64,000 nucleotides of DNA from Henricia sp. BOLD:AAB3569 (Eukaryota; Echinodermata; Asteroidea; Spinulosida; Echinasteridae). Below, piece after piece: positions 1 through 64,000 of the stretch (the stretch's first letter is position 1; every line of letters starts with the position of its first letter). The stretch lies in NCBI GenBank assembly GCA_037783545.1, contig JBBELK010000009.1:3162001-3226000 (forward strand), given 5' to 3'. Made by a program: the position numbers and the translations under genes. The notes beneath the pieces were generated by a model that had not been told where the DNA came from, searched no databases, and saw nothing but the letters and a program-made list of their open reading frames with translations.

Positions 1-1676
1 TAAATGTAAAACATTTTTACTTGGGTCACAAATTTGACAAAACCCTGAGTACCACCTACATGTACACATACACTTGTATACATGTACGTCATAATACAAC
101 AAACCCACGCCCTACCGGTACAGAAACCAGGTTGACTTCTATGGCTTTGTGTTATATCACAAAGTGTGAACGAACAATATAAAGCAAAGGGGTGAAAAGT
201 CTACCAAGTACATTGTGTACACGTATGCCTCATATTCATAAAGGGGTTTCACAGAAAATGGAAAGCACACCCATGTTACATGTACATGTATGGTACATAC
301 ACGTATACATGTTGGTGTATTAACAGATTCCATGTACCCGGTACATGTACGTGTACACAAGAGGCACAATTTGTTTGTTTTCAATGTTCTGGAGGTGAAG
401 TATGTACATGTATTTTGATCTGTATGGTTAAAAGAAAATGTCAAGAAAAAGAGCAAGAATGTACCCCTAGAAAGCAGCACAAACATGAAAAACAATGGCG
501 GATTCACACTGAGCCTTTTGGTGCGTAAATGCGAGGGAAGTTGGAGTGAAATGAAGCGCTGAAATTCACAGGATCCCAAAACACCTTCCTTCCAAGTTGA
601 TTCTGTGGTTTTCAGTGCGTCGTTTCACACATACATGTACCTGTACATGTACGTAATTTCCTCCATGCGGCTTTTTTTTCTCATAATGACGAGCGTCAAA
701 TTTACGTGCAAAAAGAATCACCCTTATATAATGTCCCATTCTTTCATACCATGTAATCCCCCAAAGGATTCCGATGTACCACTCATAACAGACAAATGGT
801 AGTACATGTACCGTTGCTCTGCCGGCAACATTTTAGGCCTGTACATGTACTGTACATGTACATGTAGTGTACATGTACCGGTACATGTAGGTTTAGCCTA
901 AATGCCTACTGGCCGCACACATCTTATGAGTGACGGCCAGAGTGGTAAACCTTCCGCAGCGGCCGGACGTTTTTGGGTGCGCGACATTGGGCACGCTAGC
1001 GCAAATGCAAGACCACCGAAATTTCGGCAAGAATCACTCAACATAACACCTTATTTTTTCCCCCAAAGCTTCCTAAAATGGTTCCAGACCAAAGAGAAAC
1101 AGCTCTAGTCCTAATAAAAATGGTTTTTGACCTTTAAAAAAATTGTTTTTGACCTAAACAAATGATTTAAAAAAATAAAATATTAGGGCAACACCAAAAT
1201 GTCGCCCTATTGAGCATGTCGCCCTAATATAGCTTTTTTACACACAAAATGTCGCCCTATCCTACCATTCATAGTTTTTGTAAAGCGCACATATCCACCC
1301 TGCAGGGTGCTCAAGGCGCTGTAAACAACAACAAGTAATTAATTCTTGAAAATTTGCAACATCAAGTAAGTCTTTACAAGTGGTGGAGGAATGATATTTC
1401 TGGAACTTGCAGAACGATTGCAGAACGATTGCAGAACGATTGTCACTTCTTGGCCAGATGGATGATGATTTCTGGATAAGGGAACCGTTTTGGAAAAGGT
1501 ATAAGTTCCTCTATGTGTAGGTATCCTAACTTTGGAAATATATCTCTGTCCTGGGTGAGAGGAAAAACTCGCTCAAAGTATGTAGCAAATTTGCTACAGA
1601 AAAGTCTACCACTCTGGCCATCATACATAAGATGTGTACGGCCAGAGGCATTCGGGCTTATGTAGGTTATACTTGC
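1..1676. other. Intron 2 of the left CK1-alpha gene (partial), repeat filled
   Basis: No exon is recognisable here. The first 900 bases are rich in the palindrome TACATGTA and its tandem runs (densest at 841-890). Positions 894-1660 hold an inverted-repeat transposon described separately, and 1190-1262 repeats the phrase AATGTCGCCCTAT three times. Exon 3 of the kinase must lie beyond the left edge. Confidence 0.6.
894..1660. mobile_element. Inverted-repeat transposon, GGCCAGAG family, copy 1
   Basis: The left end reads TAGCCTAAATGCC and the right end is its near reverse complement, GGCATTCGGGCTTA. The terminal similarity extends about 50 bases through the phrase GACGGCCAGAGTGGT. No transposase is visible inside. 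A shorter copy lies at 63339-63762 with the same termini. The right end stops about 17 bases from the splice donor of kinase exon 2 (1677). Confidence 0.6.
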
Positions 1677-1783
1677 CATATTTTGGGGATGCCCACTCCC
1701 CCTTGTAGTATCTTATACAGTTTGCTTTCATATAGGAGCTGTGGATGTCTTGCTTTGTGTGATTCCAACTTCACTGCAACTTC
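1677..1783 (-). CDS. CSNK1A1: CK1-alpha (left copy) exon 2, GC donor
   Basis: The acceptor is tttcctctacag-like, immediately before GAAGTTGCAGTG. The exon reads [17 protein letters not shown] followed by [18 protein letters not shown]. It is 107 bases long, exactly the length of exon 2 in the complete copy, if it ends at TG before GCAAGT. A GT donor 4 bases further on would give 111 bases and break the conserved intron phase, so the GC donor is preferred. The split codon begins TG, so the first base of the unseen exon 3 decides between Trp or Cys and a stop. Confidence 0.8.
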
Positions 1784-4700
1784 CTGTAGAGGAAGAAGTA
1801 AAAAGCAAAAACATTTTTAATCAATTGTACGGTATGATGTTCTCCGGCACCCAAAGAATGTGTGTCATGTCCCTCTAAATCATGAAGGGGTGTATTACAT
1901 GTACATGTACCGGTAAGTAAAATTTAGGTGTGTGATACTATAATGCAGAAAGCGCATTGAGAGATCCGTCGGATCTGAAATACGCTTTATAAGAACTGCC
2001 TATTAATATTATTATTATTAATAAAATTGATCTGCCACTAGAAGAGGCATGGCCATAGTCACGATCCACATAGACCTTTTGCACAGATGGCCATGATAGG
2101 GTGCATTCACCTTTTCACTGCGTGGCATATGAAAACCTGTCCCCTGTACCTGTCCCTCCTTCCCTTTACATCCGCCATAGCTGGGGGGCTTCCACTGAAT
2201 GAACTGTATGTTTTTGCTGCTGTTGAAGCTGCATTTGTTTACTTCGAACAAGTTTCGCATCTTTGTAGGGTTGTGTGTGCGCGAAGGCGGGCGCGTCGCG
2301 TGTACGCAAAGGCGGGCGCGTCGCGTGTACGCGAAGGAGGCGCATTCGTGCATGTAATAGATGGGCGCTTTTCGTTCTAACAGCAACACAAAACGCACAG
2401 CCCATGCACTGGACGCCCCTCAGCAGAAGGGAAGGAGACCTTAGTTACCGGATTGGTCTACCGGTATATCCACACGCATGACATTAACCAAGGCCAATGG
2501 CCTCATGCTCAGCCGAGTTGGCCCACTTTCTGAGGCCTATTTGGCCAGCATGCCCATGTTGGTCATGGTACCCCTCCATTTGGCCCCAGGGTCCTCTTAA
2601 ATTTGGACAAAATCAAATTATTAAGACCAGGGTGACCTGCCTCTAGACCTGCATATAGTACAACTGTACATGGACTGCTCTCATTATTCGCTCTCTAGAG
2701 GTACATGCAGAGTCAGCAGGTTCAGTGGATAACCCTTTGAGTTTGAACAAATAAAGTCCTTGACGACCATGCATGCTCGAGCTGGTTTCCCAATGTTTGA
2801 CCGTTTCATTACATACATGTACATGCACATGTACATCAATGACTCGGGTGTACATGTAGATGTAGCCCTAAAGTTAGGGCTGTAAATTGCTCGCTTTTCA
2901 AATCTGACTTATACAGTCGCAAATCACAGCCCTAAGGCAGGGTAGTACGACAATACTCAGTCTGAAACTGCTCAAATCTGACAAAGTTCTACTACAAATA
3001 TCGTCCGAAGCACATCAGACCGAGCACTTTCACATACACCATTGTAATCCTGAGAGTCTAGTGTTTCATAAAATAACAGTAACGCTTACGGAATCGTCAA
3101 TTTGGCCATCTACGATGTCTGGAAACATTGGACAAATTTCGGACAATGTTCTGAGCCGCATTCCCTGGGTGACGCCATCTTAGCTGATATGCTGCCGTTT
3201 CTCGATCATGAGACGTACAGGAGCCCGGCTAACTGTGCAATATGCATAATCCATATTGACGTTGCGCGTGTTTATCCCAGCTGGCAAGTACGTCACGCGC
3301 GCAGTGCAGCTAGTTATCTAGATTGGTTCCCGATCCCTATAGATTGGTTCGCTTATTGCGAAAATATATATTATATTCTCCTTTGTGGAATATGTGGACG
3401 GGAACCAGTCTATTAGTTATCGAACTGTGCGAGTGACGTATTGCCAGCTGGGATAAACACACGGACGTCAATATGAATTATGCATATTGCACAGCCGGGC
3501 TCCTTGACCGAGAAGCGCCACCACGCGTCCAGCATATCAGCTAAGATGGCGTCACCCAGGGAATGCGGCTCAGAACATTGTCCGAAATTTGTCCAATGTT
3601 TCCAGACATCGTAGATGGCCAAATTTACGATTCCGTAAGCGTTACTGTTATTTTATGAAACACTAGACTCTCAGGATTACAATGGTGTATGTGAAAGTGC
3701 TCGGTCTGATGTGCTTCGGACGATATTTGTAGTAGAACTTTGTCAGATTTGAGCAGTTTCAGACTGAGTATTGTCGTACTACCCTGCCTTAGGGCTGTGA
3801 TTTGCGACTGTATAAGTCAGATTTGAAAAGCGAGCAATTTACAGCCCTAACTTTAGGGCTAATGTAGATGTTACTATTGAAGAAAAAATTAATACCGGTA
3901 CATGTATGTATGTGCAGTGAAATGTGTTTGTGTGGCTACAATACGTGTACGTGTATGTACGTGTATGTACGGTACATGTATGTGAATGACCGTGACTGCA
4001 TACCGATACGGGTAGGCCCACACATACCGCGGTATCATGCTTAGTACGTACAATGTGTTTCTGTATGTAAAGGAATATGGCACAATATGAAAGTGCCAGG
4101 ATGTCCAACCGACAGAATGCAAACAGTAGGGGACCAACCCTATAGACTGAGCGTTGTCCCTTGATCAAGCGAAACTGTCATCCGCTCAAGTACGTAAAGA
4201 CATGAAAGACACATTCGCCCCGTTACTTAATAATTACAAAACATACATGTATGATTGGCCAAATGCCAGTCTGTTGTCAAGCCTGTAGGCCCTAGGGGTC
4301 GCCCAGCGCCCTCTGTTGTCGCACTTACGCACAGACCGCTCGCACGTCATTTTGTGCATTACTTTATGCAGTAATTTTATCATTTATTTATCTCAGAAAA
4401 GCAACATTTGCGACGGAAGTGTCAGTTGGAAGTATATCTTAGAATTGAATAAGCTATCGATTCCAATATATAAATTCACCCAAATCCGTGTTCAATGTAG
4501 GGTAAAAGTGGGGGTATTCGACCGGATAAGGTTCATTTGAGCATAACAGTTGCGTCTGAGGAGAAGCAAGGCAAAAGTTTTCGACAATCGCAAGTCTAGG
4601 TAACTGCCTTTCATTTGCATCAAGCCCGAAACTGGAGGACCGATGAATGATGTACAGTTTGACCACCAAAATGAGGTGTAGATGTTGTGGAATTCGACTA

Positions 4701-6455
4701 CTGTGTTGGGTTATTCGTCCAGTGCCATTTGTACTGAATACATAGTATTGATGGGACTTTGTTTGTTCGAAAATAAACGTAATTTAGTGGTAATTTTATT
4801 CTAATCGGCGCAATTTCATAGCGTGCTACTTGTGTATTATAAACACTTTTGGCCATCTATTGAAACATACAAATGATATTCAGAGGATAATTTTCCTGCA
4901 TGGCAAGAAAATAAAAAAAATGAAAAATATTGGACCGTTCGGATCCGTTTGCGCGAGGCGCATGAAATAAAATTTTCAGTGCTTTGAAATTTTGAATTCT
5001 TTTCCGAGACGTGTGTGTGTGTGTGTGTGTGTGTTTGTTTGTAGTAGGCCTAACGAGTGTTATTTCCTCAATTCCCGCACTCAAATGCCAGAAAAGGCAC
5101 ACAGTCACAGGATTTCCGACTCCACAAGAAAGACAAAGCCGAGTTATCATTCAATAGTCTCCAACTTTTACTACTGCACAGCTAACATACCGCAACACAA
5201 CAACGAAGTCCCGTGTGCATCATAAGCACACCGCACAGGAAGCAAGAATTAGTAATACATGTACAATGTTATACAATGTAATACATTAACCCCAGGCGGC
5301 ACGTGGCCAGACTCTTCTGGCACGCGCCAAAAGGATTGGCGCGTGCTAGCTCTATACGCAAACTAGGTCAGTGCTCGGCAGAAGTTCCGTTCTGCCTCCA
5401 GAGTCTGATTAAGGTCACAGTCTCGTCAGCAATGCGCGCGCGGCATATTCGTGCCGTAGCTCCACGAAATACGCCGCGCAATATATGACTGCTTCAGCTG
5501 ACGTCTAGTCAAAAGCGCGGTCCCGGTTTTCTGGCAGGCCTAGCTTGTTGGCACAATGGTGTCTGTTGCGAAACTTTATTGCAATGCGGCGGGGCTCGGC
5601 CCGGTCACAAGTGCAGATACGTATTTTAACCATTATATTTTGACAAAAATAACAAAAGATAAGGCTATGCTCGTTAATGATATAAAAGGAAAATACACGT
5701 GCGCCGCACGCCATGCCCCTTGGTCGAATACTCAAACAGCAGTTTGATAAAATGATGTGGTATTCGACTAACCATTGTTTCAACCCAGGACAGTATTTTG
5801 GCCAGCAATTTTGTACTGGTCAACTCTGTAGCATACAAAAAGACACGATGTTCATTACAAATTACCACTCCACCCGACAGACGTTCAAACCGACGTCACA
5901 AAGTAGCTCGTATTTCTTATTGGACCCCATAAGGCAACAACGTTAAATGACGAAGCTACTTTATTTCACGTTTTAGACTCATTTTATTTTGATTGCTTGG
6001 GGTATATTGAATCATTGACCATATCGCCATCGAGGGTTTAACTTAAACAAAATAGTAAACATAATAATTATGACAAAAAGTGGTTTTTATTATATTTATT
6101 ACATTTTTAATTCATACTGGTCGAATTCCCCTACCGGTCGAATATACCCGCATCTACCCTATATGAAAAAAAAACCAAAAAATAAAAACTTTCACACAGG
6201 ATGATGGCTTTCAGAAGAATATTCAATTTAATAATTATAATAAGTCATTCTATTTCTAATTCTAAGGAATAAAATAGTTACGTCCAAGTACGTAATTCTT
6301 TCCGGAAAATCAATCATACTTACATCACCATTGTTAATGTTCAATCCCAAGTAAATGTCTCCGAAGGAACCGCTGCCGATTTTCCGGACGAGTTTGTACT
6401 TGGAGCCCACAATGAACTCAGATTTCGTTGTTCCCGACGCAGAAGACGCCATCAT
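1677..6455 (-). CDS. CSNK1A1: Casein kinase 1 alpha, left tandem copy, 5' part only
   Basis: This is a serine/threonine kinase of the CK1 family (phosphorylates beta-catenin and many other cytoplasmic and nuclear substrates). Two exons are visible: 6324-6455 (44 codons, starting with two adjacent Met) and 1677-1783 (107 bases). They encode the Gly-rich loop [11 protein letters not shown], the ATP-anchoring Lys in VAVKLES and the stretch [19 protein letters not shown]. The rest of the kinase domain lies off the left edge. Exon 2 is closer to human CK1-alpha than the same exon of the neighbouring complete copy. The exon-2 donor is GC instead of GT. The gene lies downstream of, and parallel to, the complete copy at 12233-28637. 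Confidence 0.85.
1935..2025 (+). repeat. SINE-like 3' tail
   Basis: The stretch AGAAAGCGCATTGAGAG, then AAATACGCTTTATAAGAA, ends in a TTATTATTATTA run. This form (a short GC-box phrase, CGCTTTATAAGAA, trinucleotide tail) is common for 3' ends of invertebrate SINEs. No tRNA-like head is visible upstream, so it is a 5'-truncated copy. Confidence 0.35.
2284..2333. repeat. 25-bp GC-rich tandem repeat, two units
   Basis: The unit AAGGCGGGCGCGTCGCGTGT plus ACGCA is present twice head to tail. It is CpG-rich compared with the AT-rich surroundings. Confidence 0.6.
2863..3861. mobile_element. Mutator-like palindromic element, 9-bp target duplication
   Basis: The element starts TAGCCCTAAAGTTAGGGCT and ends with the reverse complement. 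The two arms run inwards for roughly 450 bases each (the arm phrase GGCCATCTACGATGTCTGGA at about 3104 reappears reversed near 3600), leaving a short central spacer around 3300-3420. It is flanked by the perfect 9-bp direct repeat ATGTAGATG (2854-2862 and 3862-3870). Long inverted repeats with a 9-bp duplication are the hallmark of the MULE superfamily. The first 19 bases themselves form a small hairpin. No transposase is encoded, so it is a non-autonomous copy. Confidence 0.85.
5012..5034. repeat. TG dinucleotide microsatellite
   Basis: An uninterrupted run of about eleven TG units is followed by TTTGTTTG. Confidence 0.85.
6324..6455 (-). CDS. CSNK1A1: CK1-alpha (left copy) exon 1
   Basis: The open frame starts at two adjacent ATGs (6453-6455 and 6450-6452) and reads [20 protein letters not shown], then [20 protein letters not shown], ending NNGD before the donor GTAAGT. 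It contains the whole glycine-rich ATP loop. The exon is 132 bases and ends in phase 0, matching the phase of exon 1 in the complete copy. The N-terminal dozen residues differ from the other copy, as is usual outside the kinase domain. Confidence 0.9.
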
Positions 6456-7786
6456 CAGATCATGCGTAACTTCGTCTTCAACTCACCCTGGCTGAACTCA
6501 AGTTGCTAAAGAAAATTTGTCTGCGTTTTGTGAACATTGGTTTCGATATTTCGTTTCCATTTACAACGTAAACCTTGTTAAAAAACAGTACTTAACACAG
6601 ACCTATTTTGTAAACCATGTAAACGTAGTTAAAGCTTAGCTGAGTTACGCTGACGACGGGAATTTTGTTTACTTTTGTACGATATGTTCGTGTGATTGCG
6701 TTCGTGTACGTGTACTGTACAGTGCTAGTACATACAGTGCACTAAACGCGTACGTACGCGTAAGGTCACTTCGCCCTCTTTTTACATATTCGCCCTCGTC
6801 ATCATATACCTATCGCCAACAGGCGAAGGGGCGAAGTGTCCTCATCAAGAACTGGTACAGGAATCGATTCTGTATAGTCGATTTCGAAAAATCGGTTTTA
6901 AAATACTTCGTATAAAAATATCAAAATGTAAATTAGAAAATAAATGTGGACCATTGCAAACCGTAATAACCACACACTTACAAATTTGCACAGTAACTTT
7001 TAAAATGCTAAAAAAAAAACACGTCGAACTCAATGAAGGTGACAAAAAGCTTATTCGTTGTCGATTAGTTTATTAAAGTAAACTGTCGCAAAATCAAACA
7101 GTATCGGTATCGACTGATAGTCTGGTACCACTGGACAACAGTGTGCGATGCGGTGTTTTATCTATTAGAACGTGGTTACCAGTGAAGAACCCATAGAGCT
7201 ATACATTTCTAAATATAGCGCTATGGAAGAACCAAAAGTTCTTCTCTCACTCAACCACCCACGATCTACCCGCACCCCTCAATTACGGGGCGTTTCCAAT
7301 ATTTCTTTAGGGGAGGGGAAATTCAATCAACAAAACAGGACACTGAAAGTAAAAAGCCCAAACCTAAAAAGTTCCAAATTAGCATTTTGCGTGTTTCACA
7401 TGAATAAAGTCTAGACATACCTCCTTTTACACGCACTTCATATCCACTTCAGCAGACTAAATGTTTAATGCTATGTGGACCATCTTTTCATCTCTTGCGG
7501 TGTTTTGGGGGTAGCGCTACATATTTATCGCCCCAGATCTCGGGCAAAATATGAATGTACATGTATAGTTTACAGGATACATGTGCAATAAACACTTTTT
7601 TGTGCAGAGTTTATAAATTCCGCAGAATATCATGCCACTTTTCGTCAGTACAATTATGAAATAAGAAGGGGTTTCCGATAAACAAGGCATTAAACGAGGC
7701 ATTAAATACACATTTCTGGGGAAAAGGGGACTTTTTGCACTCTATCAAAAAGAAAAGTGGATTTTTGTGCACGGTTTTGAGTTTGC

Positions 7787-8079
7787 TTAAAAAGGAGCGA
7801 ATGGGTGATGAGATTTTGATACCATATCATGTGTCATATTTTTCTCATTGCCATTTTGAAATTTTGCGCTCTCAATCCGTATATTGTCGAGGATATCGTA
7901 AAGAAAAACCAATGTTTTGTAAACTATTTTATCTGGTTCCATAAAGCAGTGCAGTAATTACACCAACCTTTCTGCTTCCACATCCAAATTAGAGATTGTA
8001 AATTTCCTGTTTTCTTCTATTTTGGGGAGGTATATTTAGGGAAAAAATCAATTTTCTGGAAAAATCTGAACACGCTTGA
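7787..8079. mobile_element. TTAA/AAAGGAG element, degraded copy
   Basis: The phrases GCAGTGCAGTAATTACACCA, CTTCCACATCCAAATT and TTTTGGGGAGGTAT match, in reverse orientation, the copies at 12534 and 30947. The right end, AAAATCTGAACACGCTT, is a mutated terminus. The left end near 7787 (TTAAAAAGGAGCG) is approximate. Confidence 0.55.
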
Positions 8080-9123
8080 CATCACAACTTTGCTCGTGAA
8101 TATGCAAATTAATATTAGCATAAAAACCAAAATCCTTGATTTGAACCCCCAAAACAACATTCAAACGAGGTTTTAATGACCCTGACTGAAGTAGTTGCAT
8201 GGCGTGGATTTAATTGAGAACAAAAAGGGGCCGAAGAAACGCAAGGGAAAAAACACAAAAAAATAAGACTTCTTGATGTTTTGTTTAAACTTTTCTGGAC
8301 CATTTTATTTCACATTTATATAAACAAAAACAATGATTGACGTCAATCTCAAAGTATCCATATCTGAAAAAAAATCCATTACAGAAAAAAAAGATTCTAC
8401 AAAACATGCTTTTAAAAACAATTTTTTAAGGGATTCTACCATTAAACACAATTTCCCACTTTGGGGAAATCAAATGTTGGCGACTGTACATTATATTTAC
8501 AAATTCACATGTTTTTGTGCAGTAATTAAAAAAAGATTATTTACTACATTCAAAGCAGACAATGAAGGAGGCCATTTTAACATAAATCACACAGTGCGGC
8601 TAGACAAAATCTTATATTTTAATGAAACTAACACCAGGAATCTCCCGAATGTTAGAGAGAGATATTTGGAGTTTTATTAACAACATGAGCTACATGGAGT
8701 CATTCCGATGAAAATATGACAAAAATAATGCGCAAAGCTGGCTCAGTGTTCGAGGTGCGTGTCATGGATGCTCAATGTTCGATTTAACAATGCAAAACGC
8801 ATAGTTCATGCACTGGAAAAAGCTGCGTCCTAGGTACAGGGAATGCGTCCTGGGAAAGGTCTCTAGTTCGACTTGTCTTTTTTGACACCAACGCCCCACA
8901 CCATGGAGAAAAATTTACTGTCTGGAAATACTAGCATGCAATAAAACTACATGTACGTTAATGACATGATTTATGCCTCAACTAAAATTATGCTCAACTG
9001 TGATAACCCATTTATGCACCAATTAAAATATGATCAATTGTGATGAAAAAGCACTACATATTTAAAAGGATAAAAAAACAAACGTACTAAATAAAAGCAA
9101 CAAAATAACACATACACCGATAA

Positions 9124-9365
9124 GGGTCTTTCTATAAATTAGGGGTCAAAAAGTGTGACATTTAGTGTCGCCCGTTACACCCGATGCGTTATTTTTCGTA
9201 CAAAAATCATCAAAATGGCTTTGAGACCATTTTGTATGAATTGTACTTTATGTACTCACTCTTTGAGATGGAAAGTATTTAAAGAATGTGTCCTGAATTT
9301 ACAAAAACAAGATGTAAAATGTAACGGGGACACCAAAATTGGACCCCTAATTTATAGAAAGACCC
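9124..9365. mobile_element. GGGTC-terminal MITE, copy 1
   Basis: The terminal inverted repeats begin GGGTCTTTCTATAAATTAGG. The element is flanked by ATAA on both sides (4-bp target duplication). Internal phrases such as TTGTACTTTATGTACTCACT recur in the copies at 22591, 52620 and 58806. No coding potential. Confidence 0.75.
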
Positions 9366-9599
9366 ATAAGCATTTTGCACAACTTTTAGCCTCCCTCAAA
9401 ATTAAGTGTATGTTTGGGTGACATGATCAGTGCATTAATAAATTAACATACTGTAAACAAAGAAAATAAACATACTGTAATCGAAGAAAATAAACTTCCC
9501 AAAATAAACTAAAATGATAAATTTAGTCTTTTCCCTGTATAGATGCATCTGTATCAGAATTAATTTGCACTAGAATGTTAAGCTAGTTTGCAGGTGCCA

Positions 9600-9800
9600 G
9601 ATTTGTGGATTTAAATCAAAGCCACACCCATGTGTGTGCCCTTGGGCAAGAGACTTTGCCATAAGTTGCCTCTCTTCACCCAGTAGTAAATGTGCACCTG
9701 CAAGGGTTATAGTCCATTAGCGCTTGTGTCGGGCTGCATACTCCCCAGGGAGTTGTGCCCAATGACCAGGGTAATAATTTTGTAAAGCAGGACGGGTATC
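9600..9800 (+). repeat. tRNA-derived SINE fragment (family A body)
   Basis: The phrases GGGCTGCATACTCCCCAGGG and AGCCACACCCATGTGTGTGC, with a CCTTGGGCAAGAGACTTTGC stretch, resemble the bodies of the SINE copies at 33226, 43733 and 50034. The tRNA-like head is not clear here. Confidence 0.4.
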
Positions 9801-10549
9801 TTACAATGTAAATGTATGCACTATAGAAGACTGCACTATTATTATTTTGTGAAATTCGCCCAGCTAAGTTTTAGAAATTACTTTAACTATGAACCATGCA
9901 ATGGCACATTAGTTGGTTCTTCGTAACTGGCAGTGCACAGAACATGATGGCCCAACATGATCACTTTTATACACATGCGACAATAATTCCAAATTCCAAA
10001 CTGTTTCAATTCAGACAATCTGATTGTTTTTCGTCAAAATCTGAGGACCTTTCTTGCACCTTAACTTCGGTAATAATTGAGAAGTTGATCATGAATATTT
10101 TTCTTTAGAATAACTTATCAAGTATCAGTAAGTGCAGACGTGATAGAAAAACCCAAATTTATGAGTGGGAAAAATTAATGATTTTCTTAGAAATTTGTTA
10201 ACCAATCTCATATGTTTCGTGCACAATGTCTGAAGCCATGATCAACTTCTCAATTCTTTCCTTAACTTATCGATAACGGCTTAACAATTCACTGTAATGT
10301 TTTTTGCCCATCACAGCAAAATACACTGATCATAAATACATCTAAGAATAGTGGGTCGGATACTATTTACAAGACACGTAAAATTGTTCACTCAATGTAC
10401 GGTAGTGCATTAGTGCAAAAGAGGAAGTGCACAGAATCCTCTCTGGGGTAATTTAAAACTTTTGTGAAAAGTTTTAACCTTCCAGAGTGCTAATTTGATA
10501 TATTTTTTTATGCCTGTAGAAAGACATTTGATGCGTAAGTTATGCAACA

Positions 10550-11361
10550 TACAGGATGTTTAAAAAAAAAGCTAATTCAACTTTGAAAAGTTGTTTTGAC
10601 CAGGCTATAACTTTGCCAGTAAAAAGCAAGTTAGCATCTTAAAGCAGAAGATATGTGCTTTCCAATGACACATCCGTTACGTTCCAAGGTTCGCGCATTA
10701 CTGAGCACCGTTGTCTTGAAATCGAGGTGCAAAATGGGGGTTGGTTCACTCTCATTTTGAACAAAACCGAACAAAATTGACATAAAATTAAAACAAAAAT
10801 GACAATCTTATTCAGTGATTGGATTTTATTCAGTCACACTTTCCAACACAGGTTTCTGATTTTTGTTTATATTCACCACGACCCTCCACGTGTCCACCTT
10901 CCTCCAAACAAAGTTGATATCAGCGGCTCATGTCGTTTGCGAGAGGATCCAGACACTGTGAGATGAGCTGTGAACGACATGCGCCGCCAATGTCAATTTT
11001 GTTTAGATAGAGGAGGTGGACATGTGAAGGGTCGTGGTGAATAAAAATTTTTTAAAAAATCAGAACATGTGTTGAAGTGTGAATGAATATAATCCAATCA
11101 CTGAATAAGATTGTCACTTTTGTTAAATTGTGTGTGTCAATTCTGTTTGATTTTGTTCAACATGAAAGTGAACCAACAGCCATTTGCACCTCAATTTCAA
11201 GACAGTGGTGCTCAGTGATGCGTGACCCTAGGAAAGTAACCAAGGCATCATTGGAACGCCCATGCTTTAAGATGTTACCATGCTTTTTATTGGCAAACTT
11301 ATAGTCTGGTCAAAACGGCTTTTCAAAGTTGGAATACGTTTTTCTTTTTAAACACCCTGTA
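10550..11361. mobile_element. Foldback DNA transposon, TA target, 812 bp
   Basis: The left end TACAGGATGTTTAAA and right end TTTAAACACCCTGTA are reverse complements. The arms extend about 380 bases each (for example TTTGAAAAGTTG at 10586 against CAACTTTGAAAAG-type sequence near 11325, and CACCACGACCCTCCACGTGT against its reverse near 11025). The TA at each end is the likely target duplication, which places it with the Tc1/mariner or a related TA-inserting superfamily. The middle (about 10920-10990) is a short loop. No open frame of transposase type. Confidence 0.75.
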
Positions 11362-11379
11362 CACCATTTCCAATAGCTG

Positions 11380-11505
11380 CAACCTTGTAGGGCAGTTTCT
11401 TTGTTCCGTGAGGACATGCATGGTTGCACATTTTGTGCTTACCGGTACACTGTTGCCCAATTTAAATTCCAAATGTTGCCCTACAAGATGGCAGCCATTC
11501 AATAC
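11380..11505. repeat. Small palindromic repeat (TTGTAGGGCAGTTTC family)
   Basis: TTGTAGGGCAGTTTCTTTGT on the left is answered by GCCCTACAAGATGGCAGC on the right. The same sequence begins again at 51370 (there AGCTGCCATCTTGTAGGGCA) and a related palindrome lies at 52183-52330. Confidence 0.5.
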
Positions 11506-12232
11506 AGTCTATACACCAAGTGCTTTTCCTGAAAACATGCTGGCATTTTTTTTGGGGGTACCCAGTATTACCAGTATAAGAAACGATGACAGTGTTAAAA
11601 AATGAAAGTTACCGTACACTAATGTCCTTGGGGTGGAGTGTTTGATACTTTAGTATTGGTTTCTTGATATGACAGACAAAATTGCTTTGCCAACAACGGG
11701 ACACATTATTGCCAATATAATTGTACCGACCATGCAAATTAACCAGGTATATTAAACCTATATTAAGAAGTATAATTTAACAGTTATTCACATGTACGTA
11801 CATTACTTTCAATTCATTCGGATGAAGAGTAAAACAACAAAAAAGAAGCATTCTCGACTTGGCGTGATACATGTACAATCTCGAGCTGTGCGGAGTTACG
11901 TTCTGTAGGTTTATATATGGAAACCTTGCACACACTGTCAGTACAGTTGTTAACAGCATGGGAATTTGACTAAACAGTTCCAAATCCCACCTGAAGTGCA
12001 CAACAGGATCAAGGAGTTTTTACTTATCCTTACACAGAAAACTTGATGGAGTTTGCACACCCAAGCAAAGGAGCATAGCTCAAGTCTAGGGAAGAGTCTA
12101 TTCACCGAGCTCCTTCCCAATCAATATCATACAATGAGAGATCGGCACCAGTCTCTCACGTTGTGCATATATATGCAACTTGTCTTTAAAATGGCGACGA
12201 ATCCGGGGGAGTGCGCGGGCGAGGGCGCCATT

Positions 12233-12481
12233 TCAACGCTTGCTCTTGCTTTTGCTCTCTGTGTGTTTGGTGCCGCCGGCGGTTCCCACGTTGCCCTGCG
12301 ATGTGACTTGCGACGTAGCTTTTTGCTTCAGCATGGTCCAATCGAATGTGTAGTCGTACTGGTGGTTTAGGGTACGGAACAGGATGCGGAACAGTTGACG
12401 TAGGTACATGTAGTCTGGTGCCTCCTCAAAGCGCAGGCCTCGGACGTAGTTCAGGTACATGGCAAACTCGGCAGGAAAGCC
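12233..12481 (-). CDS. CSNK1A1: CK1-alpha exon 7 (C-terminal lobe, stop)
   Basis: Acceptor GCACAAACAG precedes GGCTTTCCTGCC. It encodes [36 protein letters not shown] and [18 protein letters not shown], all standard CK1-alpha, then a variable tail of about 30 residues and TGA at 12233-12235. Confidence 0.95.
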
Positions 12482-15400
12482 CTGTTTGTGCAACATGGAA
12501 AATATGTATTAAGTACACGTACGGTACATGTTGTTAAAGGAGTGTGTTCAGATTTTTGCCCAAAATGGATTTCGTTTTAACCTAAGAATCATATAAAATA
12601 CCTCCCCAAAATACTATCCGTGGGAAGAAAACAGGAAATTTGCAATCTCCAATTTGGATGTGGAAGCAAAAAGATTAGTGTAATTACTGCACTGCTTTAT
12701 GGAACCAGATAAATTAGTTTACAAAACATCAGTGTTTTTTTGACAATATCCTTGAAAATATACGCGAAATTTCAGATTGGTAATGAAAAAAATATGTTTC
12801 AAAATTATTTTTTTAACAATATCGCTAATCGTCGGGTACGATTCGTCATTGTTTCGAGAATTTGTATAGACTCCGCGTGCCACCGCATGTTTATTTATGA
12901 TGATGCAAGGTTTGAATTTGATTTTTGTTCCTATAATGGGCATGTGGAAGTTTTGAAGGTTAGATTAAATTGTTCTTGGCCAGATATGGAATAACCCCTT
13001 TCAAATTGTTATATACTGGTTACAAACACTCGGGCCGTAGCGCAGCGCTCCTAAAAATAAATGCATGACTTAATGCTTAGTGCTATTTTAAACACGACGG
13101 CAGACGGTTCTTATATTTATTCGTTGTATGTGGAATATGTGGGGCGGGAACCAGTCTACAGCTTACGCATATCTACAGCTTACGCATATCTACAAATGTG
13201 TAGCATATAGCGAGTCGCATATATGACTCGGTCTTATATTTGTTGTGCTAGTGGCTGTAGTGGCTCTATCATAAATGACCCACCTTACAGAGCACCTCAA
13301 CTGGCGTGGACATTTTCTTCTCGCTGATTTTTTCATATTTTTGTCTCTTGGTGGCAGCTTTCAGGCCTTGCCATGGTAGACTGGTTCTGTTGAAGTACAT
13401 CAGCACGTAGCCGAGGGATTCCACGTCGTCACGTCGACTGGAATTAGGGAAAAATACATTTATTTATTGTTATTAAATGAACTTCATTTCGCAGCCTGTA
13501 GGATGAATTGCATGAAACTTACAAGTGTCTTCCACCTAAACATCGAGATACGTAGGTGGGTGGTGCCATTGGCAGCCGACGGCCAGAGACACCTGGTAAT
13601 CCCTTTACTCTTCACGAAGGAGTGCTCTGGGATCTTTTAAGTGTGTTACACAACGGACTGGACCAACGGCTTTACATCCCTTCCGAAGGATAGAGCAATT
13701 GTGGTTGAACGCCTTCCTCAAGGGTACATGTACCACCAAGTTTTCACCCCTGTTGCGAGTTAACGACCGAAACCACTAGGCCATGGTAGCCCACAACTGC
13801 AAGTATACCAATGTTGTAGTTGGTTACGGGCCGAGTAATGAGACAGCCGAGTACCATTTGAGTACAAGTATTTTGCCAACTGAGTACAGGTTTCAGAATA
13901 CCAAATACTTGGAACCGCATTGGGATAGAAGTTGCAGTGGCGGGACCAGCCTCATTAAAATACAGGAATACAATGGATTTCAGGGGATTTCAGGGGATTT
14001 CATAGCATTATGGCGTTTGATGCCGCTGTGCACAAATGATCTTTGAATGATATTGAAAACTGACCTCTGCTCAATACCAAGATGTGCATTGATGCTGGCG
14101 TATCTGGCTGTACCCGTTAAGTTCTTGTCCTCTCGGTACGGGATGTGCGCCTTCGTCCGGCCGTCACGGAACTTTTTGGCGAGCCCAAAATCTATCACAT
14201 AAAGCTGTAAAAAAGGATGAAACAATTGATTAAACAAATGTATTGAAACTGTTGAAACTGAAAAGCATCAGTATAAAGGGGTTGAACACCGAGCTTGGGA
14301 TCAGCTCCGGATTAAAAACTTGGACTAAAAGCTCTCGGGACTGAAATTAGTCCCGGATCAGATCCCGAGATTTGGTTTTGCATCAGATTGTAATCGCATT
14401 ACAATAAAGTGCGGTCACACAAACACGTCATGGTATTGTAATCCATCCCATCGTCCCCTGCGGTGGCTTTCCCCGTGTTGCGTGGGCGTGCTTACTGCCT
14501 AACCACGCCGCACGCGCCTGGCGCCCTGTGAATGAAAAAGCATGCCAGGCACACGTGTTGAAGCAGAAAGTACGTGCGCGCACGCGTAGGGCGAGTTACC
14601 GCAGGGGCTTATGGGATTGATTGTAATACAATTACGAGATGGGATCACACATGTTTTTGGCCCATTTATTGTAAACCGATTACAATCAGATTACAAACCA
14701 ACGATAACAATTCTTATTGTCGACCGATTGTGATACGATTACAATAAATTTAGGGTAACACAAACAAAATCTTGTAACGATACTATAGTAATACTATAAT
14801 AAATTGGGATGTCGTAATTCGTGTGACCCCGGTCCAAGTCTTGGGGCAATGATTCACTAAGATTGGTTACGTCATGGCCAATCGTAGGAATAATTAGGGA
14901 ATGTATGACATAGGCTCAAGATCAACGACAGATGTAAACGCGGCATTCTGAATCACTGTGGTTATTAACACCGACGCATTCGTATCAGAGGATCAATCTT
15001 GATCCCAAGCTGGGGACCAGTGTGAACACAGCGTGATGTACCTGATTGCAATGTCTCCCGATGCCCATGAGGAAGTTATCTGGCTTGATGTCTCTGTGGA
15101 TGAAATTCTTGGAGTGGATGTATTCTATACGGCTGATCATCTGCAAAATTGATAAATTATTAATTAAAAAATTTGAATACGCTAACACATCACGTACGAA
15201 TGATTTCTAGATTTCCCGAAGATAAATCCTCTCTAGAGTCTAATTTGGGAACCGGAATCGCGATTCTGTCTTTTGGAGTAATCGATTCTCATTATCTTGG
15301 CGATTCAAGGAAGTACCTGATTCTGAATTTAATGGGCTACAGAAATAAAAAAATTCCAGGACTTTGGCCTTGTTTGCAAGATTTGTTTGCATAATTTTAG

Positions 15401-18400
15401 TGCAAAACTTCTTTTAAAAATGGAAATCAAATCTGAATAGAATCGTGATTCCTAAGTGGAATTCCTAATACAGAAAACGTACAGATCAAACATGTCAAAA
15501 TCGATGCTGGAAATGCCAAAACCTATAAAAACGTGGACAAATGTATGCATGTACGGGAAATCTGGATACAGTGAAAAAAAAATAATAATAATTGGCTCCA
15601 CAGAGATTTGAACTGCAGACCTTCTGCCTAATGTCTAGACACCCTACCAATTGAGCTATGAAGCCAACGGTGGTCTCGAAACATAGTAATATGCAGTTGT
15701 TCCTCACTGATTGAGATTGGCTATCATGGAGGTTAACCAGTTAATGCTGGGATTATTTCAAACAGTGCGGTACATTGGCGCTGGTTTATTTTTAGTTGAA
15801 GAACTCATTAACCATGCGTATAAAGTATTGTTGTTATGTCGATGCACTGTCATTGTACACCCCAATGTAGCTTTTGTTATAAACTGTTTTGGTCATTTCT
15901 CATGGAAATTACTGCGTGTTTAGGTAAAACTTAAGGCTATGCATGGTGGAAATCAACAAGTGTATAGGTTTGCGGTAGCACCATGTGAATCTCTTTTGTA
16001 CATGTGTGGTTCTGAAAAGAACCGTTGAGTGTGAACTAAACGTTTCGAACAGTGTCGTTCTGTTCGTCTTCAGGAGCACGTCAAACGCAGTATAACAAAC
16101 TAATTTTCCCTAGATGTGTTTACTAGTCCTCCACTACATCGATGTGGAAATCTTGGCATGATTACACGTCCTCCGGCGTCAAATGGTTACCAAGCCCTAC
16201 AGAGAAAAAAAAGGAAAGGAAGGGGCATGCGCGGTATCCGCCCTTTGCTGCGGGCGCTCAACTCCCAACTCCTTGGCTTAAAACCTGGCGATAGAGCCGA
16301 CTATTGCTCGGGTTTGCCGTTTCCTTCCCCAGTGCAAGCACCACGTACCCATTAACGACTGGGTGGCCGGGGCCCGCTACACCAGCTGACGCTGGCGGCG
16401 ATGTACAGCTAAGTTTTCCGGACCAATGGAAAAGCCTGCAACCGAGATAAAGATCCCCCCAGAGTCAAGTTAAAACACCCTGCTCACCTGGTCGGCTAGC
16501 ATGAGGACTGTTTTCATGGTGAATCTGCGACTGCAGAAGTTGAAGAGGTCTTCCAGGCTTGGTCCAAGGAGATCCATGACGAGGACGTTGTAGTCCTTTT
16601 CCGTGCCAAACCATCTGAAAGATAACAGATAATGTTTTATTAGAAAAAAAACTGAATTTAAATGATTCGCAATGCAAATAGGCAGGCCCAATCATTTCAT
16701 GACAGCATGGTGAACTCTGTAAAAAAGGAAAAATGTAAGGGGTGGCTTAAAGTTGTCAATATTTTCACGGTTCTACAAAGCGTAAATGTCAATACTTTGG
16801 AGAACAGAATGTACATGTATTAACAACAAAGACATGATGCTATTTAAAGCACTTCTTATCTTGGCTCTGGAGAGACTTACGAAAGTATGGTGGCTTATGC
16901 CAATCATAAAAACGGTCAGGAATCACATGATCATGTTGCTGAGCATTGATTGGTCTGCAGTAAGAAGCACGCTCCAGTGTGCTCTTTCACTTCATGTTTT
17001 TGTTAAATGTTAAGTATAGTATTTATAACCTTTCTGTAAAATGATTGGCCTCACTGTCAATTAGGGTATTTTTTTTTGCCCTACCCAACGTAACTTGATC
17101 AGCACTGTATACTCCGTGCTTTCCGAGACACTATAAGAAAAAAAAACCATGGGACTCAAAACCCATGACCCTCCTGCATACATGTACTAGTCAGACGTCT
17201 TAACCATACCGGTAGCTACCAACATTAATGTTTTTGTTAAATGTTAAGTATAGTATTTATAACCTTTCTGTAAAATTATTGGCCTCACTGTCAATTAGGG
17301 TATTTGTTTTGCCCTACTTGATCAGCACTGTATGAGAAAAAAACCCATGGGACTCAAAACCCATGACCCTCCTGCATACTAGTCAGACGTCTTAACCAGT
17401 ACCTGCCAACATTGCCGAGTAAAAAAAAATCGGACTGTAGTGAAACTTGCAACGGTCGAGTTGGTACAACGGTCAAGTTGACCTGTAGTACTGCACCTGT
17501 TTTCATGTACTGTACACAACACGTGCGGCACACGGAGAGTCAGGTCAAGTTGACCGTTCCGATTGATTTTCAACACTTTTAACACTTAAAAATTGGACTA
17601 GTTGTCAGGTATGCTTAACCACTTGACTAAGCTGGCCTGTATTGACTAGCCAGTTTGAATTATTTAGCAGCATGTACATGTACCTCAACTGATCAGAGAA
17701 TGCGATTTGGCTTGCGTCAGGGAAACTCAATATTAATTAGAGTTTGTTTTGCTGTACCGGACATAACTTGATTAGCACAGTGGCCTTACATTCCGATCTT
17801 AACAGACAGAGTCTTTGTCAAAAGCTGTGTACCGCAAGTGACAGGACAATGTACATGTAGGGAGAAAAAAAGCACATGTAAATTTGCACACAAAAGCACA
17901 TAATTATTGTACATGTACACTCCACGTACGTACATGGCTGCAAAAATACGTGCATAAGTTTAGTCAAAATTTGGGGTATTTTTTGGGCCCTAAATTTCGT
18001 AGCAACTGTACATGCTGTAACCATATGCCAAAGTACAGGTACATGTATAATTGGGGTCTTAATGCAAAACATGTGCTTCTCAGCTGGGAAACCAGCATTG
18101 ATGCATATTGCTCTAGAAAAATCTTGGGGTTAACCATGTTAACACTGGGTTGACAAAGAAGCAGCACGTTTCACACATGTAAAATTTTCAACCCTCTACT
18201 AATAATAAAAAAAGTGCTCATACAAATATTTCCTTGTACTTATACAAATTAAAATGTACTCCGAGAACAATAGTGCTAAATTTAGATTTTTCATGTACCG
18301 TATCCACCTTTTGCATTAGTCCGGCAGCTTGTTTTCAGCACACAGACCGCTTTATGCAATCATGCATAATGATGACGGTGTTACAAATGTAAATATTTTG

Positions 18401-21400
18401 TTGTCAGCTTAATTACAAAAAAAGAAATTGAAATCACATGCGGGTGCCGACGAGAAACTAGTAATCTAATTTCATTGGCCTAATGGTACAGTGTAATTTT
18501 TATCAACCTCATGACAATGCCTCATTAAAAACATAAAGACAATGTCTTCTTGTATACTGTATAGGCCTATGGTACAAATCAACACTGCGCACAAAACACT
18601 TAAAACTTCATTGTTTAACAAGTAAATCTACAGCATAATGGCTTGTTATTATTACTAGTAATTGACAGAAACCAAGATTTGAGCATAATATTTCAGAAAA
18701 CAGACCCTTTGTGAGACTGAGAGACCTTGAGCCGTGAACCCATTGTTCAATGGCTTTTGGTAACAGTGCACCATGTACATGGAGAGGTCATTGAGTGGGC
18801 AACTCCCTGCATAAAGTTGTAGCAGTTTTCAGCTGTATACATAATGTACTCTAACTTGTCACGTTTCCTTAAAAATTGCTAAAATTCCAAAATGTGTCTG
18901 GTTAATTTTAAAGACAGATTTCACGATTGGAAAACTGTTTAACATAAACGGCGTTATATTACCTCCATGTGTGATTGAGGATGCGTATGATAACAACCAA
19001 CCTGTGTACAAGTCAGCTCAGTACTTCATCCATAAATCCTGAAAAAAAATACTGAAAACTGTGTCTGAGCTTTCAAGAAATTGTGCAAAGCCACCGTCCT
19101 ATTTACATGTAGGCTGGTTCCCTGGATGTACTGCACGAAAAGCTGAGACATTTACCACAGTAGACATGGGCCTTGTTTCGCTCACATGAGAACAACTTGC
19201 AAAAAACGTGTGCTCATACACCGGTATATAAATTTATCATCAATTGTTGTTTTCTTATAAACAGAAAACATCTTATAAAAAACACCATACATACCGGTAC
19301 ATACATGTAGACCCAAGAGGTCACATAATCTTTAGGATTCTCCCAAACATTGTACAAAGATTAGATTGCACTACAGAACATTAGCTCTAAGACCGTGTTT
19401 ACACTGGTCCCGAGCTCGGGATCAAGATTGACCCCCTGATAAGAATGTGTTGAGGTTAACCGCAATGGTCTCGAGTGCCGCGTTTATATCTGTTGTTGAT
19501 CCCGAGCGCGGAGCCAGAAGTTGCAGTCAAAGGTCAAGCTAACGCAGCAGAATTCCGAGATGTTCCGTCCAGTTCAGCCATTATTTCTGCGCTGGCTCAA
19601 ATGTCGAAAAACTTCGCCAGTTTGTCGTTGCTCCACGAGCGCCCGCGAACTTCGTTTGCCATCTTTTCACACGAAGACAACTCGACTCGGCTACTTCGTC
19701 TTCGTCAACTTCTCTTCACGACGAAATAATGTCAACTTATGCTATGTCGGAAATCGTTGAATGACACTCCGAAATCCTTGATATAACAACTAAAAACTAA
19801 GCTGTATGATAATGACAAAGTGTCGCTAGATAGTTGCAGAAAGTAGAGAAGTTGCAGAAAGTAGAGGAAATACAGAAACACTTTTTCTCAACGTGTGAAG
19901 TTTGTATCGGACACGCAAAAGAGATTGCTGAATGCAGGATACCAATTACGTTTGTAGTACGTTGTGTTTTCGTAACGGACACCAGCGATCGAGATTCTCA
20001 GCGTTGCATCACATGAGTCGCGTCGGGGTATCAGGCATTTTGTCCAGGCATATATGCATGCACACAATGCATGGAACCAGTGGTACTATGTACACGTGTA
20101 TATAATACGAGCGCGGGCTTCCCTGGAATTTTCGCGCGCTTTAGCCCGCAACAGGATGTGGGGCTGTGTGGGGAAGATTTATTGCCCAGCTAACCGCAAA
20201 CTGATCCCGAGCTCGGGATCGAACCCTCCGCCATCGCGAGACCAAAATCTCGGGGTCTGATCCGGGGCCAGTTTGGTTCCGAGAGCGTTTACACCTATTT
20301 GTGATCCGGGGCTGATCCCGAGCTCGGTGTTCGATCCCGAGCTCGGGATCAAGTGTAAACACGGTCTAACACTCCTCAATCCTCCAATATCAATACGATT
20401 TTACATACATTGTACACCCTACGGTAGAGAGTTAGGGTTACACCGTGTTTAGACTGGTCCCGAGCTCGGGATCAAGATTGATCCCGATAAGAATGCGTCA
20501 GTGTTAACCGCAATGATCCCGAGTGCCATGTTTACATTCTGTAGTTGATCTCCAGCGAAGTGCCAGCAGTTGCAGTCAAAGGTCATGCTCTATGTGTGCA
20601 TGTACTGATCAATGTGTGCATGGATTGTGCATGTACAGTGTAAAAGGCCACTTGAATTTCGCAGGCTTTTCCCCCGCTACAGCTGTGGAGCGGATGCGAC
20701 AGGATGCGGCAAAGATTAACTGCTTATCTACGGTAACTCCGAGAGCGTTTACCCAGTTTGTGATGCGGGGCTGATCCCGAGCTCGGTGTTCGACCCCGAG
20801 CTCGGGATAACCCCGTGAATCAATACAGTATTAAAATTAAAACATTCATTACTTGTAAAAAAATTAAAAAGCAGACATCAACTAAATAAAATTGTGCAAA
20901 TAGCATATGTATACGTGACATTTGGTGTTTTATTTCCAGCAGATTTTGTTTGAGTCACACAGACATTCAAGCTAGAATCCTTCAAATTAAAATTAAAAAG
21001 GATTGTTTAGTTTAGGAACATGTATTCATTAATTTAAAAAGGAAATAATTTGTGGTCGGAGTGAAAGCACCATCGTGGTTTCCCAGTTACATGTACATGT
21101 TCATCCACAACTACATGTACATGTACCGCACTTTGCTAAATAATTCAAAATGTAGAAATATTTGAAATATATGGTATTTTACAAAATGTGACCCAACTTC
21201 ATGGACAACTTAACCATACACCATTTCCTTGCTCTGTGCACATGTATACTAGGTTACTATCACATACATATGTAGGCCTACATGTACATTATGAATCATG
21301 CTGATGTAGGCCCATATGTACAGACACCACAGCTATGAAGTAAACATCCTTGACAAGCAGTGATTAGAAATTGGGAGGATGAGTCAATGTGCACAGACAA

Positions 21401-24400
21401 AGCAAGGATAGGCCACCTTCAGGCGATTTTGTGTGTACATGTACTGTATACATTAACAGTACAGTGCAACCAATAGCATTGGCTTGTAAAATACAGCACT
21501 GTATAGCCTACATGTACTGTGTCTGTACGTATTACACAGATTGGGTGCAGCAGCACAATGTATTGCACTGTGTACGTGCGGATGAGTCAGCCCAAATCCG
21601 GTACGTGGAAATCGGCCGACTGTGTGGGTCAAGCAACCCTCGTGAGGTGTGCTCATTTCCTATACAAAATAGAAATTGGCACGGGCAACTGTCTGTGCCG
21701 AGATTGGGGCATAAAGTTTAGACAGTTAGATGGTGTTTTTGTGTTATGAGATATACATGTAGGCAGTAATCAGGCATATTTTAAGCACTGATGAAATGCT
21801 GAAATATGGCTGTAATGTACTTTAATAATGCATACTGGCATGTTGTTTCCATGGAATTTAAGGCAGCAAAATGTGGCAGTTTACATAATAATTTGAAAAT
21901 TCTGAATTTTTGAAAAAACCCCAACTCCCTAGGGTGTTATGTAAAATCATATTGATTTTGTACATGTAGGATTGATGAGGAGTTTTAGGGTTAAATGCAT
22001 ACAAAATACACACTGTACAGGTAGGTCCTACAACAAATCACAGGTTTTTTATGCTTGAAATTTATTGTACATACAACATGTACATGTATGTACACTGTAT
22101 GTGTACCAGTACTACTACTACGTTATACAGACTTTTTTGACACGGTAACATTTTACCGAGACCCTACGAGAGCATGATCAGTGTCCCTTCGCAGTTTGAC
22201 CTTCACGGCCCGGACGTACGCTTCCAGAGCGCATTTACCGACTCACTGCATGTGTCCGCATTGGACTTTTCGACTCAGGAAAAGTTCCCTGATCCATTTT
22301 CCTGGGCAGACGTTGGCCAGGAAAAGTAACCGCTGGACTCGGGGAAAAGTTATTGAGAGGAAAACGTCCTAGGCTGTCCGCAGAAAAGTACCCATTGTCT
22401 CGGGAAGTTTTCCCCAAAAAAGTCCAATGCGGACAGGCCTTTAGAAGCTGTCAAGTAGGCCTACATGTACCTTCAAATATCCCACTGCTAAAATAAGGAC
22501 TAGAATCATTCGTTTACTTGAAATTCATCAGAACACGAAATCAGCGCCGTTTGTTTTGGAATAAAACAAGTCCTTGTGTATTTTGCATCTGGGTCTTTCT
22601 ATAAATTAGGGGTCCAAGAGTGTGACATTTAGTGTCCCTCGTTACACCCGATATGTGTTTTTGTTCGTACAAAAATCGTTAAAATGGCTTTTAAACCATT
22701 TTATATGAATTGTACTTTATGTACTCACTCTTTGAGATGGAAAGTATTTAAAGAATGTGTTCTGAATTTACAAGAACAAGATGTAAAATGTAACGGGGGA
22801 CACTAAAATTGGACCCCTAATTTATAGAAAGACCCATCTATTTTCCATGCAGTACAGCAAGGGAACCAGCCTAAACATGCTAAATAAAACAATGGCTTCA
22901 CACAACTACATAATGTAATATTAGGATAAATTCATTGTTTTCTTGGAATAAAGTACTGAGCGGACTTGTACAATAAAGTACAAAGGTTGGTTTTTATCAT
23001 ACACATCAATCACACATGGAGGTAACGCCCCTTAGTAACAGTTTTTATAAATCCAATCATGTAATCTATCTTTAATGTTCAGTCTGTCATCATCCCCTAT
23101 CAGTGGATTGGCTATTTTTAATGTTTAGCAGGCATGTTGCACCATACACAGGCCAAACACTCATACTACATGTACACGTAGCATATTAAATTAACACCTG
23201 GCATACCCAAATGTTCCTGTTATATGTACATGTGTAAAGAATTACCGTAGCCTTTTGCATGTTATATGTGAATAGCATCTGGTGTGTATACTTCCTTCCA
23301 CATGTACAGTACACTTAGCATCTACTTGACCAGACTAATTTGTTGTTGCTATGTGGTGCAAGCGGCAGGTGTGAAGTACAGAATCAGTACCGCGTTCACT
23401 GTTGAACCGAATGGCATAAAGCAACCAGACGGTTGATTGATAGGCATACCGTGTACTACGTATGCTCAATAACTATTCAGGGTACCAGCCATTATTCACA
23501 TACATGTATGTTAAACGCAAAGGGCCAATTGCGTCAAGTCCTCAGGACTGCTTCAACAGTGTTCTGGTGTATCTGTACAACTCCAATTTGTGGAACAGGA
23601 CAAAAACGGATGTAAACAGGATTTTGTCATCAGAATAACGGATACTGATCACCTGGACTTGTATTTCCCTTTGCAACTCAAAACTTCCTGCATTTGTGAA
23701 CGTACACGTACATAATATGTACATGTATTGCACATACCGGTACATACATGTAGGCAGACAAATTCAGATTAGGCTTGGGCGATTCAAACCTTTTTGCAGA
23801 TCACTTCCGATTCCACTAAGGAATTGTGATCCCATTCGAATTCAATTTCATTTTTGCCACAAAAGTTGATTTTAAATTTGAAAGAAAATATGTGATCCGC
23901 TCTGAAAAAATATAGTATAAGTTGCGCAAGCTAGGTCGAGTTTTCGCGACCATAGGTAGAAATATGTGGCGGATCCACGCTTATTAAAATACCAAAACAC
24001 AATGGAAAGTCCAGGCGGAGCACAGACATTTCCCCTCAAAGCCCCCAAAACCGCCCTGTATTTCTTCCATGTTTAACTCAGTGAAATTCAAGTTTCTTAA
24101 CCAAGAAATCTTAACCATGACCCGAATAAACAGCAGTCAATATTTGTTTTATATACCGAATGTGTAGATTTTTGTCATCTGGTTGGTTAAAAGTAACGAT
24201 ACATCATACAGTCATGACAGTGGTCCTTCGAGTTTCGATTTCGGAAGCTGGTCTACGGCGGAAAAGTTGTATATTTACAGCAAACTTTTGTAGCATAATC
24301 ACCTGGCACTTTAGTAGCACATTTCACCTGACACAGTTTTCACTGTAGGCCACTTCTCTTATTTTCTTAAGGACTTCATCATCTACGACAGACGTCGAGA

Positions 24401-27400
24401 TTCCGCCATTACCGTCCTGATAAATGTTTACGTGAAGCTCCCAGCTGCATAGTTGGTGCACAGCTATGCTAACACATGTAATGCGCGCATCCGGAACCCG
24501 CTAAATGACTATGCCTGGGGCATTGCAAAGAATATTGCCCTGTGGGCATATACGCGCCGGGTCTAGCCGATTTAATGCCCCCACTTTTAACCAATCAGAT
24601 GACAGGAATCTACGCATGAGGTATATAACTCTTGTTATTGACCTTGATGAGGAACATTACCGAGTAATAAGACGCACTACTTGTTACCACCGAGTGTTAT
24701 TGGGTTAAAGTGACGTCATCCCGTCCAAAAGTTTAACATAAAAGTGTCACTTTTAGCCATCTGAAAGTAGAAAAACTCAATCCATGTTCTGGGCATGACT
24801 ATTTTTTTTTGCCAAATTTAACAATAGGATAAGATAAATACCTTAGGTGTGGGACACCGTTGCATCCTTGTAGTATTTTGTACAGCTTGCTTTCATACAT
24901 GAGTTGCGGATGTCTTGCCTTGACTGGTTCTAATTTTACAGCAACCTCCTGGCGAAAGCAAACAAAAATACAAAGGAGATATTGTGAGTGATTATCAATA
25001 CACTTAAAATGGGAGAAAAATTCAAGTAACGATAATTAACATTATTATTACTACTTTCTGGTACTGAAACTAAGGATTCCTCAAAAGTGCTCATCGCACT
25101 GTCGCTCGCAAGCGTGAGGAAACCCGTGAGGAGAAGACAATGAATTAGAAACGGTCAGAGACACCAGGGAATCCCCTTGCTCTTCACGAAAGGGATCTTT
25201 AAAGTATGTTACCTAACACACTGGACCAACGGCTTTACATCTCTTCCGGAGGATGAAGCAAGTGTGTTTAAGTGCCTTGCTCAAGGGCACAGGTACCCCA
25301 GCCGGATATCGAACCCGCAACCCCAAGTTTTCACCAGTGTTGCGAGTCAGTGACCTAAACCACTCGGCCACCGTACCCCACACATACGGTGATCAAGGAG
25401 GCCGAGAGTTGTAGCTTATTTTCTCAGACAGTTATGTGTATGGCAAGGCCGACTGTACCAGCCTCCATAAGAGCCGCTGAGGCAGGGTGCGCCACTCTGG
25501 CCTGAAGTGTTGTCTGCTTGTAAGATGTGTGGCTCCAGAGGTCAGCTCATCCCATGCAGGTTTAATCAAGTTAAAACCCAACAAAATTGGGTTCATGAGA
25601 GCCTTTAACTACAGGAATTTCAAAAAAAAAGAAAAAGGAGTGGGCGGAAACATATCATTGCTTTGGGAATTACTGTTCAAACAGGCCCACTTAAAACTGG
25701 ATGATTGAAATTACTGAAAGTCTTGAAAGCGATTGGTTGATTGGAAAGAACTGTGTACATGTACTTGATCACGGCATGTACATGTATAAAGCATATGAGG
25801 CTGAAGTGTTTTCTAAAGCCCAGTGTACATCGACCTTGTAACTGGAAGCAACTCAACTGATCAGTTGCTGTCGATGTGTGCGTAGCGCGCACATCAACAG
25901 AAACTGATTAGTTGCGCAACTAGCGGCAACTGGGAGCATCTACCGGTAGCCAAGTCTACATTTCCAGTGCGCACACATCGATACGGCAACTCAGTAAAGC
26001 CTAGAGTACATTGAACTTGCAACTGGAAGCAACTGTTGCTTTCAGTTGCTGTCGATGTGCGCCCACCTGATCAGACACACTCGTGCAACTGACAGCAACT
26101 AGTTGCAAGTACGCATACATCGACGCAACTGAGCACAACTAGTCGCCAGAAAGTAGAACATAAGCAACTCGCGCCAACCAGGATTTTTCCAGTTGCCAAT
26201 AGTTGGCAAGTGCGCGTACATCGACCTTTTAAAGCAACTGATCAGTTGCTCACAGTTGCTGCGAGTTGCTTGCAGTTGCAAGGTCGACGTCTATCTTTTA
26301 TTTTTCTAACTCCTAAATTTCAGTGTGCCAACCAAATGTGCACTTACTGATGCTTAATATTTTAAAGAAAAACAATCTGATCAACTTTACAACTCTTCCC
26401 AAAGAGAATTGCTTTTTGGGGGGTGGGGTGGGCCGCTGGGGGAAGGGAAAGTACATGTATTAATTTGGTTGTGGGTGGCATTCTGGATGCTCCCAACATA
26501 CCGGTACATACATGTACCGTACTAGCTGGGCATACATGTAGTTACTGGGGTTGGGACATTAAAACAGATTTTTGAATATTGTCAGTGCGCTTAAACTGTC
26601 AGACAAACAGCTGTGAAATGTCAGGTCACCAGACTGACCAGACTACCGTATGTACATGCACATTGTATCAGTGCCTTGCCAAAGCCAATATAAAGTGGAG
26701 TCACCTTGGCACCAACACAGCATCTTGCAGCTGGGTTTGGGAGACAAAAATGTATCGACTCTCGCAGCCAAATTGACTCCTTCTGTTAGTCATTATGTCA
26801 AGAACGTGTAGTGGCTACATCCTGCATTGAATTCCATTCACTGGTCAACACTTCTTCTCCTTGATAATCACTAAGAAGTTTTAATTTTTGAAAAAGAAAC
26901 AATTTAGGTAGGGACTTGGAAATCTGCGACTTCATCGCGCGCGCACTGGGTACACTAATACTGGTCAGTTTTACAGTGGATTTCTGCTGTGTGCGAAGTG
27001 GCGCATCGTGAGAAATGCGCTGTAAAACATCACAGCATTGTTCAATTCAAACTTTTTTAATAGATACTGAAAATAAAGGATACTTTCTGACGATATTTAT
27101 TTTTAAAACGATTTTTTAAAATATTTAAATTGGAACACAGCAAGATGTTTGTTTGACGGTGAGATTTCTAGTCTAAAAAGGGTAGTTTGTGTTGCGAAAC
27201 AGATTTGTGAAACCAGCGACAGTTTGGGGAGATTGTCTCTGTTTGTGCAAAATTTCAGTGTAAAAAACATGCACTTTGTCGTTTGTTTTAGCACACAAAC
27301 TATTATCACTTCCTCTTTGTGAGCGTCGTCGAGTGCGTAGTTTTCATTCCAGGCATAAATCTGTGCTAAATTACACAGTGAACGATTTCGTTATGAAATA

Positions 27401-28637
27401 TTGGATAGCAGATTTGCTATGCAATTTTTTTTTTGCGTAGCAATTTTCAAATTTTGTTTAGCATTCCAGTATTTTTGTATAGCAAAATCAAAATGGATGA
27501 TTAAACGCTGCATATAAGGGCTTCTTTTGCGAGTTATTTTAAAGACCATAACAATGTTCCTATAGTAATATTCACATTTTCGTTTTTTCATTTTTCACTA
27601 ACATTAACAAAACTAATCTTGAAGTGCAAGAAAGGACCAGATGTTGAAAAAAATCGCTAAATCAAGTCAAAAACTGCGATGCACTTTGAAAAGTGGCATC
27701 GCAGATTGTCAAAAACGCGTCGCATTTTGCGATGCGATACAGGGGAAATCGTTCACTGCACAAAACCTTGCACATCTGTGTGTAAGCCCACTTGCTCAAC
27801 TTTTTATTGCGTATTTCTGCACAACAATCTTGCGATAATTTCAAGCAAGCTTATCGTAGCTATTTGTCAAACATTTTCCTCAATATGACTCAAACACCAG
27901 AAAGTGTCAATATTTTAAAGGGATGTAAATTTAGGAGTGACAAACATTCAACAGTTTCCTTCAACTTTCTACGGCATCTCAGTGGCAACCAGTGGACAGA
28001 ATTCATGCCACGTTAAGTTTTTGGCAAGTAAAATTATGACGTTTTGCCCTCTAACCAAGTTTAGGCAAGTTTTTTATTTTATGATCAAACTTGCATTTTT
28101 ACATGTCATATTACAAGACAAATCCCCTGTGTTCCTGCATGGTCAGATGGTAATCTTGCCTGAAGGAAAAACTCTAACGTAACTGTCGGCAGCCATAGTC
28201 GCCAGGTCCATGACCTCATCACCTGATCACCCTGTCACCCTATTGATGAACAATGGATGATGAATAGGGTGGCGACCTCACAGACCTGGTGACTATGCCG
28301 GCGTTTACGTTACAACAAGCTTTAATGAGAAACTGTTCCTTTCCATAATCATAAAAGCAAATTTCACACTGTTTCAGAATTTGTTTTATTATTGATTTAA
28401 CAAATAACGTAGGCTAAATTCTCTTCCTCGGTGCATATTCAGGGTAAAAATATGTCGGTAATTAATTAAACATTTAAAGAAATAAATTACCTCCCCGTTT
28501 GTTATGTTGATGCCCAAATAAATATCGCCGAACGACCCGCTGCCAATTTTCCGCACCAATTTGTACTTGCCACCGACCATGAATTCCGAACTGGACTTGG
28601 CACTGCCGCTGGCGTGAGCGGCCATGCTGCTTGCCAT
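12233..28637 (-). CDS. CSNK1A1: Casein kinase 1 alpha, complete tandem copy (seven exons)
   Basis: Serine/threonine kinase CK1-alpha. The exons are 28491-28637, 24842-24948, 16488-16614, 15042-15140, 14065-14204, 13284-13437 and 12233-12481. All junctions agree in phase and the sum, 1023 bases, gives 340 residues (human CK1-alpha is 337). All kinase landmarks are intact: [17 protein letters not shown], the catalytic loop [20 protein letters not shown], the CK1 signature [14 protein letters not shown], and [16 protein letters not shown]. The C-terminal tail is short and basic (ends KSKSKR). Exon 2 has several substitutions (PV for [13 protein letters not shown] for [11 protein letters not shown]) that the left copy lacks. 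The start is the upstream of two in-frame Met. No polyadenylation site was assigned with confidence. Confidence 0.95.
12534..12795. mobile_element. TTAA/AAAGGAG element, truncated copy
   Basis: Starts TTAAAGGAGTGTGTTCAGAT and matches the intact copy at 30947-31287 through TACCTCCCCAAAATACTATC and GGAACCAGATAAATTAGTTT. It diverges after about 12795, so the right terminus is lost. It lies in intron 6 of the kinase gene. Confidence 0.65.
13284..13437 (-). CDS. CSNK1A1: CK1-alpha exon 6
   Basis: Encodes [40 protein letters not shown] and [12 protein letters not shown]. The first base completes the Ser codon begun in exon 5 (phase 2). Donor GTGGGT. Confidence 0.95.
13553..13795 (-). repeat. tRNA-derived SINE, family B
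   Basis: Read on the minus strand it begins GTGGGCTACCATGGCCTAGT, with a tRNA-like GGCCTAGTGGTTTCGGTCGT A-box region, and contains the body phrase CTTGAGGAAGGCGTTCAACC. It is similar to copies at 25150-25385 and 37285-37590. It sits in intron 5 of the kinase gene. Confidence 0.55.
14065..14204 (-). CDS. CSNK1A1: CK1-alpha exon 5 (activation segment)
   Basis: Encodes [20 protein letters not shown] and [20 protein letters not shown], then HLGIEQ. It carries the DFG motif and the CK1-specific activation loop. Ends in phase 2 before GTCAGT. Confidence 0.95.
14280..15035. mobile_element. CGAGCTCGG-family element filling intron 4
   Basis: The left end carries GAACACCGAGCTTGGGATCA and the right end GATCCCAAGCTGGGGACCAG followed by TGTGAACAC, matching the ends of the copies at 19388-20372 and 54523-54934. 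The outermost 30 bases on the left are missing. It occupies about 90 percent of the 837-base intron and ends 6 bases from the exon-4 donor. Another element is nested inside at about 14385-14832. Confidence 0.65.
14385..14832. mobile_element. GGGGTCACACGA-family element, nested copy
   Basis: Phrases such as ATTACAATAAAGTGCGGTCA, GTATTGTAATCCATCCC, ACTATAGTAATACTATAATA and GGGATGTCGTAATTCGTGTG reappear in the same order at 48058-48537. The middle is GC-rich with CACGCGC-type inverted sequence. It interrupts the CGAGCTCGG element of intron 4. Confidence 0.6.
15042..15140 (-). CDS. CSNK1A1: CK1-alpha exon 4 (catalytic loop)
   Basis: Encodes [20 protein letters not shown] then [13 protein letters not shown]. 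The HRD and DN catalytic residues are present. 99 bases, phase 0 at both ends, donor GTACAT. Confidence 0.95.
15593..15665 (-). tRNA. tRNA-like sequence, probably pseudogene or SINE head
   Basis: On the minus strand 73 bases begin GGCTTCATAGCTCAATTGGT and end CTCTGTGGAGCCA. The 7-bp acceptor stem pairs (GGCTTCA with TGGAGCC, one G-T), the A-box TAGCTCAATTGGTAG and a B-box AGTTCAAATCT are recognisable. The anticodon stem pairs poorly, position 33 is C rather than T, and the T stem has mismatches, so a functional tRNA is unlikely. It lies in intron 3 of the kinase gene. Confidence 0.45.
16110..16440. repeat. GC-rich dispersed-repeat-like block
   Basis: An unusually GC-rich block within an AT-rich intron, with phrases like GGTGGCCGGGGCCCGCTACA and CCAACTCCTTGGCTTAAAAC. 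It has no splice sites or conserved protein. It resembles an untranslated part of a retroelement, but I cannot name a family. Confidence 0.3.
16488..16614 (-). CDS. CSNK1A1: CK1-alpha exon 3
   Basis: Encodes [40 protein letters not shown] and DQ. The first base completes the Arg codon split after exon 2. Acceptor TATCTTTCAG, donor GTGAGC. 127 bases. Confidence 0.95.
16995..17410. repeat. Direct tandem duplication with a tRNA-like 3' part
   Basis: The block starting TGTTTTTGTTAAATGTTAAG at 16995 recurs at 17229. Both units end in CCATGGGACTCAAAACCCAT, then GACGTCTTAACCA. Read on the minus strand this end looks tRNA-like (TGGTTAAGACGTCTG, then a GGTTTTGAGTCCC B-box). A third, degraded partial copy lies near 17720-17800. 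Confidence 0.65.
19388..20372. mobile_element. CGAGCTCGG-family element, about 985 bp
   Basis: Left end AGACCGTGTTTACACTGGTC and right end AAGTGTAAACACGGTCT are inverted repeats. Each is followed inward by the palindrome CCCGAGCTCGGGATC. Repeated phrases inside include CCGAAATCTCGGGGTCTGAT-type sequence near 20240. No transposase frame; no clear target duplication. Confidence 0.7.
20446..20818. mobile_element. CGAGCTCGG-family element, second copy
   Basis: Begins ACACCGTGTTTAGACTGGTC, then CCGAGCTCGGGATCAAGATT, and ends with GACCCCGAGCTCGGGATAA. The right terminus is cut off at the junction with GGGTC-like sequence at 20818. It follows the first copy by only 75 bases. Confidence 0.65.
20818..21230. 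mobile_element. Degraded copy of the large GGGTCATT element
   Basis: CCGTGAATCAATACAGTATT, AAAACATTCATTACTTGTAA, GTGACATTTGGTG and AAGGATTGTTTAGTTTAGG match, in order, the intact element at 44487-45083. The end near 21200 (ACTTCATGGACAACTT) is a mutated terminus. Confidence 0.5.
22240..22440. mobile_element. Palindromic element with TGTCCGCATTGGAC ends
   Basis: The left end TGTCCGCATTGGACTTTTC and right end AAAAAGTCCAATGCGGACA are inverted repeats. Internal phrases AGGAAAAGTTCCC and GAGAGGAAAACGTCCTAGGC recur, with a related copy at 62822-62932. Confidence 0.6.
22591..22835. mobile_element. GGGTC-terminal MITE, copy 2
   Basis: Inverted ends GGGTCTTTCTATAAATTAGG; flanked by ATCT on both sides (4-bp target duplication). 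It is the best-preserved copy of the 242-257-bp family. Located in intron 2 of the kinase gene. Confidence 0.8.
24842..24948 (-). CDS. CSNK1A1: CK1-alpha exon 2
   Basis: Encodes [20 protein letters not shown] then [16 protein letters not shown], with the ATP-anchoring Lys in VAVKLE. Acceptor CTTTCGCCAG, donor GTATTT, 107 bases, ends in phase 2. Confidence 0.95.
25150..25385 (-). repeat. tRNA-derived SINE, family B
   Basis: On the minus strand: GGGGTACGGTGGCCGAGTGG, then TTTAGGTCACTGACTCGCAA, then a B-box GGGTTCGATATCC. The body includes CCTTGAGCAAGGCACTTAAA. The head looks derived from a tRNA of the Leu/Ser type (long arm). Similar to 13553-13795, 37285-37590 and the head at 55122. Confidence 0.7.
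25812..26292. mobile_element. GTTGC-rich element, copy 1
   Basis: Starts GTGTACATCGACCTTGTAAC and ends GTTGCAAGGTCGACG. The interior is a chain of AGTTGC/GCAACT words and a second inner terminus-like phrase at about 26005. A related, longer copy lies at 35668-36336. Possibly two head-to-tail units. Confidence 0.55.
28176..28315. repeat. Short palindromic repeat
   Basis: TAACGTAACTGTCGGCAGCC with CATAGTCGCCAGGTC on the left is answered by GACCTGGTGACTATGCCGGC with GTTTACGTTA on the right, with an internal CACCCTATTGATGA inverted pair. It is a foldback MITE of about 140 bp. Confidence 0.5.
28491..28637 (-). CDS. CSNK1A1: CK1-alpha exon 1
   Basis: Encodes [40 protein letters not shown] and LGINITNGE, ending at the donor GTAATT (phase 0). 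It resembles the human N terminus MASSSGSKAEF, with an insertion. The ATG at 28635-28637 is the most upstream in frame that keeps this similarity. Confidence 0.95.
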
Positions 28638-29280
28638 GACGGCCGTGGCCTGACAATCTGCCGAGGAACGGGGTGAAATTTAGAGGTGGGTTGGTTGGGC
28701 AGTTCTTGCTTGAAAACCAGAAAGACATCAGGACGTGAGTCATTGGACCTTTCGCTTCGTCTTCGCCATTTTTTTGCTCTGTATGACTAACGACAACGCA
28801 CGTCTTATTATGAGTATGTTTGTGTTACGCATTCGTCCTGAAACAGCTGTGCACTGCAGACATTACGTACAGACACAATAGCACTAGTGCATTGTGGGAA
28901 GTCTGCGTGTACGGGGTTTTTAAAACGACTGTATTTCGAAGTCTTAGGCTTGGGCTCCATTGTATATCAAAATTTCAAATCCACCTTAAATATGCTCAAG
29001 TGTCCTTCAAACTCATGCATAATTGTTCTATTAAATACGAAGCCTTTTAAAGGAGGTACAAAGCTGCTCTAGAGATAAATACAGAGACAAATGTGTGAGC
29101 CAAAGCACTTGTTGAGTACAGTGTTTCGTCAACGCCTACAGAAAGTACTGGCGGCGCTCTTCACTTACCTTGTTGCCACGGAAAGCAATAAATTTGCATG
29201 TGGTAACGCCCAAAAGTTACTATGAGGGCGCTAGACTCAATACCATTCTGCCTTGGGAAAAAATGCTTCTAAAACAACAG

Positions 29281-29440
29281 AGTACTAAAGCGAAAGGTCA
29301 CCCTTTGTATGTTGCCGTTACTGGGTCTACACTAAAACCAGTGAACTTTTCCCCTGCGCTCTAGCAATGGACTTTTTAGATTACCAGCGAATGTTTAGAC
29401 CCAGTTACCATAACAAAGACGTCACACTTTAGTACTCCAT
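29281..29440. mobile_element. ACTAAAG/ACGTCA MITE, copy 1
   Basis: Left AGTACTAAAGCGAAAGGTCA and right GACGTCACACTTTAGTACT are inverted. Inside are TGGGTCTACACTAAAACCAG and TTACCAGCGAATGTTTAGAC. The same order occurs at 32204, 41088, 53466 and 56018. Confidence 0.65.
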
Positions 29441-30946
29441 TCAGAACCTAACTCCTCTTAATTAAATGCATCTTGGAGAGAGGCTACAATTGTCTGCAAA
29501 TTTCTGCAACTTAGTTCGTCCTCGACTGACTTGAAACAGTGAACTTGCAATAACAAGCGAGGGCGAGGGGAAAAAAAATCTGTAACTGCCCCACGTGACA
29601 TCACAAAATTCACATCAGCATAAAAACCAAAAACATGCATTTCCACCTTCAATTTTCAAAACAACTTTCCGAGTCGAATTTTATTGTTTTGCCAAAAGAG
29701 AAAGAGAAGCAGTCCTTCAGCATGGATTAAAATGATATAAAATGAATTCCGTATCAGTCACTACAGTGAAAGACGTACAAGCAAATCAAAAACTGATGAG
29801 AATCAAACGGTCCGCTAATTTCCAAATTATATTTATTTTTCAAGTTCTGTACAAATTCCACTCGTATTTACATTTTGTATCACATTTTCATCAATTTAGT
29901 AATCACCCAGAACTCAAAGTTGACAAGGCACTGTTCATAACTTAGCGCTATATAAACTCCAAAGAGTCCATAAAAACAAACAGAAAACGTAACAGAAAAA
30001 CCTTCAATTACTCAAAATTGGCCAAAGATCACTAAAATCTTGATATTAATTTGTTCTTAAAAGTAACAATTAAGAATCTTAAGGCAAAATATATATTGAA
30101 TCCGTATGTAAGAAAACAGATTACAAAACATCTTACAGCATTCAGAAAATAAAAAAATATTTCAAAATCTGCAATTCGCAAGGGATCACGTCCCTTGCGA
30201 ATTTCGAGTAGTAGGCCTATATTCACTCTCCAACATTTAGTAAGTTACGGCCAAAAAAAGTGCAATTTTAAAACTCCGACGCCCGGCCCAAATTCCACAA
30301 GTTCTGTCTTTTGTTTATTCAACTGTACCATTGGTGGATTTTTTTAGGCCGATATTTCATTGGAAAACCCGAGAAAATTAATCCATATTTCATTCAAATT
30401 ATTTCTTCAGGGCGAAATTGCCCCCGAGTAGAAACATTACACCTTTAATTGTTTATCAAACTGGCTGGCTTTTTATACAATACCATTTTTTTCTTTTCAA
30501 TTTGATACATGAAAAGTGTACATTTCCAGCTACAAAACATTTTATTTATACAACAAAGATAACCTTGACAAATTCCCGTTTTCCCACTTATCAAAAATAA
30601 TTGCTTTTATTCTTCACAGAGAGCTATGGTTAGCAAAATACCAGTGGATTAAACGTTAAGGCACGACTGTCATTACTTAGATGTCGGCTTGGGCGACTCG
30701 CTATTCAGTTTGGATTATATTCCATTTTCGAAATAAAGTTGCCACCAATTAATAAATTAAAAAAATTATATTAATTAATTGGAAAAATATCCCCCATCAT
30801 TAAAACCAATAGACCATATGCGTATGACGTCAGTTCAGAGGGCAGTCTTTGTCTCCTAAGGGCGCAAAATTTGCGCATCTAGTTTTTAGAAATCTAAAAC
30901 GAGAAAACTATCCTCTTAGCTGCTACACGCATAATGGCTATTGTTT

Positions 30947-31287
30947 TTAAAGGAGCGTGTTCGGAAAATGGGATATATTTTTTTGACCTAACAATCATAT
31001 AAAATACCTCCCCAAAGTACTATCCGTGGAAAGAAAACGGGAAATTTGCAAGCTCCAATTTTGATGTGGAAAAGCAAAAAGGTTGGTGTAATTACTACAC
31101 TGCTTTATGGAACCAGATAAATTAGTTTACAAAACTTTGGTGTTTTTTTGACGATATCCTTGAAAATATACGGATTGAGAATGCGAAATGTCAGGATGGT
31201 AATGAGAAAAATATGACAATTGATATAGTATCAAAATCCCAAGAAAAATTGGTGTGTCAAAAATGTGATCTGAACACACTCCTTTAA
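30947..31287. mobile_element. TTAA/AAAGGAG element, intact copy (341 bp)
   Basis: Starts TTAAAGGAGCGTGTTCGGAA and ends GTGATCTGAACACACTCCTT then TAA. TTAA flanks both ends, as for piggyBac-type insertions. No open frame for a transposase. It is the reference copy for those at 7787, 12534 and 37596. Confidence 0.7.
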
Positions 31288-31899
31288 TTTACAAAATAAA
31301 ATAACTGCAATTTTATTTTGAAGAGTTCGGAGAGTAAAGATTTAAAGCCACTTTCTTGGTCTATAATTACAGTGCAAAGGTATAAATACTCAAGAATTAC
31401 TTTAAGTACTTTCACATAAAAGATCGAAATTACCCAAAACCTTAGATAAGAGGCACTTATTGAATGATGCAATCGGCCCGATATTCATCGCATTCCCTAC
31501 GAAGCCAAATATATTTTGCGGATAATAGAAATTTACTAAAAATACACTTTTAAAAAATATTAATATATTTTTAAGTCTTGTTTTGTATTTCATTCAAAAA
31601 TGCAAATAATTATTGAAAAATAATCTTATAGGTCTACTAAGAACCATCGTTTTCGTTACGATCATCTAAATTTCGTTCGCATTGAAAAAAAATGCATTGT
31701 CTGCTGATTGCATATGTTCAAGTATGGTAATTTCAACCAATATGAAGTCGTTTAATAATACATGTATGTCGGAAATGAAGGGCAGTAGCACCAAGTCGTT
31801 AGAAAAATTAAAGTTGACAAATAAATCCGAGCAAAGTATGGGAAAATCGTAAGGTTTGCATACTTCGTTAGCTTTCAAATGAGGTATAAGTCTAAAAAA

Positions 31900-32027
31900 T
31901 TAAAAGCACAGGCTCGTCAGCATTCGTGCCACGAAATACGCAGCTCCATAGCAAAGGCATGAAGCTGCATATTTCGTGGCACGAATTTGGCCTCAAGCGC
32001 GCATTGCTGACGAGCCTGTGCCTTTAA
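31900..32027. mobile_element. TTAA hairpin MITE, copy 1
   Basis: A near-perfect hairpin: GCACAGGCTCGTCAGCAT on the left and TTGCTGACGAGCCTGTGCC on the right, with a TTCGTGCCACGAAATACGCA arm and a loop near AGCAAAGGCATG. TTAA at each end. Copies at 46631, 53936 and 58566. Confidence 0.75.
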
Positions 32028-32203
32028 ACAATGGGAATTTATTGGAGCACAATATTGTGATTTTGAAACTTTGATGTTTCGTAAAAATTTCAAAATATGC
32101 ACTTCTTATTCCATAACTTCTCAATGGTGACTTTTATCTTCTTTGGCCGATATCTTATGCAAAACTTAGACTTAGCCACCATATACATGTAACAGCAACA
32201 GAC

Positions 32204-32368
32204 CACTAAAGTGTAACGTCAGTTGCCATGATAACCGGGTCTAAACATTCGCTGGTAATCTGAAACGTCTATTACTAAAGCGCAGGTAAACGGTTCACTG
32301 GTCTTAGGCTTTTAGCGTAGACCCAGTAACCTTGGCAACACACAAAGGGTGACGTTTGCACTTTAGTA
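32204..32368. mobile_element. ACTAAAG/ACGTCA MITE, copy 2
   Basis: Left CTAAAGTGTAACGTCAGTTG, right GGTGACGTTTGCACTTTAGT. The internal phrase GGGTCTAAACATTCGCTGGT is shared with the other copies. Confidence 0.65.
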
Positions 32369-32956
32369 CTCTACTACTCCTCTACTCTACGTTATCGATT
32401 AATTACTACGTTATCAATTGTAACATCGCTTCCTATGTCCATGTTACATTTGATAATGCAGTAATTAACGAATAACGTATTATCAGCTGAAAATAGGAAG
32501 ACTTGGACCTTTTGCAAAAATAAGAATTTACTAATATTCTTAAAGCAGTATAAAATATGATTACTACTATTCTATTATAAATCTTTTAGTATGTTAGTTA
32601 CATTTAATATTATGTGCAACTAATTCAAAAAGTCAAGTAGCAATTTCGCTTTTGTGAAATTGGAGTAAAAAAACAAACAAAGATGAAATTAATAACTTGT
32701 GGATCTATAATAATTTACTTATTGCAATTTACTTAATGGAGTAAATTCCTACGTATCGTCACAATTGGTCGCTGCCTGTCTGAATTTGCCTTAAAAAAAT
32801 TTGTATTTTTTTGGCAAAAATAATCCTAGCGTCAACTGGTTAAGCAGTGCAGCATTACACTCAAACATCGGACAGCAGCTCAGAGCTGGAAGGAGGTAGG
32901 AACATAGATTACCGTAACCGTTTGCCGATTGGCTTGCGTATTTTTTTGTTTAACCG

Positions 32957-33067
32957 TCAACGGAAGTTTGGTGCTGCGACCTTGAGACACGTTTGACCAG
33001 CATCAGCGGCTAAGATTAGGGGGTTGGTCATGTGGTGCTGAATGAGAAGTACTGCCGAGTCAAAAAC
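32957..33067 (-). CDS. SH2 adaptor, last exon (SH2 C terminus, stop)
   Basis: After the acceptor TTCCTCAG the frame reads VFDSAVLLIQHHMTNPLILA, then ADAGQTCLKVAAPNFR and TGA (32957-32959). This is the helix B and final strand of an SH2 domain (pattern LIxHHxxxPLIL). 111 bases, joined in phase 0 to the preceding exon ending LYKESEQ. Confidence 0.85.
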   Translation of the reverse strand, partial: VFDSAVLLIQHHMTNPLILAADAGQTCLKVAAPNFR

Positions 33068-36000
33068 CTGAGGAATTACAGCGAAGTAACAAAGAGAAAA
33101 TGAGTGACGTCACATTCCGACTCTTACAGAGTCTTCGTCATTCTAAGGGTTAGAACGTGTTTCGTCGAAACGTAGACGAGGTACTCAGCCGACTTATACA
33201 TAGGTTGGTTTTTATACCACTCACTTATCCGGGGAATCCCGATCAAGGCGCCTACATTATCATCACCCTGATCATAGGGCTTCATTAAATCACTCCATAT
33301 ACCATCTCAGCTCCCTAGGGAGTATACAGCCCCAGCTGCCTTAGGCGCTCAACGGCTAATCAAACACATCAACTTTCGCTGCCCTCTCAGGTACCCATTT
33401 TGCTCCTGGGTGGAGAGAAGCAATGCGTGGCAAAGAACCTTGCTTAAGGGTACACGCACCATGGAAGGGCGGGGCCGGGATTCGAACCCACTACCTTTGG
33501 AACTAACCCAGGTTTTGAATACGATCGAATAGACCGCTCCGCCACAGTACACCACAGATAGACATTATCTGTGATCTTACACACAATGTTTTTTTTGGGG
33601 GGAGGGGGGTTGGAGGGGTGGTTTGAGGGGAAGGGGGATGAGGGGTGGGGGAGGGGGAGGAGGCGGGAATGGGTGCTGAGGGGAAAAAAGTGGACACTTT
33701 ACCCATCTCACCTGTTCACTTTCCTTGTACAAGCCCAGCGCGTACTTGCCGTCCTCGCGGAGTCGTATGTGAAGATTCCTGACCTTGTTATCATACCACA
33801 GAGACAGGGAATAGGGGACTTCCCCACCTCCCTTTGTGCTGTTCCTTACTACAAATGCACCATCCTACAAAAAGGTCAAAAAAAGAAAGATCTTTTAAAG
33901 ATAGTATATATGATTGTTAAACTGTTACAAATAGTTTTATTCCCCCGTGTGATTGAAGGTATGCAGGATTGAAACCAACCTAAGCAAAAACCAGCTCCGT
34001 ACTTCGTCTAACTTTTGAGAAAACAGTCCAAAAAGGGTTTGCAGTCATTTCGCCCCAAAACCACTTCGCCCTGAACCATTCCGCACTGAACCAAGGCCTG
34101 TGCACGAAGTTTTTTGGGGCGAAGTTGCATTTGGGCGATGTAGTGTTTGGACGAAGTAATTTGAGGCGAAATGGCACTTAGGCGAAATGGTTTTGGGGCA
34201 AATTGAATTTTCGTCTCATGAGACGAAAACTAATTGTTTTACTCATTTCTCAAAGACTATAGCACTTTAGACAAAACTATTTCAGGGGAAGTTTTCTACG
34301 GTCATCATGTTTATATTGTGTAAGTTAGGTGTAAATCTGTGAACATTTCTGATTTTCGAGATTACCAATGATGTATACTGCCTTTAAGTCGAGCAAAACA
34401 ATTTAACTTCAGACGAATTGAAAATTGGACACACATTTTTCACCTCCCTAAGCAAAAACAAAAACAAACCAAACACAGTAGGTATGTATGTATTTGCTTA
34501 GGGACTCCCACTCCAACATAACGCAAATCATTTGCAAATTCATTAATGCCACCGAAGGGCCAACGAATGACATTTTCCCGACAATGGCCAAACAACAACT
34601 GCTGCACCACACAGTGCATGCAAGCACAGAACACAAATATAAACTTTGCGCCAGCGGCCATGACAGGGGGCAGGTTTTTAGATCCACAAAGTGCCTACTT
34701 GTGACAACATGACTGCCTCCTGTCATGGCCGCCCGTGCAAAGGCTCTATAGGAAGCACACATACCAATCGGGCACTGCTTCTGTGCAGGGTTGGTCGACT
34801 GACACAAATACATGTATCATGATTGGCTATTTTAAACTCTTTACTCTTAACCTCTTTACGATTATGAGTCATTTGTTATGATTAAGCAATTGGGGGATGT
34901 GCAGCACAGCTGAATACGGGGGCGGGTGTCAAGTGAAATGTCACAAAATGCATTGCTATTGTCAAAAAGTGCATTGACACATTCCCATCCTCCAAGCAAA
35001 AGGGGAATGCACTGCATGACAATAGCGGTGAATTTTGTGACATTTCACTTTCCACCCACCCCTGTATTCCGCTATACTGCACATCCCCCAATTGATTAAT
35101 CATAACAAATGACACATCACTGTAAAGACAGGGCTTTCCAATGATACCAAATTCAAGGGAAATGATTTAGTAACAAGAGAGAAATTGACAGTCAAACTTG
35201 ACTTTCCGAACTTTTTTGATGAGTTTAGATTAGCACTGTATACTCACTTCTTCTGTAGTGATTCTACATGTGATTGTGCCTTTAATACTGACATCCCGGT
35301 TTTACGGTAAATGACACTTTTTCAAAATCACAACTTACAGTTTTGGCTTGTTTCAGGATCTGCACTGCCTCTTCTCGTTTTAGATCTGCGTCGTACCATG
35401 GGAAGCCTGTCATTTCATTCTGTGGTCATTTTGGAAAAAAAATTAAACAGAAACATAACAGGAAAATTGAGTACAAATTAAAGGATTTTGCACCATTAAC
35501 ATGTGGAGTCCTGTGGCGGAACGGTCTAGTGGATCGTATTCAAAACCTGAAAAATTGCTCCGGTTTATGGTGTACGGTCAGACTGGCCCGAATTGTTTCA
35601 GCGCACACAATGTGGTCCGATGATCCGATACATCGCAAAGGTGTACGGCGGGTTTTACACTCTGCTAAAGCCTAGCGTACATCGACCTTGCAACTGGAAG
35701 CAACTCAACTGATCAGTTGCTGGCATGTGTGCGCAACGTGCGCAACTAGCGGCAACTGGGAGCATCCAGCCATGTCTACATTTCCAGAGCGCGCACATCG
35801 ACACGGCAACTCGGTAAGGCCTAGCATACATTGACCTTGCAACTGCTGTTGATGTGCGCGCATGTGATCAGACACACACGTGCAACTGACAGGAACTAGT
35901 TGCAAGTACGCATACTTCGACGCAACCGACCGCAACTGGAGACAACTAGTTGCCAGAAAGTAGAACATGAGCAACTCGCTGCAACTGGGATTTTTCAAGT

Positions 36001-39000
36001 TGCCAGTAGTTGCAAGTGCACGTACATCAACCTTTGTAAGCAACTGATCAGTTGCTCTCAATAAACCCTTTCACGGTTATCGACGCCATCTTGTTTACGG
36101 GGCACTTCGAACACGCGTTGCCGTGTGCGTGTGCGGATCATAACTAATGCACAGTGACCTAACAATGCAGTCGTACATGTTCCGCGCACGCAGACAGCAA
36201 CGCGTGTTCGAACTGCCTCGTGAACAACATGGCGTCGATAACCATGAAAGGGTTTATTGCCGCGAGTTGCTTCTAGTTGCCGGAAACATCAGTTGCTACT
36301 AGTTGCAATGTTGATGTACGCTAAGCTTAAAGTCTATGAGCATCATAGTTACACAGGCCTGCTTCTTACCTGTTTTGGGGGCTGAGGCATGGGTCTTGGT
36401 ACTGGTTGAGGTTCAGGGGGAGATCGTTGTGGTTCCTCTCGCTGTATGGGCTTTGGGAGTTCTGGATGGACTCTCTGAGATGAAGCTGTTAGGGAGAGAA
36501 TGTACGGAAATAAAAGGTCATAATTCATGTCACACTACATTCAAACGTCTTCCAGACATACAGAGCAAACTTACAAGCTGGCAGAGATCATAGGTACGAC
36601 CATTGACAGTTGACAGTAATGCACTTAAAGGCAGTATACATCATTGGTAATCTCGAAAATAAGAAATGTTCACAGATTTACACCTAACTTACACAATATA
36701 AACATGATGACCGTAGAAAACTTCCCTTGAAATGGTTTTGTCTGAAGTGCTATAGTCTTTGAGAAATGAGTAAAACAATTAGTTTTCGTCTCATGAGACG
36801 AAAATTCAATTCGCCCCAAAACCAATTCGCCCCAAAACCATTTCGCCCATGTGCCATTTCGCCCCAAACCACTTAGCCCGAGTGCCATTTCGCCCAAATT
36901 ACTTTGTCTAAACACTACATCGCCCAAATGCCACTTCGAAGTGGTTTTGGGGCGAAATGACTGCAAACCCTTTTTTGACTGTTTTCTCAAAAGTTAGATG
37001 AGGTACGGAGCTGGTTTTTGCTCAGGTTGGTTTTAATCATGCATATCTTCAATCACACAGGGGGATAAAACTATTTGTAACACTGTATACTATCTTTAAG
37101 ATTGAAACAAGGACTCGGGACTCGGACTCGTCCTGCTGAATTTTGACCCAAGGACTCGGACTCGAAAAGTGTGGACTCGACTACAGCCCTGCTAAAAAAG
37201 TTATCTCTTCAGAACAACTGAAACTTATTTATTTTATTTTGAGACCAGACAAAGGTATTTTCTGAAAAATATGGTCTGTGTTGTCAAAATGCCTCCTTTA
37301 CTGTGGAAAGACTCACATGCCAATTCATGCAACAGGAGATTGCAACCTCCACGATCATGGTACCTGTGCCCTTGAGAAAGGCACTTAAACCCAATTGCTC
37401 CATCCTTGGGAAGGGATGTAATACCGTTGTTCCAGTGTGTTGTGTAATGCACTTTAAAGACTGTAGAGCACTCTTTCATGAAGAGTAAAGGGATTACCAG
37501 GTATCTCTTGCCGTCGGCTGCCAATGGCACCACCCACCTATGTACCTTGATGTTCAGTTGGAAGACAATGGTAAGCTTTATGCAATTCAAACACTTTAAA
37601 GGAGCTTGTCCAGATCACATTTTTAGGCCTACCATTTTTCCCATGGGTTTGAGATTTTGATTATTTGTCATGTTTTTCTCATTACCATTCTTAAATTTTG
37701 TGCTCTCAATTCGTATATTTTTAAGGATATTGTAAAAAACCTCCGATGGCAGCGATCACATAAACCTTTTAGCTTCTGTTTTCTTCCCATGGACAGTATT
37801 TCGGGGAGGCATTTTATGTGATTGTTAGGTCAAAGCGAAATCCATTTTCTGTAAAAATCTGAACAAGCACTCCTTTAAATAAAACAATAAAATAAAGTAA
37901 TTATTTTATGGGCTACATTGTACGTACGCGTAAACTTCTTGATGGTTTTGGAATCCTTTGTTGGAATAGGAGGAATAGGTTTGGATTCAATCGGAGAAGG
38001 CAGCTCTGGGGGTACTCTGGGTCTCAGATTCGGAGTGAGTCTTTTCTGGGGCGTTGGCGAAGATTGAGTGCTGGGCTGGGCTGGCTGCGTGCCGCTGGGA
38101 AGAGTTGTTCTGCTGTTTACCGACGATTGGGAGTCTGTTTCCTGTGGATTGGATTTCAACCACAACGGCCTTGTCCCTGCAGGCGGTTTACTCACGACTG
38201 GAATGTTCTGGTTTGTTCTGGTTTGATCTGGTTTGTTCAGATTTGGTCTGGGAGACAGATTTGGTCTGGGAGTCAGATTTGGTCTGGGAGTCGGATTTGG
38301 TCTGGGAGTCGGGTTTGGTCTGGGAGCCATCCCGGGTCTCCTTGGTTCCGGATCTTCGGCGGTTCGCTGAAACTGTTTCAGCCTCATTCCGATGGTCCCG
38401 CTGCCGCTACCAGAATTCTCGTCTTTTTCTTGAGTGGGCGGTTCCGGATCACGCGGGATGGTCTTTGGTAACGGGGGCGGTTGTTTGGAGGCGATAGGTA
38501 TGGGTGGCCGAGGAATGGTGTTACGATTTTCGCCGCCGTTGCTCATTACATGATGAATGGGCGATCTTTCTCGGATGGGCGATCTTTCCCGTCGGCTTGC
38601 TTCGACTTTGTTGACCACCTCGCGGATAACGGAGGGCGGCGGGTCGGGAAGCACGATGGGGAAGCCTTTATCTTCTATTGGGGTACGTGACGCGGGAGGG
38701 CGCGACGGGATTGGTGGTGGCGCCTCGTCTGATGTCAGTGCTGAGGTGAATTTGAGTTCGGGGGGCTTGGCTGGTCGTGGGGGTGGCAGTCCACTGCTTG
38801 GGTCGGTGGGCAGTGGTGCTGGGGGACGACTTCCGGGCGACATGAAATCTCTTGATTTGATAGTTGGAGTATTAAATGGTCTCTGGGGTTGAAAAGGTGT
38901 TCCATCTGATGCAAGTAAGAGAAAGACATGAAACAATAGGTAAAACCAGAGCTCTTTTCGTCCCAGAACACAGTGCTTTTTGCATATGATGGTCAAGATT

Positions 39001-42000
39001 CTCGAGTTTGACAGGGATTTCATAAAATTGGTCAAAAATGTATCCCAACATACTTCAATCTGAAAAAAATTGAAAGATTTGGAGTTCTTGTCAAATTCCA
39101 TTTCCAACAAAACAAATGTGCGTAGATTTGGCTCAGTAGTTCTCAAGACTTATATGAGCGTTCATATTATGTTTTAGCCAAAATTATCAAAATTTGGGGG
39201 CCGTATCTCCAAAACCTCTGACCCAACTGACCTAAAATTTGAGATTTGGTGCTGTGGGATCCCAATCAATAACTATACCAAGTTTTAACAAAATCTGATC
39301 TGGGGCCAATTTCATGGAGCTGTTTAACAGTCAATTTTGTGCTAACGGAGGCTCCAGCTATTTCATGCAGACCGTAACCATAAGCACTGCTAAACGTTTG
39401 CTAGCTTCAAAGGACAATTTGCTAAACATTAGTGATGCAACAATGCCAGTTTCTAAGTGAAACAGCGTTAACGTTAGCACAACTTTTCTGCTACAGTAAG
39501 CAAACGTTTTCAGCTAGTGCTTAAGCAGCACCATGAAACTAACCCCTGGTCGGGCTTTCCAGTAACGTCACCCCTTCCAACCACTATTTTGGTTGTCATT
39601 TTTCATGACCCACGTGGCTCGAGTGATAACCGGCTAAAAAAGCAATAAAAGCGCATTGGTTGCACTTACCTCTGTTACTTAACCTTGCTTTATGTCGTTG
39701 CGCCATGGCTGTTGTATCGATAATGATAAAATGTATTTCTTCAGGCTAAAAATTTTGATCAAGCAAAAGCACTTTCGTTTTTACAAGCTGCTCAATAATT
39801 TGAACGTATCGCAACGCGCGCGTGCGGCATCTTCAAATGAAAGTACGCTGGTGAGTATTTTTTACGCGTGCCCATGTGCGTCTGTATGTGCGCGCGTGTA
39901 CGCGCGTGACCGTTGACCACCAAACATTACAGGATGTTCTACGTCACGGAGAGCAATCAATTTGGTGATTCGACACGGAATGATTCATTTCCTTTCTGTG
40001 CGTGCCACGTGCAGCAATCTTACCTGCTACAGGTACAAGATATTCCTCCTCCGGCTCATCCTGTTAGACAAGACAACAAGTAAATACGATGTGTTGTAAA
40101 TAAGGAAAGTGATATTAAAATGACATTTACTTGGAAATTACTGATGATTTTGGGAAATGGCAAATTACATAATTGTGTCCTCGGGTTCAGGGCGAAGTGG
40201 TTTTGGGGCGATATTACTGCAAACCCTTCTCAAAAGTTAGACGAAGTACGGAGCTGGTTTTTGCTCAGGTTGGCTTTAATCATGAATATCTTCAATCACA
40301 CAGTGGATAAACCTATTTGTAACAGTTTACCAATCATGTATACTATCTTTAAATTACATGTTTTAGATGTAACAGCTACACATAAAAGGTTTGTTACTTT
40401 ATTAGAAAGTTTACCTCTTGTTCCATGATGGGAGCTTCATAATTTGGCTGGTTAATTTCTGCAAATAAATAGCAAATGATACTTTATTTTTTAGTACATA
40501 AAACCAATTTATAGGTTTTATCTTACAGAGACCTGGAGTATTTGCACAGTGAAATTGTGGACTCGGAGTCTCACTCGAGTCATATCATCTTAAGACTCTG
40601 AAATTGAATTAGGCAATAAAAGTGGGTTTGTTCAGTCTTAAACATGTACTTTTAAAACCGGCTAGGGGCCTGGACGAGTGATAATGACCAGAGCCGCAAG
40701 GCGAGGGCCATTGAAGGCACGCCTGTCCATAGCATTACGAGTAGTTAATAAGACGCACGTGATTTTTATTTTTTGGCATAGTTTGTGACGTCAATATCCC
40801 TCCGAGATTACCCTTACTCATGCCAGCTCTGGACCAGCCTTACTTGTACTCAAAACACAACATAATTTTGACTAATAACATTTTTCTAACAAAAATCGAA
40901 ATTCAAGAAAACAAAATCCAAGAACCAGAATATGCATTACTAAAAAGCTGTATTACTCGAAAGTGGAATTTTACTGATTCGCCACAATGCGAAAAATGCG
41001 ACGAATTGACACGCAAAACAAGGCATTTGCTGAAAACGTTTAAAAAAAGGCAATTCTGACAAAAACTCTACGACGATTTTGTAATTGACTACTAAAGTGA
41101 AAACGTCACCCTTTGTGTGTTGCCATGGTTTTTGGGTCTACACTAAAACCAGTGAACTGTTTCCCTGCGCTATACCAATGGCCGTTTCAAATTACCAGCG
41201 AATGTTTAGACCCAATTACCATGGCAACTGACGTCACACTTTAGTAGTCTATTACAATTTCAACTCAACAGGTTAAACATTCTTACGTAAAGCGGGCACT
41301 TCATAGTCTTCTTGCTGCTCCTGTTGAGAATATGGTGAAAGACACACAGAGAGAGATTCAATACCGGATGGTATAAGTCCAGAAATTCACATGTACATTT
41401 TGGAGACTTTTAAGGGCTTGTGATGTTTCACGTATTCAAGTTGTTTAATTTTAAACATTTAGTGTGGTATGGTATGTCACGAAAATGGCTCCAATTAGAT
41501 TTTCGTGATAAAATTGATTTTTTTTTTGGCTTTATTGGGTCGATTTGAGGTCAAATAGTGGTAAAATGGTAGGGTTCAAATTTTCCGACCCCTGGATGAT
41601 CCCTAGGGTCTCCAGTTCCTCCTCCTCCAGACTGACCAGGCGCATATTTTAGGCAATAATGAACTGATTTACACAATATTGGGGTCTTTATAGATGTTTT
41701 CGAGGGCGCCAAGTCCATTTATGATACTTTCAAAGTGACCAGAAGTGGCTATCACCGACTTCTGGTGGAGAACTCTTGTATACCATTTTCATCCACTTCA
41801 GATTAAAGGTCATTTTCACACCACCCTCTGAACATTATTCTACCATGGAGCCATATTGCTGAAGTTCACAGGTATTAGTCATTCAAACACATAAAACATT
41901 TTAAAACTGGTTCGGTGGATACTGCCTGCCTGTCATCATAAATTCACCCATGACTCTGTGTACCCGACTGCTTCATGTAAGCATCAACCCTGGTCGTCTT

Positions 42001-45000
42001 TGTGATGTTGTGGCCAAATCGGGAAGACGGAGAAAATACCTCCAAGAGAAATCCCACCGCTGCCACCATTGTGGCGAAAAGGGAAAGAAGGGGAATAACG
42101 ACCACGACAAATCCCACTGCTGCCACCACTGGCAAAAATGAGAGGGGGGAGACCGATTCCCCGGGATCCGACAATTTTTCAACTCATTTTTCTTTCATAT
42201 TTCAGTTTTACCTCTTCCACTGCAATATCCGTCTGCCTTTGAAAGTGACGAGGGGATGGAGATGACCTTTGGTGAGCTTGGGAGACTTCCCGAGAGCCGG
42301 CCCATGTTTGGGGCTCAACCTGCTGGTGCTGCTGCCAATGTGAGGGTGATTGGGACGGAGGTAATGTGGGCAGTGGCCTGGCCTCGTGGCGTGGGGAGAG
42401 CCTGCGGTAGGAAGCATTAGATCAATTTGATTCATATATTTATGAATTCACTTCGGCCCAAAACCACTTTGCCCTGGACCACTTTGCCCAAAAGCCACCT
42501 CGCCCAAACGGCACTTCGCCCCAAAACCACTTTGTGTGCAGGCCGTGGTTCAGGGCGAAGTGGTTCTATGGTGAAGTGGTTTTGGGGACGAAGTGGTAAC
42601 GACACAGTTTTTGACTGTTTTCTCAGAAGTTAGACGAAGTACGGAGCTGACGTTTACTCAGGTCGGTTTTAATCATGCATATCTTCAATCACACAGGGAG
42701 ATGAAACTATTTGTAAGGGTTTACCAATCATGTGTTCTACCTTTAATTTCAAATTCAACACGAAAACATTTGGAGTCAAAGTGGAAGAAGTTAAATTGTC
42801 CGTTAAATTTTCCTGGTTTTCCTTCTACATCCCCAATCACCACTTTGTTGAATGTTTCAAAACTGCGGCACTCTGTCAGGACTCGAGGCTTTAAAATTGC
42901 CCCCAAACAGTGTAAACCACACATCGTGCAACATCACTTTAGAAACAAATGATGCCTAAGCTTGTTGTTGAAATTTAATACAATTTCTTTTGGAAATAAG
43001 GAAATGTCACACTTCATGGAATGACCAAAAGGTGAATTAACATTAAATAATTAATGTGAAATAATTACAAACTAAACAAATCAACTTACAGTGGGCTCAC
43101 TGATCTTGCCTGTAAAATTCAAGAAGAAAAAACAAGTTTTGTGAAAGAGAAACAAGTTTTGTGAAAGAGAAACAAGTTTTTTTAAAGCATGGAGAAAAAG
43201 ACCACGGGTGGATAGCAATGAAATGCACTAACCAGCTAGTGCACTAAAATGACATCATGCAACTCACCCTAAGTGAATTTTGACCAAAAACTCACTTAGG
43301 ATGACACATTCTAAGTGGCGTGATGTAATTTTAGCGCACTAACTTGTTAGTGCATTTTTCTGAAATCTTCACCCCCAGTTTTCGAACACATCGCAACTAA
43401 AATTCCAAGTCTACAATGTCTCAGGCTATTTTCAGAAACCGTACTTCAAAGAGTGAGAATGGTCTAAGTTAGCTTATGTTCAGACACCAGCAAACACCAA
43501 AAATGCCTACATGTAGCTTTTGTGGTGGCTGTGGGGACTATGTTTGGTTGGTGTGCAGGGGGTGGGGGTTTGGAGCAATCCTTGATATTTTTAGAGCCTG
43601 GGGTTAAAATTCTCAATGGATATTGCCAATTTCTTTGCTTAATTGTTTTTACATATTTTATTTAGCTAGAAATAACATAGGGCAGAAAAAAATGGAACTA
43701 TTATTATAATATAGACATTGCGCGGAACTCTGACACTACTACCCCTGTTCATTGGGCTCCGTAATATCATTCCTTAATCCTGCTCAACTCCATGGGGAGT
43801 ATACAGTCCCGTACAGCTTACACGCACAGGGACTAATCAAACACATTAGCTTTCTCTACCCTCACAGGTACCCATTTCCTCCTGGGTGGAGAGAGGCAAT
43901 TTTATGGCAGAGTGCCTTGACAAAGGGCACACGCACCAGTAGACCACTGGGCCATGATAAGAGACTACTCACCCCGGGCTGAGGTCTTTTGGGGTAATCA
44001 GGATGTAGACCTGGTAAAAATAATCAGATTTAAAGATTACACATTTTAAAAATAGATTTTAAGATTTTACAGAAGAAATCAAGCAAACACACTGCATGTT
44101 CATGTGAACATCTATATAATGCACATATCACACCAAATTGGCCCCGGATCAGACCCTGAGATTTTGGTCTCGCGTTGGCGGAGGGTTTGATCTCAAGCTC
44201 GGGATCAGTTTGCGGTAAAGATTAATTGCTTATCCAACCGCATAATGATCCCGAGCTCGGGATCGAACCCTCCGCCAACGCAAGACCAAAATCTCGGGGT
44301 CTGATCTGGGTCCAATTTGGTCCCGAGAGCATTTACACTCAGTTTGTGATTCGGGGCAGATCCCGAGCTCTGTGTTCGATCCCGAGCTCGGGATCAAGTG
44401 TAAACAGGGTGACAGCCTTTTTTGTTTTTCATATTGACCTACTTTGTCTGTTTCTACTAAATTATTGTTTAAAGATGTTTGTATTTGGGTCATTCCATGA
44501 AGTTGAGGAACACGGTTTCCGTGTTACATCCACAACCATTTTTACTTCTTTTTTTTTGCCCTTGATAACCCCATGAATCAATACTATTCAGAAATTAAAG
44601 CCGTTGGTTGAGAGAAATTAAAAACATTCATTACTTGTAACAAAATCCTCATGGATTGAAATTTAGATGTCAACTAAATGGAATTTTGTTCAAATGTAGG
44701 TGTGACATTTGGTGCTTTTTAGCACATTTTCTTGAATCACACATAAATTTACAGTAGAATCCTCCAAATTCAAATTAAAAATGATTGTTTAGTTTGAGAA
44801 CTGTGTGTTAATTTCAAATTCAACATGAAAACATTTGTAGTTGGAGTGAAAGCAGTTGAACTGTATTGGTTTCCAAGTTACATCCACAACCACCACTTTG
44901 TTAAATAATTCAAAATGATGGCACTCTGTCAACACGGAAGACTCCCAAATTACCCCCAAACAGTGTAAGCCACCACATCATGCAACATCGTTATATAAAT

Positions 45001-48000
45001 GGTGATTTATTGCTCCCTTTTTGACCATTTTTGTGGAAATAAAGAAATGTCACACTTTGTTCCTCAACTTCACGGAATGACCCATTTAGAAATTATAAAC
45101 AAACTCACTGTTGCTATTTACATCTTCTTCGTGTGGGACATCGTATATTTCATCACAGTCCTCTGGAGCTAATATAAAAAATTGTTACGATGTAACAAGG
45201 TTTTCTTGAGACCCACACTGCCAGCCACATAGAATCTGGGACTAATTTAAATAACATTTATCATTAAATAATATTTGTTCGAAAAACATTTCACCAACAT
45301 TTTTTTTGGCATACACTGGCTAAATCGTCAAGGTGTGACAGGGTCATTAGCAAAAAAAACCAAAACATAATTTTCACTGTTGGGAGGGCGATGAATTATT
45401 AAAAATAATTATGTGGGACAAGAGTGGGTGCAAGGGCAAGGGGTGGGGGAAAGGGGTGGGGGCAAGGGATAGTGGAGTGTGGATTAGCCTTTTGCATGTT
45501 TTCCATGAATAGCGTATGTAGTTCTTTTCCCATGTACACTTAGTATCCACTTGACCAGACTAAGTTTTGTTGCTATGTGGTACACGCGGCAGGTGTGAAG
45601 TACAGAATCAATACCGTGCCCTCCGTACGAGAGAACGGCACAAATCAATCAGTCTGTTGGTTTCTAGGCAATAGCAACAACATAGTGTGAGACTGTAGGC
45701 ATTTACTTACATGTAAAAGTAAATAATTCAGGGCGCTAGCCATTATGCATATGTTACATGCAAAAGGCTGATTGGGAAGGGTTGGTGTGGATTGGGAAGG
45801 GTGGGTGTGGATTGGGAAGGGTGGGTGTGGATTGGCAGGGGTGGGGAGCGGATTGGGAAAAGTTGGGTAGTCACTTGCTTGATGCACTCAAAATGGTGTA
45901 GAATAGGGAAGGGGTGGGGGTGGGGGGAAGGGGTGGGGGGTGGGGGTGGGGGAAGGGGTGGGGGAAGGGGTGGGGGGAAGGGGTGGGGGGAAGGGGTGGG
46001 GGATGTGGAGAGGGGAGGGGGGAGGTCTGCCGCAAAATCATGAATTTTTCAAACATGTAAGCGCATGATAACACATGCACCATGTCAAATTATGCCAGCA
46101 CTGCCACAAGCTGGGTGGCCTTGTAAAAAACATTACCGCCGATTTGGAAAAATGTTTTATACCACAGCAGACCTAGAGTATGGATAGATTCACACAGCCT
46201 TTTTGCATGTAAATTTGACGCACGTCCGGTCACTTTGGGGAAAAATCAGCATAGGGGAATTTGCAGTAAAATGACACTGAATACCACAAAATCAACTTGG
46301 GTGTATGAAGATTTTATTTTTGTGATTTTGTGATTTTCAGTGTTGTTTCATTCCAAATTCCCTCCACACTGCTTTCTCTCAAAGCGTCGCACATCAGATT
46401 TATGCGCAAAAAGGACGAGTTTAAATCCAACTTTTTATTGGCATTTCTGAGCTAAAAAAATTCTCTTAGCACAAAATTTCAATTTGTTTTGCAGAAATGG
46501 GTTACCGGCAACAATTTCATCTTAACTTGGTATCTTAGCAATCACAGCTGAATGCCAGTGTACATTCAATCTTTGCTGGTAACCCATTTTGGCAAAGTAA
46601 ATTAACTGTGGCGAGCAAATTTTGTTGTGCTTAAAGGCACAGGCTCGTCAGCAATGCGCGCGAGCCAAATTCGTGCCACGAAATACTCAGCTCCATGCCT
46701 TTGCTATGGAGCTGTGCATTTCGTGTCACGAATTTGGCGCGCATGCATTGCTGACGAGCCTGTACCTTTAACAGCACAGTGAGCTTGATCAATGCTGTTA
46801 CTTTTAAGGGGAGTTCACACTATCGCGGAAAAATCACACTGTTCCATTGGTTTGTACACAAACTGGTTTTCCGCTTCTGCGCGGCCTATCGCGACGCGCA
46901 AAACGTTTTGAGCTGGGTCAAAGTTCAAATCTGTTGAACTTTAACCGCGGTGCGCTGACCTTTCCAACGCGCAGCCAATGAGGTATCAGAGAAGCCCCAA
47001 GATACCAGAACTGGAATTTTCAATTTTGGAATAATCGGTGATTGGGAGCTCATGCAATGCGGTGAGCGCAGCGCAAAAGTGTGATTTTTCTGCGATAGTG
47101 TGTATCCGCCTTTATGCTCTTCTATCCGCTTGGGACACAATTTTATTTCTGAAGTTCGACCAGACCTGATAATGGCTTACCGTAGGACGCATTCATCTGT
47201 TCGCTTGGCACTTCGTAGGTCTGATCAAATTCTTCCTCTACATGATCTATAGGCAGTGCAAGGGGGACGGGAAGCAACGAAAGACGGCCAAGTGTGGGCA
47301 ATATGATTGGTTAATAGAAAGCGGCGGTGATTGGAAAAGCGGTTAATATATTGATATAAAGTGTATGATGATGATATAAAAGCAGAATAAAGGTTGAAAA
47401 GTTATGCCGGAAATGGAAGTATTGGGGGAAAAGGTGTGGGAAAAACAACCTTGAATAACATTCAATGAAACAGCCCAATCATGCTTAACAACAATGTATG
47501 CTAAAAATGTAGACATCGTTTACGATGCAGGCAAAAATGGTGCTTGCTTAGGGATATTAGACTTGTACATGTCTGCTTCGCTACTCGATACAGTCTTGGT
47601 CTGCTCTATGTCATGGCGACTAGACTTGCACAAGTTTGCTTCGCAAAATTACTGAATTAATTGGGGGTGCTCGTTAAAAAAAATACGGCCCGCTGGAAGG
47701 GCAAAAAAGCAGAAAAAAAAATGTGGATCGCGGAGCACACAACAAACAAAGCAAAAATCCGCTAAAAATTTGAGATTTCACAATAAAAAACAGAAAACTC
47801 CCAAATCCAGTCGTGTCGTTAAAATTCCGGAAATCGGAAAATGAATTCTGTAAATTTTATTCAAAGATATTTTCCAAGGTGCAATTGTTCCCAAGCACAA
47901 ACAATACACCCTGAAGCTGCACAAGTAAACCACCACAATAATACCTGTTGCGTTGTTTGTATGGCATCTGCATAACACACGCAACCAGTACAAGCATACA

Positions 48001-51000
48001 AACAACACATACGATACAGTCCCAGAAATTCTAATCTGTCACCTAAGCTTGGTGTCTAAGGCCGGGGTCACACGAAAAATTCTCGTAATTAGTCGATTGT
48101 GATACGATTGTAATATTTTCAACGACGACCGGGGTCAGACGACAAACTTATTATAATCAGATTGTAATCATATTACAATAAAGTGGGGTCACACGAGCAA
48201 CATAATCTCGAAATCGTATTGTAATCCATCCATTCCCCGTGCGCGTGTTGCGTGCTTGCTGCCTGCAGTGTGCCACGCGCGTGCTGCTCCTAACGCCCTG
48301 GGAAAAGTAGGCCAGGCGAGCGCAGTGAGGCAGAAAGCACGCGTGCACACGAGGGGAAATGGATAAGAATTCTCGTCGTTGACCGATTGTGATACGGAAA
48401 TGGATGAGAATTCTCGTCGTTGACAGATTGTGATACGATTAGAATAGATTTGGGGTCACAAGAGACACAAAATCTTGTAATCGTACTATAGTAATACTAC
48501 AATAAGTTGGGATGTCGTAATTCGTGTTAAACTATTGGTAAAATCTGTCTATAGTGGCCACTTTCAGGACCATAAAACTGGCCACTATCAACAGGTGTCC
48601 ACTTTACAAAGGTTGCATTAGCATTATACCATGTATACATGTACACATGCCATCTGTGACCAAATTTGGATGGCCACTATAAGCAGGTGGCCTCTTTATC
48701 CAGTGGCCACTGTAGACAGGTTTTACTATAATTTAACATTTGTGGCAACAGTGTTCATGTAAAAACTAACCTGTATTGGGTGCAAGGTACAACATACTGG
48801 AGTCGTCCTCCCTCCCAGAGGCGCATGAACTCTGTCAATGAAACACGAGATGCATGAGTGTCAAGGTTGAACAATATAGAGGCTTTGCATGGTGGAGTCA
48901 GTAAAATTGTGCTGCAGCAATTTTTTTGTGAAGTGCGGTTTTTAGAAGAACTGGTTCACATCTAGTGTACGACTTGAGCACACCGGTATAAATATTGCGA
49001 AGACCAGGGACCGATTTCACTAACGCTTAGCGATGATCGCTAATGCCCAAATCCATCGCTAAACTCGAAATCCATCGCAACTTAGCATGCAATGGAATTG
49101 AAGTTACCGATCGTTCTTGCGATGATCGCAAATTTTAACGTTAGTGAAATCGGCCCCAGTTGGTTGTTTTTTTTGTTTTTTTGAGCCACTGTTCTAAAAT
49201 CGATTTTTCTGACATGGTGCACCACAAATCATATAGAAACTTGGCCAGCACAATATTTCGACCCAGGGTTGGGCCAGGGATCAGGGTTGGTTCAGGGTTG
49301 GTTCAGGGCTGGCCCAGGGTTAGGCCAGGGCTGGCCCAGGCTAGCCCAGGGCTGGGCCAGGGCTGGCCCAGGGTTGGGCCAGGGCTGGCCCAGGGTTGGG
49401 CCAGGGCTGGCCCAGGGCTGGCCCAGGGTTGGGCCAGGGCTGGCCCAGGGCTGGACCAGGGCTGGACCAGGGCTGGACCAGGGCTGGACCAGGGCTGGCC
49501 TAGCTAGGGTTGGCCCGGGGTTGGCCAAACTGGCACAAAGAGTTGGCTCAGGCCTGGCATGCCACAGGTGGCCCACCCCTGACCAGCTCTGGGCCAACTC
49601 ATGCTAGCTCCGGACCAGCCTTGTTAATTGTCACCCGGGCCAGGGTTGGGCCAAGGATGGCTAGGCGACAGCTAGCTCAAAGTTGACAGTCAGTCGGTCC
49701 AGCACTGCCAGGGTCGGCTGGGCTATCTATGGGCCAAACCTTGCTCGTTCTTGCCATCTCTGGGTCAGGCCTAAGCCAGTGGTCTTGTGCTGACTTCACC
49801 ATGCAAAGCCTAAAGTCCTGCATGAACAAGTGTATAGGTGTTTTGTGCATGACATGACCATGTTCACACACTTGGCCGTTATGGTTTCTAAGTGGTGTCT
49901 GCTGCCAAGCTTGTGCATGTAATGCTCAGATGAGTGAACAAATGTGCTATAGCCCATCTTTGCGATTACAAATGTACCTATGAAAATGTTATATAATGTA
50001 ACACTGCTCCAAATGTTTTGTTGAAAATGTCAGCATGGCGGGGTGGTCCAGTGGATCGTATTCAAAACCTTGGTAAGTTCTAAAGGTAGTGGGTACCTGA
50101 GCGGGTAGTGAATGCTGATGTGTTTGATTAGCCATTGAGTGCATGGCCTGATAGGCAGCCGGGGCTGTATACTCCCCAGGGGGATGAGATGGTGAAAGGA
50201 ATGGTTTAATGGAGCCCTATGATCAGGGGTAATAATAATGTTGGCATCTTGATCGGGGTTTTGCCAGATAAGTGGGCTGAATGCTGCGCATGTCATCTCA
50301 GCAGGTGAATGGTTCTCGACCATACTCCTGCAGTATTTCTTCCCAATAGCTAGTATGGGAGCGCGTGTGGTCTAGTGGGTATGAAGCGGGACTCCCAATC
50401 GGAGGTTGTGGGTTCTAGCCCCACTATGACCAACGTGTCTGTGTCCCTGGGCAAGACACTTAATTAATCCCAGTTGCTTCGTCAACCCAAGCGATATTTG
50501 GGAAGCTGTTAAGGGGAATGTCACAATCTAACTGCTGATAGGGTTGAGCGTCTGGCCAGCAGCCACCTAGTTGAAGTGAAATGGTTCTGGTGATTCCCTG
50601 ATGGCAGCGATAATAATAATGGCAACAGCGCCAGGAACACCCCGCAGGGTGGACATGTGCGCTATACAAGAATCCACCATTATCATTAACCATTTCTGCG
50701 GTGGTTCTATTCACTCGTACCCATGTTGGATGCATGTAGTATGAATGCTTATGTTTTTATGTGGACCTGTGTCGATAGCATGATAATGTGCGACTGCTTA
50801 CTGATGTCAAGCTGAAACAGATGACATACACTGTTCATTATTAGTTATCCCATGAGCGCGAGTGGAATACGGCATCATGTTGTGTGTCTGTGTCCCATAT
50901 ACCATGAGGCCGAAGGCCGAGTGGGATATGGGACGCAGACGCACTACATGATGCCGTATTCCATGAGCGTAAGTGTTGTAAGTGTTCTATGATGTAATGA

Positions 51001-54000
51001 AACATGATTCAACAGATGTGATCAACCGTTGTAATTTTTACTAAATGTAGTTGCCGTCGGAGCTCGTGCCTTAATGAAGACGGTACTGGATAGCTTCTAG
51101 CTTTCTGCTTGCGAGCCAGGATTTGAGAGAGTTCGGCTCTGAAGAGGGGGTTCGACGACTGCAAAAATCAGAGATTATTTTAAGCAAATAATTTTCAGCT
51201 TTTTCAGGAAGAACGGCTGGTCCTTCTTAATAAGAGAATAAACGTTAGAAATCTGCTGTTTAATACCATACAACCATTATACTCCTATACTTGGTCAGCG
51301 AAAAAAAATCTTCAAAATTTTGCAACAGTGAACTTTATCATTTGGCTATAGACCGTATCAACTAGCTGCCATCTTGTAGGGCAGTTTCTTTGTTCTGTGA
51401 GGTCATGCAAGGTTGCACCTTTTGTGCTTACAGTCAGAAGTTAGAAACCCAACATGGCCCTCTAACGGGGATCACGTCAACCCACATCGCAAATGCGGCA
51501 ATCATGCAGGGGTACGTTTTTCTTTGGTATAACAGTTTTATCAGAAATCAACAACTGAAAAAGTTCAACAGTTCAGTTTTATAATTTGGCCAAAGCAAAT
51601 TTATTTTTCCAAGACAACATACCAAATTTGTAGCTGACGATGTCGAGGACAGAGTGTAGCTTGTGACACGTCCTGCAAGGAGGATGAACAAATATAATAA
51701 ACTATCTGTCAACCAGGGAATAAGCAATTAAAGTGACTTGAAGCAGCCATATCTCTACATATTTTGATCCAGTGTACACCATACCTTTTGAAAAATGGCA
51801 ATGTTAGGCCCATTTCAAAGTTCCCGCTTATGCCGTGTCGAATAAAATTAAATTTAGCACAACGGAAGCACGGTGTAAGCACGGCAGTGGTTTCAAACGT
51901 TGAACTAATTCCAAACTCCCAGTCGAACTTAAATACATCCAACATGGCGGATGAGGCGTGTGCACGTCACGCACGTGTGTTTTCCATTCTGTCCATTGTA
52001 AGTCGCCACATTTATTGTTTTGATGCGCTTGTTTGTTGGTTATTTCTTTGCTCGCATACGCGCTGCGAGCATGCGCAATCCTAATTGTGAACACAATTGC
52101 GGACCAATTTTGAACTGGAATTAAATTTGACATGGCAGAAGCACGATGTTTGAAACTGCGCCGTGCTACTGCCACACTAGATAGACCGTATCGAATAGCC
52201 GCCATTTCGTGGGGCACCTTTTGTTACTTAAACCGTTCAACAATGGAAGCACAATATGTGCATCCATGCATGTCCTCAAGGAACAAAGAAACTGCCCCAC
52301 ATAATGGCGGCTATTCGATACGGTCTATTGAGACCCTGTCGAGCTAAATTCTTCTGCCATGCCGAATTCAATTTGCAGAGCCAAATGGTTTCAAACGTCT
52401 ATCTTGTGCCGTGTCAAATTTAAACAATGAATTTAATTTGACACGGCACAAGCACGGCGTTTGAAACGGGCCTTAGAAAATAATTTCCAGCAGGGCTATA
52501 AATTGTTTCAGGTTAACAGATATCAAAGTGACAAATCAGCAAAATTAGTGTTACGCATGGGGCATTCTTTGGTTGACGCAAAAATCTTGCGTGGTCGATA
52601 TGTGCGCTACATGTATGTTGGTCTTTCTTTAAAAAGTGTGACATTTGATGTCCCCCGTTACACCTGATGTGTTATTTTTCGTACAAAAATCATTAAAATT
52701 GCTTTTAATCCATTTTGTATGAATTGTACTTTATGTACTCACTCTTTGAGATGGAAAGTATTTAAAGGTGTCCTGAATTTACAAAAACAATATGTATAAT
52801 GTAATGGGGGACACCAAAGCTGGACCCCTAATTTATAGAAAGACCCATATATGGGACTCTAGCATTTTCCTCATTTATTAGAGGCTAATTTCATGGTGCT
52901 TTCTTTTGCAGAAAATATTAATATAAAAACAATCAACTCCAGAAGTGTCACAACATAATAAGGGGAACAGTGTGTCAAGTTTTCATGGAATGACCTGTGT
53001 ACAGATATATATATGGATTTACCATGTGTGTTTCCTTGTGATGAGGGGCTATCCGTTGGCTCGAACTCAGCGATCTGCAAAAGCACAAAATGTTTAGATA
53101 ACTGGGGTTATTCAGCAACTGATATTTATTTCCTTGATTGGTATCTGTGAACAAATGAGTGCACGAAGTTCATAAGCAACGGGGGGAAATGAAGTGTTCT
53201 TAACAAATGCAAAGCGAATATATGTTGGATTTACAGGGTGTCCTTAAAAAAGGAAACCCATCTTTAAATGCAAATTATCAGAAATCTGTGCAATATTTCA
53301 AAAAGAGGTGTGTATGTAGGGAAAGTCCAGACTGTCCTCTGTCCAATGGTACCAGGGTCATTATGTAACTGTCATGCATGAGTGAGCAAACATGGCCATT
53401 ATGAAAGGTGGTGAAATCATCACTGTGACAAGTTAGCATTTCACTTGAAAGGGGGACAAGGGCAATAGACTGCCGAAGTGAATACGTCACCTTTTGTTGG
53501 TTGCCTAGGCGATTGGCTCTAAACTAAAAATCACTGAACCGTGTCCCTGTGCTTTTGCAATGGTACTTTTGCCGACGGCCATGATAGTTTGGAGCCAATT
53601 GCCATGGCAACCACGTCACACTTCGGCTGTCTATGAAGTGATGATAGGACATTTCTTTTCAAACCTTACCTTACAGATCAATTCAGGGGTGTGTACTGTG
53701 CCCGCGACATGCCCACCATTTCTCTCAATACACAGCTCACATCGTCTCCTCATGTCTCTGACTGCTCGTCTTCATTCAAAATGCGTGTTCTCAACACTTC
53801 ATTGCCCTTATCCCACTTTCAAGTAAAGTGCTAACTTGTCACAGTGATGATTTCACCACCTTTCATAATGGCCATGTTTGCTCAGTCATGCATGACAGTT
53901 ACATAATGACATAACATAGGGGCTAGGTTTAATTTTTAAAGGCAGAGGCTAGTCAGCAATGCGCACGCGCCAAATTTGTGCCACGAAATACGCAGCTCCA

Positions 54001-57000
54001 TGCCTTTGCTATGGAGCTGCGTATTTCGTGGCACGAATGTGGTGCGCGCGCATTGCTGACGAGCCTGTGCCTTTAATTGGCTAGGCATTACTACTTTGAC
54101 TGGTTCCAAACAAAACGAACGTCTCACCTCTTCATCATCGGAAAAATCACTGTCCCAACCCTCATCTGCAGAAGAAAAAAAATAAAAACATGAAAAATTT
54201 GTCCACTATAATTTTATTCAAGTTTACAAAAGTTCTGCAAGATCCCATCAACCAATCGCAAGTCTGACAACATAAATGCAAAAGACTTGACTTGAGATGT
54301 TGTTGCTATGTAATGTGACCGGGCACACGCTGCATGTGTGAAGTACAGAAACAATACCGTGTTCACAGTAGGAGAGAATGGCATAAAGCAACCAGACCGT
54401 TGGTTGTTAGGCATTGGTGTGCACCACGTAGCAACAACAGCATATGTGACTTTAAACTGCACCTCCATTTAAAAGTAAAGAAAGGTTACACAGAAAAAGG
54501 ATAACTAAATTCTCAACCTCACACCATGTTTACACTGGTCCGGAGCTCAGGATCAAGATTGATCCCCTGATAAGAATGTGTCAGTGTTAATCGCGTTTAC
54601 ATTCTGTAGTTGATCTCGAGCGCGGCGCCAGAAGTTGCAGTCAAAGGTCATGCTGTATGCGTGCATGTACAGAACAAAAAATGTGCATGTACATGTACAG
54701 TGTGCAAGGACACTTGAATTTCGTGGGCTTTTCCCCCACAACGGCTGTGGAGTAGATGCGGTGATGATTAATTGCTTATCTAACCGCAAACTGATCCTGA
54801 TCTCGGGGTTCGACCCTCTGCCGACGCGAGACCAAAATCTGATCCGGGGGCCAATTTAGTCCCGAAAGCATTTACACTCAGTTTGTGATCCGGAGCTGAT
54901 CCCGAGCTTGAGATCAAGTGTAAATAGGCTTTCAGACAATCTTTCCACATGCCTACGTACCGTCGCTGCCTTGGTCGTCCCTTGATGCCTGTCGGTTTGT
55001 CGCAGGTCCCCTGTAGTCTGGTTTCGGTGCCTGTGGTGGTTTCTTCTCAGTTCCCCATCTACAGTTTCATTATGAAAGAAATTTGTCATGGTTCATAAAT
55101 GTCACGGTTAACCAATTTGTGGAGAACCGTGGCCGAGTGGTTCGGGTCGCTGAGGCACAACACTGAGGTGAAAGCTTTGTGTCACCTGCGCCCTTGAGCA
55201 CAGCATTTTTACCCCTTCCGCCGCGTTCACCCTCTTCCCCCATCCCCCACCCCTCCAGGTTCCCCTAGCTGCACCAACCACGACGCACGGGGTTGACCAA
55301 CAGGTCTCCTCCACCCGGCCCCTTAGGGTCCTTGGCACTGAGGATCCGATCCGCCGGATCCAATAGGGAGAAGCGAACCACGTGGTCATAGGGGCGCAGC
55401 TGGTGCACTCAGATCAAGCAGGTAATAACCCTCCCCACATGGTCTATCCAGCTGTACCCGAAGATGCGGCGAAGGGAAGTAGTCAGGAAGGCGTCCAGTC
55501 ATTGCCTCAACCCACTGGTCAAGGTCAACGTTTCACTTGCGTAAAGCAAGACAGGCAGGACCAGCGAGCAGAAGACTCCGACTTTCGTCCATCTGCTCAA
55601 ATGCCGAGAGCACCAAGAGCATTTTAACCACAATTAAAAGGAGTGTAAAGCTGTCCATAAACCCAAAAAATAATTTCAAAAAAATTTATTTTTCATTCAG
55701 ATTGCTCACTGAATGTTACTTCTTTTCTTAATTTTTTTTTGAAAACTAACATTTTGAAATAGCATTTATGCTATTTCAAAATGTTAGTTATAAAAAGAAT
55801 CAGTTATAACTGATTCTTTTTATAAATCACGTGATCAACAACAACACTTAAATGCATTTTTCTTCCCCCAGGAGCAAGAAGAGAAAAGTTTGTCAAAATC
55901 TGAAAGTGTTTTTACTTAGCAGTAGCTAAATCAATCTTCTGCAAATAAAACGGCTCAATTTCACGGCAGATAATGCAGCTTAGCAAATCTCTGTGCTTCG
56001 GAAAAACACCAGTCAAAAGTAGTAGACTACCAAAGTGTTACGTCAATTGCCAAGGTAACTGGATCAACACATTCACTGGTAATCTAAAACTTCCATTGCT
56101 AAAGCACAGGGAAACAGTTCACTGGTTTGTTGTGTAGACCCAGTAGCCTTTAGCAACACACAAAGGATGGCATTTTACAGATGACATGAGCTGTTAACAT
56201 GTTTTTGTAAACTACATGTACAGTTCTGTACCGAGCAGTAGGCCAAGCTGTATCATAACTGTGACCCGATGTTCAGTTTCTAGCACTTGAGTTCAAATGG
56301 CAATAAAAGCCCACATTACCCTGGAAATGAGATCTTAGACTTCTTCCCAGTCCTCCGATTCTCCTTTACTTTGTTTATTTGTCTCCACAACATCCTGAAA
56401 TATAACAAAAATTAAACATGTTAGGCGCGAGGTCAAAACAGAAACGGTCTGTATACCGGTAAACTATTCAATGTAATCCCTCTTCAAATCGTTTCTCTGT
56501 TGACATAAAACCGCGTGCCGGTTTGAACGTAATCATTTCCAACTTGCTGGGTTGGTCGATGATTGACAGGTTTACAACTAGCCGCCTGCACGAAGGGAAC
56601 AAAAGGCTGCTTCTGGCCGACGACTTCAAAGGGAGCCCCCCGACCCTCCAGCTGGGCGCACCTCGGGGTATGAATAGGTTGTGGTTAAACACCCTTGTTC
56701 GGGCGGTCACGTGATAAACAGTGGCAGCGAGTCAGCCAGGAGTAGTCCCCTTATACTGATACGTATGTAATGTGGACAGACCTTATCAGGGAAAATTTGT
56801 ACACAGCCTACAGGGTTTACAGAAATGTATGTTGTAGGACTTTTTTTCTTACTCCTTGGGGTAAAAGTTATTTCCTCGGTTTAGCTGGATAATTTAAAGA
56901 TAAAATTAAGACATTTGAAGTGAACTTGGACCGACATGTAAGATCTTGTATGTCACAGAAATGTACCCCATGTGGAAAGACCCATATACAATGTGCATAT

Positions 57001-60000
57001 GTGACCGACTGAGAACGAAGAGATGAATTTAGAATAAGCCGTGTTGAAACACTTCGTCAAGAGCGGCAACACGCACAAGGATTTTTCATTGTTTTTGGAA
57101 ACGTAGTGCATTTGACGGAGCTGAAAAGTCTTCCGATATGTTTTTTATGTCATTCTTTTGATTTATAATGGTTTTGTTCCCAGAATCGCTCAAAAACAGA
57201 TCATCTATCATTTCTATAGGGCCCTTAAATGTAAATGTCACAACTCTTTGGTTTCTTTTTTTTTGCATGTTAGGAAGCTGAATTTATGACTTGTCATAGG
57301 ATTATAAATCCTGTTGAACTTTTATTCTCAGGTCTTGTGTAAACAATGCATGAGCATGTGTAAACAGAACCTTGCCAGGCCATTAAAATACAAGTCACTG
57401 ATTAACTTCCTGCATGTACATGTTATGTATACATCTACATTTTCTGTAAGAATACACACCTTTTATGGCTACATGTTTATCACAATATAGACTTAATGCA
57501 TTCAAAATGACCAAATGCTGTCACAGTCTGCGTTTTGTACCAAACAAAACCCAACCCTAATACCAAAGTTCTTGCTGGATATTAAAGAGCTACATGTAAT
57601 TAACATATAATAAAGCGATTTCTGGAACACAGAGCCATTTGCTTTATTCGTTGCAGAAAGAAGTAAACTTTTCTTGTTGAAACTTGTGATTTTCATTGTA
57701 GGGCAGTCTGACTTTTGGGCAAAAAAATCACGTATGTTGAATACGAAAAGTGAAACGGTTCATAAACCTGATACATTTTGTTGTTGGTGTTGGTCGACTG
57801 TCTTGTGCGAATGCATTTGGGACTGTGTAGAGTTGTCAACATTTTTGCAGTTCTACTAAGAGTAGGAAGGGGGAGGGGGTCAAAGGCCACGGAGAACTTA
57901 ACATGCACTGTAAAATTGACATTTCATGGCACAGCCAGAAAAATGTTGGTTATTTTGGAATAGGGAGGGGGTCTAAAAATGCTGAAAACTTTATATGGCC
58001 CCTAAGCAATGCCTAGACGGGGAATCTTCCCTGAATGTGATGTAATTTGGGAGAATCGACAGTGTAAAAGTGCAGCTCTGCTGGCTGGCTATGAACAGGG
58101 CCTACTGTGCTTCACGCAATTCGATGACAGTCAAAATGAGCCAAAGTGCCCCTTATGACAGAGCATAAAACCATTTATAGGAAAATATTATCGATCACCT
58201 AAAGGCTCTATGCCTGAGAAAGACTATCAAAAAGCAAGGTTACACACTTTAATGAACAAATCACTACCAACGAAAAGTCTGGAATCACAATTAACATGCC
58301 TTCACAAATGATATCTCCCCGGGACACCAATGCACATATTACTAGTGATTCACCATGTATTCAGATTTCAGTGTATGTTCATGGAGGCTGATGGATTTTT
58401 AATTGGTGCTACAGGGTGGGCTCAGGTCTATTTTTAGCATGTTAAGCTCTTTGAAAAGCTCATATTTCCTGTCATCAGGTGTCTGACACTGATCGTGGGT
58501 AACTTGAAGAACTCCCAGGAAAGTTAAACGTGTGTTTTCTTTCCGTATTCCGGGAATCCTAAAGTTTAAGGCATAGGCTTGTCAGCAATGCGTGTGCGCC
58601 AAATTTGTGCCACGAAATACGTAGTTCCATAGCAAAGGCATGGAGCTGCGTATTTCGTGGCATGTATTTGGCGCGCGAGCGCATTGCTGACGAGCCTGTG
58701 CCTTTAATTATGCAAGTCATCAAAGTGCATGCCACAGTTGACTTCATTTCAGGGAACAAAAATTGTTCATTTCTGGCACAACACGAAATTGATCACAAGG
58801 TAGCTGGGTCATTCTATAAATTTGGGGTCCAACGTGTGACATTTTTCTGTCCCCGTTACACCTGACATACTGCTATTTGCCATACAAGTATCATTAAAAA
58901 TGCCTTCAAACCATATTTTTATGAATTGTATTTTATGTAATCACTCTTTGAAATAGAAGGCATTTAAAGAATATGTCCTGAATTTACAAAATACAACATT
59001 TTACAAGATGTCAGATGTAACGGGGACAGAAAAAAGTGGACCCCAAATTTATAGAATGACCCAGCTCTGATGTAATTATTCAAGGATTCTCCAGTATACC
59101 TCAATGCACCAAATGAAAACAAAACAATTCACAGAAATGTTGCCATGTTTTCCACTTCGGGAAATACAGTGTACATGTATGTGCAATGTGCAATACTATA
59201 GTTGCAGAAAGAGACCTTATCATACCAGGAAGTATCTTTGTCACTGCAGGAAACGTACTGAGAATGGCAATTTAATGTTCACATCCAGGCACTAAGGCAT
59301 TTAATTACTGAAATCCATGCATGTGTTTGGGTAGATGTCCCTAATTTGTCCTCTTAGTTGCAATCAAAACAATCTCGGAGCTGTTTTTTGGGGTGTAATT
59401 TACATGTTATTGTTTTTATGCTAATTTTGAATTTCCGTACTTGTAATTTGGTATTAGGCAAGCACTGGAATACACCTCTCCTACATGTACAGTACATGTA
59501 CGTATGCAAAAAAGGTGCCAGTTTTCTTGATTTTTTTGATTAAAAACAAAACAAAATACTGGTTGTTCTTTTTACAAGTTAGAACATGTCTGTTTTTAAC
59601 AATGAGATTGAAAAAATGGGTGGAAAGTACAGTGCAGCATATAATGCCACAATTCCAGTTTGAATTCTGTTGTTCCTCTACGTTTCACTAAATTATGTGC
59701 TCCTTTTTTGTGTATTTCCAGGACTTGTACATAAAGACGGTATTCCTTGCCCAGTATTTGGACAACACCCATAGCGTGTGACGCATAGCTAAAATTGTGA
59801 AGTTCGTATCTGCTTTTCAGTGGGTAATACTTCTTGTTTTTTGCATTAAAACAATTAATATGAATGGCACTTATTGAGCACGAGGTAATTCTTGAGTATA
59901 ATTCTCCTTTAACATTTTGGCAAATTATTATTTTTTTCAATTAAGGTCTGTGATGTACTTAAAGGCCAATTTCATTTATGTATTGACCCCTTTCGAACAC

Positions 60001-62240
60001 GTGCGAATATGCCATTTTGGGAGTCAAATAATGCTGAGTCATTGTGGAAGCGATGTGCGTGCGCGTTGTGTCTCTCTCTGGTGGGCGCAACGCGGTTTAG
60101 TCCACCAATGGGAGCCTCATCATAGCGCGTTACGCGCGCTATGGACACACACAACGCGCACGCACATTGCTTCCACAACGACGCGGCATTGTTTTACTCC
60201 CAAAATGACGTCATTGGCACGAGCTCAATACAGCGAGCCACTAGCAGTGACTTTTCGGCCCGAAGTACACATTTCTCAAGCCTTGCGTGACCGATAGCGG
60301 CATTTCTGTTGTTTCACAACTTCAAAACTACAGAGTGTTAGCTGAAAAGGCTAAATTCCAACAGCGGGAAAACTACAGTTTGCATGTAAATTTTGAAAGT
60401 ACATGTACGTGCATGTCAACACTCTCATTTCTCAAAACAGTAATTACTAATACTAGCCTGACTCATCAACATCCACTCAAAACAAAATGTCTATGGCGCT
60501 ATACCACAAACGGATTAAACTGTTAAATGACTACAAGCGTTTGTACTTACAAGGCTGGATCACTCTTTCCTGTTGGCATATTAGGGTAGAGTTTCCGTAG
60601 TCTACTCTCGGACAACTCCTGAAACAATTGGTTCCCCCGAGGGGATAACAAAATAGGAAAGGTCTAGAATATCAAAAAGACAACTTATTCAGAATACATG
60701 CCTTTACGCAGGATGTGGTGTATACTATAGTTGACTATCCCGGGTAGATGTCGTTTGGATTCCAAGTACCGTACAGTTTGTGACACACAAAAATAACACA
60801 ATGTCCAGGAAGTGTACTCGATATGCAACTTCTAAATTTGATGTGATGAATGTTATTGTTCTACACAACGATGTGACAGTCCCGCATTTCTAATTATCCT
60901 TTCTGCACATCGCTTTGCACGCACACGGCAGCGAATGGTTGATTGGCACGGCATCATATAAATTATATATTCATTTCATTGTTTCTTTTATAGGGGATCA
61001 TACGAAAGAAGAAGAAAATTGTTCCTTATTGTACGTTATTTTCAGTTGTGAATTATGCTCAAACTATTTTCACTTTTGTTCTTTTCCGAAACTACAAGTG
61101 ACTTTGAAAATGTAAACAGTTCCATCATTTTAGTAGCCCACAACTACATGTACAGTTGAAGTCAGAAGTATAAAACAAGTTCTGTATGCAACCAAGTGTT
61201 AAAACCGGTGTGCTTACACCATTTTTGTAACAGTCTTTACTAAATTCTTGATTTTGTGGAATTCGATCCTCACGGGCATGCAGTACTTAAAACATAGCTT
61301 GTACACCTTGCAATGGTTCGGGTAGTCCTGTATACCATTTTGGGTGATGATGGTAGTGGTGTACATGTATTTATACTTCTGACTTCAACTGTACAAATTA
61401 CTTGGAGATAGAAGGCATTAAAGAATACATGCGTAATCCCTGCATTTACAAAATCGTATTATTTGATGCGACAGGTGACGCAAAAACTTGGACCCCAAAT
61501 ATACGTGCTTTTACGGTTTCCCTAAAAATTCCCTGCACGCAGTGTATGATGGGACGAAATTCTAGAATACCACACATGAGCGCTAAGTGTACAAACAAAT
61601 GGGATTTTGCAGGAGAGCTAAACTCTCTGCCGCTTCAAACTCGTAAACATGGCAAATTTGTGTAACCTGGTAATAGAGCTCAGATACAGATTCAACCTAC
61701 TGTATATCTGTTTTGCGATTATATTGGTGTCTACGAGCAAAATACTGACTTGATTGTCACAAACTCGGTGCACACGCTAGGTTCGGCGTATCAGTTGCCA
61801 GTGCGTGCAGTCTTGATCAGTTCAGTCGGCGCGGCGTGCATGCCACATAATGCCGCGCCTAGCAAGTGTACCGAGTTCGAAACAATCGAGTCAGGGCGCT
61901 CTTTTTATGCTAGGCAAATAAAATATGGCCCCGTTGGAAGGGCAAAAAAGGGGAAAATACAATATGAAGCGCACAACAAAAAAGCGGAAATCCGCTAAAA
62001 ATCAGAGATTTTACACCCCTGTAATTTACAGTTCTGTGTTGGCAGGCAGAATGATAAAGTTTAGAAAAATGGAGACATGAAACTAAAAGCGATATTACAT
62101 TACCTATATAATGTATGAATTGGATGATAAACGCATTATATTTTTCTTAATGTATTGTTATTTCAGGAAGTACTTACAAGTAGCTCTTTGCCATCGATGT
62201 TATACTTCTGCAGCGGTTCGATAAACTCATAAAAACCGAC
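32957..62240 (-). CDS. SLP-76/BLNK-like adaptor: SAM, YxxP array, proline-rich, SH2
   Basis: Twenty-two exons were joined; all phases agree and the total of 2505 bases gives 834 codons plus stop for the visible part. Model residues 1-68 are the second half of a SAM domain (YNIDGKELL, LRKLYPNMPTG, LWRQINKVKENRR); 102-114 an acidic Trp motif (EGWDSDFSDDEE), as in SLP-76; about 80-355 carries seven YxxP motifs (YRGP, YLAP, YEVP, YDVP, YEVP, YEAP, YLVP); 355-720 is proline-rich with PxxP and basic ends suited to SH3 binding; about 728-825 is an SH2 domain with PWY, the phosphotyrosine-binding Arg in GAFVVRNS, and the final LLIQHHMTNPLIL. The family (LCP2, BLNK, CLNK) are cytosolic scaffolds phosphorylated by Syk/Src-type kinases. 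The order SAM-Tyr-Pro-SH2 fits LCP2 best. The first exon(s), with the SAM start, were not found. Confidence 0.85.
33226..33553 (-). repeat. tRNA-derived SINE, family A
   Basis: On the minus strand: GTACTGTGGCGGAGCGGTCT head, CGATCGTATTCAAAACCTGG, a perfect B-box GGGTTCGAATCCCGGC, then a body with CACCCAGGAGCAAAATGGGT and GGGGCTGTATACTCCCTAGG. The same body is seen at 43733-43975 (minus) and 50034-50285 (plus). Confidence 0.75.
33595..33690. repeat. G-rich low-complexity tract
   Basis: A purine-rich, G-run-rich stretch (GGGGGGAGGGGGGTTGGAGG and similar) lies just downstream (in gene sense) of the SH2 exon donor at 33711. On the coding strand it is C-rich; on the plus strand it could form G-quadruplexes. 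Confidence 0.6.
33712..33864 (-). CDS. SH2 adaptor exon 21 (SH2 core)
   Basis: Encodes DGAFVVRNSTKGGGEVPYSL, SLWYDNKVRNLHIRLREDGK and YALGLYKESEQ. The Arg of FVVRNS is the conserved phosphotyrosine-binding residue; PYSLSL, KVRNLHIR and YALG match SLP-76/BLNK SH2 domains. 153 bases, phase 0 at both ends, donor GTGAGA. Confidence 0.95.
33895..34387. mobile_element. TTAA element, GGCGAAGTGG family, copy 1
   Basis: Ends TTAAAGATAGTATATATGAT and ATGATGTATACTGCCTTTAA are inverted, with TTAA flanks. Inside are repeated CACTTCGCCC / GGGCGAAGTGG words and TTTCGTCTCATGAGACGAAA. A copy in the opposite orientation lies at 36625-37099; partial copies at 40178, 42450 and 62268. Confidence 0.7.
34866..35115. 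mobile_element. Foldback MITE, GTCATTTGTTATG ends
   Basis: Left GTCATTTGTTATGATTAAGC and right TGATTAATCATAACAAATGA are inverted; the arms continue through GGGGGATGTGCAGCA and GTCACAAAATGCATTGCTAT. About 250 bp. Located in the intron between the two SH2 exons. Confidence 0.65.
35339..35419 (-). CDS. SH2 adaptor exon 20 (SH2 start)
   Basis: Encodes NEMTGFPWYDADLKREEAVQ and ILKQAKT. PWY and KREEAVQIL are the first strand and helix A of the SH2 domain (family pattern PWYxxxxxRxxAExxL). 81 bases, phase 0 both sides, acceptor GACCACAG, donor GTAAGT. Confidence 0.92.
35505..35590 (+). repeat. SINE family A head fragment
   Basis: GTCCTGTGGCGGAACGGTCT then AGTGGATCGTATTCAAAACC matches the tRNA-like head at 33553 and 50034; the body is missing. 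Confidence 0.55.
35668..36336. mobile_element. GTTGC-rich element, copy 2, with nested palindrome
   Basis: Left AAGCCTAGCGTACATCGACC and right ATGTTGATGTACGCTAAGCTT are inverted ends; the interior is AGTTGC/GCAACT-rich like 25812-26292. A separate palindrome (36060-36258) interrupts it. Lies in the intron before SH2 exon 20. Confidence 0.65.
36060..36258. mobile_element. Nested foldback element, AAACCCTTTCACGG ends
   Basis: Left AATAAACCCTTTCACGGTTA with TCGACGCCAT and right ATGGCGTCGATAACCATGAA with AGGGTTTATT are inverted; the interior pairs CGAACACGCGTTGC with GCAACGCGTGTTCG. It is inserted in the GTTGC element. Confidence 0.7.
36370..36485 (-). CDS. SH2 adaptor exon 19 (proline-rich linker)
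   Basis: The only frame that stays open and fits both neighbours encodes SSQRVHPELPKPIQREEPQR, SPPEPQPVPRPMPQPPKQ. The proline-rich linker leads directly into the SH2 domain. 116 bases, phase 1 in and phase 0 out, donor GTAAGA. Confidence 0.85.
36625..37099. mobile_element. TTAA element, GGCGAAGTGG family, copy 2
   Basis: Ends TTAAAGGCAGTATACATCAT and CTGTATACTATCTTTAA; orientation opposite to copy 1 at 33895, from which it is 2.2 kb apart. The interior has six or more TTTCGCCC/CACTTCG words. Confidence 0.7.
37285..37590 (-). repeat. SINE family B body fragment
   Basis: ACTCATGAAAGAGTGCTC-type and GGGATGTAATACCGTTGTTC phrases, with GTGCCCTTGAGAAAGGCACT, correspond to the bodies at 13553 and 25150. 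The tRNA-like head is degraded. Confidence 0.45.
37596..37878. mobile_element. TTAA/AAAGGAG element, copy near the proline exon
   Basis: Starts TTAAAGGAGCTTGTCCAGAT and ends CTGAACAAGCACTCCTTTAA; TTAA at both ends. It ends 50 bases from the donor of the large proline-rich exon (37928). Confidence 0.7.
37928..38905 (-). CDS. SH2 adaptor exon 18, large proline-rich exon
   Basis: This single exon of 978 bases encodes about 326 residues, strongly enriched in Pro, Ser, Arg and Thr, starting GTPFQPQRPFNTPTIKSRDF and ending PIPPIPTKDSKTIKKFT. Several PxxPxR or RxxPxxP-like SH3 ligands are visible (IPRPPIPIASKQPPPLPK, RPPAPLPTDPSSGLPPPRP). A five-unit TPRPNP repeat lies at 38241-38330. Acceptor TTGCATCAG; donor C followed by GTACGT, which leaves phase 1 as the next exon requires. 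Confidence 0.92.
38241..38330. repeat. Coding minisatellite, 18 bp x 5
   Basis: The plus-strand unit ATTTGGTCTGGGAGTCGG repeats five times with few changes; on the coding strand it encodes a hexapeptide of the form TPRPNP. Repeat number could vary between individuals and change the number of SH3-type ligands. Confidence 0.85.
39301..39546. mobile_element. MITE with GGGGCCAATTTCATGG ends
   Basis: Left TGGGGCCAATTTCATGGAGC and right GCACCATGAAACTAACCCC are inverted; the interior repeats GCTAACG and GCTAAACGTTTGCTAG words. The copy at 49007-49157 has the related end GGGGCCGATTTCACTAACG. Confidence 0.55.
40024..40060 (-). CDS. SH2 adaptor exon 17, YLVP motif
   Basis: A 37-base exon encoding DEPEEEYLVPVA. 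The acidic run before Tyr is typical for a Src/Syk-family substrate. Acceptor GTCTAACAG, donor GTAAGA; ends in phase 1 and joins the proline exon to form Asp. Confidence 0.85.
40178..40352. mobile_element. GGCGAAGTGG-family element, partial
   Basis: CAGGGCGAAGTGGTTTTGGG, then GTTAGACGAAGTACGGAGCT and the right end CATGTATACTATCTTTAA are shared with 33895 and 36625; the left part is missing. Confidence 0.55.
40415..40458 (-). CDS. SH2 adaptor exon 16, YEAP motif
   Basis: A 44-base exon encoding INQPNYEAPIMEQE. Acceptor TTATTTGCAG, donor GTAAAC. Phase 1 in, phase 0 out. Confidence 0.85.
41088..41255. mobile_element. ACTAAAG/ACGTCA MITE, copy 3
   Basis: Left CTACTAAAGTGAAAACGTCA and right ACTGACGTCACACTTTAGTA are inverted; shares TGGGTCTACACTAAAACCAG with the other copies. 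It lies directly downstream of the donor of exon 15 in gene sense. Confidence 0.65.
41287..41320 (-). CDS. SH2 adaptor exon 15, YEVP motif
   Basis: A 34-base exon encoding EQQEDYEVPAL. Acceptor ATTCTCAACAG, donor GTAAGA; phase 0 in, phase 1 out. Confidence 0.85.
42212..42401 (-). CDS. SH2 adaptor exon 14, His/Gln/Pro-rich
   Basis: One frame is open across the whole 190 bases: LSPRHEARPLPTLPPSQSPS, HWQQHQQVEPQTWAGSREVS, QAHQRSSPSPRHFQRQTDIA, VEE. It is low-complexity linker, not a domain. It uses acceptor CTACCGCAG and donor GTAAAA, and its phase (2 in, 0 out) is exactly that demanded by exons 13 and 15. Confidence 0.75.
42450..42746. mobile_element. GGCGAAGTGG-family element, partial
   Basis: Contains GGCCCAAAACCACTTTGCCC, repeated CACTTCGCCC words and the right end ATCATGTGTTCTACCTTTAA. 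Adjacent on the right (42746-43030) is a degraded part of the large GGGTCATT element (TTTCAAATTCAACACGAAAA to CACTTCATGGAATGACC). Confidence 0.55.
42746..43025. mobile_element. Partial copy of the large GGGTCATT element
   Basis: AATTTCAAATTCAACACGAA, CACCACTTTGTTGAATGTTT, CCCCCAAACAGTGTAAACCA and CACTTCATGGAATGACC match the right half of the element at 44487-45083. Confidence 0.6.
43090..43109 (-). CDS. SH2 adaptor exon 13, 20-base micro-exon
   Basis: Only 20 bases lie between acceptor GAATTTTACAG and donor GTAAGT, encoding ARSVSP plus the first two bases of Leu. Its inclusion is what brings exons 12 and 14 into the same frame, which is good evidence that it is real. Confidence 0.7.
43137..43182. 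repeat. 20-bp tandem repeat
   Basis: The unit TTTTGTGAAAGAGAAACAAG is repeated twice with a partial third. Confidence 0.7.
43215..43365. mobile_element. Foldback MITE, AATGCACTAACCAG ends
   Basis: Left GAAATGCACTAACCAGCTAG and right CACTAACTTGTTAGTGCATTT are inverted, with the inner pair CTAAGTGAATTTT / AAAACTCACTTAG. Confidence 0.6.
43733..43975 (-). repeat. tRNA-derived SINE, family A, head lost
   Basis: Body phrases on the minus strand: CTCTGCCATAAAATTGCCTC, CACCCAGGAGGAAATGGGTA, GTTTGATTAGTCCCTG and GGGACTGTATACTCCCCATG. It abuts the donor of adaptor exon 12 at 43972, so the SINE's head has been lost or overwritten there. Confidence 0.6.
43973..44010 (-). CDS. SH2 adaptor exon 12
   Basis: A 38-base exon encoding LHPDYPKRPQPG, with a Tyr not followed by Pro at +3. 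Acceptor TTTTTACCAG, donor GTGAGT. Phase 1 in, phase 0 out. Confidence 0.75.
44150..44412. mobile_element. CGAGCTCGG-family element, short copy
   Basis: Two head-to-head pieces: GACCCTGAGATTTTGGTCTC at 44153 and its reverse at about 44283, with GATCCCGAGCTCGGGATCGA in the middle and AAGTGTAAACAGGGTG at the right end. Confidence 0.6.
44487..45083. mobile_element. GGGTCATT element, 597 bp, 4-bp target duplication
   Basis: Ends GGGTCATTCCATGAAGTTGA and the reverse complement near 45083; flanked by ATTT on both sides. The terminal GGGTC and the 4-bp duplication link it to the smaller GGGTCTTTCTATAAA family. No transposase frame. Its right end is 26 bases from adaptor exon 11. Confidence 0.8.
45109..45168 (-). 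CDS. SH2 adaptor exon 11, YDVP motif
   Basis: A 60-base exon encoding PEDCDEIYDVPHEEDVNSN. An acidic context precedes and follows Tyr. Phase 1 at both ends, so it could be skipped or duplicated without frameshift. Donor GTGAGT. Confidence 0.88.
45775..46030. repeat. G-rich minisatellites
   Basis: First a 20-bp unit (GATTGGGAAGGGTGGGTGTG) repeated about four times (45775-45860), then an irregular array of GGGGTGGGGGAAGGGGTGGG words (45905-46030). Open frames across it are Gly/Trp-rich artefacts. Confidence 0.8.
46631..46771. mobile_element. TTAA hairpin MITE, copy 2
   Basis: TTAA-flanked hairpin; arms AGGCACAGGCTCGTCAGCAA and TTGCTGACGAGCCTGTACCT, with ATTCGTGCCACGAAATACTC paired to its reverse. 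Confidence 0.8.
46806..47115. mobile_element. MITE with TTCACACTATCGC ends
   Basis: Left GAGTTCACACTATCGCGGAA with AAATCACACT and right AGTGTGATTTTTCTGCGATA with GTGTGTATCC are inverted. Interior GC-rich, GCGCAGC/GCGCGG words. Confidence 0.55.
47181..47246 (-). CDS. SH2 adaptor exon 10, YEVP motif
   Basis: A 66-base exon encoding HVEEEFDQTYEVPSEQMNAS and Y. Phase 1 at both ends, like exon 11. Acceptor TGCCTATAG, donor GTAAGC. Confidence 0.88.
47680..47780. repeat. Dispersed repeat shared with 61920-62010
   Basis: GGAAGGGCAAAAAAGCAGAA, then GAGCACACAACAAACAAAGC and AATCCGCTAAAAATTTGAGA closely match 61937-62010. Nature unknown. Confidence 0.45.
48058..48537. mobile_element. GGGGTCACACGA-family element
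   Basis: Starts GCCGGGGTCACACGAAAAAT and ends AATTCGTGTTA; contains repeated GATTGTGATACGATTGTAAT words and a GC-rich CACGCGCGTG centre. It matches the nested copy at 14385-14832. Confidence 0.6.
48536..48735. mobile_element. Foldback MITE, GTGGCCACT family
   Basis: Left TAAAATCTGTCTATAGTGGC and right GCCACTGTAGACAGGTTTTA are inverted; the inner phrases ACTGGCCACTATCAACAGGT and GGCCACTATAAGCAGGTGGC repeat. It ends about 35 bases from adaptor exon 9. Confidence 0.65.
48771..48831 (-). CDS. SH2 adaptor exon 9, YLAP motif
   Basis: A 61-base exon encoding SSCASGREDDSSMLYLAPNT. Acceptor CATTGACAG, donor GTTAGT, phase 0 in, phase 1 out. Confidence 0.8.
49007..49157. mobile_element. MITE with CCGATTTCACTAACG ends
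   Basis: Left GACCGATTTCACTAACGCTT and right TAACGTTAGTGAAATCGGCC are inverted; the interior pairs GCGATGATCGC on both sides. Confidence 0.65.
49262..49510. repeat. GGGCTGGCCCAGGGTTGGGCCA minisatellite
   Basis: About 240 bases of 11-bp units such as GGGCTGGCCCA, GGGTTGGGCCA and GGGCTGGACCA, in higher-order alternation. Degenerate CTGGCC words continue to about 49680. The open frames through it (repeating Gly-Pro-Gly-Leu type) are artefacts. Confidence 0.85.
50034..50285 (+). repeat. tRNA-derived SINE, family A
   Basis: GCATGGCGGGGTGGTCCAGT head, TGGATCGTATTCAAAACCTT, the body GGGGCTGTATACTCCCCAGG and GGAGCCCTATGATCAGGGGT. Opposite orientation to the copies at 33226 and 43733. Confidence 0.7.
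50366..50740 (+). repeat. tRNA-derived SINE, family C
   Basis: The head GCGTGTGGTCTAGTGGGTAT, then GAAGCGGGACTCCCAATCGG, AGGTTGTGGGTTCTAGCCCC has tRNA form with A- and B-boxes. The body carries CTGTGTCCCTGGGCAAGACA, a phrase typical of V-type and CORE-like SINEs, and GATAATAATAATGG further on. Confidence 0.7.
50862..50972. repeat. Short palindrome, GAATACGGCATCATGT
   Basis: GAGCGCGAGTGGAATACGGC with ATCATG on the left is answered by CATGATGCCGTATTCCATGA on the right; an inner pair GTCCCATAT / ATATGGGAC. About 105 bp foldback. Confidence 0.6.
51087..51158 (-). CDS. SH2 adaptor exon 8 (alternative longer end at 51042)
   Basis: After the acceptor TTTTTGCAG the frame reads SSNPLFRAELSQILARKQKA then RSYP, with a donor GTACCG at 51086. 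A second donor GTAAAA would extend the exon to 51042 and add VPSSLRHELRRQLHL; both keep phase 0. The first part looks like a short amphipathic, basic helix. Only the long form completes a YPVP motif. Confidence 0.65.
51356..51490. repeat. Fragment of the TTGTAGGGCAGTTTC palindrome family
   Basis: AGCTGCCATCTTGTAGGGCA then GTTTCTTTGTTCTGTGAGGT matches 11385-11440 and the palindrome at 52183-52330. Confidence 0.5.
51623..51672 (-). CDS. SH2 adaptor exon 7
   Basis: A 50-base exon; in the frame required by both neighbours it encodes RVTSYTLSSTSSATNL, a Ser/Thr-rich linker. Acceptor CTCCTTGCAG, donor GTATGT; phase 1 in, phase 0 out. Another frame is also open, so the assignment rests on phase. 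Confidence 0.65.
51805..52475. mobile_element. Inverted-repeat element with nested foldback
   Basis: Left AGGCCCATTTCAAAG with TGCCGTGTCG words and right CGTTTGAAACGGGCCTT are inverted; GCACGGTGTAAGCACGG, GAAGCACGATGTTTGAAAC and CACGGCACAAGCACGGCG are related internal words. The foldback at 52183-52330 interrupts it. Confidence 0.55.
52183..52330. mobile_element. Foldback MITE, GACCGTATCGAATAGCC ends
   Basis: Left AGACCGTATCGAATAGCCGC with CATTTCGTGGGGCA and right ATAATGGCGGCTATTCGATA with CGGTCT are inverted; the inner right part AACAAAGAAACTGCCCCAC is the reverse of the phrase at 11390 and 51378. Confidence 0.7.
52620..52846. mobile_element. GGGTC-terminal MITE, copy 3 (left end degraded)
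   Basis: The right end CCCCTAATTTATAGAAAGAC is intact; the left end is damaged (GGTCTTTCTTTAAAAAGTGT). Internal TTGTACTTTATGTACTCACT is shared with the other copies. Confidence 0.7.
53023..53074 (-). CDS. SH2 adaptor exon 6
   Basis: A 52-base exon encoding IAEFEPTDSPSSQGNTH. Acceptor GCTTTTGCAG, donor GTAAAT; phase 0 in, phase 1 out. Confidence 0.8.
53228..53930. mobile_element. Tc1/mariner-like remnant with long palindrome and nested MITE
   Basis: Left end TTACAGGGTGTCCTTAAAAA. Arms at about 53361-53467 and 53804-53912 are inverted (CATGGCCATTATGAAAGGTG against CACCTTTCATAATGGCCATG). The sequence 53690-53770, read on the minus strand, gives RRRCELCIERNGGHVA, similar to the C-terminal end of Tc1/mariner-class (IS630-type) transposases. 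A MITE at 53466-53638 sits between the arms. No intact transposase. Confidence 0.5.
53466..53638. mobile_element. ACTAAAG/ACGTCA MITE, copy 4 (divergent)
   Basis: Left AGACTGCCGAAGTGAATACG with TCACC and right GTCACACTTCGGCTGTCTAT; internal TTGGCTCTAAACTAAAAATC and GGAGCCAATTGCCATGGCAA. The copy has diverged but keeps the order of the family. Confidence 0.55.
53936..54076. mobile_element. TTAA hairpin MITE, copy 3
   Basis: TTAA-flanked hairpin, arms AGGCAGAGGCTAGTCAGCAA and TTGCTGACGAGCCTGTGCCT, with GCCACGAAATACGCAGCTCC and its reverse. It lies 52 bases from adaptor exon 5. Confidence 0.8.
54128..54165 (-). CDS. SH2 adaptor exon 5, acidic Trp motif
   Basis: A 38-base exon encoding EGWDSDFSDDEE. 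SLP-76 and BLNK carry comparable acidic W-x-x-x-F/D-rich stretches between the N-terminal domain and the tyrosines. Acceptor TTCTGCAG, donor GTGAGA; phase 1 in, phase 0 out. Confidence 0.85.
54523..54934. mobile_element. CGAGCTCGG-family element
   Basis: Left CACCATGTTTACACTGGTCC with GGAGCTCAGGATC and right GATCCCGAGCTTGAGATCAA with GTGTAAATAGG; middle GAAGTTGCAGTCAAAGGTCA is shared with 19520 and 20570. It ends about 27 bases from adaptor exon 4. Confidence 0.65.
54961..55058 (-). CDS. SH2 adaptor exon 4, YRGP motif
   Basis: A 98-base exon encoding WGTEKKPPQAPKPDYRGPAT then NRQASRDDQGSD. It contains the first YxxP motif and a short proline-rich run. Acceptor AAACTGTAG, donor GTACGT; phase 2 in, phase 1 out. 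Confidence 0.85.
55122..55210 (+). repeat. SINE family B head fragment
   Basis: GAGAACCGTGGCCGAGTGGT then TCGGGTCGCTGAGGCACAAC, followed by TGCGCCCTTGAGCAC, matches the tRNA-like head of the copies at 25150 and 13553. Confidence 0.5.
55250..55620 (-). pseudogene. LINE reverse-transcriptase C-terminal remnant
   Basis: On the minus strand a broken frame reads KVGVFCSLVLPVLLYASETL, then LDAFLTTSLRRIFGYSWIDH, and further on DHVVRFSLLDPADRILSAKD. These match the region after the RT catalytic core in non-LTR retrotransposons (patterns VLPTLLYGSETW, LRRILGISWRDR, GHVxRMDPxDR). Stops and the missing core show it is dead. Confidence 0.7.
55730..55850. repeat. Adjacent perfect short palindromes
   Basis: CTAACATTTTGAAATAGCAT is followed at once by its reverse complement (ATGCTATTTCAAAATGTTAG), and then TATAAAAAGAATCAGTTATA by TAACTGATTCTTTTTATAAA. 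Two hairpins of about 40 and 45 bases in tandem. Confidence 0.75.
56018..56180. mobile_element. ACTAAAG/ACGTCA MITE, copy 5
   Basis: CTACCAAAGTGTTACGTCAA on the left; interior GGATCAACACATTCACTGGT and ACCCAGTAGCCTTTAGCAAC. The right end (GGATGGCATTTTACAG) is degraded. Confidence 0.6.
56320..56394 (-). CDS. SH2 adaptor exon 3 (end of SAM domain)
   Basis: In the frame demanded by its neighbours (phase 2 in, 2 out) the 75 bases encode MLWRQINKVKENRRTGKKSK and ISFP. LWRQINKVKENRR corresponds to the last SAM helix of SLP-76 (LSQEINKNEERR). The alternative frame stops inside. Acceptor CAGG-type TTTCAG, donor GTAATG. Confidence 0.82.
58566..58707. mobile_element. TTAA hairpin MITE, copy 4
   Basis: TTAA-flanked hairpin, arms AAGGCATAGGCTTGTCAGCA and TGCTGACGAGCCTGTGCCTT; loop at AGCAAAGGCATGG. 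Confidence 0.8.
58806..59062. mobile_element. GGGTC-terminal MITE, copy 4
   Basis: Ends GGGTCATTCTATAAATTTGG and its reverse complement; AGCT on both sides (4-bp target duplication). The terminus is intermediate between the GGGTCTTTCTATAAA family and the larger GGGTCATTCCATGAAG element. Confidence 0.8.
60005..60210. mobile_element. Foldback element, GC-rich centre
   Basis: Left GCCATTTTGGGAGTCAAATA with ATGTGCGTGCGCGTTGTGTC and right GACACACACAACGCGCACGC with GTTTTACTCCCAAAATGAC are inverted; inner pair GGTGGGCGCAACGCG / CGCGTTACGCGCG. Confidence 0.7.
60551..60618 (-). CDS. SH2 adaptor exon 2 (SAM domain middle)
   Basis: A 68-base exon encoding ELSESRLRKLYPNMPTGKSD and PA. It corresponds to SAM helix 4 and the following loop (SLP-76: LTENDIQKFPKLRVP). 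Acceptor TTGTTTCAG, donor GTAAGT; phase 0 in, phase 2 out. Confidence 0.87.
61151..61393. mobile_element. Tc1-type MITE with Sleeping Beauty-like ends
   Basis: TA then CAGTTGAAGTCAGAAGTATA at the left; TATACTTCTGACTTCAACTG then TA at the right. The fish Tc1-like elements (Sleeping Beauty group) start CAGTTGAAGTCGGAAGTTTA. No transposase inside; about 239 bp between the TA sites. Confidence 0.75.
61920..62010. repeat. Dispersed repeat shared with 47680-47780
   Basis: GGAAGGGCAAAAAAGGGGAA, GCGCACAACAAAAAAGCGGA and AATCCGCTAAAAATCAGAGA correspond to the stretch at 47697-47775. Confidence 0.45.
62178..62240 (-). CDS. SH2 adaptor exon 1 of the visible part (SAM domain)
   Basis: A 63-base exon encoding VGFYEFIEPLQKYNIDGKEL and L, phase 0 at both ends. 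KYNIDGKELL is the SAM signature (SLP-76: KKYHIDGARFLNL). Acceptor TTTGCTCACAG, donor GTAAGT. At least one upstream exon with the start codon and the first SAM helix is missing. Confidence 0.9.
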
Positions 62241-62267
62241 CTGTGAGCAAAACAGAAACCAAATGTA

Positions 62268-62720
62268 TTAAAGGTAGAACACATGATTGGTATCTCGAAA
62301 ATTAGAAAATGTTCACAGATTTACACATAACTTACATAATATAAACATGACGACGGTAAAAAAATTCCACTGAAATGGTTTTGTCTGAAGTGCTATACTT
62401 TTTGAGAAATGAGCAAAACAATTATTTTTCGTCTCGCGAGACGTAAAACAATTAATGATTGTCTCATGAGACGAAAATTTTTTTTTTCAAACGATGTCGG
62501 TCACTTTGCTGCAAAACCACTTCACCCTGGACCACTTCGCCCAAATGCCACTTCGAGCCTACAATCCTTACCAAAACTCGCTGGGCCCCCCGGCATTGAG
62601 CGGGGCTCAATGTTGTTTGGTTTTTGTACGGTCTGTGCTCCAGCGCGGGCTGACAACATTGAGTGGGGGAGCGGGCCCAACAATTTTGGCCAGGATTGTA
62701 GGCCGTGGTTTTTGAACTGT
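62268..62720. mobile_element. GGCGAAGTGG-family TTAA element, interrupted
   Basis: Starts TTAAAGGTAGAACACATGAT; shares TTACACATAACTTACATAAT, TGAAATGGTTTTGTCTGAAG and GTCTCATGAGACGAAAA with 36625. At about 62553 it switches to a GC-rich palindrome (CCTACAATCCTTACCAAAAC answered by GGCCAGGATTGTAGG). Confidence 0.55.
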
Positions 62721-62821
62721 ATATTTATGTTATAAGCATGAATTCATAACCACTTGTTCCATGCATATACACCAATTAATCCATGAGCATTTTATCACTT
62801 CGAACAAGTTGCGCGTCTTTA

Positions 62822-62932
62822 GGCCTGTCTGCATTGGACTTTTTTGGGAAAACTTACCGAGACGATTGGTACTTTTCCCATTTTTAATCCAGTGCGGACA
62901 GCCTAAGAAGTTTTCCTCTCAGTAACTCCGCA
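62822..62932. mobile_element. TGTCCGCATTGGAC-family copy
   Basis: GGCCTGTCTGCATTGGACTT and CCAGTGCGGACAGCCTAAGA are inverted ends; GGGAAAACTTACCGAGACGA matches the copy at 22240-22440. Confidence 0.55.
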
Positions 62933-63040
62933 CACCACTCCCCCCACCACCACTCCCCCCACCACCACTCCCCCCACCACCACTCCCCCCACCACCACTC
63001 CCCCCACCACCACTCCCCCCACCCCCCCCCCCCCCCCCCA
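62932..63040. repeat. ACCACCACTCCCCCC minisatellite and poly-C
   Basis: A 15-bp unit CCCCCCACCACCACT is repeated about six times and ends in a run of about 18 C. The overlapping Gly/Trp/Val frames are artefacts. Confidence 0.9.
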
Positions 63041-63338
63041 TTTAATGAGGTCTGCAATTTGGAATCGTGTACAATACAAATTAGAGCAGTCGACAAAAAA
63101 ACTAAGTCCAAACAAAAGAGGAACAATATGGGACGTCCGCTGTGGGAGGTGGGTACAAGACTGTATGTGTACGCGTCACGTGCACATGGATGAGCACTTT
63201 TCGTTCAGCTACAATGTATGGCGGATATTCAGGGAAGGAGACCTTAGTTACATGTACCTCATTGGTCTATACCCAACATACATTTACCCAATACTGTACA
63301 GTATGCAATGACATACAAGTGTGGATACACATCTATTA

Positions 63339-63762
63339 TAGCCCGAATGCCTCTGGCTGTCACACATGACGGCCAGAGTGGTTAACTGCCCCCAGCGGCC
63401 GGACTTTTTGGGGCGCATAGCATTGAGGGCTCTACCCGCCCAATGCATTATAACACGCCCAGAGGCCCCTGCCATGTTTTTTGAAACGGAAATGGAGGAA
63501 TGATATTTCTGGAATTTGCAGAATGATCGTCGCCTAGCTCTTGGCCAGATGGATGAAGATGAATAAGGGAACGTGTTTTGGGAAAAAGGTACGAGTTCCT
63601 CTATGTGTAGGTACAATGTACCCTAACTTTGGAAATCTCTGTCCTGGGTGAGAGGAAAATCTTGCTCAAAGTATGTAGTAAATTCGCTACAAAAAGTCCG
63701 GCCGCTGGGGGCGGTTAACTACTCTGGCTGTCATGTGTGACGGCCAGAGGCATTCAGGCTAG
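63339..63762. mobile_element. Inverted-repeat transposon, GGCCAGAG family, copy 2
   Basis: Left TAGCCCGAATGCCTCTGGCT with GACGGCCAGAGTGGTTAACT and right GGTTAACTACTCTGGCTGTC with GACGGCCAGAGGCATTCAGG are inverted; the inner CCCCAGCGGCCGGAC also pairs. Terminal repeats of about 70 bp; internal GGAATGATATTTCTGGAA is shared with 1388. Confidence 0.7.
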
Positions 63763-64000
63763 GATACACGTACCGTACATGTATATATGTCACACTGAGA
63801 TAATACAGTGGGCAGTCTGGAGATTACATTGTGTACAGAACATTTATGTCAGAACGTGTATTCAAAAGTCGAAGACTGTTGTGGAATCACAGCAATTAAT
63901 ACAGTGGATGAAGCATACATGCTGAATTACATGGAACTTTTTGCTGCAAGGCATGAGGCTGCCTGAAAGTACACACAAGCACTTGTACTGTCGACTTGAC

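Follow-up and report, generated by a model that had tools for sequence, protein, structure and literature searches.

Adaptor proteins of the SLP-76 kind have already been described in invertebrate deuterostomes. In the amphioxus Branchiostoma belcheri, bbslp76 encodes a SAM domain, a WW domain, a proline-rich region and an SH2 domain, and the corresponding urchin, squirt and lamprey proteins were also modelled (PMC5431462). In sea stars, another study describes a Patiria miniata B-cell linker protein-like sequence (XP_038070561) with SAM and SH2 domains and residues numbered to 759; its SH2 region was obtained from eggs by RT-PCR and Sanger sequencing, and a second protein without 38 residues was reported (PMC11593052). 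A search of the SLP-76/BLNK literature with sea urchin and echinoderm, covering few subscription papers, returned no further paper on echinoderm SLP-76. Additionally, lamprey BLNK is reportedly the subject of a published paper (PMC4850452). With an amphioxus and a sea-star relative thus already in the literature, the gene described below belongs to a familiar type, and its value lies in sound annotation rather than in surprise.

The window analysed here is a whole stretch of 64,000 nucleotides from the genome of the sea star Henricia sp. (G000:C9:3162001-3226000; assembly of 740.7 Mb in 2104 contigs). Along its minus strand, from 62240 to 32957, a gene was recovered as 18 exons by a combination of exon scanning, phase chaining and resemblance, and one further exon outside the window brings the total to 19. 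The 18 window exons consist of an in-phase block of three, which encodes part of a SAM domain, and an in-phase block of 15, which encodes an acidic Trp motif, five YxxP tyrosines, a proline-rich region, an SH2 domain and a stop codon ending at 32957. The original prediction had placed the SAM, Trp, YxxP, proline-rich and SH2 elements in this very order on one strand, and the 18 exons follow that order. This gene is real, composed of many exons and protein-coding, and there is little doubt in our assessment that its product is a cytosolic adaptor belonging to the SLP-76/BLNK/CLNK family, built from a SAM domain, an acidic Trp and five-YxxP stretch, a proline-rich linker and an SH2 domain, which is the most likely reading of the locus. 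For an echinoderm gene of the SLP-76/BLNK type, the exons are thereby mapped almost completely, down to the initial coding exon beyond the window.

Training of the exon scan used 28 loci of this genome that encode kinases or SH2 domains, with synonymous codon use taken from their 5016 codons, and exon scores combined splice consensus with amino-acid compositions, at standard or analyst-set values. Phase-matched chaining was run between hand-picked anchor exons, and the SAM and SH2 ends were read by resemblance. The reading frame used was the best-scoring open frame in 17 of the 19 exons, taking the better of two composition tables, and the sole open frame in nine; the exceptions were the exon starting at 44010, where another frame scored about equally, and that starting at 43109, where another frame scored higher.

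The first half of the SAM domain, together with the ATG, was found 3 kb past the window end, in a first coding exon on the minus strand at 67120-67046 in extended coordinates (MSKKSATYDEALYWTVIDVGDWLQQ). It is followed within the window by minus-strand exons at 62178..62240 (VGFYEFIEPLQKYNIDGKELL; in 0/out 0), at 60551..60618 (ELSESRLRKLYPNMPTGKSDPA; in 0/out 2), whose acceptor is weak (-0.2), and at 56320..56394 (MLWRQINKVKENRRTGKKSKISFP; in 1/out 2), which encodes the last helix of the domain and a basic tail. These four exons yield 93 residues, matching the Pfam SAM_2 profile at 33.5 bits (cut-off 20.5) and SAM_1 at 30.7 bits. The window exons alone gave no SAM_1 or SAM_2 match in Pfam, and SAM_PNT remained below its cut-off. 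Thus, the second half of a SAM domain that had been proposed for the window is borne out by three exons, but it cannot be called by Pfam from the window alone. Exon 56394-56320 was picked by SAM resemblance, not by chaining; it is read in its sole open frame with a coding score of -0.5, and with it the SAM_2 match, which otherwise stops at profile position 47, reaches position 66 of 66, a gain of 1.6 bits. A reading of this exon in frame 0 (ESEDWEE) was rejected, given its very poor donor (-5.3) and a SAM_2 match that ends at profile position 47. Against the PDB, the SAM domain of LCP2 (2eap) aligns with residues 9-82, nearly the whole domain, with an E value of 0.0017 and rank 22 of 58; the closest PDB sequences are not LCP2, and the 21 entries above 2eap include ETV6 fusions and SARM1.

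The SAM block stops at 56320 with two surplus bases, where the exon starting at 54165 calls for one, and therefore a further exon with entry 1, exit 1 and a length of 3n+2 is required between them. No convincing linker exon was found there among the AG..GT and AG..GC intervals with entry 1 and exit 1, in a search region where at least 790 of 2141 bases are repeated elsewhere in the genome. The best-scoring candidates, 55058-54961, 55010-54961 and 55399-55251, were rejected, their acceptors being weak (-3.2, -1.9 and -1.9, respectively) and their positions in or beside repeats. Within the same intron, the segment 54932-54520 recurs in at least 37 other places and 55616-55239 in at least two, with copies 80-87% alike, and the peptides near these repeats resemble what we take to be a LINE remnant.

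With this junction not closed, the SAM block is tied to the remaining exons only by strand, a spacing of 2.2 kb, order and family resemblance, and both blocks are presumed to belong to one transcript. Two same-strand neighbours, one encoding a small SAM protein (67120-56320) and the other, with its start near 54165, an independent SH2 adaptor, would also account for phases that fail to meet and for a linker exon that was not found. This arrangement is, however, very unlikely, since the order and spacing fit the SAM and SH2 proteins of amphioxus and Patiria, and the assembled length (93 + 670 = 763 residues, to which the missing exon would add) is close to that of the Patiria protein, 759 residues. 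Additionally, the SAM block ends in phase 2 and the next block begins in phase 2, so that neither end looks like the end of a gene. A single gene spanning both blocks is the preferred reading.

The block of 15 exons, all on the minus strand, opens with a 38-base exon carrying the acidic Trp motif (54128..54165; EGWDSDFSDDEE; in 2/out 0), which is the downstream side of the unclosed junction, and continues with an exon at 53023..53074 (IAEFEPTDSPSSQGNTH; in 0/out 1). Two YxxP exons follow, with YEVP at 47181..47246 (in 2/out 1) and YDVP at 45109..45162 (in 2/out 1; alternative acceptor at 45168). The next three exons, a 38-base exon without motif support at 43973..44010 (LHPDYPKRPQPG; in 2/out 0), a 20-base exon at 43090..43109 (in 0/out 2) and a 190-base Pro/Ser/Gln-rich exon at 42212..42401 (in 1/out 0), were placed by their splice sites and phase. 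Between 45162 and 40458 the lowest-penalty chain differs from the model presented here, as it adds 43881-43866 and shortens the 190-base exon to a form starting at 42331, and therefore these three are the least certain exons of the second block. Three further YxxP exons are found downstream, of 34 bases with YEVP (41287..41320; in 0/out 1), of 44 bases with YEAP (40415..40458; in 2/out 0) and of 37 bases with YLVP (40024..40060; in 0/out 1).

The small exons of 20, 34, 37 and 38 bases that had been proposed are thus present in the model, the last size occurring twice. The accompanying expectation, that automatic prediction would miss them, is weakened by the Patiria model XP_038070561, which holds both the SAM and the SH2 domain; the XP_ prefix denotes a RefSeq protein that was predicted automatically.

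Five of the seven tyrosines of the linker lie in YxxP motifs, with a separate exon, 34 to 66 bases long, for each motif, and the acidic region contains 23.6% D+E in 191 residues. To place this count against chance, exons of 25-90 bases scoring 5 or more were scanned across 30001-64000: YxxP exons occurred at six of 20 candidate acceptor sites on the minus strand (five of these six are in the model, the sixth being 48831) and at one of 15 on the plus strand, and in 30 first-order Markov sequences their mean was 0.03 of 6.8. The number of YxxP exons is therefore more than chance.

The original prediction counted 22 exons, all in phase. The phases do agree within each block, but neither the count nor full phase agreement was upheld, as 18 exons were found in the window and the phases disagree at 56320/54165. 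The lowest-penalty chain (penalty 5) adds 51672-51623, 50216-50097 and 48831-48771, which with a linker would make 22 exons, and at a guess this may be the earlier model, which came without an exon list. Exon 50216-50097 was rejected, as it sits in a repeat found in at least 46 other places. The other two are kept as candidates: each has a single copy and together they fit the phase, with coding scores of about zero, and exon 48831-48771 in its fitting frame reads YLAP after an acidic run; provided that 51672-51623 is an exon too, it may supply a sixth tyrosine exon. The pair would add 37 residues beyond the length of the Patiria protein. On the minus strand, 48831-48771 contains YxxP in two frames (YVVP and YLAP).

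The proline-rich part contains 25.2% Pro in 365 residues and many PxxP motifs, predicted to bind SH3 domains. It is encoded largely by a 978-base exon at 37928..38905 (minus strand; in 2/out 1), which has a weak donor and is single copy in the assembly save for one 54-base match (37960-38895 searched), followed by a 116-base exon at 36370..36485 (minus strand; in 2/out 0), where another frame is better under general amino-acid frequencies. The only RxxKP core (RPAKP) lies in the 978-base exon, and the residues around it match the Gads-binding consensus only in part. None of the 15 second-block exons contains the Itk-binding motif DYEPPP, and no WW domain was found in Pfam searches of the two assembled pieces with E values up to 1, which returned only SAM and SH2 families.

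The SH2 domain is split over three minus-strand exons, at 35339..35419 (NEMTGFPWYDADLKREEAVQILKQAKT; in 0/out 0; weak acceptor), at 33712..33864 (in 0/out 0), which encodes the phosphotyrosine-binding Arg in FVVRNS, and at 32957..33067, which ends in the stop codon. From the acidic Trp exon to this TGA, the block reads 670 residues, the first split codon being counted as Asp, and contains no internal stop, in accordance with the original prediction. A decayed pseudogene, or open stretches joined by chance, would be compatible with the one unclosed junction and with the weak splice sites at donor 37928 (-0.3), acceptor 35419 (-2.1) and acceptor 60618 (-0.2), but 15 phase-matched and stop-free exons, two domains that exceed their Pfam cut-offs, the excess of YxxP exons and the intact FVVRNS make such an origin very improbable. 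No haplotype or paralogue copy, which was sought for a selection test, was found in the assembly.

In the joined protein, which had been recommended for comparison with SAM and SH2 models, the SH2 domain matches the whole Pfam profile at 48.7 bits (cut-off 21). Among the best 60 of 158 distinct PDB sequences matched, the closest SH2 domain was that of the B-cell linker protein BLNK (2eo6, 59.9 bits), followed by that of PLC-gamma-1 (49.8 bits). When the BLNK SH2 domain was used as the query against 19 SH2 loci of the genome, representing 13 distinct places and a subset of the genome SH2 matches, the joined window SH2 scored 59.4 bits and the next 26.7 bits, a lead of 33 bits that favours the window because its SH2 domain alone was exon-joined. 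In an exon-by-exon genome search with BLNK, another SH2 locus (on contigs C155 and C219) came first at 27 bits and the window was third of five at 22.8 bits, probably because its SH2 domain is split over three exons, and the same split probably explains why the window is not listed among the 49 genome matches to PF00017. No close paralogue of this SH2 domain was found in the assembly, the next of 10 matches after its own three exons scoring 23.3 bits. Identical or nearly identical SH2 and kinase scores were observed on contigs C155/C219, C103/C24 and C204/C105/C216, with the peptides inspected for C155/C219, and this suggests that some haplotypes were left uncollapsed in the assembly or that recent copies exist.

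In a tree of 17 SH2 rows, whose bootstrap is not fully settled and in which 13 of the 16 reference sequences were entered by hand, the window SH2 domain groups with those of BLNK, LCP2 and CLNK with a support of 96/97, and a placement outside this clade, which had been named as evidence against the assignment, was not seen. The three vertebrate proteins hold together (94/95) with the window outside all of them, so that the sea-star gene seems co-orthologous to the whole trio; probably it is the one counterpart that LCP2, BLNK and CLNK had before they were duplicated. A one-to-one orthologue of LCP2 (SLP-76), with BLNK and CLNK split off earlier, would explain the presence of a SAM domain, as in LCP2; yet it is unlikely, considering that the tree joins the three vertebrate proteins to the exclusion of the window and that the window SH2 domain scored higher with BLNK (59.7 bits) and CLNK (52.3 bits) than with LCP2 (40.0 bits), the next in the tree set being ITK (32.8 bits). 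The earlier assignment to the SLP-76 type is therefore right as to architecture but too specific, since the SH2 domain lies outside the three paralogues and nearer to BLNK and CLNK by score.

Under the pre-duplication reading, a fuller proposal, to which we give even chances, is that the gene keeps the ancestral state, in which one SAM-YxxP-Pro-SH2 adaptor stood for LCP2, BLNK and CLNK together, the SAM domain being later lost in BLNK and CLNK, and that its single-exon YxxP motifs are putative spliceable cassettes. BLNK and CLNK are not known to have a SAM domain. If this proposal is true, YxxP cassettes spliced in or out could change the partners of the adaptor.

From what is known of the family, a working scheme can be proposed. 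A Src- or Syk-type kinase would phosphorylate the YxxP tyrosines, which could then dock proteins with SH2 domains, for instance Vav, Nck/Crk or Tec-type kinases, while SH3 proteins (PLC-gamma, Grb2/Gads) might bind the proline-rich part. The SH2 domain of the adaptor would anchor the complex to a phosphorylated partner, the SAM domain would help the complex to cluster, and the outcome would be the activation of PLC-gamma, possibly in coelomocytes or in the egg. An exon at C46:2779430 of the same genome is, judging by resemblance, presumably a PLC-gamma-like C-SH2 exon. In sea-star eggs, the calcium signal at fertilisation depends on Src-family kinases and PLC-gamma. The Patiria study models this signal on T-cell activation and reports the BLNK-like transcript in eggs, where transcripts for Grb2, PLC-gamma, Cbl and Syk also occur, whereas the BLNK-like protein itself was yet to be identified there (PMC11593052). 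The SLP-76-type adaptor may thus be regarded as a candidate scaffold in the egg calcium signal and in coelomocytes. The gene also bears on how lymphocyte signalling was built from pre-existing components, which the amphioxus study had begun to address.

As to the neighbourhood, the next recognised gene downstream, on the same minus strand, is casein kinase I alpha, found as four exon pieces over 28657-13284 whose best PDB match is 5fqd (325.7 bits). The window also contains low-complexity long open frames at 62888-63193, 49185-49607 and 45743-46048 (WWGEWW, GPALAQPW, PPPLP), which resemble tandem repeats more than genes.

The original prediction that the host is an invertebrate deuterostome is confirmed by mitochondrial code and gene order, which identify it as an echinoderm with high confidence and as a sea star with good confidence. 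In the mitochondrial contig C2104 (16,221 bases), COX1 reads the conserved STNHKDIG only if AAA encodes Asn, and ATA fits Ile (code 9); a run of tRNA genes for Leu, Gly, Tyr, Leu and Asn lies on the minus strand, with that for Gln on the plus strand before cox1. Frames that we take by resemblance to be nad1 and nad2 lie on the strand opposite cox1. For the sea star Acanthaster planci, a mitochondrial study gives trnY-rrnL and trnP-trnV as inverted (PMC7396427). A second contig, C955 (48,576 bases), has three copies of COX1 that lie 16,221 bases apart; here mitochondrial genomes are joined head to tail in a concatemer that is probably an assembly artefact.

Compared with known systems, the sea-star protein resembles vertebrate SLP-76 (LCP2) in having a SAM domain, an acidic YxxP region, a proline-rich region and an SH2 domain. 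The sea-star protein has one RxxKP core, as in the Gads site of vertebrate SLP-76 though with flanks that match in part, and the tyrosines of vertebrate SLP-76 lie in YESP, YESP and YEPP, versus the five motifs YEVP, YDVP, YEVP, YEAP and YLVP found here. It differs from LCP2 in that its SH2 domain scores lower with that protein than with BLNK or CLNK. Vertebrate BLNK and CLNK, which have YxxP tyrosines and a proline-rich linker, are the closest by SH2 score, and they are not known to carry a SAM domain, whereas a SAM domain is present here. Amphioxus SLP-76 is described with a WW domain adjacent to its SAM domain and with a conserved DYEPPP motif; the exons found here contain neither, although both come from invertebrate deuterostomes and share a SAM domain, a proline-rich region and an SH2 domain in the same order (PMC5431462). 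The likeness extends to Patiria XP_038070561, compared by its published description: it is also a sea-star protein, with an N-terminal SAM domain, a C-terminal SH2 domain and a similar length (PMC11593052).
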